Source: Gammaproteobacteria bacterium (lineage in GTDB: Bacteria > Pseudomonadota > Gammaproteobacteria > Thiohalomonadales > Thiohalomonadaceae). From it: DNA of 51,039 bases. This document shows positions 1 to 51,039 of the stretch, one piece after another. The notes below the pieces were generated by a model, which made no database searches, was not told where the DNA came from, and saw nothing but the letters and a program-made list of their open reading frames with translations. Location of the stretch: NCBI GenBank assembly GCA_026196575.1, contig JAPHSX010000007.1, forward strand, positions 1 through 51,039, written 5' to 3'. Both the position numbers and the translations under genes were made by a program. How positions within the stretch are numbered: the stretch's first letter is position 1; every line of letters starts with the position of its first letter.

Positions 1-1
1 A

Positions 2-145
2 CCGGCCGTCGAGCCACCTGTTCCCGAGCCGGTAGAGCAGCAATCGGCACCGGCCGTCGAGCCACCTGTACCCGAGCCGGCAGAAGAGCACCCGGCAGCA
101 GCCGTCGAGCCACCGGCACCCGAATCGGCAGAGGAGCATCCGGCA
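2..145 (+). repeat. 48-bp in-frame tandem repeat, three copies
   Basis: Copies at 2-49, 50-97 and 98-145 encode PAVEPPVPEPVEQQSA, PAVEPPVPEPAEEHPA and AAVEPPAPESAEEHPA. More copies may lie left of the window. The unit length is a multiple of three, so copy-number change would keep the frame. Confidence 0.75.
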
Positions 146-301
146 CCGGTCTCGGTGGAGAAACAACCTGAGCAGCCAGAGCACCAACCACAGGTCACTG
201 CCGTGGTGGAACCGCAAACACAAAGCGAGCCACCCAAACTGCAACAGGTCGAAACACGGCCACGGCGTGCCGCAAGTGAGGCACCGGAGGATGACCGCTA
301 G
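2..301 (+). CDS. C-terminal fragment of a Pro/Glu/Ala-rich protein (5' end outside window)
   Basis: An open frame enters from the left edge (frame beginning at base 2) and ends at TAG 299-301, leaving 99 residues. The first ~48 residues are three 16-residue repeats of the type PAVEPPVPEPAEEHPA. A Gln/Glu/Pro-rich stretch follows, then a basic/acidic end containing RPRRAASEAPEDDR. There is no globular domain in the visible part. Such tails occur on RNase E scaffolds, TonB-like proteins and others. RNase E is possible because of the basic RPRR patch, but I cannot prove it. It is the only plus-strand protein gene in the window, and it converges on the IS66 remnant, which overlaps its stop codon. 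Confidence 0.6.
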   Translation, partial: PAVEPPVPEPVEQQSAPAVEPPVPEPAEEHPAAAVEPPAPESAEEHPAPVSVEKQPEQPEHQPQVTAVVEPQTQSEPPKLQQVETRPRRAASEAPEDDR

Positions 302-489
302 CAGTATGCCAGCAGCGTAACGAAAATAGGGGGATTACCCTTGCGCCGCAGCGTCTTTTTCCACGCGTTGAAGGCGCTCAAGCCGTTAGCCTCGGCATAA
401 ACTCGCATCGACTGGCCTGATCTGGCGCATGCCTGGACTTGCCCAAGCCAGAACTTCTGTTTCTCGGTAAGGGAGGTATCCTGCGTCAT
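298..489 (-). pseudogene. IS66-family TnpA (accessory protein) remnant
   Basis: The 63-residue frame contains an N-terminal region typical of IS66 TnpA: KFWLGQVQACARSGQSMRVY, then a GLS...NAWKKTLRRKG segment with the conserved aromatic and basic residues of the helix-turn-helix-like domain. It stops at 298, shorter than the ~100-residue family norm, and no tnpB or tnpC follows. No inverted repeats are visible. I take it as the scar of an IS66 element at the border of the polysaccharide cluster. Confidence 0.5.
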
Positions 490-611
490 GTGTCCACTCC
501 ATTATTGTCTACAACGGAGTGCAGTCTGGTGGCAAGGGTTTAGCTTGGGAAGTGCGGGGTTAATTTATCGCTTACGGATAAACCACCGATCAGCATCATG
601 TGAATACGCAT

Positions 612-1766
612 TTATCTACTTCGTGTTCCGCGCCAGAAATTATTCACAGCATTCTCAACAAATGAAGTGAATTCCGCACGGAATCGCTCTATGGAGAAAC
701 GCATGGCATTTTCTCTGCATGCTAAAGGCGACATATCTGCCATTTGAGACTCGAATACATTTACAGCATTACATAACGCGCCAATAGTCTGCTCGTAGAA
801 AAATATGCCCGTAGGAGCATAGTCTCTAACATCAGAACTCGCACAGCCTATTATCGTCTCAAGCGCACCACCTTTAGCAAAGGCGATCACTGGCGTGCCA
901 CATGCCTGTGCCTCCACGGGGGCAATACCAAAATCCTCCTCGGCAGCAAAGACAAAAGCCTTGGCTCGCTGAATGTAATCGCGCATTTCAAGCAAAGACA
1001 CATATCCCATAACTTCCACATTGCTACCGGCAGATGCGCGAACCTTTTCCATATCGGGGCCATCGCCAATAACAACCAAGCGCTTATCTGGCATCTCGGT
1101 AAAGGCCTTAACGATCAGGTCAATTTTTTTGTACGGCACCATCCGAGAGGCCGTAACATAGAAGTCTTCTTTCTCCCTACACAGTGTGAAACTATTAACA
1201 TCAACTGGCGGATAGATAACCGTAGACTCGCGCCGGTAGACCTTCCAGATACGGCGCGCTATGAAGTCAGAGATAGCGACAAACTCATCCACTCCATTTG
1301 ACGTGCGAACATCCCAAAGCCTGATGCGGTGCAAAAGCCCCTTAGCCACCCAGCCTTTCAGACCTTTATCCAGCCCAGACTCCCGCAGGTACTGGTGCTG
1401 CAGGTCCCACGCATAGCGGATAGGTGAATAACACATGCAAAGATGCAATTGATCGGGTCCGGTAATAACACCCTTAGCGACAGCATGGCTGCTGGATAGC
1501 ACAAGGTCATAGTCAGAGAGGTCAAATTGCTCTACCGCCAACGGCATCAAGGGGAGATAGCCCCGATATTTTTTTCTGGCAAAAGGCAGGTTTTGAATGA
1601 ATGAAGTCGTGACAGGTTTATTACGCAAGAAGCCCCGCTCATGTGCAGGAATAAAATCAACCAGTGAAAACAGATTTGCCTGGGGATAACAATTTATCAT
1701 CTCCTCAAGAACACGTTCCGCCCCGGCATAGGTCACCAACCAGTCGTGAACAATAGCGACCTTCAT
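612..1766 (-). CDS. GT4 glycosyltransferase (WbaZ/mannosyltransferase type)
   Basis: A 384-residue cytosolic glycosyltransferase of the GT4 (GT-B fold) family, probably adding a sugar to a lipid-linked glycan. The N-terminal Rossmann half starts MKVAIVHDWL and has the family's YAGAERVL segment (~13-20). The donor-binding half carries the retaining E-x7-E motif in EDFGIAPVE (E277, E285) followed by ACGTPVIAF. The full length is normal for the family. Its ATG overlaps the stop of the upstream methyltransferase by 4 bp, so the two are translationally coupled. It is the last gene of the polysaccharide run. No clear terminator is seen between it and the IS66 remnant. Donor and acceptor cannot be read from the sequence; a GDP-sugar donor is a guess from the pathway context. 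Confidence 0.85.
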   Translation of the reverse strand: MKVAIVHDWLVTYAGAERVLEEMINCYPQANLFSLVDFIPAHERGFLRNKPVTTSFIQNLPFARKKYRGYLPLMPLAVEQFDLSDYDLVLSSSHAVAKGVITGPDQLHLCMCYSPIRYAWDLQHQYLRESGLDKGLKGWVAKGLLHRIRLWDVRTSNGVDEFVAISDFIARRIWKVYRRESTVIYPPVDVNSFTLCREKEDFYVTASRMVPYKKIDLIVKAFTEMPDKRLVVIGDGPDMEKVRASAGSNVEVMGYVSLLEMRDYIQRAKAFVFAAEEDFGIAPVEAQACGTPVIAFAKGGALETIIGCASSDVRDYAPTGIFFYEQTIGALCNAVNVFESQMADMSPLACRENAMRFSIERFRAEFTSFVENAVNNFWRGTRSR

Positions 1767-2536
1767 ACTTTACGCTCTGACTTCTCACCCACAGCAACAA
1801 GATTCACGGCAAAAGTCAACGGGTATGCATAACGACCATGCAACACAAAAAAGGCCAACTTCATCAAGGGGCTAACAAAACCCTTCCAGAAAATCCGTTT
1901 AAATATATTTTTTGACACGGCATCACCAGTAAACCGGGCTGCAAGACCGGCATTGGCAAAAAACTGCGCCATACTTTGTGGCGTAAAAGCACGCAAATGG
2001 GTCAAGTCACCGTATCGTAAGGGGTTTAATGGCGCCAGGCCATTCGGCACCTGTACAATAACGCGCCCACCCGGCTTCAAGTGGCTCTCAAGCATTTCGG
2101 CCAATATAACCAGCGAAGAAAGCTCCAGGTGCTCTAATACATCAATGAGTACAATACAGTCGAACTCTTCATTCGATTGATTCAACCAATCAATGGCATT
2201 ACCAAGGTGGGCCTCCTCAAGGCCAAGCTTGTTACGCGCCACATTGATCTGTTCTTCGCTGAAATCAATTCCAACAACGTGGCTATAGCCAAGCTCCTTC
2301 ATGGCCTGAACATTTTTTCCATAACCGCAGCCAATCTCCAGAATAGATGCATCTCTATGCTCAGGAAGGTGGCGGCTAAAATTTACCCGGAAATAGGCCT
2401 TGTTTATAGCAAGCGCCGATTCAAGATTGCCATCTGCCAGCGCCGATGTACTGTAATAGCGCCGATAGAGACTACTTGCCACACTATCGGAAGGTTCCAC
2501 TATCGATTTTGCCTCATGCTCTGTCAAATCAGCCAA
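1763..2536 (-). CDS. class I SAM-dependent methyltransferase
   Basis: A 257-residue soluble methyltransferase. The SAM-binding motif I is ILEIGCGYGKN (~65-75), followed by the acidic motif II GIDFSEEQI (~89-97) and a post-motif DCIVLIDVLEHLE segment, the usual class I arrangement. A hydrophobic C-terminal stretch (~215-250) may touch the membrane. It overlaps the flippase gene by 8 bp upstream and the GT4 gene by 4 bp downstream. It probably methylates a sugar of the glycan or a small carrier-linked intermediate. The acceptor is unknown. Confidence 0.8.
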   Translation of the reverse strand: MADLTEHEAKSIVEPSDSVASSLYRRYYSTSALADGNLESALAINKAYFRVNFSRHLPEHRDASILEIGCGYGKNVQAMKELGYSHVVGIDFSEEQINVARNKLGLEEAHLGNAIDWLNQSNEEFDCIVLIDVLEHLELSSLVILAEMLESHLKPGGRVIVQVPNGLAPLNPLRYGDLTHLRAFTPQSMAQFFANAGLAARFTGDAVSKNIFKRIFWKGFVSPLMKLAFFVLHGRYAYPLTFAVNLVAVGEKSERKV

Positions 2537-4019
2537 CCTCAGACGCTCTACTTGGTCTCATAATACGCATCACCCTGTGCTTGAGCTCCTCATTCAAATA
2601 CCATTTCCAGCATACTGACAGGTATATTATGGCCAGCAACACCAGCACGGCAAACTTAATGCTCAGCGACGGTAGCCAAGCAAGCACAAAACCTGACGCT
2701 GAAAAAAGAGCAATCAAGGCAACATCGCTTCCTATCCGGGGCATCACAATACCCTCGCGCCGCGTGAGCCAGAACAGCAACCACATATCGAAGAAGGCCC
2801 ACAACATCCAGGTAAGCGCTGCCCCCCCGACACCCAACCATTCAATCAGTAACCACAACAGTAATAGATAGAACGGCAACTCGAACACATGGCGCATAGC
2901 CGTGACATTGGGTCTTCCGATAGCCTGAAGTAAGGTGTAGGGAACATGCGCGACGGAATTAAATAGCAAGCCAAACACCAAAATCTGCAAGGCGCCATAT
3001 GATTGGGATGCAAACTCCCCATCGATCCACCACCCCAAGGCATCTTCCCCAACCGCCAACACAACCACCAATAGCGGCAACATCAATAGATTGATAGCGC
3101 GTAACGCTTGCATGTAATGTGAACCTACATTTGCATCCGTCACCTTGCTGGCACTAAAAACGGGAAAGATCGCTGCCGCCAATGCACCGGGAATAATCAG
3201 TGCGCGCAAAACAATCTCCATGGGAACTGCATAATAGCTAATATCCGCCACGCTCCGCATCCCGGCGAGGAACAGCCGATCAAGATAACCCATGGACATC
3301 AGCGTCCCAAGACCTACCGCCAGAAACACCCAACCACCATACGCAAGAAGCTGCTTAAGAAGCGCCACCGCCTCATGCCAGGAAGGCAGGGGAGCAGCGC
3401 CAAGCAGTTTTCGCACCGCCCAGAGGTAGATCCCCATGAATAGCAACCGGCTCAGTGCCAGCACCAGAGTAATTACATCCAAACGAACGGTAAAAGCTAA
3501 CACGGCAAGAGGAAGCAGAAATATCGCCACATTAGCCGGTAACTTAATCAAATTGGTGGTTCGGAACTTGCCCTGCCCCTCCAGCGCCCCTCGTGCTCCC
3601 GCTGTTACCAGTATCACGGGAATCGATACCGCAACCACCCACAACGAGCGAGAAACCTCTCCCGTCGATACCACAGCGGACAGGCCGAGTTGATCAAGCA
3701 GAAAGCCCGTGCCCGCCCAGAGCGCTCCGCACAGAAGCAAGCCAACCACAAAAAGTGCGAACAAAGAGACCTGAAGTGTCCGGGAAGCACCGTGCAAATT
3801 GTCAGACGCCCAGTGCCGGGCAACAAATCGGGTAGTCGCACGCCCCAACCCCAGGTCAAGAAAGGAGAAATAGCCCAGCGTCGCCCAAACCAGTGTCAAC
3901 AGACCAAAGCGTTCAACTCCCAGGCCATGCAACAGGGAGGGAATAGCCATCAAACCAACCAATAAAGGCAGGCCATTTCCCAGAAGATTCCAGAGAGTGT
4001 TGTGGGACAAGCGGCTCAC
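2529..4019 (-). CDS. Wzx-type oligosaccharide flippase
   Basis: A 496-residue integral inner-membrane protein with about 12-14 hydrophobic segments, consistent with the MOP/Wzx superfamily that flips undecaprenyl-linked sugars. The N-terminal NTLWNLLGNGLPLLVGLMAI and the following FGLLTL...FLDLGLGRATTRFVA segments are typical of this family. It sits between two GT4 genes. It is unexpected because the same cluster encodes an ABC exporter (Wzm/Wzt), and no Wzy polymerase is visible. It may serve a second, short glycan or an earlier arrangement of the locus. Confidence 0.85.
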   Translation of the reverse strand: MSRLSHNTLWNLLGNGLPLLVGLMAIPSLLHGLGVERFGLLTLVWATLGYFSFLDLGLGRATTRFVARHWASDNLHGASRTLQVSLFALFVVGLLLCGALWAGTGFLLDQLGLSAVVSTGEVSRSLWVVAVSIPVILVTAGARGALEGQGKFRTTNLIKLPANVAIFLLPLAVLAFTVRLDVITLVLALSRLLFMGIYLWAVRKLLGAAPLPSWHEAVALLKQLLAYGGWVFLAVGLGTLMSMGYLDRLFLAGMRSVADISYYAVPMEIVLRALIIPGALAAAIFPVFSASKVTDANVGSHYMQALRAINLLMLPLLVVVLAVGEDALGWWIDGEFASQSYGALQILVFGLLFNSVAHVPYTLLQAIGRPNVTAMRHVFELPFYLLLLWLLIEWLGVGGAALTWMLWAFFDMWLLFWLTRREGIVMPRIGSDVALIALFSASGFVLAWLPSLSIKFAVLVLLAIIYLSVCWKWYLNEELKHRVMRIMRPSRASEVG

Positions 4020-4072
4020 AACATCACGCCCTTATAGCCGACAGAACAACATTTCGGCCACAGCGCCATCAA

Positions 4073-5209
4073 TCAAAGCACCTTTTCGTACACATCGAGC
4101 GTACTTTTGGCGCACTGGCTCCATGAGAACTGCGCCAACCGTGCCGTTCCTCGCTGCACCATCTGCATCGCCAATGCCTCATCCTCGACGATGCGCTGCA
4201 TGGCGTGGGCAATCGCACCCGTCTCCAACGGATCAACCAATAGGGCAGCATCGCCCGCCACCTCGGGAATGGAGGTGGTAGTAGACGATATCACCGGGAT
4301 CCCCGCGGCAAAGCCTTCCAGTATCGGTAAACCAAAGCCTTCATAAAGAGACGGGTAAACCAAAGATTTTGCAGATTGCATTAACGCCACCAAATCGACA
4401 TGCGAAACCCATCTCAACCATCTACCATGCCCTTGGCGTTCCATCTTCTTAATATCATGAAGTAAGGTATCATCGCCCCATCCATAATTACCCACAATTA
4501 CTAACGGGTACTCATTTTGGATCTGCGCACTCAAGGAACGATGTGCTTGAATGATACGGCGAACATTCTTGCGCGGCTGCAAAGTACCTACGAAAATAAA
4601 AAAATTTTCTTTCACGCCATAACGCCGTAATACTGATAGCCGCCGACCATCATCAAGACGATTTTGGAACGATTCATCAAAGCCCAACGGAATGACAGAA
4701 ATATCTTTCTCGTTAATTCCAAAAGCTTCAACGATGTCATGTTTACTATGCTGTGATATGGTGATCACATGTTCAGCCCAGTGGCCCGACCGCTTAAATG
4801 CCGCGTTTTTAGCCCACCGCATCTGCTGCGACACCCACTCCGGATGAACAAATGGAATTGCATCCATGATTGTGGCCACCACCGGGATACCGTGTAATTT
4901 TGGAATGTAGTGATCTGTAGCATGAAAAACATCAAATTTTCTGGAAAAATTCCTGGTTCCTCGAAACGGCAGTCCGCACATTAGCGAATAAGCTGCTTGA
5001 ATCTTGTATGAGCCATTAAGGCACTCCAGCGGTTGTGGTGTCTTTGCGTTATCCTTGACTATTTCAGAAACACCAAATGTCACTGCTCGCGCATTAACGC
5101 CGAAATTAACATATTCATTCCATAATCGTTCTGTGTAAACACCAATGCCATCAAGATGATCACTTAAGATCCCCTGTGCCCAGACAGTCGCCCCAAAACC
5201 TATGCGCAT
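4073..5209 (-). CDS. GT4 glycosyltransferase
   Basis: A 378-residue GT4 enzyme, close in style to mannosyltransferases of O-antigen clusters. It has GIGVYTERLW near the N-terminus and the E-x7-E motif in YEGFGLPILEGFAAG (E290 and E298 from the chosen start), with GTLQPRKNVRRII as the hinge motif of the donor domain. The frame also allows a GTG start at 5218; I prefer ATG 5209 because a GGGTG stretch lies about 8 bases upstream. A 158-bp gap with nothing recognisable separates it from the sulfotransferase gene. Base composition begins to drop towards AT here. Confidence 0.85.
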   Translation of the reverse strand: MRIGFGATVWAQGILSDHLDGIGVYTERLWNEYVNFGVNARAVTFGVSEIVKDNAKTPQPLECLNGSYKIQAAYSLMCGLPFRGTRNFSRKFDVFHATDHYIPKLHGIPVVATIMDAIPFVHPEWVSQQMRWAKNAAFKRSGHWAEHVITISQHSKHDIVEAFGINEKDISVIPLGFDESFQNRLDDGRRLSVLRRYGVKENFFIFVGTLQPRKNVRRIIQAHRSLSAQIQNEYPLVIVGNYGWGDDTLLHDIKKMERQGHGRWLRWVSHVDLVALMQSAKSLVYPSLYEGFGLPILEGFAAGIPVISSTTTSIPEVAGDAALLVDPLETGAIAHAMQRIVEDEALAMQMVQRGTARLAQFSWSQCAKSTLDVYEKVL

Positions 5210-5376
5210 AATATTCACCCAAAAGGAGATTCAGAGGGATATGAACAAGCCGAACAACCTCCCGATGAGATATCTTGACATGGAAACACCTAATCGGGTG
5301 TTTTCGGAATCAACTAGTCAGCTGTTCTGGTGCGTTAAATCGACATTAAACAAGATTTATTGCATGCGGCATAAAC

Positions 5377-7293
5377 TTATAAATCATAACCAAAATATTC
5401 GATTATTGGCGCAATTTTTTCCATATGTGGCTCAAAATGCCTTTCATATTTTCTCCACCTATGAATTGCGGATTTGTAGATTGGTTGTACGACTTGACTA
5501 TAACTGGCTGTACGAATAATTCCCCGCTTCCTTGCGCCACCAATGTGATCAAGAAGTTCCTCATTCCACGATAAACCAAGAAATTCAACAACACCCAGCA
5601 TTACTGACTCTGTGTCAGCAACAAGCTCTTCATATTTGACTGGAAAGACATTCAAACTCATCGCCTCATTGTATGATTTCCACAAATTCATTACTTTGAC
5701 GTAAAAATCAACACTTTTGCCAAATGAGGTGAAATTAATGGAAGCTTCATGCAGAAAAAAATTCTGCATAAAACAACTCAGTATCACGTCACATGGGTGT
5801 CGGATCGAAAAAATAACCTTGGGATGCTTGAACACTGTCTCAATAAATCCAGCACGTATTGTGTTATACGGCCCTTTATCTATAAGAATCTTGCTCTCAT
5901 CCAGGTCAATGTATCCTCTCACCTTTTCATAATATGTGTGCAAAAGTCTCTGACGATCAACGTCATCAAGCATGGTTAGAGTGTCAATTGTCGGCAATCC
6001 AAATTGTTTTTCATGTATAAGCTCGATTGACAGTAGTGGTGGCTTTTCTTCCATAACCTGGATACCACTATGGTTATACAGAAATTGGTCGAGTAGTGTT
6101 GTGCCAGATCTTGGAAATCCATACAAAAAAACAGGCGATCTTCGTGATTTTTCTAATTTGTTATCAAAATGGGCGTGTTTGCCCACAGTGGCCTCAGATA
6201 ATTTATTAATTCTTTTAAGCATAAAGTCACGATTAATCTTCTTTGCATCACCCTCCTGCGCAGCCAGTACATTGGCTTTTTCAAAATTCTTAAATGCTTT
6301 TTCGTGATTTCCTTCTTTATGGTATAAATCGGCCAACATGAAATAGACGGGCGCTGTTTTGCTTCTGTGCGCAACGGTCTCAAGGATATCAACCGCCTCA
6401 TCATACGCCCCATCCCTTGCAATTACCTTAGACTTTACTAATTTATACCTGACATTATTTGATAATTCTTGATCATATTTTTTTATCAAAGTCTTCGCGC
6501 GCAAAATGTCGTTTATTGACTCACAATGTTCCAACTCCATAACAACCGCAAGCAGTTTATCAGGAAAGCACGCCCGTAACTTACTAATTGCCCTAGTCGT
6601 TAAATTGTTATTCTCACGTTCACGCATAGCTTCAAGATACTCAGCATAGGGCAAGAGCTCTCCCACACTAGTATCGATAACTTTTTCGAATTCATCCGCA
6701 GCCTGCTCCTCCTCACCCAACTTACATAATGTGTTTGCATATCTCAGATGATACGTCACATTATCAGGTGCGATTTGAAATGCGCGCGATACATACTGTA
6801 GAGCATTCCTGTAGCTACCATTCTCGTAATAATGACGCCCAATTGCGTAAAGAATCTTCTCAGAGTTGGGCTTTAATTTTTCTGCCTCCAAGTATGCTTC
6901 TTGTGCCTCCACGCTTCTCCCAATTTGTATATACGCACAACCCAAATTATAATAATGTTCCGCTGCGCTCTCACCAATACTATTTGATGTTGCAATTTTT
7001 AAGGCACGAATTGCTTCAGACGACTTATTACACTGTAGGTAAGCGTTTCCTAAATTACTATACACATTCGCATCTTTAATCCCGTCATCGGCAAGCATGC
7101 GCAGGTACTTTATCGCTTCCTGTGGAACACCACTCATCAGCGCGATAATTCCTCTTAAGTGAACAAAATTATGATCGCCATGGTATTTTTTCATTGCCTT
7201 CGCGCATAATTGTTTTGCTTTAACTAACTCCCCCTCTTGAATGAGAGTGGTAATTTTTACAAGCATATCTTGATATGACGGCGAATAATTCAT
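5377..7293 (-). CDS. TPR-repeat sulfotransferase
   Basis: A 638-residue two-part protein. Residues ~1-370 are tetratricopeptide repeats (for example VYSNLGNAYLQCNKSSEAI and YYNLGCAYIQIGRSVEAQ). The C-terminal part is a PAPS-dependent sulfotransferase: the 5'-phosphosulfate loop is YGFPRSGTTLLDQ (~391-403) and the 3'-phosphate motif is SIRHPCDVILSC (~496-507). It would transfer sulfate to a glycan or to a protein recognised by the TPR part. The frame opens further upstream (ATG 7377), but I chose ATG 7293. The decayed copy at 9531-9680 aligns with this start (MNYSPSYQ versus MNFLPSYQ in one frame), and its homology fades upstream. The gene is clearly AT-richer than its neighbours, suggesting acquisition by transfer. 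Confidence 0.85.
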   Translation of the reverse strand: MNYSPSYQDMLVKITTLIQEGELVKAKQLCAKAMKKYHGDHNFVHLRGIIALMSGVPQEAIKYLRMLADDGIKDANVYSNLGNAYLQCNKSSEAIRALKIATSNSIGESAAEHYYNLGCAYIQIGRSVEAQEAYLEAEKLKPNSEKILYAIGRHYYENGSYRNALQYVSRAFQIAPDNVTYHLRYANTLCKLGEEEQAADEFEKVIDTSVGELLPYAEYLEAMRERENNNLTTRAISKLRACFPDKLLAVVMELEHCESINDILRAKTLIKKYDQELSNNVRYKLVKSKVIARDGAYDEAVDILETVAHRSKTAPVYFMLADLYHKEGNHEKAFKNFEKANVLAAQEGDAKKINRDFMLKRINKLSEATVGKHAHFDNKLEKSRRSPVFLYGFPRSGTTLLDQFLYNHSGIQVMEEKPPLLSIELIHEKQFGLPTIDTLTMLDDVDRQRLLHTYYEKVRGYIDLDESKILIDKGPYNTIRAGFIETVFKHPKVIFSIRHPCDVILSCFMQNFFLHEASINFTSFGKSVDFYVKVMNLWKSYNEAMSLNVFPVKYEELVADTESVMLGVVEFLGLSWNEELLDHIGGARKRGIIRTASYSQVVQPIYKSAIHRWRKYERHFEPHMEKIAPIIEYFGYDL

Positions 7294-7586
7294 ACATTCA
7301 CATTCTCTAGCAGTAATATCCCCGGCGAGCATTGGGGTTTTATTTAGGAGCCACTCGAAACGGCCTATACGGGGCATTCGTTTCTTGAATACCCAAGATG
7401 GACGCGACTACATTATATTCAGCTGATCCACTCTACTATCATTACTCCAATCTTCACCTACGCCCTTAACATGGATACTGATCAAAAACCAAATACGGTG
7501 CGGCTTCCTGCGGCGTCAGTCTGGCTACTCTGTGAGTTACAGAATTCCATTAGATATATTTCCATAAGCATAACGCAGGATTTTTT

Positions 7587-8483
7587 TCATGAAAGATCTG
7601 TTGCACTCAACATCCAGCGCAAGGTTTCCTCTAGAGGTGGCGTTTTCCACGCGCCTATCAAACCACATAATTTTGATGGATCACCTCTGAGTGTCTTTAT
7701 CTCATTCGCACGGACAAAAGCAGGATTCACCTCAACACGAACTTTATGCCCGGTTATTACCTCGGCCATCTCGATTACTTCACGCAGAGAATGTATCCGG
7801 CCAGAACAGACATTAACCGTTTCACCGACGGGAGCCACCTCCAACAACCGCAGATAAGCCCTGGCTACAGCGCGAACATCGGAAAAATCACGTTCAACAT
7901 CAAGGTTGCCGAGCTCAATCACATGCTTTCCCTGCCTGAAGTGTTCCACAATTTTCGGGATCAGGAAATCCGTGGATTGTCCCACTCCGGTATAATTAAA
8001 AGGGCGAGCAATGGTTATAGGGAGACGTTCAAACCAGAGACTTGCCATATATTCCATGGCAAGCTTGCTCACAGCGTAATCATTGGCAGGCTGCGGCTGC
8101 ACCTCCTCACTGATAGGATCAACCACCGCATTCCCATAGACATTGGCGCTGCTTGCCAGAAGAACCGCACTGGGGGGGTTGCGACTCTCACACAGCGCCT
8201 CAAGCAGGTTTCGCGTACCCACCACATTCGTGCGATAAAGGGCATCGACATCTTTATGCGCAACAAAAGCGATTGCTGCCAAGTGTGCCACAACATCGGG
8301 TTGCACCTTGCTAACCACCTCCGCAACGGCCGTGCGGTCAAGCAGATCACACATTATCATCCCCTCACCAGACTGGGATCGACTATGCGTCAAACCAACG
8401 ACATCATAGCCTTTTTCCTTAAGATCTGCGGTAAGATAACGACCGGTAAACCCAGTGACACCGGTGATAAGTGCCGTTGGCAT
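7587..8483 (-). CDS. rmd: GDP-4-dehydro-6-deoxy-D-mannose reductase (Rmd)
   Basis: A 298-residue extended short-chain dehydrogenase that reduces the Gmd product to GDP-D-rhamnose. The NAD(P)-binding motif is ITGVTGFTGRYL (~6-17) and the catalytic pair is YAVSK (Y136, K140) with an upstream SS (~111-112). Start ATG 8483 follows the gmd TGA by one base (TGATATG), giving tight coupling; the frame opens 27 bases further upstream inside gmd, which is less likely. Adjacency to gmd is the main reason for Rmd over other epimerase/reductases. A related enzyme making GDP-6-deoxy-talose or GDP-fucose is less likely but not excluded. Confidence 0.78.
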   Translation of the reverse strand: MPTALITGVTGFTGRYLTADLKEKGYDVVGLTHSRSQSGEGMIMCDLLDRTAVAEVVSKVQPDVVAHLAAIAFVAHKDVDALYRTNVVGTRNLLEALCESRNPPSAVLLASSANVYGNAVVDPISEEVQPQPANDYAVSKLAMEYMASLWFERLPITIARPFNYTGVGQSTDFLIPKIVEHFRQGKHVIELGNLDVERDFSDVRAVARAYLRLLEVAPVGETVNVCSGRIHSLREVIEMAEVITGHKVRVEVNPAFVRANEIKTLRGDPSKLCGLIGAWKTPPLEETLRWMLSATDLS

Positions 8484-8484
8484 A

Positions 8485-9519
8485 TCAGAACGAAACTCCG
8501 CTCTCCACACGGCGCAGATCTGCCTCGACCATCATCCGGCAAAGCTCCTCCAGCGTCGTCTTGGGCTCCCAACCCAATTCGTTCTTTACTTTTGCGGGAT
8601 CACCAATCAACAGATCCACCTCGGCAGGACGATAGAATTGCGGATTAATCCGAATAATTGTCTTGCCAGTCCTTGCATCAATGCCTGTCTCATCGACACC
8701 ACTCGCTTGCCAATTAATATCGATATCCAGCGCCTTACAGGTCATTTCCACAAAATCGCGCACCCGTTCCGTTCTTCCAGTGGCCAATACATAGGTATCC
8801 GGTTTCTCGGCCTGCAACATGCGCCACATCCCTTCGACATAGTCCTTGGCGTACCCCCAATCGCGTTTGGCCTCCAGATTGCCCAGCTCGATATGCGACT
8901 GCTTTCCCAGCTTAACCCGCGCCAGCCCATCAGTAATCTTGCGAGTAACAAATTCCAGACCGCGCAACGGAGACTCATGGTTAAACAGGATGCCGCTGGT
9001 GCCAAATATATCAAAGCTCTCCCGATAGTTGATGGTCATCCAGTGTGCATAAACCTTGGCACAACCATAAGGGCTGCGTGGGTGAAGTGGGGTTGCTTCT
9101 GACTGCGGAACTTCCTGCACCAATCCAAACATCTCAGATGTTGACGCTTGGTAAAAGCGGATTTTCGGGTTGACAATACGAATCGCTTCCAAAAGATTAA
9201 CCGGACCCAGACCAGTGATCTGCGCAGTTGTCATAGGCTGGTCAAAAGAGACGGCAACAAAGCTCTGGGCGGCAAGATTATACAGCTCTTCGGCGCCGGT
9301 TTTTTGCAGCAAACGGATACTTGCACCGAGATCCGTCAGGTCATATTCAACCAGATGCAGATTCGGGTGTTCCTTGATCCCTAACTCCTCGATACGCCAG
9401 AAATTGGTAGATGCAGCACGACGGTAGGTACCGTAAACAACATACCCTTTTTCCAGAAGGAGTTGCGCCAAATAGGCGCCGTCCTGGCCGGTAATGCCGG
9501 TGATAATTGCATTTTTCAT
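8485..9519 (-). CDS. gmd: GDP-mannose 4,6-dehydratase
   Basis: A 344-residue enzyme that converts GDP-D-mannose to GDP-4-dehydro-6-deoxy-D-mannose with bound NADP. It has the Gmd hallmark start [20 protein letters not shown] (glycine-rich loop ~8-17), [16 protein letters not shown], the STSEMFG segment (~126-132) and catalytic Y151/K155 in SPYGCAK. Length and sequence are typical of the short bacterial Gmd class. With manC (GDP-mannose) and rmd it completes a GDP-D-rhamnose route. Just upstream lies the truncated sulfotransferase copy, so this gene begins right at a recombination scar. Confidence 0.93.
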
Positions 9520-9530
9520 GAACTGTCTCG

Positions 9531-9674
9531 TTAAATTAAACTTGGGGTTGCGAGCATACGCAGGTGCTTTATTGCTTCCTGTGGTACGCCACTCATTAGC
9601 GCGATGTTCCCTTGCAGGTGAATAAAATCGTGATCACCCTCGTACTTTGATAAGACGGCAGAAAATTCATACAT
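9531..9674 (-). pseudogene. decayed N-terminal copy of the TPR-sulfotransferase gene
   Basis: The minus strand reads 47 codons including [19 protein letters not shown], then [11 protein letters not shown], closely matching [19 protein letters not shown] and QEAIKYLRMLA in the sulfotransferase at 5377-7293. The start regions also match at DNA level. In another frame the remnant begins MNFLPSYQ (real gene: MNYSPSYQ), so about 85-95 bp between this point and KYxGDH are missing and the frame is shifted. Homology ends sharply after LRMLA, about 20 bp before the gmd start. It is therefore a duplicate broken by an internal deletion and a 3' truncation. Confidence 0.85.
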
Positions 9675-9768
9675 TTACATCCTATAATAGACCTGCATCA
9701 AATCTACTCATAAAAAACAATAGAATAACAGGCACGCACCACGTTTATTCGGTGTTCTTTCCCTATAT

Positions 9769-10561
9769 TTATTCAGGCTTGTGAATAATGAGACCAAGCG
9801 ATGTTATGGTGTGGCCACAAAGTTGTTCTTTCAGGCTCAATTCCCAAGGCGGTGACTCATCTAACACAAGGTGATCAAACTGGTGTTGTCCGCGGGTCAG
9901 ATTCATTTCAAGCATATAACCGGCACTATGCAGCCGCTCCGCCAATCCTCGTATATCTTTTTCCCTGTAAAACGACAAGCCGGGAGACTCATAGGTTTCC
10001 TCGTTACTGGTCAGCGTAAATTCAGTTGTGTGCACGGCTATTCCGCCGGGCTTCAAACATGCCATTGCGTTTTCGATAAATCTCAGGCCAAGCTCCAGAC
10101 CACCGATGTGTTCCAATGACCCACACGACCAAAGAAAATCATAATTTCCAAGATCACCAGGAATTTCATTCATATTGATATATCTGAATGAAAGCGCGCC
10201 AGCCGCATCATCATCAAACTTCATCTCGAGCCAGCCTTTCGCCTGGGCTTCCTCGTCTGCCAAGTCAGACACCAACAACTGTGCTCCGTGACGCAACATA
10301 ACAGGCACAATGGGTTCCTGCCCCACGCCAAACCCAAGACCACGGCCCCCCCAACTTTCCATTCAAATCCAACGCATCGGCATTGAGAATAAAGGCATAT
10401 TCCCAAAGCTTTCGATTAAAGCCAAATTGCCAACCAATTTCCTGGCATGCCCATTTCTTGAAATTTGGATCAAGGAATTGGCGAAACGTCAGTAATTGAC
10501 AGCCTAGTCTGGAAAAACTCGGCTCGTGATGTTCTTCAATGAAAATATTATTTTGTTTCAT
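9769..10561 (-). pseudogene. SAM-dependent methyltransferase, frameshifted at a G7 tract
   Basis: Two overlapping minus-strand frames form one ~263-residue methyltransferase. The first (from ATG 10561, preceded by a strong GGAGGTGAG ribosome site) runs MKQNNIFIEEHHEPSF ... LDLNGKLGG. The second continues RGLGFGVGQEPIVPV (SAM loop), LLVSDL, YDFLWSCGSLEHIGG and LKPGGIAVHTTEF, to the stop at 9769. The frames join if one G is removed from a run of seven G on the coding strand (C run at 10346-10352). The gene may be off by phase variation, a fixed mutation, or a homopolymer sequencing error. The good ribosome site and intact second half argue for recent loss or error. Confidence 0.75.
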
Positions 10562-10641
10562 CTCACCTCCCTCATCAATTATGTCCAGTCTCTGGATATC
10601 CCTTATCAATAATTGTGACTCTCACTGTTGTCCGCGCCACA

Positions 10642-13600
10642 CTAAAATTTCAAATTGATCTTAAGCCCTTCAAGCATACCGGAAAGCCTGCGGCCCACAA
10701 CCGAATAGCGGTGGATTTCCCGCCACTGCTGTGCCTTAGTGCGGACCTGTTCGGCCTGATTGTCCGCATCTGTGAGGATGCGATTGATGCCCTCGGCAAT
10801 CGCCTCAGGGCGCGTCCCGGGGAGCTTGTACACAGCCATTGAAACGTCATCAAATATAGTAAGTGGCGTCACCGCCACTGGACACCCCGTTGCCAGACCA
10901 TAACGCACCGCCGCACTGGAGGACTCTCCCGTCTCCTGATAGGGAAAGACGATCAGATCCGCTTGAGACAACAAAGCAAGGCTTGCCTCGTCCTCAAGGT
11001 ACTCCGTCGTCATACTTATGTACTCATCCATGCCCAGGGCGGCAATTCGCTTCCTTGCGGTTTCGACAAGCCGCCGCGAATCATCAACCGGATATTCAGC
11101 GTTGACCATCCTCAACGAAACATCAACACCGTCATTCCGCAGCAACTTTACCGCCTCAATCAACTCAAGCAAACCCTTGTGTGGGAGGAAGAAACCGTAG
11201 GAAGCAATCGTAAAACGCCCTGTCGGCGCGGCAGTGCCGGCCGGCTTATTGTAATCGACGATCCCGTGCGGGAACACCGCAACATTGTTTACTAAGCCTA
11301 GACTCTTCATGCGATTCAGGTCACTAGGCGTATGTACCAAAATTCGGTGGCAGCGGGAGAAAGCCGAAGCCAGACTTGCCAGACGCTTGTCGTCGCGACC
11401 TTTCGGATCAGTCGTGGCATGAAGCATCACTACAACAATCCTCCCAGCCGCAACCTGCCCCTTTAGAAAGATCGAAAAACGTGGGAAATCAAAAAATCCA
11501 TAATTGAACTGAATCACCAAGGTATCGAGCGCCTGCTTATCTATAAGCATCGACAATTCCTCGAGCGTATCGTTTTCGCCCGTTTCCCAACAACGATGCA
11601 CATTGGGAGAATCCAGTGCAATTCGTGAGCTACCGTGCGCGGCAAGAACCGTCACCTCGGCGCGCATATTTTCAATCAGGTGTTTCGAATAGGCCGCAAT
11701 CCCGCAGCGCACGTTCCAGGTAGATATCCAGCCCACCTTCTGCTGTACCACATCACATTCCGAGGAGAACCAGTTGGCCGCGTCCAGCATCCGCCTTGCC
11801 ACATCCGTCCACTTGAATCGCTCCAGCAAAATGTTTCGGCCCTGTAAGGATTTCTTACGCGCATCATCTTTTGGCATGGCGGCGAGCTGTCGCATCAAGG
11901 AGGCAAGATGTCCGACGTCGGGTTCAGCCCAGACCGAATCAAAAACACCAATGTGGCTCTCCGCCGGAACGAAACTGTAATCCACCAGCCACGAGGTCTC
12001 CTCGGTACAAAAGTCGCACTGTCCACCCCAACCCGTGGTGATAACAGGCAGGCCAGATAGCATGGCCTCCGCCATCGGCAAACCGAAGCCCTCCGCCCGG
12101 CTTGGGGCAACCAAAGCGTGGCATACCTCATACAAGCCCTTGAGCCGGGAATCGCTCAGCGCCTCCTCAATGAGGATAACCTTTGGATAGTGCGGATTAT
12201 TTTTGCGTACTTCGGCAAGCTGTTGGTGAATTCGGTTATGGGGATTAGGGAAAGTTTTGATAATCAGGGTTACCGCATCGTCTGCCGTAAACGCCTCTCC
12301 GTATGCGCTTAACAGCACATCAACCCCCTTGCGAGGGAAACAGGAGGAGACGTGAAGGAATCGGAAAGATTCATCCTCCTCCAGAACAGATGCAGCAGCA
12401 GGCAACTTTTCCCAATGATCGACACCATTCCATATAACACGCATTGGTACACCAACACCGTTGTCAATCAGGGTTTTCCTGACATGCTCCGAGGTACAGG
12501 TGATACCTTGCAGAGACTGATTAAAACTATCAACCCACCCCATGGGAAAACCGGACTCTTCCCAAGCGTATTGATGCAAAAAATTCATCCTGGACACCAT
12601 GTTATCGACATGGGGTGGATAGCTATTGCGGCTGGTGACATCCACGCTTTCCTGGGGATATGCCGCAGAATTCCGATAGAATTCAGCCAGATCCGGATGC
12701 GAACGGGGAAAATCTTTGCCAGCAACAAGCTTCTGACCCCCATCCACCAGATCGATCACAACCCTGTGTCCAAGTTCGACAAGTGCGCGTGCGATTTCGC
12801 GATTCACAATCGACAGACTGTATGACGATTCAAAGGGGCCTTCCAGCCGCCAGGAAATGTGTTCCGGAAGCTCCCTTTTTCTGACCAACCGGTCGATTTG
12901 CTGAAGATTCGCAGCGATGCTCCTGGCCAGATCCCGCAGATCCCGCTCCGTTGGCTGGAAGTCAGGCACCACCACCCTGGCCACATGCTCGACCAGAGAG
13001 CGATAGCTCTCCTCCCTCTTCCCGAGTATCTCCCGCCAATCCTCAGAGGATGAGTGCAGACCTGCGCAAAACCGCTCTTCGATTGCTGCAATAGCCGCCC
13101 GTGCCGTGGTGTCCCAAGAGAAAATTCGCGAGCGCTCCAGTCCATAATCCATCAGCTCTTCACGAAAATCCTGATCGGTCAGAACCTGTGCGATACGTTC
13201 AGCGATAGAAGCTGGCGAGTGCGGATCGAAGAGAGCGTCTTCACGCCCTACAACCTCGGGAATGCTTGTCGTATTTGAGCCTATCACAGGGGCACCGCAC
13301 GCCATGGCTTCCAGTACCGGCAAGCCGAAACCTTCATGCAAGGAAGGAAACACAAACAAAGAGGTTAAATTGTAGATTGAAACCAGGTCTTCATCGCTGA
13401 CATAACCGGTGATAACCAACTCACTTTCATCCATGCCAACGGCATTGCGAAGATACAACAGGTTCTCCCTGCTCCCTTCCGTCACCTTGCTGGCGATAAC
13501 GAGCTGGTAGGCAGAGCGGAGCTGGGGAGTGAGCATAGTGTAGGCACGCATCAAGCCATCGAAATTCTTGCGTCTATCGAAGCCACCCGGTACATAGAGG

Positions 13601-14286
13601 ATAAAATTGCCGCGAATGCCGTATTGCCGACGCAGTCTTGCCGCCTCCTCATCGGGCACAACCAGCCGGCGGAACCGTTCATCGACTGCCGATGAAACAT
13701 TCACCACCTTCTCTCCCGATACCGGCAGTAACGCAATCGCCTCCTCCCTAGAACTCTGCGATATCGCCAACAGCAGATCCGCCCGCTTCAGGGAATCGAT
13801 TTTCCTGAAGTAGTAATACTTTTGCTTTGTTTCAGGCAAATACCTATCAGGGCTGGCCACGGGAATAAGGTCATACTGAATAGACGCCGTCTTGGCTGCC
13901 GTTGGCAGCGTACCAATCGAAGTGACCACATCGTCCACATGGCCCTCAAACAGACTCGTGACAACAATCACATCCGGATTGAGGGCATCAAGAAAATGCT
14001 CGCGTACCAACTCCGCAACGCGGGTGCGCCATCCCGTACCGGGGTTCATCTCGGCTACAGCATCAGGAACCTGAAAGGTGCGGATACGCTCAGCGGGAAG
14101 CAGATCGGCGAATGCCTGGCGAATATCGCCAACGCTGTCGGGAAAATTCCCGTTAAGCGCCAGCCATATTTCATGCTCTCCGGCGTTGCGGGCAACAGCC
14201 AGGGCAAAAGAGAGTGAATAGCGGCCGATGCCACGAAAGCGGCTCTCTGATTGGGCTCCCTGCATATCAATCACTATGCGCATCAC
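10642..14286 (-). CDS. three-module GT4 glycosyltransferase fusion
   Basis: A 1214-residue protein with three GT-B units. Module 1 (~1-410) has FRGIGRYSLS at the N-terminus and the E-x7-E motif HEGFGLPVLE (E318/E326). Module 2 (~476-845) has AEGFGLPMAE (E732/E740). Module 3 (~850-1214) begins VGWISTWNVRCGIAAYSKHL and has YQETGESSSAAVRYG, where the second motif glutamate is replaced by Tyr1129. Fused or adjacent sets of three such enzymes build D-rhamnose or mannose homopolymers (WbpX/Y/Z, WbdA/B/C). I infer polymer synthesis from GDP-D-rhamnose because of gmd, rmd, manC and Wzm/Wzt. It overlaps the FkbM gene by 4 bp. No membrane segment is evident, so it is probably peripheral to the inner membrane. 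Confidence 0.85.
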   Translation of the reverse strand: MMRIVIDMQGAQSESRFRGIGRYSLSFALAVARNAGEHEIWLALNGNFPDSVGDIRQAFADLLPAERIRTFQVPDAVAEMNPGTGWRTRVAELVREHFLDALNPDVIVVTSLFEGHVDDVVTSIGTLPTAAKTASIQYDLIPVASPDRYLPETKQKYYYFRKIDSLKRADLLLAISQSSREEAIALLPVSGEKVVNVSSAVDERFRRLVVPDEEAARLRRQYGIRGNFILYVPGGFDRRKNFDGLMRAYTMLTPQLRSAYQLVIASKVTEGSRENLLYLRNAVGMDESELVITGYVSDEDLVSIYNLTSLFVFPSLHEGFGLPVLEAMACGAPVIGSNTTSIPEVVGREDALFDPHSPASIAERIAQVLTDQDFREELMDYGLERSRIFSWDTTARAAIAAIEERFCAGLHSSSEDWREILGKREESYRSLVEHVARVVVPDFQPTERDLRDLARSIAANLQQIDRLVRKRELPEHISWRLEGPFESSYSLSIVNREIARALVELGHRVVIDLVDGGQKLVAGKDFPRSHPDLAEFYRNSAAYPQESVDVTSRNSYPPHVDNMVSRMNFLHQYAWEESGFPMGWVDSFNQSLQGITCTSEHVRKTLIDNGVGVPMRVIWNGVDHWEKLPAAASVLEEDESFRFLHVSSCFPRKGVDVLLSAYGEAFTADDAVTLIIKTFPNPHNRIHQQLAEVRKNNPHYPKVILIEEALSDSRLKGLYEVCHALVAPSRAEGFGLPMAEAMLSGLPVITTGWGGQCDFCTEETSWLVDYSFVPAESHIGVFDSVWAEPDVGHLASLMRQLAAMPKDDARKKSLQGRNILLERFKWTDVARRMLDAANWFSSECDVVQQKVGWISTWNVRCGIAAYSKHLIENMRAEVTVLAAHGSSRIALDSPNVHRCWETGENDTLEELSMLIDKQALDTLVIQFNYGFFDFPRFSIFLKGQVAAGRIVVVMLHATTDPKGRDDKRLASLASAFSRCHRILVHTPSDLNRMKSLGLVNNVAVFPHGIVDYNKPAGTAAPTGRFTIASYGFFLPHKGLLELIEAVKLLRNDGVDVSLRMVNAEYPVDDSRRLVETARKRIAALGMDEYISMTTEYLEDEASLALLSQADLIVFPYQETGESSSAAVRYGLATGCPVAVTPLTIFDDVSMAVYKLPGTRPEAIAEGINRILTDADNQAEQVRTKAQQWREIHRYSVVGRRLSGMLEGLKINLKF

Positions 14287-15596
14287 AAAGACCTTGCCGA
14301 GATCGCGCTTTGAATATCCTGCAACACCTTTACCTCAAGCGGCGTTAACGCCCCATTGCCCGATGCCATGCTTTTGCAAGACATCGCCGACACCGCTGAC
14401 GCCTCATTGGAAATAGCCACGAGTTTCGAAGCCAACGCATGAAGAAACGGCAAAAAACGCATGCTTCGCTTGAGCCTTGATTTCAATACAGGATGTTTAC
14501 CAAGCCATGGCACAACCGCGGCAAGGCGACGCCTGGTTCCCAGTTTGATCCGCGCAAGTACCTTATGTGGAATGGCCCTTAACCGACGAACCAGGTCACC
14601 GGCCTTTCGCAGCGGCGCGGTAATTCGCCAGGAGCGGCTGTTGTAGAGACCGTGCAGGGTCTGCTCGGCGTGAACCCGCTTGGCCTCGGAATGCGCGAAC
14701 TCCCTGCGAGTCTGTTCCAGCAACGCCTTTTCCTGGGCCAGCATATTTTCCGCATGCACAGCCCTTACTACCGTCTTTTCAAGCTCCGAGCGGACGTGCG
14801 CCACCAGATCATTTTCAGCAAGCAGCCGACACTGCGTCTGAGCCAGTTCTTCCTGAACCGATTCAGTAAGCTTGCGCTGGTTAACAAGCTCGGCTTTGAC
14901 AAAATTATCGAAATAGTTAGGGGGCACCTGAAATGCCAGACCAAGCTCCCGGTGTTCCTGTGCGACATAAAAGCGATTGAGACCGTCGAAATATACAAAC
15001 TCATAGCCACCGTCGAGCAGCAGTTGTTCCCAAGTTGCATGCGTCTGTTCCTGGGAAAACGGCATGGTTGCCTCAACCACCACAATCCAGGGACGATAGC
15101 GGGCAAAATCGATGCCGAGTAATACCTCTTTTTCCGCGCCCTCCACGTCTATCTTGAGAAAATGGATCTGCGCCGGGGCGTACTCCTCGCAGACACTGGT
15201 AAGTGTACGCAGCGGCGAGAGAATTTCGGTGATCGACACATCCTTGTCCAGATAGGCCTGGGCAAACTGCGGATCCTGATACATCTTGAGCACATCCGGG
15301 TCAGTCGTCGCCAAACCGGTCGGCCTGATATCGTGGATCAGGATCTCGCCCTCCTCGGCGCCAGCACAAATCTGCAAGTTCACATCCCTGGGCCTGGCCT
15401 GCTTCAGCACTTCAAACGGCTCAGCAATAGGCTCAATGTTAATCCCCTGCCACCCGAGGTCATAGAACAGTTTTGTTACCGATCCCGCCTCTGGGTCATG
15501 CGCCCCCACATCGATATAAAAACCCTGCTCGACACCCTTTAGGGCACGATAGAGCATCACGTCTTCGAAATTTTGCGAATATGAAATCAACGGCAT
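14283..15596 (-). CDS. FkbM methyltransferase with C-terminal coiled coil
   Basis: A 437-residue protein. The N-terminal FkbM-type SAM domain has FYIDVGAHDPEAGS (~26-39) and IHFLKIDVEGAEKEVLLG (~144-161). Residues ~232-316 form a long, charged heptad-like helix (QRKLTESVQEELAQTQCRLL and onward), followed by a basic amphipathic stretch with NSRSWRITAPLRKAG that could dock on the membrane. The layout of methyltransferase, coil and membrane-binding end recalls WbdD, which caps O-polysaccharide chains and measures their length with its coil, although WbdD's kinase domain is absent. The next gene downstream is the chain-building GT protein (4-bp overlap); another FkbM gene lies 8 bp upstream. Function as a capping enzyme is inference. 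Confidence 0.8.
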   Translation of the reverse strand: MPLISYSQNFEDVMLYRALKGVEQGFYIDVGAHDPEAGSVTKLFYDLGWQGINIEPIAEPFEVLKQARPRDVNLQICAGAEEGEILIHDIRPTGLATTDPDVLKMYQDPQFAQAYLDKDVSITEILSPLRTLTSVCEEYAPAQIHFLKIDVEGAEKEVLLGIDFARYRPWIVVVEATMPFSQEQTHATWEQLLLDGGYEFVYFDGLNRFYVAQEHRELGLAFQVPPNYFDNFVKAELVNQRKLTESVQEELAQTQCRLLAENDLVAHVRSELEKTVVRAVHAENMLAQEKALLEQTRREFAHSEAKRVHAEQTLHGLYNSRSWRITAPLRKAGDLVRRLRAIPHKVLARIKLGTRRRLAAVVPWLGKHPVLKSRLKRSMRFLPFLHALASKLVAISNEASAVSAMSCKSMASGNGALTPLEVKVLQDIQSAISARSL

Positions 15597-15604
15597 GGCG
15601 GATA

Positions 15605-16510
15605 CTATTCGGACAAGACGGCGAGATCGAAATTGAGGGGCCGAAACAAGGACCCGGAGGCACGATTATAACTCAGCCCGACCACCAAATTTCTATCGCA
15701 GTGCTGGAAGGAGACAGCGATCAATCCGTCACCACTGAACGACTCATCCACCGTATGTTCGGCGATGATATGCGCCCCCATCTGGCGCAGCCGATGGAGG
15801 CATCTCTCGTGGGTCAACGGATCGCCGGAAATGGTATGGTGATGGGTAGAGACAATCACAAAACGCAGCCGCTCTTTCACATCCAATTCCGCCAGACTAT
15901 CGACAACATCCGTCTCAGCGCCCTGGGTATCCAGGTGCAGAATATCGAGAAAATCCAGACCATGGTCATCGAGCAGGTCCTTGACACTCCTCACGCCCAC
16001 CGCCTTGCTCTGTCCCGATGACTCAATCCGCAACACGATCTCCCCCGAGTCTTTGCCGGCGGCATAGGGCAGCAGCGCGGCCTCAACCCCGTTCCTCTCC
16101 AGGTTGATGGCGGCAATCTTCAGGTGCTCGGGATCGGGTTCACACATCACCAGGGTGGGATTGGCCACCTCCCGTGCAAACCACAAACTGTAGTACCCCC
16201 AGTAGCAGCCCAGCTCGATCATGGCACCTGCGGGGCGGACACGTTTGACAATCTCATAAAACACCCGCTCCTCCTGAGGCTCATGATGACCATCGAGCTG
16301 ACGAATAAGTTCGGCCATCCACTCGCCGTAGTAGCCGCCGTAGAGCACCTCGATGCCGTTGAACATCCGCTGCCACAACCGCCCGGCATCAGAAAAGACT
16401 CCTCCTGCCCCCGGCACCTTGGGCAGGTCGCCGCAATCACGGCATTTGCTTGTCATCAATATCCGCTCGGCGTCCGTCCGGGAGACTGGCGGCAGTGGGA
16501 TCTCCATCAT
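15605..16510 (-). CDS. FkbM-family methyltransferase
   Basis: A 301-residue soluble methyltransferase. The SAM-binding segment is MIELGCYWGYYSLWFA (~97-112), with MCEPDPEHL as the acidic second motif and ILHLDTQGAETDVV (~190-203) as the FkbM signature. The N-terminus has a CRDC motif (C23, C26), which may be a small metal site or a family trait. It overlaps wzt by 4 bp (upstream) and precedes the coiled-coil FkbM gene. O-methylation of the exported glycan is the likely role. Confidence 0.82.
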   Translation of the reverse strand: MMEIPLPPVSRTDAERILMTSKCRDCGDLPKVPGAGGVFSDAGRLWQRMFNGIEVLYGGYYGEWMAELIRQLDGHHEPQEERVFYEIVKRVRPAGAMIELGCYWGYYSLWFAREVANPTLVMCEPDPEHLKIAAINLERNGVEAALLPYAAGKDSGEIVLRIESSGQSKAVGVRSVKDLLDDHGLDFLDILHLDTQGAETDVVDSLAELDVKERLRFVIVSTHHHTISGDPLTHERCLHRLRQMGAHIIAEHTVDESFSGDGLIAVSFQHCDRNLVVGLSYNRASGSLFRPLNFDLAVLSE

Positions 16511-17730
16511 GCTTGTTCCTTGATTTCAATTTTCGGCGGCATCCAGCAAACACCCTCGAAGGGATTTTTGCCAAGATTCGTCACGGTAAACAGACACGCC
16601 CGATCCCACCAGTGATAATTACTCACCAGATGGCTTTCAGCACCCACCGCCGCAACAGCAATCGAGTAACTGCCCCGGCCAAGATTCATAGTAAAGGCAA
16701 TCTCATACACCAGCCGTGAACCGGCGCCAATATTCTCCAGCTGCTGTTGCGTCTGCCAGGTATTGGTACCGTACACCGACTGACCGAGACGGTCGCGAAT
16801 CATGTAACCCAGTATCAATTTCGGCACCGCACTTTTGACCTTCAGCTCGACAGCAACCGTGACATCCTCGCCAACATCCACATACTCCACAGGCTTACCC
16901 GCGGCATTCAACAGCTCGACCCTGACGATCTCTACTTCACCCGAGCCCGACTGTGTCTGTGCCTTGCCCTCGCTGTTGTCCATCCGGATCGAGGCATTTT
17001 CATTTTCAGCGATCAGCGCATTGTAGAAATCCATCACCTCCTCCGGGTCGCCATCCTTAATCAGCAGCCCCCGCTCGAGCAACAGCGCACGCTGACACAG
17101 ACCCTGAATCGCCGAACGGTCGTGCGACACAATCAGCAGAGTCGTACCCTCTTTCTGGAACTCACGGATACGAGCGAAGCTCTTGTGCTGGAAATAGGCA
17201 TCACCCACCGACAGGGCCTCATCCACAATCAGCAAATCGGGGCGAAATGCCGTCGCCACGCTAAAGGCCACCCTCATCTGCATGCCGCTGGAATAGGTGC
17301 GCATCGGCTGGTCGAAGTAATCGCCAATCTCCGCAAACGACTCAAGATCGGGCATAACCTGCTCTATCTCGTCCCTGGCATAACCCATCAGGCCGGCCGC
17401 GTGAGAGGCATTTTGCCGTCCGGTCAACTCGGGATTGAAACCCATGCCCAGCTCGAGAATGGCACTGACGCGACCGGACATTTGCACGCTGCCGGAAGTT
17501 GGCCGGGTAATGCCCGTGATCAGCTTCAGCAGCGTGCTCTTACCGGCGCCGTTCTGCCCGATCACGCCCACCGCCTCACCGGGGGAGACGGTAAAGCTCA
17601 CATTCTTCAGTACCCACTGCTCCGCGCGTGGCCGCAGCGGGACACCGAACCATGAACCGATGCGGCGCAACTCGCCGCCCCAGTTGCGATAAGACTTTCC
17701 GACGGCACTGACAATCAAGCTTCCGCTCAT
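16507..17730 (-). CDS. wzt: polysaccharide ABC exporter ATPase (Wzt) with carbohydrate-binding domain
   Basis: A 407-residue ATPase subunit that drives export of undecaprenyl-linked polysaccharide across the inner membrane. Walker A is GQNGAGKST (58-66), the signature is YSSGMQMR (~146-153), Walker B is LLIVDEALSVGD (~166-177) and the switch His is 203. Residues ~260-407 form an extra beta-rich domain, as in Wzt of E. coli O8/O9a, where it binds the capped chain end. Its expected partner, wzm, is not next to it but 13.4 kb away at 31147-31941, with the T2SS genes between. The start lies 45 bp after the gspH stop, so it is probably transcribed with that operon. Confidence 0.92.
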   Translation of the reverse strand: MSGSLIVSAVGKSYRNWGGELRRIGSWFGVPLRPRAEQWVLKNVSFTVSPGEAVGVIGQNGAGKSTLLKLITGITRPTSGSVQMSGRVSAILELGMGFNPELTGRQNASHAAGLMGYARDEIEQVMPDLESFAEIGDYFDQPMRTYSSGMQMRVAFSVATAFRPDLLIVDEALSVGDAYFQHKSFARIREFQKEGTTLLIVSHDRSAIQGLCQRALLLERGLLIKDGDPEEVMDFYNALIAENENASIRMDNSEGKAQTQSGSGEVEIVRVELLNAAGKPVEYVDVGEDVTVAVELKVKSAVPKLILGYMIRDRLGQSVYGTNTWQTQQQLENIGAGSRLVYEIAFTMNLGRGSYSIAVAAVGAESHLVSNYHWWDRACLFTVTNLGKNPFEGVCWMPPKIEIKEQA

Positions 17731-17775
17731 GCGCGCTCACCACCTGGTTGCACCACGCCCATTACAAAGTGGACG

Positions 17776-18177
17776 CTAGGGATTGACTGCATCCACAATC
17801 TCCGGCTTACAGCTAAAGGGCTGGATCTCATATACCGTTACATTCCTCTCCGGATCGGTTACGCGCAATCTCCCGGAGGTACATAACCCATTGACCTCGT
17901 AGCGCACCGGCGGCGCCAGCTCCACATCCCAGCCCTCGGGCAACGTAACCAGACCCGCAGCCGGAGGAAACACAATGGCCTCCCCCCCGAGGTAGGCCTG
18001 ATAGGGGAGCAAACCAATCTCGTGCAGCAACGCCGACAACGCCCCCTGGCGCTCGGCAGACTTGCGCAGATTCAACATAGATGGAGTCACCAGCCCGACC
18101 ACGATGGCCAGCAACAGGAGCACCACCAGGATCTCGACCAGCGTAAACCCCCGATAACCGCGCGCGGCGAGCATCAC
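17776..18177 (-). CDS. gspH: minor pseudopilin GspH-like
   Basis: A 133-residue protein with a type IV prepilin leader. Cleavage is expected after the Gly of RGFTLVEILVVLLLLAIVVG, placing Glu at mature position 5, followed by a ~20-residue hydrophobic helix. Two Cys in the C-terminal half (NGLCTSG and FSCKPE) may form a disulfide. It overlaps gspG by 4 bp. Position after gspG supports GspH of the pseudopilus, though minor pseudopilin names are set mostly by order. It is the last T2SS gene before wzt. Confidence 0.75.
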   Translation of the reverse strand: MMLAARGYRGFTLVEILVVLLLLAIVVGLVTPSMLNLRKSAERQGALSALLHEIGLLPYQAYLGGEAIVFPPAAGLVTLPEGWDVELAPPVRYEVNGLCTSGRLRVTDPERNVTVYEIQPFSCKPEIVDAVNP

Positions 18178-18605
18178 CTCTCCGGCGTATAGCCGATATC
18201 CGCCGCATTTCCCTCACCGCCGGGCTGGCCGTCCGCCCCCAGCGAATAGAGATAAAACGGCTGCGCCGCATTGTTCGACACGCTGTACTGATAGGGGTTT
18301 GACCAAGGGTCGAGCGGCACGCTCGGCTCATCGAGATACGGGCCCTTCCACCTTGCCGCCTGGGCCGAATCGGCTGGCGGCTTCACCAGCAGGCGCAGAC
18401 CCTCCTCGTTTGCCGGGAAGCGCCCAAAATCCAGCTGCAGGGTCAGCAGCGCCCCGCGCAGCATCTTCACCTGCACCTCAGCCGCCTTGATGCGCGAGCT
18501 GTCCGCCTGACCAAACAGGCGAGGACCAACCAGACCGGCCAACAGACCGATAATCACAAGAACCACAAGCATCTCGATAAGCGTAAAACCCTTCGCCAAT
18601 CTCAT
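18174..18605 (-). CDS. gspG: major pseudopilin GspG
   Basis: A 143-residue major pseudopilin. The leader ends MRLAKG, followed by FTLIEMLVVLVIIGLLAGLV with Glu5. The C-terminal part has the GspG hallmarks: the LDFGRFPANEEGL loop, DPWSNPYQY and a Gly/Asp-rich calcium-site-like end (YSLGADGQPGGEGNAADIG). I chose ATG 18605, with GAGGCG about 8 bases upstream, over a GTG six codons earlier. The conserved GspG C-terminus distinguishes it from type IV pilins. Confidence 0.92.
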   Translation of the reverse strand: MRLAKGFTLIEMLVVLVIIGLLAGLVGPRLFGQADSSRIKAAEVQVKMLRGALLTLQLDFGRFPANEEGLRLLVKPPADSAQAARWKGPYLDEPSVPLDPWSNPYQYSVSNNAAQPFYLYSLGADGQPGGEGNAADIGYTPER

Positions 18606-18629
18606 AACATTCGCCTCATTCACAACAGG

Positions 18630-19874
18630 TCATATAACAATTTCATTTACGCTGGTTATCGCCAGCATGATTGCGATCATCAACACACCAATGGTGGCGC
18701 CAATCAACAATATCGACAGCGGCTCCAGCAGCGTCAGGAAACGCTTCATCCTCTGGCGTGCCGCCGCATGATAACGCCCCGACAAGAGCAGCAACATCCG
18801 CGAAGAGGTACCCGAGCGCTCCCCCACGCGCAGCAGATTCGCTTCCATGGGATCGAGCAGATTCTGCAACTGCAGCGCATCGGCCAGTGACTTGCCACCG
18901 CGCACCATCGAGCGCACCTGCAACAAACGCTGGTGCAGAGTGTGAATACCCACCGCCTGGATGCTGAGCGACAGGGCATGGGCAAGCGAGACGCGACTAG
19001 CCAGCAAGGTGCCAAGCGACTGGGTCCAGCGCCCCATCTGGGTTTGCCGCAGCCAGTCGCCGAGCACTGGCAGGCGCAACAGAGACTGCTCGATCCGCGC
19101 CCGCCAGGCAGGCTGGCGGAAGGCGCTCAGCGCCAGCACCAGCAAGAGCGCAACACCCAGCAGCAGCCAATACCAATTGGCATTGACAAACAGGCCAAGC
19201 TCAAGCACCACACGGGACAACAACGGCACCTTGTCGCCCCCCTGCGAGAGCAGATTGGCAAACTTCGGCACCACGATGGCGAAGATCAGCCCCACCGCCA
19301 GGATCCCTGTCAGCACCAGCACCGATGGGTAGATCAGCGCATTGCGAAACTCTTGGCGCATCTCCTCCATATAGGTCAACTGCCTGAGGGCACGGTCAAA
19401 GGCCTCGGCCAGCTCGCCACTCTCCTCACCGGCGCGGATCAACTGCAGAATGTGCGCCGGCAGCCCAAGCCCCGACGCCTCGATGGCACCGGTGAAGCTG
19501 CCGCCCTGACGCAACGCGGAATAGAGCGCATCGAACACACCGCCCAACGGCGTTTGTGCATGGCCACGCAACAGCGACTGCAGAGCCTCGCCAATCGGAA
19601 TATCCGCCTGCAGCAGCGAGGTCAACTCCTGCATCGCCTGCAAGCGAAGCGCCGCCGTCATCCGGGTCTTGCGCGCCGAGGCCGCCGGCGCCGCCGGCGC
19701 CTCGACCAGCTTCAGCGGCAGCAACCCCTCGCGCTGCAAGCGGTAGAGGGCGTCCCGCTCACTGGCCGCCCTGAGCTGACCTTTGCGCGGCGCCCCCGCC
19801 TCATTGGTCGCCTCATAGTCAAAACAGAGCGAGGCGCCGTCCGGCGAGGCGGCAGAGGAACGGGGCATGTTCAA
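18630..19874 (-). CDS. gspF: T2SS inner-membrane platform protein GspF
   Basis: A 414-residue polytopic protein with two repeated GspF/PilC cytoplasmic domains (~75-190 and ~275-395) and three membrane helices (for example ALIYPSVLVLTGILAVGLIF and the C-terminal ILLIGATIGVLMIAIMLAI). The AGEESGEL and VGERSGT motifs occur once in each half, as expected. It forms the platform between the ATPase and the pseudopilus. It overlaps gspE by 4 bp and precedes gspG by 24 bp. Confidence 0.93.
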   Translation of the reverse strand: MNMPRSSAASPDGASLCFDYEATNEAGAPRKGQLRAASERDALYRLQREGLLPLKLVEAPAAPAASARKTRMTAALRLQAMQELTSLLQADIPIGEALQSLLRGHAQTPLGGVFDALYSALRQGGSFTGAIEASGLGLPAHILQLIRAGEESGELAEAFDRALRQLTYMEEMRQEFRNALIYPSVLVLTGILAVGLIFAIVVPKFANLLSQGGDKVPLLSRVVLELGLFVNANWYWLLLGVALLLVLALSAFRQPAWRARIEQSLLRLPVLGDWLRQTQMGRWTQSLGTLLASRVSLAHALSLSIQAVGIHTLHQRLLQVRSMVRGGKSLADALQLQNLLDPMEANLLRVGERSGTSSRMLLLLSGRYHAAARQRMKRFLTLLEPLSILLIGATIGVLMIAIMLAITSVNEIVI

Positions 19875-21583
19875 ACGACCGCCCCAAGGCCGTCAGCGGC
19901 CAACTCACCGGTCACCCGGAACACCTCCTCCAGCGTGGTTTCACCGCGCCATGCCAGACACAGGCCATCCTCCTGCAGCGAGCGGAACCCCTCACCCAGT
20001 TGCGCCAGGATCTGCTCAGTGCTCGCCTGCTCGGCGAGTAGATGACTCATCCGCTCAGTCACGCTAACCCACTCATAGATCCCCACACGCCCGCGATAAC
20101 CGGTGCCCAGACAGTGCTCACAACCCCGCGCACGGCGAAATCCCGGGCCGTCGGGCAACAGGTGCGGAAAACGCTCGCGCAACGAGGCGTAGATTGCACT
20201 CATCCCCTCGGGAACAGCCAAAGGTTCGGCACAGTGCACGCAGACGCGGCGCACCAGACGCTGTGCCAGCACCCCGCGCACCGCCGAGGCAAAGAGGAAA
20301 GGCTCCACCCCCATATCCAGCATGCGGCCAAAGGCGCCGATGGCATCATTGGTATGCAGGGTCGAGAGCACCGCATGGCCGGTCAGCGCCGCCTGCACAC
20401 CGATACGGGCGGTCTCCAGGTCGCGCATCTCGCCGATCATCAGCACATCCGGGTCCTGGCGCAAAATGGCGCGCAGCGCGCGCGAAAAATCATAGCCGAT
20501 ATCCGACTGCACCTGCACCTGAAACACCCCGTCGAGCTGGTACTCCACCGGATCCTCAACGGTAATGAGCTTGCGCTGACCGTTGTTCATCTCATCGAGC
20601 AAGGCATAGAGCGTAGTGCTCTTGCCCGAGCCGGTGGGGCCGGTGACCAGCACCATGCCGTGCGGCTGTTCGGTAACCTGGCGAAAGGCCGCATGAATAT
20701 CGGCGGAGAGTCCCAGGTGCGCCAGGTCGATATGCGCCTGATCCTTGGGCAGCAGGCGCATCACCACCGACTCGCCGAGCGGCCCCGGCAGGGTTGAGAC
20801 ACGCACATCCAGCGACTGCCCCGCACTTCGGATCGACAGCCGCCCATCCTGCGGCAGGCGGCGCTCGGCAATATCGAGATTGGCCATCAGTTTCACCCGC
20901 GAGACCACCGCATCGAGGCGTGAGCGCGGCGCGCGCAACCGGTCAATCAGCACCCCGTCGACGCGAAAGCGCACACGCAAGGCCGCCTGCTCTGGCTCCA
21001 GATGAATATCGGAGGCCCCGAGTTCGACCGCCTGGGTGAGAATATTATTGACCAGCGAGATGATCGGCGCCTCTTCGGCCAGCTCCCGCAGATGCTCGGC
21101 CTCCAGCTCACCGCCAGCCTCAACGGGGGGGTGCAACAGCGCCAGCGCACCGTCCAGGGTCTCGCTCAGCACCAGCGCCCAGGTGAACGACTCGGCACCG
21201 CGCTCGCGCAACAGCTCGGAAAAGGCACTGTGCAACGGCTTGCGGCTGGCAAGCCACAACACACCCGCCTCATCCAGCCAAGGGAGAGCCTCCCACTTCT
21301 CGAACCACTGCGGCGGCAGGTTTAGACGCGACAGCGCCGCCTGCACCGCATCACGGTCGGGCAGCGCATCGGTGAGAAGGAGGGGCACCCCCAGCTGCTC
21401 GGCCAGCACCGGCAGGATCACATCCTCGGAACAGACACCCAGCCGGGTAAGCACCGCCCCCAGGCGCCCCCCATAGCGCTGCTGAAAATCAAGGGCCCGT
21501 TGCAGCTCCTCCGCTCCGATCTTCCCGGCCTCAATGAGCATCAGCCCAAGAGGTTTAGACGTTCCCATAACACCACTTGCCAT
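19871..21583 (-). CDS. gspE: T2SS assembly ATPase GspE
   Basis: A ~570-residue secretion ATPase. An N-terminal GspE/MshE-type N domain (~10-150) binds the inner-membrane platform. Walker A is GPTGSGKST (~317-325), the Asp box is ITVEDPVEYQ, Walker B is DPDVLMIGEMRD (~379-390) and the His box is HAVLSTLHTND. A zinc motif pairs CVHC (~450-453) with CEHC (~490-493), typical of GspE rather than Tad ATPases. The frame opens with TTG at 21589; ATG 21583 or ATG 21568 are both plausible starts. It follows a 342-bp gap carrying REP elements, so it may have its own promoter, although none is convincing. Confidence 0.93.
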   Translation of the reverse strand: MASGVMGTSKPLGLMLIEAGKIGAEELQRALDFQQRYGGRLGAVLTRLGVCSEDVILPVLAEQLGVPLLLTDALPDRDAVQAALSRLNLPPQWFEKWEALPWLDEAGVLWLASRKPLHSAFSELLRERGAESFTWALVLSETLDGALALLHPPVEAGGELEAEHLRELAEEAPIISLVNNILTQAVELGASDIHLEPEQAALRVRFRVDGVLIDRLRAPRSRLDAVVSRVKLMANLDIAERRLPQDGRLSIRSAGQSLDVRVSTLPGPLGESVVMRLLPKDQAHIDLAHLGLSADIHAAFRQVTEQPHGMVLVTGPTGSGKSTTLYALLDEMNNGQRKLITVEDPVEYQLDGVFQVQVQSDIGYDFSRALRAILRQDPDVLMIGEMRDLETARIGVQAALTGHAVLSTLHTNDAIGAFGRMLDMGVEPFLFASAVRGVLAQRLVRRVCVHCAEPLAVPEGMSAIYASLRERFPHLLPDGPGFRRARGCEHCLGTGYRGRVGIYEWVSVTERMSHLLAEQASTEQILAQLGEGFRSLQEDGLCLAWRGETTLEEVFRVTGELAADGLGAVV

Positions 21584-21662
21584 AATCAATTCTAGGGTTA
21601 GCCAAGCGCCGTATTGTACTACGGCCGCAACGGCAGCACCATGCGGCAGAGCTGGTATCTAT

Positions 21663-21810
21663 TCACTCCCTGACATAGCTACCACCCCTCCACATCGGTG
21701 CAAAGATAAAAACCGCAGGAGCGCCTACGGCGCGATGGGCCGGCGGCTCCCTCGCCCTCCATCGCGGCAGAGCCACTCCTACGAAACCGCGATACCTGTG
21801 TGAGTTACCA
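21663..21810. repeat. REP/REPIN copy A with long conserved flanks
   Basis: The core at 21715-21782 is an imperfect palindrome: GCAGGAGCGCCTACGGCGCG ... ATCGCGGCAGAGCCACTCCTAC, the two arms being inverted REP-like units. The surrounding ~148 bp, starting CTCCCTGACATAGCTACCAC and ending near CGATACCTGTG, is shared with copy D at 34056-34205. Such GTAGGAGC palindromes are common extragenic elements in gammaproteobacteria. Confidence 0.8.
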
Positions 21811-21841
21811 GAGCTGAAAATTTGTCACAACGATAAAAACC

Positions 21842-21909
21842 GTAGGAGCGCCTACGGCGCGATGGGCTGGTGGCTCCCTCGCCCTCCATCGCGGCAGAAC
21901 CGCTCTACG
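21842..21909. repeat. REP/REPIN copy B
   Basis: GTAGGAGCGCCTACGGCGCG begins the left arm. The right arm (GCGGCAGAACCGCTCTACG) has lost bases, so the palindrome is decayed. It shares the left flank CAACGATAAAAACC with copy D. It ends about 23 bp from the acyltransferase stop codon. Confidence 0.75.
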
Positions 21910-21931
21910 CGGCATAACCCGCCGCTGGTGC

Positions 21932-22927
21932 TCAGGGCGGGCCTGGTGGTGTATTGCCGGCACGCTGGCGGATGCGGCGGCGGAGTGTTATCAGGCGACT
22001 TTCGACGAGGAGGTGGCCGAGAGAGGCCAGCAGCAGGGTCCCACCCAGCACAGCGGCGAAATGGGTGAGAGTGCCCGACTCCAGGGTGGTCAACGACTGC
22101 AGCAGCCAGATCACCAGAAAATGGCTGAGAAAGACGCCATAGGCCAGATAGCCGAGGCGGGTGTCCCAGCCGCGCGGGCGCAGGCGCGCGAGAGGGACAA
22201 TCAGCGCCAGCCCCAGCCACAGCCCCAGCAACACCTCGATGATGAAGCCCTCGCGCCACTGGCCGGTGGCATAACTGACGCCGGCGGCCAGCAGCGAGAG
22301 CAGGAGGATGGCGCCGAGCAGCCGCCAGCGCCGGGCACTGACCGCGATGCCGGCGATGAAGATGAAGAGGATCCCCGGCAGCAGGCGATAACCGTAATGA
22401 TCGGGGTTGAGCAGGCCGCCGAGCGCCAGGGTAAAGACCAGGGCGCTGAGCAGCACGGCGCCGGGCAGCAGCCAGCGCTGGCGAAAAAAGAGCAGCAGCG
22501 GCGCCAGCAGGTAGAACTGCAACTCCGCCCCCAGCGACCAGGCAGGCGGGATGAGGATAAAGGCGAGCTGCCCGGTAAACATGTAGAAGTTGAGCGGCAG
22601 CACCAGCAGGTTGGCCAACCAGTCACCGGGGCCGGGCGAGGCGGAGAGGTAGCTTACCTGAGGGTTGAGGAGGTAGAAAAAGGCGACAGTCAGGACGAGA
22701 AAAAAGAGGTATTGCGGAAAGATGCGCAGCAGCCGCTCAAGATAGAACCAGCCGGCGCCGTGCAGCGAGGGGGGGTAGTGGCGCGAGAGCTGGGCATGCA
22801 TCACAAAGCCCGCCAGCAGGTAGAAACCGACCACCGCTACCACGCCGGGATTGAGCTCGAAGGGCAGCCAGCCGGTGTGGGCCATGGCCACCAGGGCGGC
22901 CAGCAGCAGCCGGAGAGTGCCAAACAT
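21932..22927 (-). CDS. acyltransferase family 3 (OafA/YrhL type)
   Basis: A 331-residue inner-membrane protein with about nine to ten hydrophobic helices. Family motifs include YLERLLRIFPQYLFFL and PAWSLGAELQFYLLAPLLLF. It probably transfers acetyl groups to sugars of a surface polysaccharide or peptidoglycan. No periplasmic SGNH domain is attached. It lies between the secreted-protein gene and gspE and is not a T2SS component. REP elements sit on both sides (copies A/B downstream, C upstream), so it may be a later insertion in the operon. A terminator upstream separates it from the secreted-protein gene. The substrate is unknown; the neighbouring D-rhamnan is an obvious candidate. Confidence 0.85.
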   Translation of the reverse strand: MFGTLRLLLAALVAMAHTGWLPFELNPGVVAVVGFYLLAGFVMHAQLSRHYPPSLHGAGWFYLERLLRIFPQYLFFLVLTVAFFYLLNPQVSYLSASPGPGDWLANLLVLPLNFYMFTGQLAFILIPPAWSLGAELQFYLLAPLLLFFRQRWLLPGAVLLSALVFTLALGGLLNPDHYGYRLLPGILFIFIAGIAVSARRWRLLGAILLLSLLAAGVSYATGQWREGFIIEVLLGLWLGLALIVPLARLRPRGWDTRLGYLAYGVFLSHFLVIWLLQSLTTLESGTLTHFAAVLGGTLLLASLGHLLVESRLITLRRRIRQRAGNTPPGPP

Positions 22928-23079
22928 TGTCAGACCTGCGTCAGGAATAGGTGGCGCCCGATCATGCCGCGCTTGCGGGTGCCGTGCAAGGTTTTATCAA
23001 CCCTGCTTTATCACCCCTGCGCTCCTGCGTGGAGTGGGTGTGGAGAGCGTGGAAACGATGCGCCGCGTGGCGCCGTTGC

Positions 23080-23148
23080 GTAGGAGCGGCTTTGCCGCGA
23101 TGGAGGGTGGATGATGCCACCGCCCCATCGCGCCAGAGGCGCTCCTAC
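23080..23148. repeat. REP/REPIN copy C
   Basis: GTAGGAGCGGCTTTGCCGCG on the left and CGCGCCAGAGGCGCTCCTAC on the right form the same inverted pair as copies A, B and D. The central loop differs (GATGGAGGGTGGATGATGCC), being inverted relative to the others. It lacks their long flanks. Confidence 0.8.
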
Positions 23149-23308
23149 GGTCGCCCCCGTGCTCCCGCGTGGGAATGACAAGAAACGATAGATAAGAGGC
23201 GTAGCAACGACAAAAACCCTTTACGGGCTGTGGGTGTGGGTGCGCCAAGGGCGGGGTTGTGAGGGGACGGGTGTGCAGGGATGAGAAGAATTTCTCTTTG
23301 CACACACG

Positions 23309-23336
23309 AAAAAAAGGGCGCCCGGAGGCGCCCTTT
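23309..23336 (-). terminator. Rho-independent terminator of the secreted-protein gene
   Basis: On the minus strand AAAGGGCGCC-TCCG-GGCGCCCTTT is a perfect 10-bp stem with a 4-base loop, followed by a run of T (A run at 23309-23315). It lies 27 bp after the stop of the 23363-24802 gene. It should stop most transcription before the acyltransferase and gspE. Confidence 0.9.
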
Positions 23337-23362
23337 CTTCATGAACTCAACTAACAGCGATA

Positions 23363-24802
23363 TTACTTGCTGGTGTCGAAGGTCATGTTGGTGTAGCCAC
23401 CGTTTGCATCCTGCATGTAGACCTGAGTGGCACCGCTCTGGGTAGGCGCGGTAACCTGAATCCACGGACGGTCACTAGCGGCCAGGGTAACACCGGTTGC
23501 CGCTTCGATAGCGGTGGCGCTAACCGTCACAGCCTCGCCAGCACCCAGATTTGCGGCGATCACACCGGTCGAGCCCTGCACAGTACCCGTGGTCTCATCG
23601 TATACGGTGACAGAGAAGTCAGCCGCGATGGTACCGGTGTTCATAACGCGCAGCCAGGACATGTAGGGAGCAGCGGCGGCAGGCACGTAGTTGACCAGAT
23701 CCTCGCTGAAACCATTCAGCTCCAGGGCATAACCGGTGCCGCTAGCACTGTTAACGGTGGTGAGGCCTGTACCATCATCACGCAGGGCGACAGAGACCGT
23801 CGGGGTGGTGGTGGGGATCTCGGTTGCGGCGGCCACACCAGAGGTATCGTAGCAGACATAGTAGGGGGTAGCCGCAGTCAGGGTACCCGCACCTGCCACG
23901 GTAATGGTGTAGGAGGTGGTGCCGGTAGCAACACCGGTAGCAATAGCAGCAGCACCACACCCGGCAGTACCCTCCAGGGTCATCAGCGCACCGGTGACAA
24001 AGTTACCGGTTACGGTGACGACGACAGGGTCGATATCATCAGCCAGCGTGTAATCGCCAGTTCCAAGTGCGGAACCACCCAGCTGGATACCACCGTTATC
24101 CGTGATGGTAACGATGGCCAGCTCGGTGTGATCGTTGGCACCACCCACGCCCGCATCCAGAACCAGGGTCTTCGGCGGGGTTGCGCTAACATCAACCACG
24201 TTGTCTTCCAGGGTCGTGGTAGCAACGGCCACGGCGGTGGCGGCGGCACTGGCGGCAACGGTACCGCTTGCGGTATCAATAGCGCTGGTGGGGAAGCTGA
24301 TCGGCGCAGCGGCGTTGCTGTTTACCAGGGCAAAAGAGGCCGTCTCTACACCACCAACGGTCGACAGTGCGGTGGAAGTGGCCAGATTAACTGCAGCTGC
24401 CACCCCCGGGATATTGATTACTGTGCTCGTTCCAACGGGCTGAGCAATAGCGCTGAAATTGATCGCCAAGGTGGTGGAATCGCCACTGACAATGGCCCCC
24501 GCAACACTGGTAACAGTAACACCATTGCTAATGTAGTTTGCGGTGATGGACGTAGCCGTGGCAGTCCAGGTAGCACCACCGTCCAGTCGGATGTAGATGG
24601 TAAAATCGGTACCTGAGGCAGCAACGGTGCTGGGCTGGTAACCCATGTTGGGGCTGGAGACGGCAGCCACATTGCCGGCAAGCACCGCCTCAGTGGCATA
24701 GGTGTTGTAGGTAGAGCTGGCTGTACCCGCCGCAGCCTGCCCGGCAAAACCGGCAATGCTCGCGGCGATGGCCAGTGCAAGGGTGGTTTTTTTCATGTTC
24801 AT
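23363..24802 (-). CDS. secreted Thr/Ala/Val-rich surface protein, candidate T2SS substrate
   Basis: A 479-residue protein that I do not assign to a named family. A Sec signal peptide is clear (MNMKKTTLALAIAASIAGFA, cleavage near GQAAAG). The rest is rich in Thr, Ala, Val, Gly and Ser, very poor in Lys/Arg, acidic, and beta-prone throughout. The only two Cys (GCGAAA and YYVCYD) are ~35 residues apart and could pair. The C-terminal ~115 residues (from LNGFSEDLVNYVPA) look like a separate beta-sandwich domain with SWLRVMNTG and DRPWIQVTAP. I chose ATG 24802 because GGAG lies nine bases upstream. It has its own strong promoter, long leader and strong terminator, as for an abundant protein. The position between gspD and gspE suggests it is secreted by this T2SS; an S-layer or fibre role is inference. 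Confidence 0.8.
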   Translation of the reverse strand: MNMKKTTLALAIAASIAGFAGQAAAGTASSTYNTYATEAVLAGNVAAVSSPNMGYQPSTVAASGTDFTIYIRLDGGATWTATATSITANYISNGVTVTSVAGAIVSGDSTTLAINFSAIAQPVGTSTVINIPGVAAAVNLATSTALSTVGGVETASFALVNSNAAAPISFPTSAIDTASGTVAASAAATAVAVATTTLEDNVVDVSATPPKTLVLDAGVGGANDHTELAIVTITDNGGIQLGGSALGTGDYTLADDIDPVVVTVTGNFVTGALMTLEGTAGCGAAAIATGVATGTTSYTITVAGAGTLTAATPYYVCYDTSGVAAATEIPTTTPTVSVALRDDGTGLTTVNSASGTGYALELNGFSEDLVNYVPAAAAPYMSWLRVMNTGTIAADFSVTVYDETTGTVQGSTGVIAANLGAGEAVTVSATAIEAATGVTLAASDRPWIQVTAPTQSGATQVYMQDANGGYTNMTFDTSK

Positions 24803-24834
24803 TGGGTATTTCTCCATAATTAAAAGTTTTTATC

Positions 24835-24866
24835 GTGCCGATGGCCGGATCCAACACATTCGGCAC
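24835..24866 (-). promoter_or_regulatory. leader hairpin of the secreted-protein mRNA
   Basis: On the minus strand GTGCCGA and TCGGCAC form a 7-bp stem around an 18-base loop, within the ~113-base untranslated leader and about 35 bases upstream of the start codon. It may stabilise the mRNA. Confidence 0.45.
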
Positions 24867-24873
24867 TAAGCTG

Positions 24874-24887
24874 ATGTGTATACACAT
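24874..24887. promoter_or_regulatory. perfect 14-bp palindrome ATGTGTATACACAT
   Basis: An uninterrupted palindrome in the leader region, about 30 bp downstream of the predicted transcription start. It could be a dimeric repressor site or a short RNA stem. No cognate regulator can be named. Confidence 0.45.
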
Positions 24888-24921
24888 TCCCCTTCTTGAC
24901 TCCCAAGGCAATGTGCGACCG

Positions 24922-24950
24922 ATGTTAAAGGGCGGGTATGCCCTTGTCAA
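24922..24950 (-). promoter_or_regulatory. strong sigma-70 promoter of the secreted-protein gene
   Basis: The minus strand reads TTGACA, 17 bases, TAACAT: a perfect -35 and a near-consensus -10 at ideal spacing. Predicted start near 24915, leaving a leader of ~113 bases. It lies in the 159-bp gap after the gspD stop, so this gene is expressed independently of the upstream T2SS genes. Confidence 0.8.
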
Positions 24951-24961
24951 CCGGGGTGGTG

Positions 24962-26965
24962 CTATTTTTGTGACATAGTTCCCACCCCCTTCTTCAGTAC
25001 CTCCGTGATTGCCTTCAGGTCGTCCGCCTCGTCAAGAATATAGGGGGTGATCAGCACCAGCAGCTCGGTCTTGCGCACGCTGTTGGACTTGTTGCTGAAG
25101 AGCCCGCCGACGAGGGGCAGGTTCATCAGTCCGGGCACACCGCTGAGGCTGTCGCTGTCGGTCTGCTCCATCAGGCCGCCGAGCACCACGGTGCTGCCGC
25201 CGGTGGCGCTCAGCTTGGTGGTGATGGAGCGCTGGCTGATGGTGGGGCTGTTGACCACCCCGGTGGTGGTGGTGCGCGCGGTGCTGACCTCCTGGTGCAG
25301 CTCCAGGTCTACCCGCCCGGCGCCGTGGATGATGGGGGTGACCTGGAGGATGATGCCGGTCTCACGGTACTGGATGGTTTGCAGGATGCTGTCGGAGCCG
25401 GTGGTGGCGGAGGTCTGCTGGCCGGTGACCACCGGTACCTCGTCGCCCACGGTGATGCTTGCCTGTTCGCCGTTGCGCGCGATGATGCGCGGGGTGGAGA
25501 GGATGCGCGCCTGGTTATTGGTGGCAAGGAAGTTGAGCAGTGCGCGGGTGTCGCCGGCCTCGCTCAACAGGGTGAAGTTGAGCCCGGCCGAGCCAATGCC
25601 CAACCCCCCGAGGGTGCCGCCCTCGACCAGGTACTCCCCCAGCCCGGCCTGCGCCATCGCCCACTCGATGCCGGTTGCCTGGCTTTCGTCAAACTGCAGT
25701 TCGGCGATGGTCACCTCTACCAGCACCTGGCGGGCGGGGCGATCGAGCTCGCGCATCAGGCGCAGGATCTCCTCGAAGGCCTGGGCCTCGCCACGGAAGA
25801 TGAGGCTGTTGGTGGCGGGGTTGACGATAAGGCGCTGCTTCTGCTTTACCACAGTCCCCTCGCCCGCTGCGCCCGTGGTGTAGAGCTGCTCGAGGGTGGT
25901 GACCAGCGCCTGGGCGCTGGTGTTGCGCACCGTGTAGACATAGAGGCCGTCGGTGTTGGCCTGCTGCGGCGGGGTGTCGAGCTGCGTCACCCACTCCTGC
26001 ATGTGCTCCAGCAGCGCCGCCTCGGGGGCCATCAGTACCAGGCTGTTGTTCTCCGCCACCGGCAACACCACCAGGGAGCCGATGCCATTGCCCCGGTCGA
26101 TGGTGTAGCCCTCGGAGGTGAGCACGGTTTGCAGCCGCTGCGCCAGCCTGTCCGCGCTGACGTAGGTTAATGCCGCCTTGCTGACATGGCGGCCGCGCAT
26201 GGCGGGCTGGTCGAGCATGTCGATCGCCTCGAGCAGGCGCCCGACGTCGGCGCGCATGCCAAAGAGCAGCAGCGCGTTGCCCGTGGCGGTGGTGATCGTT
26301 ACCTTGTTGCCGGCAAGGCTCTTCAGCATGGCGGAGAGGGTTTGCGAGTCGAGGCTGCGCAGGGTGACATACTGGAACACCGGGCGCAGGTCGCCCGGCA
26401 CCGAGGTCATGCTCTGGCTGCGCAAGAAGCGCGGGGTTACGGTGGAGAGCTGGTTGCGCGGCACCACCTTGTAGTTGCCCTCCTCCTCTACCACGACAAG
26501 GTTGTGTACCTCCACCATCGACTGCAGCGCCGCCAGCAGCTGTTCGGTGTTCATGGGGGTGTTGCTGCGCAGGGTTACGGTCTCTTTGCGCTTGGCGAAT
26601 TGCTCATCGAGCTGGTAGTTGAGGCCGAGCAGGTCGTCAAGCACATATTGCACCGCATCGGGCAGCGGCATCTCTTCGATGTCGAGCTGCAACTCCCCCT
26701 TTTCGGCAAAGGCCGCGACTGCCTGCTGCCGGCGCTGCTGGCGCGGCAGTTGCGGGGCGGCGGGGATACGGTGAAAACGGGTGTCGCTGGCGACACCCGG
26801 CTGCTCCAGGGTGGCGCTCTGCTGTGCCGGTTCGCCCGGCGCCGGCACCAGCGGCCGGGGCCACTGCATACCGGGAGCGCTGGCGCAGCCGCCTAGCAGC
26901 AGCATGGCCAGCAGCGGCAAGGCGCCTTGCCGATAAAACAGTTGGGTGATGAGGTTTGGGCGCAC
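24962..26965 (-). CDS. gspD: T2SS outer-membrane secretin GspD (lipoprotein form)
   Basis: A 667-residue secretin. The N-terminus is a lipoprotein signal (ALPLLAMLLLGGC, lipid Cys27), as in the lipidated secretins XpsD and HxcQ. An N0-like domain follows (~90-165: LDIEEMPLPDAVQYVLDDLL), then N1-N3 repeats with VTITTATGNALLLFGMRADV and IVNPATNSLIFRGEAQAFEE. The C-terminal secretin domain (~410-640) has VEVTIAELQFDESQ, GDEVPVVTGQQTS, VVLGGLMEQTDSDSLSGVPG and TELLVLITPYIL. The start codon is GTG. It forms the outer-membrane pore. The lipid anchor suggests a pilotin may not be needed. It is the last of the I-to-D block. Confidence 0.93.
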   Translation of the reverse strand: MRPNLITQLFYRQGALPLLAMLLLGGCASAPGMQWPRPLVPAPGEPAQQSATLEQPGVASDTRFHRIPAAPQLPRQQRRQQAVAAFAEKGELQLDIEEMPLPDAVQYVLDDLLGLNYQLDEQFAKRKETVTLRSNTPMNTEQLLAALQSMVEVHNLVVVEEEGNYKVVPRNQLSTVTPRFLRSQSMTSVPGDLRPVFQYVTLRSLDSQTLSAMLKSLAGNKVTITTATGNALLLFGMRADVGRLLEAIDMLDQPAMRGRHVSKAALTYVSADRLAQRLQTVLTSEGYTIDRGNGIGSLVVLPVAENNSLVLMAPEAALLEHMQEWVTQLDTPPQQANTDGLYVYTVRNTSAQALVTTLEQLYTTGAAGEGTVVKQKQRLIVNPATNSLIFRGEAQAFEEILRLMRELDRPARQVLVEVTIAELQFDESQATGIEWAMAQAGLGEYLVEGGTLGGLGIGSAGLNFTLLSEAGDTRALLNFLATNNQARILSTPRIIARNGEQASITVGDEVPVVTGQQTSATTGSDSILQTIQYRETGIILQVTPIIHGAGRVDLELHQEVSTARTTTTGVVNSPTISQRSITTKLSATGGSTVVLGGLMEQTDSDSLSGVPGLMNLPLVGGLFSNKSNSVRKTELLVLITPYILDEADDLKAITEVLKKGVGTMSQK

Positions 26966-26994
26966 GGTTGAGGCTTTCCTTATGTTCTGTCTCG

Positions 26995-27459
26995 TTATTC
27001 AGGTGACGGCGCTTGCGGCCGGGTGTAGGCGAAGAGGCGCTGCTCGCTCTGCTGCCCCTCGAAGGCGAAGCGAATCACGTCGCCCTCTATGGCGATCACC
27101 TCCCGCCCGTCGGGGAGCGTATCGCCCACGGTATAACGGGCCATGCTGCCAGCTTGCCCGGCAATAATCCACCGCTCGCCGGCCGGGTCGCGCTGAATGC
27201 CCAGCACCCGGCTCTGGCTTGTGTCTACCGGCGCCTGTGTGACGCCGCCAGGCGTTGCGGCCCAGCCAAGGCGCTTGTTGAGGCGGGTGACGCGGTTGGG
27301 GTCCGGTTTTGGTGTCTGCAGCGGTTCGAGCTGCCAGGGTGACTCGGCCCGCGGCTCGCCGGGCGGTTCCGCTTGCGGGCCGCCAACCTGGGAGTAGACC
27401 ACCAGGAACAGCAGCGCCAGCGCCACTACCGCCAACAGCTTGAGGCGCCGGGCAGTCAC
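26995..27459 (-). CDS. gspN: T2SS GspC/XpsN-like inner-membrane protein
   Basis: A 154-residue bitopic protein: short cytoplasmic N-terminus, one membrane helix (LKLLAVVALALLFLVVYSQV), a Pro-rich linker (~28-60), then a small beta domain (~85-150: SRVLGIQRDPAGERWIIAGQ and YTVGDTLPDGREVIAIEGDV) resembling the homology region of GspC. It should link the platform to the secretin periplasmic domains. Its place between the M and D genes matches xpsN of Xanthomonas, which fills the GspC role. The start is GTG, overlapping the gspM stop by 4 bp. No PDZ domain is present. Confidence 0.7.
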   Translation of the reverse strand: MTARRLKLLAVVALALLFLVVYSQVGGPQAEPPGEPRAESPWQLEPLQTPKPDPNRVTRLNKRLGWAATPGGVTQAPVDTSQSRVLGIQRDPAGERWIIAGQAGSMARYTVGDTLPDGREVIAIEGDVIRFAFEGQQSEQRLFAYTRPQAPSPE

Positions 27460-28019
27460 GGTACCACTCCGGGGGTTTGTGCATGCAGGTAGGCCTCGAT
27501 GACGAGGCGACCGCGACTTCCGCTGCGCTGGCGAAGCTCCAGTTCACGGATGTAGAGACGTGGCTGGTGGGTGTCGATCTCATTGAGCAGGCCGAGCATC
27601 TGCTGCGGGGCGAAGCGAAAATCAAGACGGCCGCGCACGCTGGTCAGCTGATGCCCCTCGACCGCGATGGGCTCGCCCATCTGCAGGCGAAAATCCTCAA
27701 GCTTGTAGCGCCGGGCCAGTGCGTTGATCGTGTCCTGCAGTTGCGCCACCGCTACACCCGGTGTTGGCGCCTGCCACAGGGAGGATTGCAGTTGCGAGAG
27801 GCGGCTGTTGGCCTGTTCGAACCGATTGGGCCAGGGCAGGGTGAGGTCCAGCGAGGAGAGCCGCGCCGCGGCGTCCTGCTCGGCCTGCAGTGCGGCGCGC
27901 GCCGCAGCCACCCTGTCACCCAAATCGAGCGCCAGGGCAAGCAGCAGGATCAGGCCGATGGCGCCCAGTGCCTCTTTCATCCAGGGATGCTGTTTCAATT
28001 CGCCGAGGGAGAGTGGCAT
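27456..28019 (-). CDS. gspM: T2SS GspM-like inner-membrane protein
   Basis: A 187-residue protein with one N-terminal membrane helix (ALGAIGLILLLALALDLGD, ~18-36), a coiled-coil-like stretch (~38-90) and a C-terminal ferredoxin-like domain (~110-187: LEDFRLQMGEPIAVEG, VRGRLDFRFAPQQMLGLL). This is the GspM plan. It would pair with GspL in the assembly platform. It starts four bases after the gspL stop and overlaps the next gene by 4 bp. Sequence similarity within this family is low, so the call rests on topology and order. Confidence 0.75.
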   Translation of the reverse strand: MPLSLGELKQHPWMKEALGAIGLILLLALALDLGDRVAAARAALQAEQDAAARLSSLDLTLPWPNRFEQANSRLSQLQSSLWQAPTPGVAVAQLQDTINALARRYKLEDFRLQMGEPIAVEGHQLTSVRGRLDFRFAPQQMLGLLNEIDTHQPRLYIRELELRQRSGSRGRLVIEAYLHAQTPGVVP

Positions 28020-28023
28020 GGCG

Positions 28024-29052
28024 CTATTTTACCAGTATGACGGTGAACTGGAAGCGCTTGGCGGAGGTCTCTTCCGCAATCGCGGTTTCCACCCGCGGCA
28101 ACAACATCAACTGCTGAATGATCGAGGCAGTGTTGAGCAGCGGCTTGCCCTCAAAGACAAGCTTCATCTCCTGCCCCTGCAGGCGCCACTCACTGAGCGT
28201 CATGTCGCGCGGGAAGTGTTCGAGGATCTCTTCAAACAGCGCCAGAAACGCCTGCGGTTTGAGCAGCTGCTGCAGCTGCCCCAGCTCCTGGGCTGCGTCC
28301 AGTGCGCGGTTGCGGCTGGCGAGATAGCCCTGGATCTCGCTGCGCTGCTGCTCGACCTGCGCGCGCAGCTGCTCGCCGGCCTGGTGGTAACGATAGAGAT
28401 CAATCACGCGGGTGGCGGCTATCAGCAACAAAAGAGCGGCGAGCCCGACCTGAATGGCCGGCAGGTGCTGGCGCAGCTCGGGGATGCGCCCCTGGCGCAA
28501 CAGGCTGGCGTGGGGTTTGTCGAGCAGGGGCAGCGACTGTGGCTCGGGCGGACCGGGCTGCTGCTGCTCCACCGGAACTGCGGCGTCACGCTGAAAGGCG
28601 CGCCACTGCTCGGCGCTGGGTGGCTCGGGCCAATAGTGGCTGGCACGCAGTTGCTGCCCGAACCAGTATTGTCCCTCTACCCCCTGTGGTGCAGCATTTT
28701 GTCCCGCCAGCGCGCGCACCAACCGAAGGCCGCTATCGAGGGGTTGCTGCATTAGCGTCTGGGGCAGGACAAGGTAGGATAAACGCCCGACCTGTGCCCC
28801 GCTGATCGCCGCCTGGTTCCAGAACCAGACCTGTGCGCCAGTTTCGCTCCAGACGGCCTGAAAGCCGGTGTGATCGTAGGGGCTGTAGGCCTGAACCTGA
28901 AGCTGCAGCGCGCCCTTGCGTTGGGCGGGGTCCAAATCGGCCGGCAGGGGGATGCGAAGGTAGTGATAGGTGCCCGCGCTGAGCAACCAGTGACGCTGCA
29001 CTATTCCCTTGTCAAGGCGGCGAGCGCCCTGTTGATCATAGATGAAACGCAT
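28024..29052 (-). CDS. gspL: T2SS GspL-like protein (PilN/XpsL type)
   Basis: A 342-residue protein: an N-terminal cytoplasmic part (~1-190), one membrane helix (VGLAALLLLIAATRVIDLY, ~203-221), a coiled coil (AGEQLRAQVEQQRSEIQGYL onward) and a C-terminal ferredoxin-like domain (FEEILEHFPRDMTLSEWRLQ). GspL recruits GspE to the membrane. The N-terminal domain seems shorter than the usual actin-like GspL domain. Its ATG lies inside the end of gspK (17-bp overlap). Confidence 0.75.
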   Translation of the reverse strand: MRFIYDQQGARRLDKGIVQRHWLLSAGTYHYLRIPLPADLDPAQRKGALQLQVQAYSPYDHTGFQAVWSETGAQVWFWNQAAISGAQVGRLSYLVLPQTLMQQPLDSGLRLVRALAGQNAAPQGVEGQYWFGQQLRASHYWPEPPSAEQWRAFQRDAAVPVEQQQPGPPEPQSLPLLDKPHASLLRQGRIPELRQHLPAIQVGLAALLLLIAATRVIDLYRYHQAGEQLRAQVEQQRSEIQGYLASRNRALDAAQELGQLQQLLKPQAFLALFEEILEHFPRDMTLSEWRLQGQEMKLVFEGKPLLNTASIIQQLMLLPRVETAIAEETSAKRFQFTVILVK

Positions 29053-30037
29053 TCAGAGGTAGTGCTTCAATAGGTGGTATGGCGGGCAAGGGCTTCGCTG
29101 TCTCAACAACACCCTCCCCGTTTTTCGTTGTCGTTGCTGCCATGCTCTCGATATACCAGGGTGAGTCGGTACTCATCGGCGTGAGCACCAGATTATACGC
29201 ATCAACGGGCAGGCCGCAAGCCTGACACCCGACCGTGAGACGGTATGAGCGGGAGGGGAAGGTAAATATGCGAAACTGCATTTGCGTTGCCGACATGCCG
29301 GTAAGCTGCCCTATTACACCCGGGGTGAGGGGAGTGTGCTCCCGGTAGCGGATCAGGCTTTGCGCGACACTGCTGTCGACACCGGGCAAACAGGCCAATA
29401 CCCGCGCCGATGCGGCGTTGGGGTTGATGCCGGCAACCGTTGAGGTGACGGTGACTTCGTGCGGCAGATCTGTCTGCGCCAGCTGCTGCCATCCGTAGAC
29501 ATATTGCAACTCCTGCAAGGTACGCAGCGGGCGGTTTGCCGGCGGCGGCAGGGAGGCTTCCTCATAGTCGGACTTTTCCGCCCCCTGCAGCCGACGAAAA
29601 TCATCTTCATCGATGTAGTCCAGCAGGGTGTCGATGAGACGGCCACGCTGTTCCAACGGAATGCCGTGCTGGGCCAACAGCCGCCCCAGGAGCTCCTGAT
29701 CAAGGTGGTGGAGGTTGATCAGGCCACGCTGATCCTGCAGCTGCAGCAGGGTGCTCTCCCCGTCGCGATAAACGGTGCCGTCAACGCGAACCACGGTAGT
29801 CGGATCAATGCCGATGCCATGCATACCTGACCTGACCACCGTGAGCCGATAGAGCATGGCATTGAGGGCGCTATGGCGCTCAATCATCGCCTGTGCCCTG
29901 GCCTGTTCCAGCGCCGCCAGCTCCCGCGCCTGATCGACCCTGACGGCAAAATACCCCGCCCCCAGAATCATCACGCTGAGAAAGACCAGTGTAATAATCA
30001 GGGCAAAGCCCTGTTGCCGTGGCGCGTTCAGCCTCAT
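29036..30037 (-). CDS. gspK: minor pseudopilin GspK-like
   Basis: A 333-residue large minor pseudopilin. The N-terminal leader and helix are QQGFALIITLVFLSVMILGA, lacking Glu5 as is usual for GspK tip proteins. The body has the GspK helical domain: QDQRGLINLHHLD, LIDTLLDYIDEDDFRRLQG and a helix-hairpin-helix-like INPNAASARVLACLPG region. The frame continues upstream, but ATG 30037 fits the leader and overlaps the gspJ stop by 4 bp (ATGA). With I and J it should form the pseudopilus tip complex. Confidence 0.8.
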   Translation of the reverse strand: MRLNAPRQQGFALIITLVFLSVMILGAGYFAVRVDQARELAALEQARAQAMIERHSALNAMLYRLTVVRSGMHGIGIDPTTVVRVDGTVYRDGESTLLQLQDQRGLINLHHLDQELLGRLLAQHGIPLEQRGRLIDTLLDYIDEDDFRRLQGAEKSDYEEASLPPPANRPLRTLQELQYVYGWQQLAQTDLPHEVTVTSTVAGINPNAASARVLACLPGVDSSVAQSLIRYREHTPLTPGVIGQLTGMSATQMQFRIFTFPSRSYRLTVGCQACGLPVDAYNLVLTPMSTDSPWYIESMAATTTKNGEGVVETAKPLPAIPPIEALPLNAFHL

Positions 30038-30675
30038 ATGTGAAACGCTTCGGAGCCGAAGGCAAACTGCGCGGGGAGATGCTGGGGCAGCGACGGTGAG
30101 GCAACGTGAAGAATACCGCCCTGTCCCAGCAACAGGATGGCGTGGGGCAATTGCGCCTCCAGCGAGTGTGGCGGCGGCCACTGGAGATGCCGCTCACCCT
30201 TGCTGTCGAGATAGGCGAAGCTGAGCGGCCCAGGCCAACGCTTTACTTCGGCGCCGTTATAGAGCAAGCGGCTCTCACTCGGTCCGCTATCGATAGTCCA
30301 CCTTATTTGCGCCGGAACGCCGGGGCGCTTGTCCAGGCTGAACGTGCTGAAGCCGCGAATTTCAGCGTCGTCACCCTGGAAGCGACTCGCTCCCTGCCCA
30401 CTTTCGATGAGCAGGCCACGCATACTGGTGCGCCACCAATAGGCGTGCATACCCTCGTACAAACGCTCGTTGAGCACGTTGTCGTAACGTTGCTGGAGGT
30501 GCCAGAAATAGGTCAGCCCCTGCATCAACAGGGTAAAGAGCAGGGAGACCAGTACCAGGACTAGCAGCATCTCCATCAGGGTAAAGCCGTGGCTGCGTCT
30601 CCTTGCGTGCGCGCTGCCGGTAGAAAAAGGCGGCGTGTCATCCATGGGGCGCGAATGGTGTTTGACTGCGCGCAT
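30034..30675 (-). CDS. gspJ: minor pseudopilin GspJ-like
   Basis: A prepilin-like protein of about 213 residues. The cleavage region is RRSHGFTLMEMLLVLVLVSL with Glu5, after an unusually long leader of ~30 residues. The rest is a beta-rich body with PAQIRWTIDSG. ATG 30675 follows the gspI stop by one base (TGATATG); ATG 30645 is an alternative giving a shorter leader. The name rests on order I-J-K and size, typical for GspJ. Confidence 0.75.
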   Translation of the reverse strand: MRAVKHHSRPMDDTPPFSTGSAHARRRSHGFTLMEMLLVLVLVSLLFTLLMQGLTYFWHLQQRYDNVLNERLYEGMHAYWWRTSMRGLLIESGQGASRFQGDDAEIRGFSTFSLDKRPGVPAQIRWTIDSGPSESRLLYNGAEVKRWPGPLSFAYLDSKGERHLQWPPPHSLEAQLPHAILLLGQGGILHVASPSLPQHLPAQFAFGSEAFHI

Positions 30676-30676
30676 A

Positions 30677-31150
30677 TCAGAAGGGTCTGACCGGGTCGCG
30701 GACCCTTTGGTGACCGACGGCGGTAAGCTGCATCTGGTGCAGCAGCTTGCCTTCATCGGAACTGATCTTGACATTCATGCGATAGAGCCCCATCCGGTAG
30801 AGGCCCAGCCCGGTCGAGCCGTTCACCATGTCCCGCACAGGTTCAATCAGCTCGCTGCGCCAGTTCACTTCGCGGGAATCGAGAAAAAAACTCCCTTGCG
30901 GCTGTTCCGCCGGATTAATATTTTGCAGCATTGCCAGCACATCAGGCACTGTCTGCGCGCGCTCCAGCACCGCATCAATTTTCGACAAGGAGAGCAGGTT
31001 GCTGTTGACCCAGCCGTAGAGGCTGATGCCGATAATGCTAACCAGCACCAGGGAGACGATGACCTCCAGCATGCTCATGCCCCTGGCACGACGCATCCTC
31101 ATGAATTGCGGACAAGACCGTATGGTGTGCGGGCGGAATTGAGCGCTCAC
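30677..31150 (-). CDS. gspI: minor pseudopilin GspI-like
   Basis: A prepilin-like protein of up to 157 residues. The leader RRARG is followed by MSMLEVIVSLVLVSIIGISL with Glu5, then a short body with NPAEQPQGSFFLDSREVNW. Met at mature position 1 is unusual but acceptable. The longest start is a GTG at 31150 overlapping the wzm stop (GTGA), with GGTGG upstream; ATG 31102 or 31096 would give a more typical short leader. If the GTG is used, this T2SS operon is translationally coupled to the polysaccharide exporter gene. Confidence 0.75.
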   Translation of the reverse strand: MSAQFRPHTIRSCPQFMRMRRARGMSMLEVIVSLVLVSIIGISLYGWVNSNLLSLSKIDAVLERAQTVPDVLAMLQNINPAEQPQGSFFLDSREVNWRSELIEPVRDMVNGSTGLGLYRMGLYRMNVKISSDEGKLLHQMQLTAVGHQRVRDPVRPF

Positions 31151-31941
31151 AACATGTCCACCATTTCCTCTTTGGCCTTATGGAACATGAATGTGGCCAG
31201 TGCCAACACAAACAGGCTTATCAGGGCGATCACACCCAGGGCGCCGACATCGGGAGTCCGGTTGAACAGCAGAATGTTCTGGTAGGCGCTTACCAGGTGG
31301 TACATGGGGTTTAACGCAAACCAGGAGGCGTATTGGCGGGGGATGATCTCCACCATGTAGACGATGGGGGTGAACCAGAAGAACAGTTGCAGCATGACGG
31401 GAACAACTTGCGCTACATCACGCACAAAAACATTTACCACACCCAGCAACAGCCCGACACCAAAGGCCAGCAACAGGGTAACGAACACCGTCACCGGCAA
31501 CCAAAACAACATTACGCCGGACGCATGACCAAGCAGCTGAAAGATCGCCATCATCGCGAGAAAAAGTAACAGATTGCTGACCAGACTCGTACCCGCCACA
31601 ACCAGCAGCAGTGTAACTTTCGGGAACTGCATTTTTTTCAGCAGGTTGCCATTATCGACAAATAATGTGGTACATCGCGACACCACCTCCGAGAACAGCG
31701 ACCAGAACAGCATCCCTGCCATCAGATAGATGGAGTAGGCGTATTTGTTATCAATTCCCGGCAGTTTGGCGGAGAGTACCGCGGAGAGAATAAAGGCAAA
31801 AATTGCGACCTGTGCCAGTGGGTGCAACACCATCCACATCGCACCGAGACGACTGCGTACAAAGCGTACTTTAAACTCATTGCTTATGGAGGAAATGACG
31901 AAATAGCGGTATCTCCAGGCCCCACTCAACAGCGCCATCAT
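31147..31941 (-). CDS. wzm: polysaccharide ABC exporter permease (Wzm)
   Basis: A 264-residue ABC-2-type permease with about six membrane helices. Family features include the N-terminal amphipathic WRYRYFVISSISNEFKVRFV, then SRLGAMWMVLHPLAQVAIFA, the LLKKMQFPKV loop and WFTPIVYMVEIIP. It forms the channel for Wzt-driven export of the O-polysaccharide. It overlaps manC by 4 bp (ATGA) and the first pseudopilin gene at its other end. Its partner wzt lies beyond the T2SS cluster, at 16507-17730. Confidence 0.92.
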   Translation of the reverse strand: MMALLSGAWRYRYFVISSISNEFKVRFVRSRLGAMWMVLHPLAQVAIFAFILSAVLSAKLPGIDNKYAYSIYLMAGMLFWSLFSEVVSRCTTLFVDNGNLLKKMQFPKVTLLLVVAGTSLVSNLLLFLAMMAIFQLLGHASGVMLFWLPVTVFVTLLLAFGVGLLLGVVNVFVRDVAQVVPVMLQLFFWFTPIVYMVEIIPRQYASWFALNPMYHLVSAYQNILLFNRTPDVGALGVIALISLFVLALATFMFHKAKEEMVDML

Positions 31942-33377
31942 AGGGTGGTTCTGCCGTAATTGTCGTCAAAACGGACAATATCGTCCTCACCAAGATATTC
32001 ACCACTCTGCACCTCGATGAGGATCAGACTGAGCAGACCCGGGTTCTCCAGACGATGCTTATGACCAGCCGGAATATAGGTGCTTTCATTGGTGTTGATA
32101 AAGATTTCGTTATCGCCATTTATGACCTTTGCCATACCGCGCACCACGATCCAGTGCTCGCTACGGTGATGGTGGATCTGCATCGACAGCGCGGCGCCAG
32201 GCTTGACCTCGATGCGTTTTATCTTGAAGCCGTTACCCTGCTCCAGCACGGTGTATGTTCCCCAGGGGCGATAGACGGTACGGTGCAATCTGTACGCCTC
32301 ATGGTCCATCGTTTTCAGCCTATGCACGACCTTCTTGACGTCCTGCACACAGCCGGGGCGAGTTACCAGCAGGGCATCATCCGTATCGACAATGATCAAA
32401 TCATCGATCCCCACGGCTGCCACCACCCGGCCTTCGGTCTGGATATAGGTATTTTTGGTATCGACCAGCACTGCATCGCCGATAATCCGGTTCTGCTGAT
32501 TGTCCGGCTCGACCAGGCGGCCGAGCGCATCCCAGGAGCCGATATCACTCCATTCAAACAACGCGGGCACAACCGCAACACGTTCTGACTTTTCCATCAC
32601 GGCATAATCAATGGAGATATCTGGCATAGCCTCGAACAACGCGGTGGAGAACTCACACATCACCGAGTTTTCCACCGTGGCACTCTTCCTGCCGGCAAAA
32701 CAGGCGAAAACCGCTTTCATGACCTCCGGGGCGTGTTGTTCCAGCTCTTCCAGAATAGTGCCTGCAGTAAAGCAAAACATCCCCGAATTCCACAGATAAT
32801 TACCAGCTTCGAGGTAGCTCCTGGCGGTATCAAGATCAGGCTTTTCGACAAAGCGTTTAACGGCATGTCCCTGAGAATCGCCCAGGGCTTCACCACTTTC
32901 AATGTAACCAAACCCGGTTTCTGGCGCGTTGGGCCGGATACCGAAGGTGACCAACATGCCAGTTTGTGCCAGCTGCTTCGCCACAGTGACCGACTCGACG
33001 AAATGGCAGGTGTCGTTAATCAAGTGATCGGCGGCCATCACCAGCATGAGCGCGTTATCACCATACTTTTCACGCACATGCAATGCTGCCAGGGCGATCG
33101 CAGGAGCGGTGTTTCTCCCCATAGGTTCGAGCAGATAGACACCATGCGCGCCACTAACCTTGGCCCTGATATATTCATCCTTGCTCATGAAGTAGTAATC
33201 ACGATTGGTAACGGTAATTACCTCTCCCTTACTGACGACCTCGGCGGCGCGCCGGTATGTTTTTTCCAGCAAGGACTGACCATCAGGCAACTTCATGAAC
33301 GGCTTTGGGTGGCCCTCACGAGAGACCGGCCAAAGGCGCGTTCCTGCACCGCCCGACAGTATGATTGGAATCAACAT
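31938..33377 (-). CDS. manC: mannose-1-phosphate guanylyltransferase / mannose-6-phosphate isomerase
   Basis: A 479-residue bifunctional enzyme making GDP-mannose. The nucleotidyltransferase domain starts IPIILSGGAGTRLWPVSREG with the catalytic Lys in HPKPF. FVEKPDLDTA and SIDYAVMEKSERV are typical ManC/AlgA segments. The C-terminal cupin isomerase domain (~350-470) has RPWGTYTVLEQGNGFKIKRI and the metal-binding HHHRSEHW. ATG 33377 is preceded by AAAAGGAA; the frame opens 42 bases earlier, which I reject. It feeds gmd and rmd, about 23 kb downstream in the same direction. Confidence 0.93.
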   Translation of the reverse strand: MLIPIILSGGAGTRLWPVSREGHPKPFMKLPDGQSLLEKTYRRAAEVVSKGEVITVTNRDYYFMSKDEYIRAKVSGAHGVYLLEPMGRNTAPAIALAALHVREKYGDNALMLVMAADHLINDTCHFVESVTVAKQLAQTGMLVTFGIRPNAPETGFGYIESGEALGDSQGHAVKRFVEKPDLDTARSYLEAGNYLWNSGMFCFTAGTILEELEQHAPEVMKAVFACFAGRKSATVENSVMCEFSTALFEAMPDISIDYAVMEKSERVAVVPALFEWSDIGSWDALGRLVEPDNQQNRIIGDAVLVDTKNTYIQTEGRVVAAVGIDDLIIVDTDDALLVTRPGCVQDVKKVVHRLKTMDHEAYRLHRTVYRPWGTYTVLEQGNGFKIKRIEVKPGAALSMQIHHHRSEHWIVVRGMAKVINGDNEIFINTNESTYIPAGHKHRLENPGLLSLILIEVQSGEYLGEDDIVRFDDNYGRTTL

Positions 33378-33515
33378 ATTTTTCCTTTTTGGCTCTATGC
33401 CGGGAAAACCTCCCGACAATCCACATATCTTATATGGCCTGCTCGGCCACTCTCATGCAGCGACAACCGCACCGGAAACCGGGGTGTAATGGCATCCCCC
33501 CTTTCCTGTAACGAG

Positions 33516-33854
33516 TCATTCCGATGGCGACTCACTTTGCTCTACTTCTGACTTCAAGAGAACAATCTCTCGTTTGATTCGTTCGTATTCTTCCATTCTT
33601 CTCTGCAAAAAACGCACGGTAACCCTAGCCTTCTCCTTAAGACCACCAGGCGTAAGCACATAGGTATGGACACGTTTAACCAAATTGGCATCAAGATTTT
33701 CCACGCTTATCAAACCCGTGTTGACCAATGCCTTAAGACAGTAGTTTACCTTGCCTACACTCACCCCGAGGGACGCGGCAAGCTCACGCTGACTCATGAA
33801 AGGGTTGGCATCAACGGCCTTGAGAATGCGGTAATTGACTTCGTCGTCCTGCAT
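33516..33854 (-). CDS. MarR-like EPS-associated transcriptional regulator
   Basis: A 112-residue winged helix-turn-helix protein. The recognition region is MSQRELAASLGVSVGKVNYC with LVNTGLISVENL after it, then a wing with VHTYVLTPGGLKEKA and a C-terminal dimerisation coil (RRMEEYERIKREIVLLKSEV). This matches the small MarR-like regulators found at the head of exopolysaccharide loci. It stands 138 bp upstream of manC, in the same direction, and has a near-perfect promoter carrying a palindrome, pointing to autoregulation. It may control the whole operon that follows. Confidence 0.85.
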   Translation of the reverse strand: MQDDEVNYRILKAVDANPFMSQRELAASLGVSVGKVNYCLKALVNTGLISVENLDANLVKRVHTYVLTPGGLKEKARVTVRFLQRRMEEYERIKREIVLLKSEVEQSESPSE

Positions 33855-33864
33855 GGTTTTTCTT

Positions 33865-33911
33865 GTTCAACTATTGAACACGATTATAAGGGAGCCGATG
33901 GGAACGAGCAA
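33865..33911 (-). promoter_or_regulatory. promoter and palindromic operator of the MarR-like gene
   Basis: On the minus strand TTGCTC (33911-33906), 17 bases, then TATAAT (33888-33883). Just downstream, over the expected start point, is GTTCAA-N3-TTGAAC (33865-33879), a perfect 6-bp inverted repeat. Its centre is 17 bases from the regulator's ATG. The placement is that of an autorepressor site. Confidence 0.7.
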
Positions 33912-34020
33912 GGCGGCCACCTTTTTTGCTGGTATTTGGTAACTACTTCTCCTCTTACCCGGAGTGCGTTGTCGCTGCCAGGGCGGTTTGCACTCTAACA
34001 GTTCTGACATCCCATAGAGG

Positions 34021-34207
34021 GGGAGTAGTTACGGTATTTTGTTGTTTTCCGGTAACTCACCCCCTGACATAGCTACCACCCTTCCACATCGGGGCAACGA
34101 TAAAAACCGTAGGAGCGCCTATGGCGCGATGGGCCGGTGGCTCCCTCCACCCTCTATCGCGGCAGAGCCGCTCCTACGAAACAGCGATACCCGTGGGAGT
34201 AGTTACG
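34021..34207. repeat. 13-bp direct repeats flanking REP copy D
   Basis: GGGAGTAGTTACG occurs at 34021-34033 and again at 34195-34207, bracketing REP copy D and its conserved flanks. A related inverted form, GGTAACTACTTCTCC, lies at 33938-33952. Confidence 0.6.
34056..34205. repeat. REP/REPIN copy D with long conserved flanks
   Basis: The core at 34109-34177 reads GTAGGAGCGCCTATGGCGCG ... TATCGCGGCAGAGCCGCTCC. The ~150-bp block, from CACCCCCTGACATAGCTACC to GCGATACCCGTG, matches copy A over nearly its whole length. It lies just downstream of acnB. Confidence 0.8.
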
Positions 34208-34224
34208 TTTTCCGATCATTTTCC

Positions 34225-36780
34225 TTATGCGGGCAACATGACGCTATTGGCCTGCTGCTGATACTCCTCGATAGCATTGAAATTAAGGTAGCGATAGACC
34301 TCGCCGGCCATGGTGTTAAGCGGCGCCACCCTGGCCAGATACTCAGCCAGCGTGGGTATCTGCCCCAGCTGGGCGGTGACGGCGGCCAGTTCGGCGGAGC
34401 CGAGGTAGACCAGCGCATCCTTGCCGAGGCGATTGGGGAAGTTGCGGGTGGAGGTGGAGAAGACCCGCGCCTCGTCGGCGACCCGTGCCTGGTTGCCCAT
34501 GCAGAGCGAGCAGCCGGGCATCTCGGTGCGGGCACCGGCCTTGCCGAAGATGCTGTAGTAGCCCTCCTCGGTGAGCTGGTGGGCGTCCATTTTGGTGGGT
34601 GGGGCGATCCAGAGTCGGGTCGGCACGGCGCTGCCGGCGGCCTCCAGCACCTTGCCGGCGGCGCGGTAGTGGCCGATGTTGGTCATGCAGGAGCCGATGA
34701 AGACTTCGTCGATCGGCTGGCCGGCGACCTCGGAGAGGCACTTCACATCGTCCGGGTCGTTGGGGCAGGCGACGATGGGTTCCCTGATGGCATTCAGATC
34801 GATCTCGATCACCGCGGCGTACTCGGCATCGGCATCGGGTGCCAGCAGTTGCGGATTGGCGATCCACGCCTCCATCGCCTCTATGCGGCGGCCAAGGGTG
34901 CGCTTGTCTTCATAGCCGTTGGCAATCATCCACTTGAGCAGGGTGGTGTTGCTCTTGAGGTACTCGATGATCGGCTCCTGATTCAGGCGCACGGTGCAGG
35001 CGGCGGCAGATCGCTCGGCCGAGGCGTCGGAGAGCTCGAAGGCCTGCTCCACCTTGAGTTCCGGCAGCCCTTCGATCTCCAGAATACGACCGGAGAAGAT
35101 GTTCTTCTTGCCCGCCTTCTCCACCGTGAGGTGCCCCTGCTGAATCGCCGTGAAGGGGATGGCATTGACCAGATCACGCAGGGTGATGCCGGGCTGCATC
35201 TGCCCCTTGAAGCGCACCAGTACCGACTCGGGCATATCGAGCGGCATCACCCCGAGGGCGGCGGCGAAGGCGACCAGCCCGGAGCCGGCGGGAAAGCTGA
35301 TGCCCAGAGGGAAGCGGGTGTGGGAGTCGCCGCCGGTGCCGACGGTGTCGGGCAACAGCATACGGTTGAGCCAGGAGTGGATCACCCCGTCGCCAGGGCG
35401 CAGCGAGACGCCACCACGCTGGGTGAAGAAGCTCGGCAGCTCGTGCTGCAGCGTGATGTCCACCGGTTTGGGATAGGCGGCGGTATGGCAGAAGGACTGC
35501 ATTACCAAGTCGGCGGAGAAGCCGAGGCAGGCCAGCTCCTTGAGTTCATCGCGGGTCATCGCCCCGGTGGTGTCCTGGGAGCCAACGGTGGTGATGCGTG
35601 GTTCACAGTAGGTACCGGGGTGGATACCCTCGACACCGCAGGCGCGGCCGACCATCTTCTGCGCCAGGGTGAATCCCTTGTCGCGCTCCACCGGCGGCTC
35701 GGGGCGCTTGAAGATGGCGCAGGGCTCCAGGCCGAGCGCCTCGCGGGTTCTGTCGGTGAGCGAACGGCCGATAATCAGCGGGATGCGGCCACCGGCGCGC
35801 ACCTCATCGAAGATGGTGGAGGGCCTGAGCTGGAATTCACTCACCACCTCCCCCGCCGCATTGAGTATTTTCCCCTCATAGGGACGGATGGTGATCACAT
35901 CCCCCATATTGAGCCTGTCGACATCGCACTCAATCGGCAGTGCGCCGGAGTCCTCGGCGGTGTTGAAGAAGATCGGCGCGATCTTGCCCCCGAGGATCAC
36001 CCCGCCCTGGCGCTTGTTGGGCACGAAGGGGATGTCATCGCCCATGTGCCACAGCACCGAGTTGATGGCCGATTTGCGTGAGGAGCCGGTGCCGACCACA
36101 TCGCCGACAAAGACCAGCGGATTGCCCTTTTGCTTGAGTGCAGCGAGCTGCTCCAGGGCGTCTGGCATCTTGCTCTGCAACATCGCCTGGGCGTGCAGCG
36201 GGATGTCGGGGCGACTCCACGCCTCGGAGGCGGGTGAAAGATCGTCGGTATTGGTCTCGCCCGCCACCTTGAACACGGTGAGGGTGAGCGCCTCTGGCAG
36301 CGGGCGCCGGCGGGTAAACCAGCTCCCCTCGGCCCACGCCTCGACCACCTCCTTGGCCCAATTGTTGGTCTTAGCCTTGTGGATAACGTCGTGATAGGCG
36401 TCGAAGATCAACAGGGTTTTTGCCAGTGCCTTGGCGGCGATGGGGGCGAGGTCATCGTCGTCCAGCAGCTCAATCAGCGGGGCGATATTGTAGCCGCCCA
36501 GCATGGTGCCGAGCAGTTCGGTGGCCAGCCTCGGCGTGATAAGGGAGGTCTTGACGACTTGGCGCGCCACATCGGCCAGAAAGGCGGCCTTGACGCTGGC
36601 GGCCTCGTCCACCCCCGGTGGCACCCGGTTGGTCAGCAGCTCCAGCAGAGCCTCGCCACCGCGCGGCGCGGGCGCCTTGAGCAGGTCGACCAGTTGCGCG
36701 GTCTGCGCGGCATTCAGGGGCAGTGGTGGCAGCCCTTGGGCGGCACGCTGACGATGGTGGTGTTGATACGCTTCTAACAT
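34225..36780 (-). CDS. acnB: aconitate hydratase B / 2-methylisocitrate dehydratase
   Basis: An 851-residue TCA-cycle enzyme interconverting citrate and isocitrate with a 4Fe-4S cluster. The N-terminal HEAT-like domain starts [40 protein letters not shown] marks the swivel domain, and [20 protein letters not shown] with cluster ligands in the [11 protein letters not shown] segment marks the catalytic part. Length is close to E. coli AcnB. I start at ATG 36780 (MLEAY) rather than the upstream GTG. It separates the dTDP-rhamnose genes from the GDP-mannose genes and has no link to polysaccharide synthesis. No promoter is obvious in the short gap upstream. Confidence 0.96.
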
Positions 36781-36888
36781 GGCTTCACACACAGAATTGG
36801 GGAGGGGAGCGATACGACTATCGTAACCCAGTTTAAGTGGGTACCGGCGAGAAGAAAATCAACAATCCGTTGAAAAAGCGGGCAGCTC

Positions 36889-37761
36889 TCAGCCCCGCGG
36901 CAACGCGGCGAGCATCTCGCGCAGGGCAACACGCCAATGCAGCGGGGGCACCGCAAGCTGCTCCCAGGTGGTGCTCTTCTCCAGCACACTGTAGGCGGGA
37001 CGCCTGGCGGCAGTGGGATAGTCGCAAGTGCGGATAGGCTTGACCACAACCGGCGCAGGCAGCAGCCCCAGGACGAGCGCCTCCTCCATAATCGCCACGG
37101 CAAAGTCGTACCAGCTGGCCACACCCGCGTCGGTCCAGTGAAAGAGGCCCTGCAGCTGCGGTTGCGCGGTAAAGCCCCACACCGCCTGCGCCAGGGTCCG
37201 GGCAGAGGTCGGGCTACCCAGCTGATCCGCCACCACACCCAGTTCGTCGCGTTGCGCCATCAGCCGCAACATGCTCTTGACGAAATTATTGCCGTGGGTG
37301 GAGTAGACCCAGGCGGTGCGCAGGATCACGCTCTGGCGCGGCAGGATCGCCCGCACCCGTTGTTCGCCCTGATACTTGCTCGTGCCGTAGACCCCAAGCG
37401 GTGAGCACTTCTCGCTGCTGGAATAGGGCGAGGAGTGGCTGCCGTCAAAGACGTAATCGGTGGAGAGCTGAATCATTCTGGCGCCCACCTGCCGTGCCGC
37501 CAGCGCCAAGTGGGCCGCGCCATCGGCATTAACCGCGAAGGCCCGCTCCGGCTCGCTCTCGGCCTTGTCCACCGCCGTGTAGGCCGCGGCATTGATGATG
37601 AGCTGCGGCGAGAGCTCCGCCGCCAGCGCCAATACCGCCGCCTCGTCACGGATATCGAGATCGGCACTGGTGCAGGCAACAAGCTCAACATTGTCGGGGG
37701 GGCATTGCTGCAACTCCCACCCCAGCTGCCCACCGGCACCGGCGAGGAGAACCTTCATCAT
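36889..37761 (-). CDS. rfbD: dTDP-4-dehydrorhamnose reductase
   Basis: A 290-residue NAD(P)H-dependent reductase catalysing the last step to dTDP-L-rhamnose. N-terminal LLAGAGGQLGWELQ is the nucleotide loop, and LSTDYVFDG with YGTSKYQGE contains the catalytic Tyr and Lys. It overlaps rfbC by 4 bp. It is the last gene of rfbBACD, followed 108 bp later by acnB. Confidence 0.94.
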   Translation of the reverse strand: MMKVLLAGAGGQLGWELQQCPPDNVELVACTSADLDIRDEAAVLALAAELSPQLIINAAAYTAVDKAESEPERAFAVNADGAAHLALAARQVGARMIQLSTDYVFDGSHSSPYSSSEKCSPLGVYGTSKYQGEQRVRAILPRQSVILRTAWVYSTHGNNFVKSMLRLMAQRDELGVVADQLGSPTSARTLAQAVWGFTAQPQLQGLFHWTDAGVASWYDFAVAIMEEALVLGLLPAPVVVKPIRTCDYPTAARRPAYSVLEKSTTWEQLAVPPLHWRVALREMLAALPRG

Positions 37762-38312
37762 GGGAAGAGCTCCGCCATGTCAAGCCGCCTCCCTTGCGCA
37801 TCCTTGAGCGAAACGGCCGGCTCTTCTCCTCGCAGCAGTGGCCAATCAATGGCCAGTTGTGGGTCGTTCCAGAGAATGCAGCGTTCATGCTGCGGGGAGT
37901 AATAGTCCGTGGTTTTATAGAGAAAATCGGCGCTCTCGCTGAGCACATAAAAACCGTGAGCGAACCCCTCCGGGATCCAGAGTTGCCGCTTATTCTCCGC
38001 ACTCAACATAACGCCGACCCATTGACCACAGGTGGGTGAGGAGCGGCGGAGATCCACCGCCACATCGTAGACTTCACCGGCCACAACACGCACCAGCTTT
38101 CCCTGCGGCTGCTGAATTTGATAATGCAGACCGCGCAACACCCCCTGCCTGGATCGCGCATGGTTGTCCTGCACAAAATCGAGATCCCGCCCCACCGCCT
38201 CGTGAAAACGTCGCTGATTGAAACTCTCCATAAAGAAGCCGCGCTCATCGCCAAAGACCCTTGGTTCGAGGATCTTCACCTCCGTGATGGCGGTTGCCGT
38301 GACCTGTATCAA
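37758..38312 (-). CDS. rfbC: dTDP-4-dehydrorhamnose 3,5-epimerase
   Basis: A 184-residue cupin epimerase. The catalytic His lies in [16 protein letters not shown], and the substrate-binding [15 protein letters not shown] and [12 protein letters not shown] segments are intact. Length is typical of RmlC. It overlaps its neighbours on both sides by 4 bp. Confidence 0.95.
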
Positions 38313-39184
38313 AAGATGCGTTCTTCAAGCAGGCGCATGAGGTACTGCCCATAACCGTTCTTCAACAACGGCGCGGCCAGACGGCGGATATCCTCGTCCG
38401 AGATATACCCCTGGCGATAGGCGATCTCCTCGGGACAGGCGACCTTCAGCCCCTGACGCTTTTCGATGATCTCGATGTACGAGGCCGCCTCCAGCAGTGA
38501 TTCATGGGTTCCGGTGTCCAGCCACGCGCTGCCCCGGCCCATGTTTTCCACCGTCAGTTTGCCACGCGCAAGATAGACGGCATTGACGTCGGTGATCTCC
38601 AGTTCGCCACGCGGGGAGGGCTTAATCGAGTGGGCAATATCCACCACCTCATTGTCATAAAAATAGAGCCCGGTCACCGCATAGCGTGATTTCGGTTTGA
38701 GCGGTTTCTCCTCCAGGCTGACGGCCTGCCCCGCCGCATTAAACTCCACCACGCCATAGCGCTCCGGGTCGTGAACCGGGTAGGCGAAGACCGTCGCCCC
38801 CTCCGCCCGCCGAGCAGCCTTTTTCAACAACGGCTGGAGATCGTGGCCATAGAAGATGTTGTCACCCAGTACCAGGGCACAGCTCTCATTGCCGACGAAC
38901 TCCTTACCGATAATAAAGGCCTGCGCCAGCCCGTCCGGAGAGGGTTGCACCGCGTAGCGCAGAGTGATGCCCCACTGAGTCCCATCGCCCAGCAACTGCT
39001 CAAAGCGGGGGGTATCCTGCGGTGTGGAGATGAGCAAAATATCCCGAATCCCCGCCAGCATCAGCGTGGTCAGCGGGTAGTAGATCATCGGCTTGTCGTA
39101 AATTGGCAGCAGCTGCTTGGAGACCGCCTGGGTGATCGGATAGAGGCTCGTTCCGGAGCCGCCGGCAAGAATGATCCCTTTCAT
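38309..39184 (-). CDS. rfbA: glucose-1-phosphate thymidylyltransferase with Arg-to-Ser change in the signature loop
   Basis: A 291-residue enzyme, first step of dTDP-rhamnose synthesis. Most motifs match Rml[56 protein letters not shown] and [13 protein letters not shown]. The signature loop reads GGSGTSLYP, whereas the family has GGSGTRLYP. The Arg at this position contacts the phosphates and is catalytic in RmlA structures. The codon is AGC (from CGC by one change). Whether the enzyme is active is therefore open. It begins directly after the rfbB stop with no spacer. Confidence 0.93.
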
Positions 39185-40255
39185 CTAGTTCCCTCCCATC
39201 ACGCCAAGACGCTCGCCCTGATAGCTCCCATCCCTGACATGGTCACACCACGGCTGGTTGGCCAGATACCACTCGACCGTCTTGCGCATGCCACTCTCAA
39301 CGGTCTCCTCGGGCAGCCAGCCCAGTTCGCGTTCTATCTTGTCGGCATCGATGGCGTAACGCTGATCGTGACCGGGGCGATCGGTGACATAGGTAATCAA
39401 ATCAAAATAGTGCGCGATGCCTGCAGGGTGTTGGGGGCGCAGCTCATCCAGATGCGCGCAGAGGGTACGCACCACCTCCAGGTTACTCTTCTCATTATGC
39501 CCGCCGATATTGTAGACCTCGCCGGGCACCCCCTTATCGAGCGCCAGACGCAGGGCGCGTGCATGATCCTCCACATGCAGCCAGTCGCGCACCTGTTCGC
39601 CCTTGCCGTAGATTGGCAGCGGCTTGCCCTGCAGTGCGTTGAGGATCATCAACGGGATCAACTTCTCCGGGAACTGATAGGGGCCGTAGTTATTGGAGCA
39701 GTTGGTGGTAACCACGGGAAGGCCGTAGGTGTGAAACCAGGCGCGTGCCAGGTGATCGGACGAGGCCTTGCTCGCCGAGTAGGGCGAGTTGGGGGCATAG
39801 GGCGTCTCTTCGGTAAACAACCCCTCGACACCCAGGGTGCCGAAAACCTCATCGGTGGAGACATGGTGAAAGCGAAAGGCCGCCCGCTCTTCAGCGCCGA
39901 GTTTCAGCCAGTAATGGCGCGCCGCCTCCAGCAGGGTATAGGTGCCGATGATGTTGGTCTGCATAAAGGTGGCAGGGCCGTCGATGGAGCGATCGACATG
40001 GGACTCCGCCGCCAAGTGCATCACCGCCTGCGGGCGGTAGTGTTCAAACAGCTGCGCCAGCACCTCGGCATCGCAGATATCGACCCGTTCAAAGTGGTAG
40101 CGCGGATCATTCTCGACAGTGATCAGCGACTCCAGATTACCGGCATAGGTCAACTTGTCGATATTAACCACCGAATAATCGGTCTGCGCCATGTACTGGC
40201 GCACCACCTCGGAACCGATAAACCCCGCACCGCCTGTTACAAAAACTCTCTTCAT
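39185..40255 (-). CDS. rfbB: dTDP-glucose 4,6-dehydratase
   Basis: A 356-residue extended SDR enzyme. [18 protein letters not shown] binds [25 protein letters not shown] (catalytic Asp-Glu) and [13 protein letters not shown] (Tyr, Lys) are all intact. ATG 40255 is chosen over GTG 40261 because GAGAG sits about eight bases upstream. It is the first gene of rfbBACD. The 240 bp upstream, up to the tRNA terminator, is AT-rich near 40360-40390, but I see no convincing promoter pair. Confidence 0.95.
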
Positions 40256-40494
40256 ATTCACTCTCGTCTGACCCGACTATTTCACGCCCCCATCCACGCC
40301 CTCTTATCGGTACGGCAGGCAAGCATCATGCGAGGCCATGAAACATCCGGGTTGAAACTTATTTATATTTCATAATGTTACGCAGCGGCACATTTTAGCA
40401 GTTGGGCGCAGGGGGGAGGGAAACCGTTTTTTGGCGAAGGAGGGTTGAGCACAGGGTTGTTTCAATCTGGAAACCGGTTTTCAGGCACGCAAGA

Positions 40495-40525
40495 AAAAGG
40501 CCACTGACAAAGTCAGCGGCCTTTT
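40495..40525 (-). terminator. terminator downstream of the tRNA genes
   Basis: AAAAGGCC-A-CTGAC-AAA-GTCAG-C-GGCCTTTT is a 13-bp stem with one mismatch. On the minus strand it ends in a T-rich run, right after tRNA-Glu. It can also act on the plus strand. Confidence 0.85.
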
Positions 40526-40527
40526 AT

Positions 40528-40603
40528 TGGCGTCCCCAAGGGGAGTCGAACCCCTGTCGTCGCCGTGAAAGGGCGATGTCCTAGGCCTCTAGACGATGGG
40601 GAC
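40528..40603 (-). tRNA. tRNA-Glu(UUC)
   Basis: 76 bases including an encoded CCA end. The acceptor GTCCCC pairs with GGGGAC; the anticodon loop is CTTTCAC with anticodon TTC; the T-arm carries GGTTCGACTCC. It is the second gene of a tRNA-Ala/tRNA-Glu transcript. Confidence 0.95.
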
Positions 40604-40653
40604 TGAAAACTGCATTTTCAGTCATCCGGCATTGCACCGGTCAACCAGTACTT

Positions 40654-40729
<76 letters not shown>

Positions 40730-40742
40730 AAAGAAGGCGTGT

Positions 40743-40770
40743 ATTCTAGTGTCTTGGCGACTGGTGTCAA
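40743..40770 (-). promoter_or_regulatory. promoter of the tRNA-Ala/tRNA-Glu unit
   Basis: The minus strand reads TTGACA, 16 bases, TAGAAT, ending about 14 bases before the tRNA-Ala 5' end. The match to sigma-70 consensus is strong. Confidence 0.8.
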
Positions 40771-40926
40771 GCTGAATTTCTTCTTTTGCGAAAAATGGCT
40801 CACTGCCGTTTTCTTCAAAAAAACCGTTCCAGATTCACTAGTTATCGTCACTCCCTGACGCGGCGCAAAATGTAACAAAAAGGGGGGGTGACATCAATGC
40901 TTTTTTCACTCCGGCGCCATTTATTA

Positions 40927-42624
40927 TCAGTTTTCCTGCTGTTCGATCTTGGTCCACGAGTCGCGCAAGGTCACTATGCGGTTAAACACCGGGCGGTCGG
41001 GGGTTGATGCGACACCATCGAAACAGAAGTAGCCCTCGCGCTCGAACTGGTAACGGCTCCCCTCTCCCGCCTCGGCCAGACCCGGTTCCAGGTAGCAATT
41101 GGTCAGGGTGAGCAGCGAGTCGACATTGAGATGCGCGGTAAAGCTCTCCACGCTCTTGTCGCCATCGGGATTGGGGTGGTTGAAGAGGCGGTCATAGAGG
41201 CGCACCTCGGCCTTGAGTGCATGGCGGGCGGAGACCCAGTGGATCACCCCCTTGACCTTGCGCCCCTCGGGATTCTTGCCCAGGGTGTCGGCATCGTAGC
41301 TACAGCGCAGTTCGATGATCTCGCCACGCGGGTCCTTGACCACCGCATCACAGCGGATCACATAGCCGCCACGCAGCCTCACCTCGCCACCGCTGACCAG
41401 ACGTTTGAACTTCTTGTTGGGGGCCTCCTCCATAAAGTCCTCGCGGTCGATATAGAGCTCACGGCAGAAGGGGACACGATGGGTGCCCATCGACTCATCC
41501 TGCGGGTGGTTGGCGATCGCCAGCTCCTCCACCTGCTCGGCTGGGTAGTTCTCCAGCACCACCTTGAGCGGGTGGAGCACCGCCATGCGGCGCGGGGCAC
41601 TGACGTTAAGGTCCTCACGGATGCAGTTCTCCAGCACCCCCATCTCGATGCTGTTGTCGGCCTTGGTGACACCAATGCGCTCGCAGAAGTCACGAATCGA
41701 GGCGGCGGTATAGCCGCGGCGACGCAGCCCGGCCACGGTCGGCATGCGTGGATCGTCCCACCCCTCGACATGCCCCTCCTCCACCAGCTGCGTCAGCTTG
41801 CGTTTGCTCATCACGGTGTACTGCAGATTGAGACGTGAAAACTCGATCTGCTGCGGGTGACAGTCGATAGTGATGTTATCCAGCACCCAGTCATAGAGCG
41901 GGCGGTGGTCGGCGAACTCCAGAGTACAGAGCGAATGGGTGATTTCCTCCAGCGCATCGCAGATGGGGTGGGTGTAGTCGTACATCGGGTAGAGACACCA
42001 CTCGCTACCGGTCTGATGATGCACCACGCCGTGACGAATACGATAGAGTGTCGGGTCGCGCATGTTCATATTGGGCGATGCCATGTCTATCCTGGCGCGC
42101 AACACCTTGGCCCCATCGGCAAACTCGCCAGCACGCATACGGGCAAAGAGCTCCAGATTCTCCGCCACGCTGCGTGAACGGTAGGGACTCGCCTTGCCCT
42201 GCTCCTTGAGGGTGCCGCGATAGGCGCGCACCTCTTCGGCGCTCAGATCGCATACATAGGCCTTGCCCTGCGTAATCAGCTCAACGGCAAACTCGTAGAG
42301 CCTCTCGAAGTAGTTGGAGGCATAGAACAGGCGATCACCCCAGTCGTAGCCGAGCCAGCGCACATCATTTTGAATCGATTCGACGAACTCCAGGTTCTCC
42401 TTGTGCGGATTGGTGTCGTCAAAGCGCAGGTTACAGGTGCCTTGATAGTCCTCGGCAATACCAAAGTTGAGACAGATCGACTTGGCGTGACCAATATGCA
42501 GATAGCCGTTGGGCTCGGGCGGGAAACGGGTGGCGACCCGGCCGCTGTTTTTGCCGACCTTCAGATCCTCATCGATAAGATGCCGGATAAAATTTGTTGG
42601 GGTCGATACGGCGTCGTTACTCAT
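40927..42624 (-). CDS. glnS: glutaminyl-tRNA synthetase
   Basis: A 565-residue class I synthetase charging tRNA-Gln. The HIGH region is [15 protein letters not shown] (~30-44) and the KMSKS-type loop is [14 protein letters not shown]. The C-terminal anticodon-binding beta-barrels contain [20 protein letters not shown]. Start ATG 42624 ([15 protein letters not shown]) fits family length; the frame opens 42 bases earlier. It is followed by the two tRNA genes about 200 bp later, with nothing recognisable between. Confidence 0.96.
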
Positions 42625-42692
42625 CTCTATTAACCTTCGTTGCACTTGTATGGCTGTGACTACCACATGGTACGGTTTACCAGAATTAGCGC

Positions 42693-44096
42693 CTATGCAC
42701 CGAGACGGCGAATAGTCTGCAGCGCCCGGTCGATGCGCCGCAGAGAGGCCTCACGCCCCACCAAATAGAGCGTCATGTCGAGTTCCGGCGAGGGCGAGCC
42801 ACCGGTGATCGCCAGGCGCAACGGCATTCCCAGTTTGCCAAAACCAATCTCCAGTTCGGCCACCACCTCATCAAAGGCGCGCTTGAGCGCCTGCGGGTGC
42901 CACTCATCCAGCGCCGTCAATGCGGTGCGGGTACGCTCCAGTGGTGCGACAGCACTCTCGGTAAAGACCTTCTTCATGGCCTTCTCGTCATAGAGATCAA
43001 AATCCTTGTAGTAAAAGGCGGAGATCTCGGCCAGCTCCACCAGGGTCTTGGCGCGCTCGCGTTGCACCTTCACCACCTCGACCAGATCCGGCCCCAGGGC
43101 CGGATCAATCTCCAGGTCACCCATATGCACGCTCAACAGATGCGCCACCCGCGCCGGATCAGCATGCTTGATGTAGTGCTGGTTGATCCAGAGCAGTTTT
43201 TCGGTATTAAAGCTGGAGGGGGCCTTGTTGACATTGCTTAGATCGAACAGCTCGATCATTTCGTCGAGGCTGAAGATCTCCTGATCGCCGTGCGACCAGC
43301 CGAGACGCACCAGGTAGTTCAACAACGCCTCGGGCAGCAGCCCCTGTTCACGGTACTGCATCACACTCACCGCGCCATGACGCTTGGAGAGACGCGCGCC
43401 ATCATCACCAAGAATCATCGGCACATGGGCATAGAGCGGCAAATCCGCCCCCAGCGCCTTCAGGATATTGATCTGACGCGGGGTATTATTGAGGTGGTCA
43501 TCACCACGGATCACTTGGGTTATCCCCATATCAAGGTCGTCCACCACCACACTGAGATTGTAGGTGGGGGAGCCGTCGGTGCGCTTGATGATGAGGTCAT
43601 CCAGCTCGGCATTATTAAAGACCACCCGGCCGCGCACCAGATCATTCACCACCACCTCACCCTCGGTGGGGTTACGAAAGCGGATCACATGGGGTTCATC
43701 AGGGTCGACATAGTGCTCACGACAGCGGGCATCGTAGCGCGGCTTCTCCTTGCGTTGCATCTGCCCCTCGCGCAGCTCCTCCAACCGCTCACGCGAACAG
43801 TTGCAGCGGTAGGCGTGACCGTCGGCCAGCAACTGCTGAACGATCTCCTCATAGCGGTCAAAGCGATGGGTCTGGTAGAACGGCCCCTCGTCGTACTCCA
43901 GCCCCAGCCAGGTCATCCCCTCCAGAATGGCGTTCACCGACTCCGCCGTGGAACGCTCAAGGTCAGTATCCTCAATACGCAGCACAAAGCGACCGCCATG
44001 CTTGCGGGCATGCAGCCAGGAGAAGAGCGCGGTACGGGCTCCCCCGACATGCAGGTAACCGGTGGGACTGGGAGCGAAGCGCGTTTTGATCGTCAT
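42693..44096 (-). CDS. gltX: glutamyl-tRNA synthetase
   Basis: A 467-residue class I synthetase. The N-terminus is [20 protein letters not shown] (HIGH region), the KMSKS-type loop is [12 protein letters not shown], and the zinc-like [10 protein letters not shown] and [10 protein letters not shown] segments are present. ATG 44096 is supported by alignment with the family start ([12 protein letters not shown]). The gene lies 68 bp upstream of glnS, so the two related synthetases may be co-transcribed. Confidence 0.96.
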
Positions 44097-44226
44097 AGTG
44101 AACCTTGTCTTCGATATTATCTGACAGCCCGATGCCATCGACCCGATGTCATCAAAAAGAGCTGGCCATTATAGCGCCGACAATTTCACACAGCGACAGG
44201 GAAATCATACAGATGAGAAATAGCTA

Positions 44227-44255
44227 TTGACCCAACCATGGCAACTGACTATTAT
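44227..44255 (+). promoter_or_regulatory. promoter of tRNA-Val
   Basis: TTGACC, 17 bases, TATTAT on the plus strand, followed by a GC-only discriminator (GCCCGCGC) before the tRNA at 44267. GC-rich discriminators are typical of stable-RNA promoters under stringent control. Confidence 0.8.
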
Positions 44256-44266
44256 GCCCGCGCATC

Positions 44267-44342
44267 GGGTGCTTAGCTCAGCTGGGAGAGCATCGCCCTT
44301 ACAAGGCGAGGGTCGGGGGTTCGAACCCCTCAGCACCCACCA
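44267..44342 (+). tRNA. tRNA-Val(UAC)
   Basis: 76 bases with encoded CCA. GGGTGCTTAGCTCAGCTGGG starts the molecule; the anticodon loop CTTACAA gives anticodon TAC; the T-arm has GGTTCGAACCC; the acceptor GGGTGCT pairs with AGCACCC. It is the only plus-strand RNA gene in the window. Confidence 0.95.
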
Positions 44343-44380
44343 AACTTAAGAGGTTGTGGCAGCCTCTGCTACAACTCTGA

Positions 44381-44599
44381 TTATCGCAACCAGAATCCAC
44401 GATCAATGGCCACTGATGAATCCACGGCATTCGATTCAGGATGAACAATTCGTTTTACCGCCTCTACATCATCCTTTGTCGTGTACTCTTCTCTTAATAC
44501 CAGCAGTTTTTCGCCGTACACTACCAACGGTGACTTGTTAGTGCCAGAAAACCACCTGCCCCACGCCTGTTCGAGAGCAAGCCATGCTGCATGCTTCAT
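44381..44599 (-). CDS. small hypothetical protein
   Basis: A 72-residue frame I do not recognise. The protein has a plausible composition (MKHAAWLALEQAWGRWFSGT; later VVYGEKLLVLREEYTTKDDV) with no signal or membrane segment. The ribosome site is weak. It lies between tRNA-Val and the tad operon, 36 bp downstream of another short reading frame on the same strand. It could be a real small gene or the tail of a broken one. Confidence 0.3.
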   Translation of the reverse strand: MKHAAWLALEQAWGRWFSGTNKSPLVVYGEKLLVLREEYTTKDDVEAVKRIVHPESNAVDSSVAIDRGFWLR

Positions 44600-44635
44600 T
44601 CCAATCGAAGATAAGAAAGGTAAGCCTGAAACGAG

Positions 44636-44803
44636 TTAGGCTGTGACCTTATAGCCATCCGCGATCTCATCTTTAGCGACAATATCTGAATATTCAAATG
44701 TAGTTGGATGATTCCCCATCAATTCAGCCGCGGTGTAGGCCAGAAACGTCAGAAAAAAAGAAAGAACAAGAACCAGGGGAAGACAACAGCTGAAAATCTT
44801 TGG
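44636..44803 (-). pseudogene. short reading frame with a hydrophobic N-terminus, start lost or unusual
   Basis: The minus strand is open for 55 codons after a TGA, reading PKIFSCCLPLVLVLSFFLTF, then LAYTAAELMGNHPTTFEYSD and IVAKDEIADGYKVTA, to TAA at 44636. It resembles a small exported protein with a signal-like helix, but there is no ATG or GTG before the hydrophobic part (only ATT or CTG/TTG codons). A 5' truncation, a mutated start or a non-ATG start are all possible. I do not recognise the family. Confidence 0.3.
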
Positions 44804-44856
44804 TCAGCCAGCATTATGTAGCACACCTACTATCATGATGGCTCATGATCGAAATA

Positions 44857-45720
44857 CTACTGCCGCAGCAATTTATCGTTAACCATTTCCAGGTTTTTCG
44901 CCGCTTTCACATAGTAAACCGGACGTAAACGAATCGCCTTTTTGAAAAACTCTTTTGCCTGAAGATAATCGGCGCGAAGATACGCCACATAGCCGATATT
45001 ATTATTCGCCGCTGCTGCATCCATCACGCCGGTCAACTGCTCTATTGCGTCGGCATAGCGCCCTTGCCATGCGATACTGAGGGACAGATTATTAACCGCA
45101 CGCAAATCTCCGGGTGCGGAGACAAGCGCTTCTCTTAAAGTGGCCTCGGCATCGACATATTGATGCGCCATCATCATAGAATAGCCCAGATTATTCAGCA
45201 GTGTCGCACTTCGTGGCTCCAGCAACAGGGCCCTTTTGTAATAAGCAACCGCTGCCGAGTAATCACCAAAGACATCGGCGACAACCCCCAAGGCATTCCA
45301 CATCCGCCAGCGTTCAATGCCATCGTCCACCATATTGAGCAATGACTTCTGTGCCGCGGAATACTTCCCCGACATCAACCAGGAGAGTGCGCGCGCCTCT
45401 CGCGCCTGTAGATTCATCGGCTCAATTTTTAGTGCACGTTCAAAATAGTTCTCCGCTCTCAAGTGCTGTTCAGCGGCCAACAGTGCCTCACCCGCCCCAA
45501 TCAATGCCTCAACATTATCCGGTTCTTTATCAAGGATCTGTTGATACTGCAAAAGCGCATCCCGATGTGCCCCGGCATAACTTGCCATTTCAGCGCGTTG
45601 CTTTAATTCATCGATGGTAAAATCGGTACCTGGCCTCCCCTCAAGCTGAGGTTGGGTTGTCGCACAAGCCGTCAACAACAGAGCGGACAGCAGCACAAAT
45701 CCTTTATACACATTAAGCAT
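44857..45720 (-). CDS. tadD: TadD-like TPR lipoprotein
   Basis: A 287-residue protein with a lipoprotein signal (GFVLLSALLLTAC, lipid Cys ~19) and tetratricopeptide repeats from ~50 to 260 (ALLQYQQILDKEPDNVEALI, ALLLEPRSATLLNNLGYSMM). In Tad systems TadD is an outer-membrane assembly lipoprotein that probably helps secretin or pilus assembly. It is 5 bp downstream of tadC and is the last recognisable gene of the operon here. Confidence 0.85.
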   Translation of the reverse strand: MLNVYKGFVLLSALLLTACATTQPQLEGRPGTDFTIDELKQRAEMASYAGAHRDALLQYQQILDKEPDNVEALIGAGEALLAAEQHLRAENYFERALKIEPMNLQAREARALSWLMSGKYSAAQKSLLNMVDDGIERWRMWNALGVVADVFGDYSAAVAYYKRALLLEPRSATLLNNLGYSMMMAHQYVDAEATLREALVSAPGDLRAVNNLSLSIAWQGRYADAIEQLTGVMDAAAANNNIGYVAYLRADYLQAKEFFKKAIRLRPVYYVKAAKNLEMVNDKLLRQ

Positions 45721-45725
45721 ACGAA

Positions 45726-46700
45726 CTAGAAACCCTGTGTGAATGCCAGATAGATCCGGACGACCGATGGCCCAAGAACCACTAAAAATAGAGCGGGGAA
45801 GATAAAGAAGATAATCGGAAAGATCAGGGTAACCGGCAACTTGGCCGCCCGTTCCTTGGCGCGTTGAAGCCGGAGAGTGCGCATTTCATTTGAATGCTGT
45901 CGTAATGCCTCGGCAACACTGGTACCAAAATGTTCGGCCTGAATCAGTATGGAAGTAAGCGAGCGCACATCATCCATGGCGGTGCGATCCGCCAAGGCAC
46001 GAAGTGCATCGGCTCGTCCCTTGCCCGCCCGAAGTTCCAGACTGACCAACTTCAACTCTGTGGAAAGTTCAGGATGACTGATCTGCAACTCTTTACCTAC
46101 GCGCTGTATTGCCGCATCCAGTCCAAGCCCAGCCTCCACACACACTACCAGCATGTCCATGGCATCAGGAAAACCCTCTTCAAAAGCGAGTTTACGTTTC
46201 TTTCCTTTGCGCGTGAGAATAAAGTCTGGCAGATAGAAACCCATCAGCCCACCACCTGAGACAAGCAACGCCACGAGTGCGGTACTTGGCGTTGTACCCG
46301 TACTGAAAATAAAGGGAATCAGAATTAACAATGGCAATGCAAATGCAGCAATCAATTTAGCCGCAATCAGGTAATTAATCGCCTTTGGTCCACGTATACC
46401 GGCACGCACCAGACGACTCTTTAAGTTGGAAGACTGCCAGCCATCCGGCGGCTCCATAAGTTTGACAAACGGTTCAATCCATTTGACATTAAAGGCGCCC
46501 TCGGTATGCGCCACATGACTGCTACGCGAGTTTCCCTCGGCTATCTCGCGCAACCGCCGGTCAACCGGATTGCCGCCACTCATGAGCCATAACGAAAGGC
46601 CTATGATCGTAACTGTCACAAACAGAAAGACTGAACCATAGAGAACCGGCTCCAAATATGTCTCTATCAGTGATACCAGGGTTGTGTATAGCCCTTCCAT
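45726..46700 (-). CDS. tadC: Tad pilus platform protein TadC
   Basis: A 324-residue inner-membrane protein of the GspF superfamily. It has an N-terminal helix (VLYGSVFLFVTVTIIGLSLW), a central pair of helices, the conserved EGFPDAMDMLVVCVEAGLGL and two C-terminal helices (LPVTLIFPIIFFIFPALFLV). With TadB it forms the platform for Flp pilin assembly. It starts 8 bp after tadB. Confidence 0.92.
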   Translation of the reverse strand: MEGLYTTLVSLIETYLEPVLYGSVFLFVTVTIIGLSLWLMSGGNPVDRRLREIAEGNSRSSHVAHTEGAFNVKWIEPFVKLMEPPDGWQSSNLKSRLVRAGIRGPKAINYLIAAKLIAAFALPLLILIPFIFSTGTTPSTALVALLVSGGGLMGFYLPDFILTRKGKKRKLAFEEGFPDAMDMLVVCVEAGLGLDAAIQRVGKELQISHPELSTELKLVSLELRAGKGRADALRALADRTAMDDVRSLTSILIQAEHFGTSVAEALRQHSNEMRTLRLQRAKERAAKLPVTLIFPIIFFIFPALFLVVLGPSVVRIYLAFTQGF

Positions 46701-46708
46701 ATCCCACC

Positions 46709-47698
46709 CTATATTCGAAAGTTGATCATGCGCTGTATCACGACGTATCCCAACAGCATAAAGAAAAGTTGCAGGCCGATGATGATGAGTCCAATTTTAT
46801 GTTCGAATAATACCGGCAAATAACTGGGATTAAGTACGCTTAACGCCGCCGCAACAAAGAATGGCAGGGCGATCAGGACATTGGCCGAAAGCCTCATTTC
46901 GGCCGCCAGGATACGGATATCACGGTACGTTATTGCACGTTGGCGCATCACTGCGGCGATACGATTCAATACATCAGCCAAATTGCCACCGGTGGTTCTC
47001 TGGATCAGAACCGCGGTGACAAAAAAACGCATCTCCTCACTGCCACTGCGCCGCTCCAGATTATAGAGCGCGTCTTCCAGTTCAAGGCCATAGTTCATTT
47101 CATCAAAGGTGATGCCAAACTCGGTGCCGGTAGGCTCCGGCAATTCCTCGGCCGCACTACGCAAGGAAGAGACAAAGGGATTGCCGGCGCGCATGCTGCG
47201 GGCCAGATAATCAAGTGCATCAGGCATTTGGTTGGTAAATTTCTCATGTCTGGCAATGCGCTTTCGCACGATGAAAATGTAGGGGACGGAGACACCGACC
47301 ACCAGCGCAATCAACAGCGCAAAAACGAACAGCACATTAAAAAAAGCCCATAAGAGAAGCACTATACTCGCGACCAGCCCCAGCTGGAGACCGAGAAATT
47401 TCACCAGAGATATATTGACACCCGACTGCTGGATCAGCCGATCCAGTGCATGAAACCGCGGAAAGGCACTGAGTATCCTCTCCAGCCAGGGAATTGTGGT
47501 TAACTGGTGGTTACGCAGCAGCTGCAACACCTCCCTGCCATGTTCACCGCCAGCGGACATCGCCTTGATGCGGCGACTAATCTTGACCGACTCGGCAACC
47601 TTCATGCTTCGCCAGATCAGATAGACCGCCTCAACAGCACCCACCGCCGCAATAAAGACCAGGAAGGAGAGAACGTAGATCGAATATGGATTGTTCAC
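46709..47698 (-). CDS. tadB: Tad pilus platform protein TadB
   Basis: A 329-residue GspF-superfamily protein. Features are an N-terminal helix (IYVLSFLVFIAAVGAVEAVY), a middle pair of helices, then the cytoplasmic domain with QMPDALDYLARSMRAGNPFV and RTTGGNLADVLNRIAAVMRQ, and C-terminal helices. It starts 9 bp downstream of tadA. Confidence 0.93.
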   Translation of the reverse strand: MNNPYSIYVLSFLVFIAAVGAVEAVYLIWRSMKVAESVKISRRIKAMSAGGEHGREVLQLLRNHQLTTIPWLERILSAFPRFHALDRLIQQSGVNISLVKFLGLQLGLVASIVLLLWAFFNVLFVFALLIALVVGVSVPYIFIVRKRIARHEKFTNQMPDALDYLARSMRAGNPFVSSLRSAAEELPEPTGTEFGITFDEMNYGLELEDALYNLERRSGSEEMRFFVTAVLIQRTTGGNLADVLNRIAAVMRQRAITYRDIRILAAEMRLSANVLIALPFFVAAALSVLNPSYLPVLFEHKIGLIIIGLQLFFMLLGYVVIQRMINFRI

Positions 47699-47707
47699 CG
47701 CGTTCCC

Positions 47708-49015
47708 CTATTCGTAGACCCGTTCCGGATCGAAAATTGACTCATCCAACGTGACACCACGCTCACGGAAACGTTTCACCATTAACGGCCTGATACCCGT
47801 GGCACAGAAGGCACCAATAACCTGCCCTTGTAAATTCACTGTATCCCGTTTGAAGTAGAAAATTTCCTGCATATTGACGACAGACTCCTCCATACCGGTG
47901 ATTTCCTGAATACTGGAAACAATTCTCCGGCCATCCGCCAAGCGTTCCGTCGACACCACCAAATTAAGCGCCGCGGCTATCTGCTGGCGTACCACCAATG
48001 GAGGAATAGGGACGCCGCTCATGCCCACCATATGTTCCAACCGCGTCAGTGCATCCCGTGGCGAATTGGCATGTATGGTCGAAATAGAGCCGTCATGGCC
48101 GGTATTCATCGCCTGCAGCATATCCAGTGCTTCGCCGCCACGCACCTCACCCACCACAATCCTGTCAGGACGCATCCGCAGCGCATTTTTTACCAGATCA
48201 CGCTGCACTACCTCACCCTTACCCTCGATATTCGGGGGTCGAGTCTCCAGCCGTACGATATGCGGTTGCTGCAACTGCAACTCTGCCGAGTCCTCAATGG
48301 TAATGATCCGTTCATTGTCCGGAATAAAGCCGGAAAGCACATTCAGCAAGGTGGTTTTGCCGCTACCGGTACCACCAGTAACAAGAATGTTGATCCGCGC
48401 CTTAACCGCTGATTTCAGAAAATCAATCATCCCCGGGGTGACCGATTTAAAATTAAGCAGATCCTTTGAAGTGTAGGGATCAACACTGAATTTACGAATC
48501 GAAAGTATGGGGCCATCCACGGCCAAAGGCGGAATCACGGCATTGACACGAGAGCCATCGGCGAGGCGCGCATCGACCATGGGAGAGGACTCATCGATAC
48601 GCCTTCCCACGCTGCTGGCGATCTTGTCGATAATACGCAGCAGATGTTCATCATTCTGGAAACGCACAGCGGTACGTTCAAGCACACCACGGCGCTCGAC
48701 ATAGATCTGCTTATAAGTATTGACCAGAATATCCGAAACCGTATTGTCGGCAAGCAGCGGTTCAAGGGGACCAAGGCCCAACACCTCATCCTGCACCTCG
48801 CGTACCAATTTTTCGCGCTCCTGCAGATTGAGAGGCATATCCTCTTCCAGCAGTAACTCACGAACCAGTTCGCCTATTTCACTACGCACCACATCGGCTT
48901 CAAGCTCATCGATAATCTTCAGATTGAGCCTATCCATTAGCCGATGATGAATACGACCCTTGATCTCCTGTAACTCGGAAATGGTCTGCGCGGATGACGG
49001 GGATTCAGTGCCCAT
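47708..49015 (-). CDS. tadA: Tad pilus ATPase TadA (CpaF)
   Basis: A 435-residue secretion ATPase of the TadA/CpaF branch, energising Flp pilus assembly. Walker A is GGTGSGKTT (~214-222), the Asp box ITIEDSAELQLQ, Walker B DRIVVGEVRGGEA and the His box NTGHDGSISTIHANS. The zinc motif of GspE is absent, as expected. The N-terminal domain includes EVLGLGPLEPLLADNTVSDI. Start ATG 49015 is followed by a short flexible segment. Confidence 0.95.
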   Translation of the reverse strand: MGTESPSSAQTISELQEIKGRIHHRLMDRLNLKIIDELEADVVRSEIGELVRELLLEEDMPLNLQEREKLVREVQDEVLGLGPLEPLLADNTVSDILVNTYKQIYVERRGVLERTAVRFQNDEHLLRIIDKIASSVGRRIDESSPMVDARLADGSRVNAVIPPLAVDGPILSIRKFSVDPYTSKDLLNFKSVTPGMIDFLKSAVKARINILVTGGTGSGKTTLLNVLSGFIPDNERIITIEDSAELQLQQPHIVRLETRPPNIEGKGEVVQRDLVKNALRMRPDRIVVGEVRGGEALDMLQAMNTGHDGSISTIHANSPRDALTRLEHMVGMSGVPIPPLVVRQQIAAALNLVVSTERLADGRRIVSSIQEITGMEESVVNMQEIFYFKRDTVNLQGQVIGAFCATGIRPLMVKRFRERGVTLDESIFDPERVYE

Positions 49016-49057
49016 ACCGGATTACTCCTCTTAACAAAGCGTGCGTCTGTCTACTCA

Positions 49058-50263
49058 TTATTTAAAGAGTCTGGCGAAGAAGCCCTGCTTCTTCTTGTTG
49101 TCACCACGGTGGGCATGAAGAATATACTCCGCGAGGGCAAGCACATCCTTGGCCATATCCGATTTCTTGTCGACGGATGCCACGGGCAAACCCTGATCCT
49201 GTGCACTGACCGCGGCAGCATAATCATTTCTTACCCGATGAATACGCTCCTTGCCAAGTGTACTCTTCAACTTATCTATTGTGACGCTGCTGGACTTGGC
49301 CATGGCGCGATTGTTGATTAGCTCAACCGCCGACAATGACACCCCGATCAGAGAGAGATTATCCAGTATCACCTTGGCGTTACGGATGGTCTCCAGTGAA
49401 TTCTGACAAACCAGCATAACCGGATCGGAAAATTTGAGTGCCTCAATCACACCAGCATTAAAGAACCGCGGCAAATCCAGTATGACAAACTCATAATCCT
49501 GAACCGCAGCCTGCAATATTTTACGCACGGGGTCGGCCATCAACTCATCCAGCGAGGTGAGATTTCCCGGTGAGGGCAAAATATCCAGACCGCTATCATG
49601 CTTGGTAATCAGGGCACTCAGCAATACCGTATCAACCCTGTCAGGCTGCCGCAGGGCATCCAGCACCGTAGAACGCGGATGCAGATCCAGCGATATGGCA
49701 ACATCGCCAAATTGCAGATCGAAGTCGATGAGCAAAACCTCGGCCTTGTGTTTTTGCGCCAGCACATGCGCGACATTGACCGCCAGGGTAGTCGAACCGA
49801 CCCCACCCTTGGCATCAATAAAGGCCGTTACGCCACCCTTTGCCCCCTGCGAGGCCTTGATGCGCTCACGCTTGGCACTGACGGCATGCGCCATTGCCGA
49901 CATCAGCTCCTGCGTCTGCAATGGTTGGGGGAAAATATCCATTACCCCGATACGCATCATGCGGCGCACCAAGTCCAGCGCAACCTCCTTGTAGGTTACA
50001 TAGACGGAAACACTGCCGCGATGCTCCTTCAGCAGCAACTCCAAATCCTGAATATGTCGCTCCGCGTGTCCATCCAGTTCAAAGAAAACAACATCTGGCA
50101 GCTCCTCTTTGCCAAGCGTGGAAAGCTGCTCTTCGGAAACAACCTTTGTGCTTGTCAGTGACAAGCCCTCCACCCTTGACAGGATTGCCGCCAACTCTCT
50201 CCCTCCTTCATCATCGAAGAAGTAGGAAACCACTTTAAGATCGGCACTCATCTCATCGCTCAT
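49058..50263 (-). CDS. tadZ: Tad localisation protein TadZ (CpaE)
   Basis: A 401-residue protein with an N-terminal receiver-like domain (~5-130) lacking a clear phosphoacceptor site, and a MinD/ParA ATPase domain starting at AFIDAKGGVGSTTLAVNVAH (deviant Walker A ~151-159). TadZ/CpaE places the Tad machine at a cell pole. A second ATG four codons in is an equal start candidate. The basic C-terminus (NKKKQGFFARLFK) may touch the membrane. Confidence 0.92.
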   Translation of the reverse strand: MSDEMSADLKVVSYFFDDEGGRELAAILSRVEGLSLTSTKVVSEEQLSTLGKEELPDVVFFELDGHAERHIQDLELLLKEHRGSVSVYVTYKEVALDLVRRMMRIGVMDIFPQPLQTQELMSAMAHAVSAKRERIKASQGAKGGVTAFIDAKGGVGSTTLAVNVAHVLAQKHKAEVLLIDFDLQFGDVAISLDLHPRSTVLDALRQPDRVDTVLLSALITKHDSGLDILPSPGNLTSLDELMADPVRKILQAAVQDYEFVILDLPRFFNAGVIEALKFSDPVMLVCQNSLETIRNAKVILDNLSLIGVSLSAVELINNRAMAKSSSVTIDKLKSTLGKERIHRVRNDYAAAVSAQDQGLPVASVDKKSDMAKDVLALAEYILHAHRGDNKKKQGFFARLFK

Positions 50264-50323
50264 CCATCGTATAAGTTTGAAGACATCAGTAACAACGCTG
50301 GCCTGACAGAAGTATCAGCGTAT

Positions 50324-50572
50324 CTACTTCGTCAAATCGGCAGTATCCGCCTTCGGACTTTCCTTGCGATAATTCCTGACCACATCAGCGGCCTTCTGCC
50401 CATCCATTTTCACATCGGGATGGCTCTCTTGCGATGCACTCAGGTTCACCGTTTGCATCAAGGTATTCTTGCTCACAGACTTGCCGTGATTTTCCTGCAT
50501 CGTCATATGCGAACAGCCGAGCGGAACTGCCGCCACGATAAGCAACAGTAGCAGACGTGTCTTACTGACCAT
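50324..50572 (-). CDS. small lipoprotein of the tad operon
   Basis: An 82-residue protein with a lipoprotein signal (KTRLLLLLIVAAVPLGCS, Cys ~20) and a short hydrophilic remainder (MTMQENHGKSVSKNTLMQTV, then QKAADVVRNYRKESP). Its start overlaps the secretin stop by 11 bp. Position after the rcpA secretin suggests a pilotin- or RcpB-like accessory role, but no family is recognised. Confidence 0.6.
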   Translation of the reverse strand: MVSKTRLLLLLIVAAVPLGCSHMTMQENHGKSVSKNTLMQTVNLSASQESHPDVKMDGQKAADVVRNYRKESPKADTADLTK

Positions 50573-51038
50573 TGGGCTTCTCCTCATTCATATCTTTCGA
50601 ATCCGTGTTGCTATCGGCAGCTACAGGCTCGTAAACCTTATGGCCGTACTGCCCCTCCAGTCCGCGCTCACTCTGTTGCGCCTTGACCGCGTTCTTGTCA
50701 GCGGAAGAGACACGGCTGGGCGCCCCTTCAAGATTACCGAGCAGATATTGATCGAGCCAGCTGGGGGGGATGAATTTGTCGGTCGGGGCCACCAGTGTCC
50801 CCCCAACTACGGGTTTTACCAGACGCGGCGTCACGATGACCACCAGCTCGGTCTCCTGGCGTTTAAAGCGGCTGCTTCTGAACAGCGCTCCCAAGATGGG
50901 GATGTCGCCAAGGCCAGGCAATTGATCAGCGGCATTTTGCATGTCGCTTTGCAGTAGGCCTGCTACGGCAAAGCCCTGTCCATCCGCCATCTCAATGGTA
51001 GTGGAGGTACGACGAGTCGAAATGGAGGGTGGCGCTGA
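50562..51038 (-). CDS. rcpA: C-terminal part of the Tad secretin RcpA (CpaC), cut by the window edge
   Basis: The frame runs in from the right edge. SISTRRTSTTIEMADGQGFA and LGDIPILGALFRSSRFKRQE, then TELVVIVTPRLVKPV, are the conserved end of secretin domains; the GLLQSDMQN...GLGDIPILG pattern fits the RcpA/CpaC branch. After the beta-domain there is a longer hydrophilic tail of ~75 residues (with SSADKNAVKAQQSERG), unusual in length. It would form the outer-membrane pore for the Flp pilus. Confidence 0.88.
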   Translation of the reverse strand, partial: SAPPSISTRRTSTTIEMADGQGFAVAGLLQSDMQNAADQLPGLGDIPILGALFRSSRFKRQETELVVIVTPRLVKPVVGGTLVAPTDKFIPPSWLDQYLLGNLEGAPSRVSSADKNAVKAQQSERGLEGQYGHKVYEPVAADSNTDSKDMNEEKPNGQ

Positions 51039-51039
51039 A

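Follow-up and report, generated by a model that had tools for sequence, protein, structure and literature searches.

The window, as we call the whole 51,039-nucleotide stretch of DNA analysed here, carries a polysaccharide operon whose two exporter genes, wzm and wzt, lie on the same strand but 13,416 bp apart. The interval between them holds gspI, J, K, L, M, C and D, a gene for a 479-aa secreted protein (slp), a gene for an Acyl_transf_3 protein, and gspE, F, G and H. The features are given below from the operon head onward; L046 denotes the corresponding locus of the genome Milos-ODIII6.

33516–33854 (−), EPS-associated MarR-type regulator, operon head (TIGR04176, 131.5 bits, cutoff 88)
31938–33377 (−), manC, mannose-1-P guanylyltransferase / mannose-6-P isomerase of the O-polysaccharide operon (TIGR01479, 588 bits, cutoff 373); the ORF reaches 33419 if a TTG start is used
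31147–31941 (−), wzm, ABC-2 O-polysaccharide exporter membrane subunit (PF01061, 71 bits)
30677–31102 (−), gspI, minor pseudopilin (PF07963; 36% to L046 GspI)
30034–30636 (−), gspJ, minor pseudopilin (PF07963; 42% to L046 GspJ)
29036–30037 (−), gspK, minor pseudopilin (PF21687, 53.6 bits; NF037980, 80 bits, below cutoff 130; 50% to L046)
28024–29052 (−), gspL (position and similarity to L046, 41%)
27456–28019 (−), gspM, XpsM subtype (NF040576, 51.1 bits, cutoff 60; PF10741, 20.3 bits, cutoff 21.7)
26995–27459 (−), gspC-like gene (position; 35% to the L046 homologue)
24962–26965 (−), gspD, secretin of the S-layer-type clade (PF00263, 158.8 bits; TIGR02517, 350.2 bits, just under cutoff 351.35)
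24922–24950 (−), sigma70-like promoter site upstream of slp (TTGACA-17-TAACAT, 10/12 matches)
23363–24802 (−), slp, 479-aa predicted S-layer protein (Sec signal peptide recognised by eye; 36% to L046 SLP)
23366–23743 (−), C-terminal domain of slp, predicted ASRT/ASRAH fold, candidate O-polysaccharide-binding anchor (AF2 pLDDT 85.6, pTM 0.79)
23309–23336 (−), hairpin with T run, an intrinsic terminator immediately past slp (RNA fold of 23300–23362)
21932–22927 (−), acyltransferase, Acyl_transf_3 (PF01757, 74 bits)
19871–21589 (−), gspE, ATPase with MshE-type c-di-GMP-binding N-terminal domain (PF00437, 437 bits; NF053729, 56.4 bits, cutoff 38; TIGR02533, 547 bits, below cutoff 630)
18630–19874 (−), gspF (PF00482, 141.6 bits; TIGR02120, 256 bits, below cutoff 424)
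18174–18623 (−), gspG, major pseudopilin (PF08334; TIGR01710, 167.7 bits, cutoff 88.85)
17776–18177 (−), gspH, minor pseudopilin (PF07963; 38% to L046 GspH)
16507–17730 (−), wzt, exporter ATPase with carbohydrate-recognising C-terminal domain (PF00005; Wzt_C PF14524, 134 bits)
7587–16510 (−), remaining polysaccharide operon genes (family matches; the large glycosyltransferase, gmd and rmd-like genes are matched in genome G008)

The last of these regions encodes two FkbM-type methyltransferases, a three-domain GT4 glycosyltransferase, a GDP-mannose 4,6-dehydratase and a second SDR-type reductase (rmd-like by position), and the gsp genes and slp sit within the polysaccharide cluster of an ABC-2 exporter of the Wzm/Wzt type (an ABC2_membrane permease and an ATPase with Wzt_C). 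The initial annotation had placed 13.4 kb of T2SS genes, a secreted protein and an acyltransferase between co-oriented wzm and wzt, as the measured distance and common strand confirm, and had described the two genes as normally neighbouring subunits of one transporter. The latter also holds: in a search of 95 genomes (the window's own included), a Wzm match lies no more than about 160 bp from Wzt in all 11 of the other genomes that have a Wzt match at E ≤ 1e-60. Because of this pairing, and because no Wzt_C domain besides that of the window wzt was found in the genome, the window's Wzm and Wzt are one transporter split in two. The junctions had been called tight, and wzt does start 45 bp past gspH; however, the overlap of gspI with wzm is doubtful, since it depends on a GTG start at 31150 overlapping the wzm stop, while the prepilin leader (MRMRRARG / MSMLE) fits the ATG start at 31102, 44 bp past wzm.

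Subunits C to M of a T2SS are present in the interval, in keeping with the set having been described as complete, but GspC and GspL are weak members: neither gives a meaningful match in Pfam or NCBIfam, and their names come from gene position and resemblance to the L046 locus. GspD, E, F, G and K meet their Pfam cutoffs; of the NCBIfam T2SS cutoffs GspG exceeds its own, and GspD, GspE, GspF, GspK and GspM all fall below theirs, as in a divergent subtype. A second T2SS of the same genome (G000:C68) belongs to a different clade, and the window set, with C and L assigned from position and similarity alone, is a dedicated one besides the housekeeping system; prepilin peptidases are located on other contigs.

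The genes had also been read as a single operon. They do run in one direction, but the series is interrupted: a promoter-like site precedes slp, a strong terminator follows it, and the acyltransferase gene is flanked by gaps of 435 and 342 bp that carry REP-like palindromes, on which grounds the inserted region likely comprises several transcription units. The promoter-like site is weak evidence, as five sigma70-like sites were found in an 18.3-kb scan against 6.2 expected from shuffles. The terminator lies directly past the slp stop and folds well (23300–23362; ΔG −28 kcal/mol, z −4.86), although it is missing from the pattern-scan listing.

The slp product is very acidic (mature form 44.5 kDa, predicted pI 4.05; 4 Lys and 4 Arg among all 479 residues) and is predicted to be mostly beta-strand, with low confidence outside the C-terminal domain; the full-length model is poor (pLDDT 53). 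Its codon-adaptation score is the highest of the 37 window genes (CAI 0.759; ribosomal proteins average 0.736), and barely exceeds those of rmlB, glnS, acnB and gspD. It is a signal-peptide-bearing, predicted beta-rich, surface-array-like protein encoded beside the gsp genes and of about the 45–60 kDa range, with similar cargos at sibling loci, and is probably an S-layer protein that forms a crystalline coat. The window slp matches no Pfam or NCBIfam family, the Slr4 profile (PF19526) included, and has no homologue in 55 other relatives; the sibling cargo of L049 passes the Pfam Slr4 cutoff (26.9 vs 25 bits).

New here is the predicted ASRAH-like C-terminal domain of slp, which is common to many sibling cargos and is a candidate O-antigen anchor. 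Its model aligns with 2IIA (Z 10.0, rmsd 2.9, 89 aligned) and 1NC7 (Z 9.7, rmsd 3.0, 103 aligned), with the next family at Z 6.1, and this predicted model has the form of an ASRT-type beta-sandwich; Foldseek returns the ASRT fold at an E of only 2.6e-3. The likeness to the ASRAH superfamily (Anabaena sensory rhodopsin transducer), whose members are predicted to bind sugar (PMC2739507), lies in this fold at a Z of about 10, whereas identity in the structural alignments is 9–17% and Pfam gives no match. That paper, from which the term “s-layer” is absent, is the only one concerning the domain among the matches listed for the word ASRAH. A profile of the domain matches 13 proteins among 2,974 ORFs, each a secreted, S-layer-like protein or, in G009, a fragment of such a protein, and finds nothing in 20 ordinary T2SS stretches; three of the sibling cargos (L053, L054 and G364) escape the full profile. 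A version built without the window and L046 sequences recovers the L046 cargo (E 0.0011) but leaves the window cargo undetected at E ≤ 0.05. Because of that failure, and because direct blastp of slp yields no significant match to any cargo but that of L046 (best E among the others 0.15), the sequence link of the window cargo to its siblings runs via L046 alone.

The T2SS itself belongs to a distinct S-layer-type (S-type) clade: the window GspD groups with 25 other S-type entries, apart from 20 ordinary T2SS entries, and GspE with 13, apart from 18, the ordinary entries including the genome's own second T2SS. An S-layer-like cargo gene is present at 8 of the 12 S-type lineages that have at least 7 gsp genes; at L050 such a gene is cut by a contig end, at G009 one is broken, and none was found at L055 or L057. 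A Wzm profile matches 9 of 26 S-type stretches (wzm was not seen in the other 17) and 6 of the 12 lineages just mentioned, but none of the 20 ordinary T2SS stretches. In four Pseudomonas species, two Lysobacteraceae, Milos-ODIII6 and NORP299, wzm and wzt have T2SS or S-layer-like genes between them or as neighbours. The Wzm proteins of L046, L051 and L062 are only 22–23% identical to that of the window; therefore the association has been rebuilt, not inherited once. The split between wzm and wzt arose more than once: quick trees need two or more changes for Wzm and three or more for Wzt. Among 369 genomes of the class the C-terminal domain of slp is found in 5 and an S-type GspD in 8, with both in 4 (p = 4.6e-7), and without the window's genome the counts are 4, 7 and 3 (p = 1.7e-5). 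The domain is not exclusive to S-type T2SS loci: G006 has it but gives no match to S-type GspD at 1e-60, and G051 has 11 copies.

In the four closest exporters wzm and wzt overlap and the stretches examined hold no gsp genes; the Wzm of G071, 55% identical to that of the window, is encoded by a gene that overlaps its wzt. One of the four, G008, is of the same family and has a matching polysaccharide operon, with a manC 63% identical to the window's and, about 3.9 kb upstream of it, a homologue (48%) of the MarR-type regulator. Since this operon lacks T2SS genes and has an overlapping wzm-wzt, the T2SS/slp module is, to judge from gene layout, an insertion into an existing exporter operon. The initial annotation had proposed looking for conserved wzm-gspI and gspH-wzt junctions in related genomes, and neither was seen in any other locus examined. 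It had also held that intact wzm-wzt pairs without gsp genes in all close relatives would point to a recent accident, and the four closest exporters are of this kind, but linkage to a T2SS recurs elsewhere.

The nearest published architecture is that of Aeromonas salmonicida A450, described as having the S-layer T2SS (sps) genes and vapA between wzm and wzt of an ABC-2 exporter, within a polysaccharide cluster (PMC4483657). The Aeromonas order is E-F-G-H-I-J-K-L-...-vapA, whereas that of the window is I-J-K-L-M-C-D-slp-atf-E-F-G-H, a circular permutation (the loci were compared by layout), and this permuted order rules out the window as a close copy of the sps/vapA locus. In A. hydrophila AH-1 (O11) an S-layer T2SS cluster, spsE to spsD followed by vapA, is likewise reported to interrupt the O-antigen cluster at wzm (PMC4413209), but with a truncated wzm upstream and a complete wzm-wzt downstream, where the window module is flanked by a single wzm and a single wzt. 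The S-layer genes slr4 and npdA are reported to adjoin gsp clusters, as in the window (PMC7821379, PMC10765051), but the window cargo lacks an Slr4 match, and linkage to wzm/wzt goes unmentioned in the available text of these two articles. Milos-ODIII6 has the same permuted T2SS order (GspD 52%, GspE 64% and SLP 36% identical to the window) but no acyltransferase, and its wzm and wzt are adjacent past gspH and of another exporter lineage (Wzm 22%). Pseudomonas jinjuensis, P. schmalbachii, P. delhiensis and P. citronellolis (L062–L065) resemble the window in running from wzm through the T2SS and an S-layer-like gene to wzt, with two more genes ahead of wzt that in L062 look like sugar genes by inspection, but have the E-to-D order of Aeromonas and a wzm/wzt and T2SS only distantly related to those of the window.

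We consider it likely that the insert serves S-layer secretion as a dedicated module, comprising a second whole T2SS and its cargo gene, placed in the ABC-exporter-dependent O-polysaccharide operon that makes its probable anchor. The cargo would cross the inner membrane via Sec and the outer membrane via the insert's T2SS, Wzm/Wzt would export a mannose-derived polysaccharide that ends up on LPS, and the ASRAH-like domain would bind this polysaccharide and hold the array on the cell; we infer the S-layer formation, the secretion route and the binding. Coat, exporter and anchor being useful only together is our proposed reason why the genes travel together. The initial annotation had read the locus as a functional merger rather than a loose neighbourhood. 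A functional link between module and exporter operon, not an accident, is supported by the frequencies of wzm given above and by the Aeromonas precedent, but the better reading, rather than a merger of export, is that of two distinct machines, with the coat subunit exported by one and its likely anchor by the other.

The cargo might instead be a soluble or matrix-type protein (an adhesin or biofilm-matrix component), with the O-polysaccharide link reflecting a shared extracellular matrix. The missing S-layer family match of slp fits this, as do its mid-part, which in a low-confidence model resembles pilin/adhesin beta-domains (Z 7–8.7, a level that the tool calls common), and Slr4, which by the title of its paper is also a matrix component. 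We think this improbable, however, given a single cargo gene within a dedicated T2SS cluster, a size, acidity and codon bias that fit an S-layer protein, a C-terminal domain common to the S-layer-like cargos of sibling loci, and a nearest published locus (PMC4483657) that is described as encoding an S-layer. Somewhat less probable still is that recombination placed the module by chance and without benefit, in a functionally meaningless neighbourhood. The overlapping wzm-wzt of the four closest exporters and the unique junctions agree with such an event, but the linkage recurs in the genomes named above and in published Aeromonas, wzm was seen in none of the 20 ordinary T2SS stretches, and the exporters concerned differ so much that the association must have been rebuilt. 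That assembly or binning joined two loci is very unlikely: in its favour, the draft genome has 74 contigs and the T2SS genes (GC 0.58–0.69) differ in composition from wzm (0.52), but both junctions lie at least 17 kb from the ends of the 51-kb contig, the separate genome of Milos-ODIII6 shows the same unusual I-to-D, slp, E-to-H order, and four other stretches of the window's genome range in GC from 0.54 to 0.65. A true mechanistic merger, with Wzm/Wzt and T2SS in one envelope complex or Wzt powering protein secretion, is suggested by gene order only and is hardly credible, as the module has its own GspE ATPase, the exporters of sibling loci are only distantly related, and in A. salmonicida loss of vapA, which is needed for the A-layer, is reported to leave O-antigen intact while loss of wzt abolishes it (PMC4483657).

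If the insert is indeed a dedicated S-layer secretion module, the odd gene order becomes a pattern in which such modules repeatedly settle in ABC-exporter O-antigen operons, Aeromonas being one of several cases; genome annotators would have a signature by which to spot overlooked S-layers in uncultured Gammaproteobacteria, and a named domain as candidate O-antigen anchor would make Gram-negative S-layer attachment directly testable. More tentatively, and with doubt prevailing, we suggest that many T2SS-exported S-layer-like proteins of Gammaproteobacteria share an ASRAH-type, lectin-like C-terminal domain as O-polysaccharide anchor, and that S-layer gene, T2SS and ABC exporter form a self-contained module of coat, exporter and anchor built repeatedly around unrelated wzm/wzt pairs. 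Gram-negative S-layers would then have a widespread anchoring domain, contrary to the statement in a 2021 review (PMC8559796) that they hold none.

The genes considered here lie on a 51-kb contig that is contained whole in the window and belongs to a 2.74 Mb genome of 74 contigs, and they are transcribed from the minus strand in the following order:

Minus strand, first: a MarR-type EPS regulator, manC, wzm (membrane subunit of an ABC-2 O-polysaccharide exporter), and the type II secretion (T2SS) genes gspI, J, K, L, M, C and D
Minus strand, second: slp (predicted S-layer cargo), atf (an Acyl_transf_3 acyltransferase), gspE (19871-21589), gspF, G and H, and wzt (the exporter ATPase)
Minus strand, third: two FkbM methyltransferases, a three-domain GT4 glycosyltransferase, gmd, a second SDR-type reductase (rmd-like) and more sugar genes

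The initial annotation described wzm and wzt as separated by T2SS genes, slp and atf on the same strand, and this is the case (13,416 bp from the wzm stop to the wzt start); the wzt start also lies as close behind gspH as had been stated (a gap of 45 bp). A GTG start of gspI does overlap wzm, but an ATG at 31102, 44 bp past wzm, better suits a short prepilin leader. An Rfam search found tRNAs only, and as for GC content as a test of foreign origin, four other stretches of the source genome already span 0.54–0.65. The polysaccharide cluster includes a TPR-sulfotransferase fusion of low GC (0.40) at 5377-7377, and Tad/Flp-type pilus genes (recognized by eye), unrelated to the present finding, adjoin glnS and gltX at 44857-50263.

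The two exporter genes are indeed normally neighbours: a Wzt match at E ≤ 1e-60 is present in 12 of 95 genomes (the window's own counted), and each of the 11 others has a Wzm match at most about 160 bp from it. The closest Wzm proteins are those of G071 (55% identity), G026 (40%), the same-family genome G008 (39%) and G023 (36%), and in all four wzm and wzt overlap by 1–4 bp, with no gsp genes in the 12–20 kb around each pair. The operon of G008 corresponds in outline to that of the window: manC, wzm and wzt products are 63, 39 and 45% identical, a regulator 48% identical to the window's lies about 3.9 kb upstream, and the sugar genes include a large glycosyltransferase (50% over 402 residues), gmd (81%), the rmd-like gene (63%) and glycosyltransferases at 26% and 81%. 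The overlapping wzm–wzt pairs of the closest relatives, together with this corresponding operon, thus indicate that the window carries an insertion into such an operon. The manC, gmd and reductase set suggests that the exported sugar is a GDP-mannose derivative such as D-rhamnose, for which the A-band (common antigen) of P. aeruginosa offers a comparison. The proposal that polysaccharide export and protein secretion have functionally merged into one machine is rejected, since the T2SS has its own ATPase and the exporters at sibling loci are only distantly related.

The simplest account is that the insert is a candidate S-layer module, known here from its genes and a predicted fold. The cargo would leave the cell via its own T2SS, and the polysaccharide whose exporter genes the module now splits would hold it on the cell. 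The closest layout is that of A. salmonicida A450, where, in the published account, vapA and S-layer T2SS genes lie between wzm and wzt (PMC4483657); A. hydrophila AH-1 is a related S-layer T2SS case (PMC4413209). Among openly searchable papers, only these two were found to bring together an S-layer, type II secretion, wzm and wzt, and no other case came up among further listed titles and openings of abstracts. Anchoring of the Aeromonas S-layer to LPS O-antigen is stated or suspected in two papers (PMC4413209, PMC3658858), and S-layers of Caulobacter and Campylobacter fetus are described as anchored to O-antigen through N-terminal segments (PMC8559796), whereas the candidate anchor of the window's cargo is C-terminal. 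The window's locus is further a variant in its permuted T2SS order (common to Milos-ODIII6), in atf, and in its insertion into an identifiable operon.

The window's GspD is nearest to that of Milos-ODIII6 (52% identity; 30–41% for other S-type secretins, that is, those of T2SS loci whose GspD clades with the window's), and the two are sisters on the trees (GspE support 99/98). A single strong branch separates S-type (26 GspD, 14 GspE) from ordinary T2SS (20 GspD, 18 GspE), and the second T2SS of the window's own genome, at C68, groups with the ordinary rows. The S-type set was selected by GspD similarity to the window and is not a random sample, so the split in the GspD tree (a quick one) is partly by design, but the careful GspE tree agrees. 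At its N-terminus the window's GspE has a c-di-GMP-binding domain of the MshE type (56.4 bits to NF053729, whose cutoff is 38). By eye, 12 of 14 S-type GspEs share this N-terminal motif, the exceptions being G364 and G273, while 0 of 18 ordinary GspEs have it, hinting that c-di-GMP may control S-layer secretion.

T2SS genes and ABC exporter genes recur together, in the following arrangements:

Milos-ODIII6: gspI-D, slp, gspE-H, then wzm-wzt
Four Pseudomonas species: wzm, gspE...D, slp, two genes, wzt
Thermomonas: wzt and slp share a strand, opposite to that of wzm and gspE...D
Lysobacteraceae NML07-0707: wzm-gspE-gspF-slp-GT...-wzt on one strand; gspG...D on the opposite strand
NORP299: gspE...D and wzt-wzm, divergent
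L053 (an S-type stretch): wzm-wzt upstream of gspE, about 10 kb away

Within flanks reaching about 10 kb from gspD, a Wzm profile matches 9 of 26 S-type stretches and none of 20 ordinary ones; the pair of L053 is left out of this count, and the 26 exclude G087 and G217 (the contigs of L053 and L054), with L061 standing for its genome, G051. By lineage, taking those with ≥7 gsp genes and the four Pseudomonas loci as one, Wzm is found in six of 12 (Fisher p 0.001), or five of 11 without the window (p 0.003). Counter to this linkage, one of eight loci of another T2SS type (G002, G005, G018, G034, G047, G032, G052, G024) also has wzm-wzt: in the same-family genome G002 (C106:58000-78000) an adjacent pair lies about 7 kb downstream of the gspD of a T2SS with E to D order. 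In the genomes of L058 and L049 the exporter genes are on a different contig (L158 and G386:C161, respectively) from the T2SS, and therefore give no evidence of linkage; on a separate contig of the genome of L055 (L166), wzm-wzt adjoins a different T2SS. On quick trees, in which L046 (Milos-ODIII6) and G087 have long branches, starred branches force at least two changes between the apart and adjacent states for Wzm and at least three for Wzt.

The slp product (479 aa) has a Sec signal peptide (by eye), a mature mass of 44.5 kDa and a pI of 4.05, and the whole protein contains four Lys and four Arg. It matches no family in Pfam or NCBIfam, a sequence search of the PDB returned nothing meaningful, and no homologues were found in 55 relatives; only the cargo of Milos-ODIII6 came up as a homologue over the full length (36%). 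Integrin- and complement-type Foldseek matches of the whole protein were dropped because the model is of low confidence. The Slr4 family had no match in 369 genomes of the class, and none in control genomes either, which makes this negative uninformative; the sibling cargo of L049 scores over the Slr4 Pfam cutoff. Cargo-like genes are present in eight of the 12 S-type lineages with ≥7 gsp genes; in addition that of L050 is cut and that of G009 broken, and none was seen at L055 or L057. In G009, a complete genome of the same family, the S-layer-like gene after gspD seems broken (L033 18535-18867, L034 500-2005) and is followed by a transposase-like ORF of 549 aa (by eye).

The final ~125 residues of slp, encoded at 23366-23743 (pLDDT 85.6, pTM 0.79), are predicted to fold like the Anabaena sensory rhodopsin transducer, ASRT (2IIA; VIA-align Z 10.0 with 89 residues aligned at rmsd 2.9), and like TM1070 of Thermotoga (1NC7; Z 9.7 with 103 aligned at rmsd 3.0), with carbohydrate-binding modules next and well behind (Z 6.1); Foldseek's top two are also 2IIA and 1NC7, at a modest E of 2.6e-3. 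Sugar binding is predicted for this ASRAH superfamily (PMC2739507). A profile of the domain built from nine loci and searched against 2,974 ORFs matches 13 proteins, the nine builders and four others (Thermomonas 3.7e-20, a second L059 protein 1.1e-13, Lysobacteraceae 2.1e-10, G009 1.1e-8), each an S-layer-like secreted protein, whole or in part. It has no match in the 20 ordinary stretches or the eight other-type loci, and does not find the cargos of L053, L054 and G364. Built without the window and Milos-ODIII6, the profile finds the latter at 0.0011 and misses the window at 0.05, so the window cargo's membership rests on Milos-ODIII6 and the fold. Among 369 genomes of the class the domain occurs in five, S-type GspD in eight and both in four; G006 has the domain without S-type GspD. 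G051 (Thiotrichaceae) has eleven domain matches on several contigs (L172, L176, L178, L180-L187), some of them neighbours in one reading frame.

The view of the locus as one uninterrupted operon is not supported, as transcription signals around slp and atf speak against it. Upstream of slp is TTGACA-17-TAACAT (24950-24922), in a promoter scan without overall excess of such sites, and 3′ of slp is a hairpin plus T run (-28 kcal/mol, z -4.9 against shuffles). The codon adaptation of slp (0.759, referenced to ribosomal-protein genes, mean 0.736) is the highest of 37 scored window genes, with rmlB, glnS, acnB and gspD just below (0.754–0.739); together with the flanking signals this suits, rather than proves, a surface protein that is abundant and separately transcribed. 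REP-like palindromes bracket atf (21701-21905 and 23071-23151; CGTAGGAGCG...CGCGATGG), which is missing from the sister locus. The two between atf and gspE were rejected as terminators, since they fold no better than shuffles (z -0.1, -1.2); they look like REP elements, and a REP consensus used as a query had no match. A further palindrome of this REP-like type lies at 34108-34178, between the regulator and acnB.
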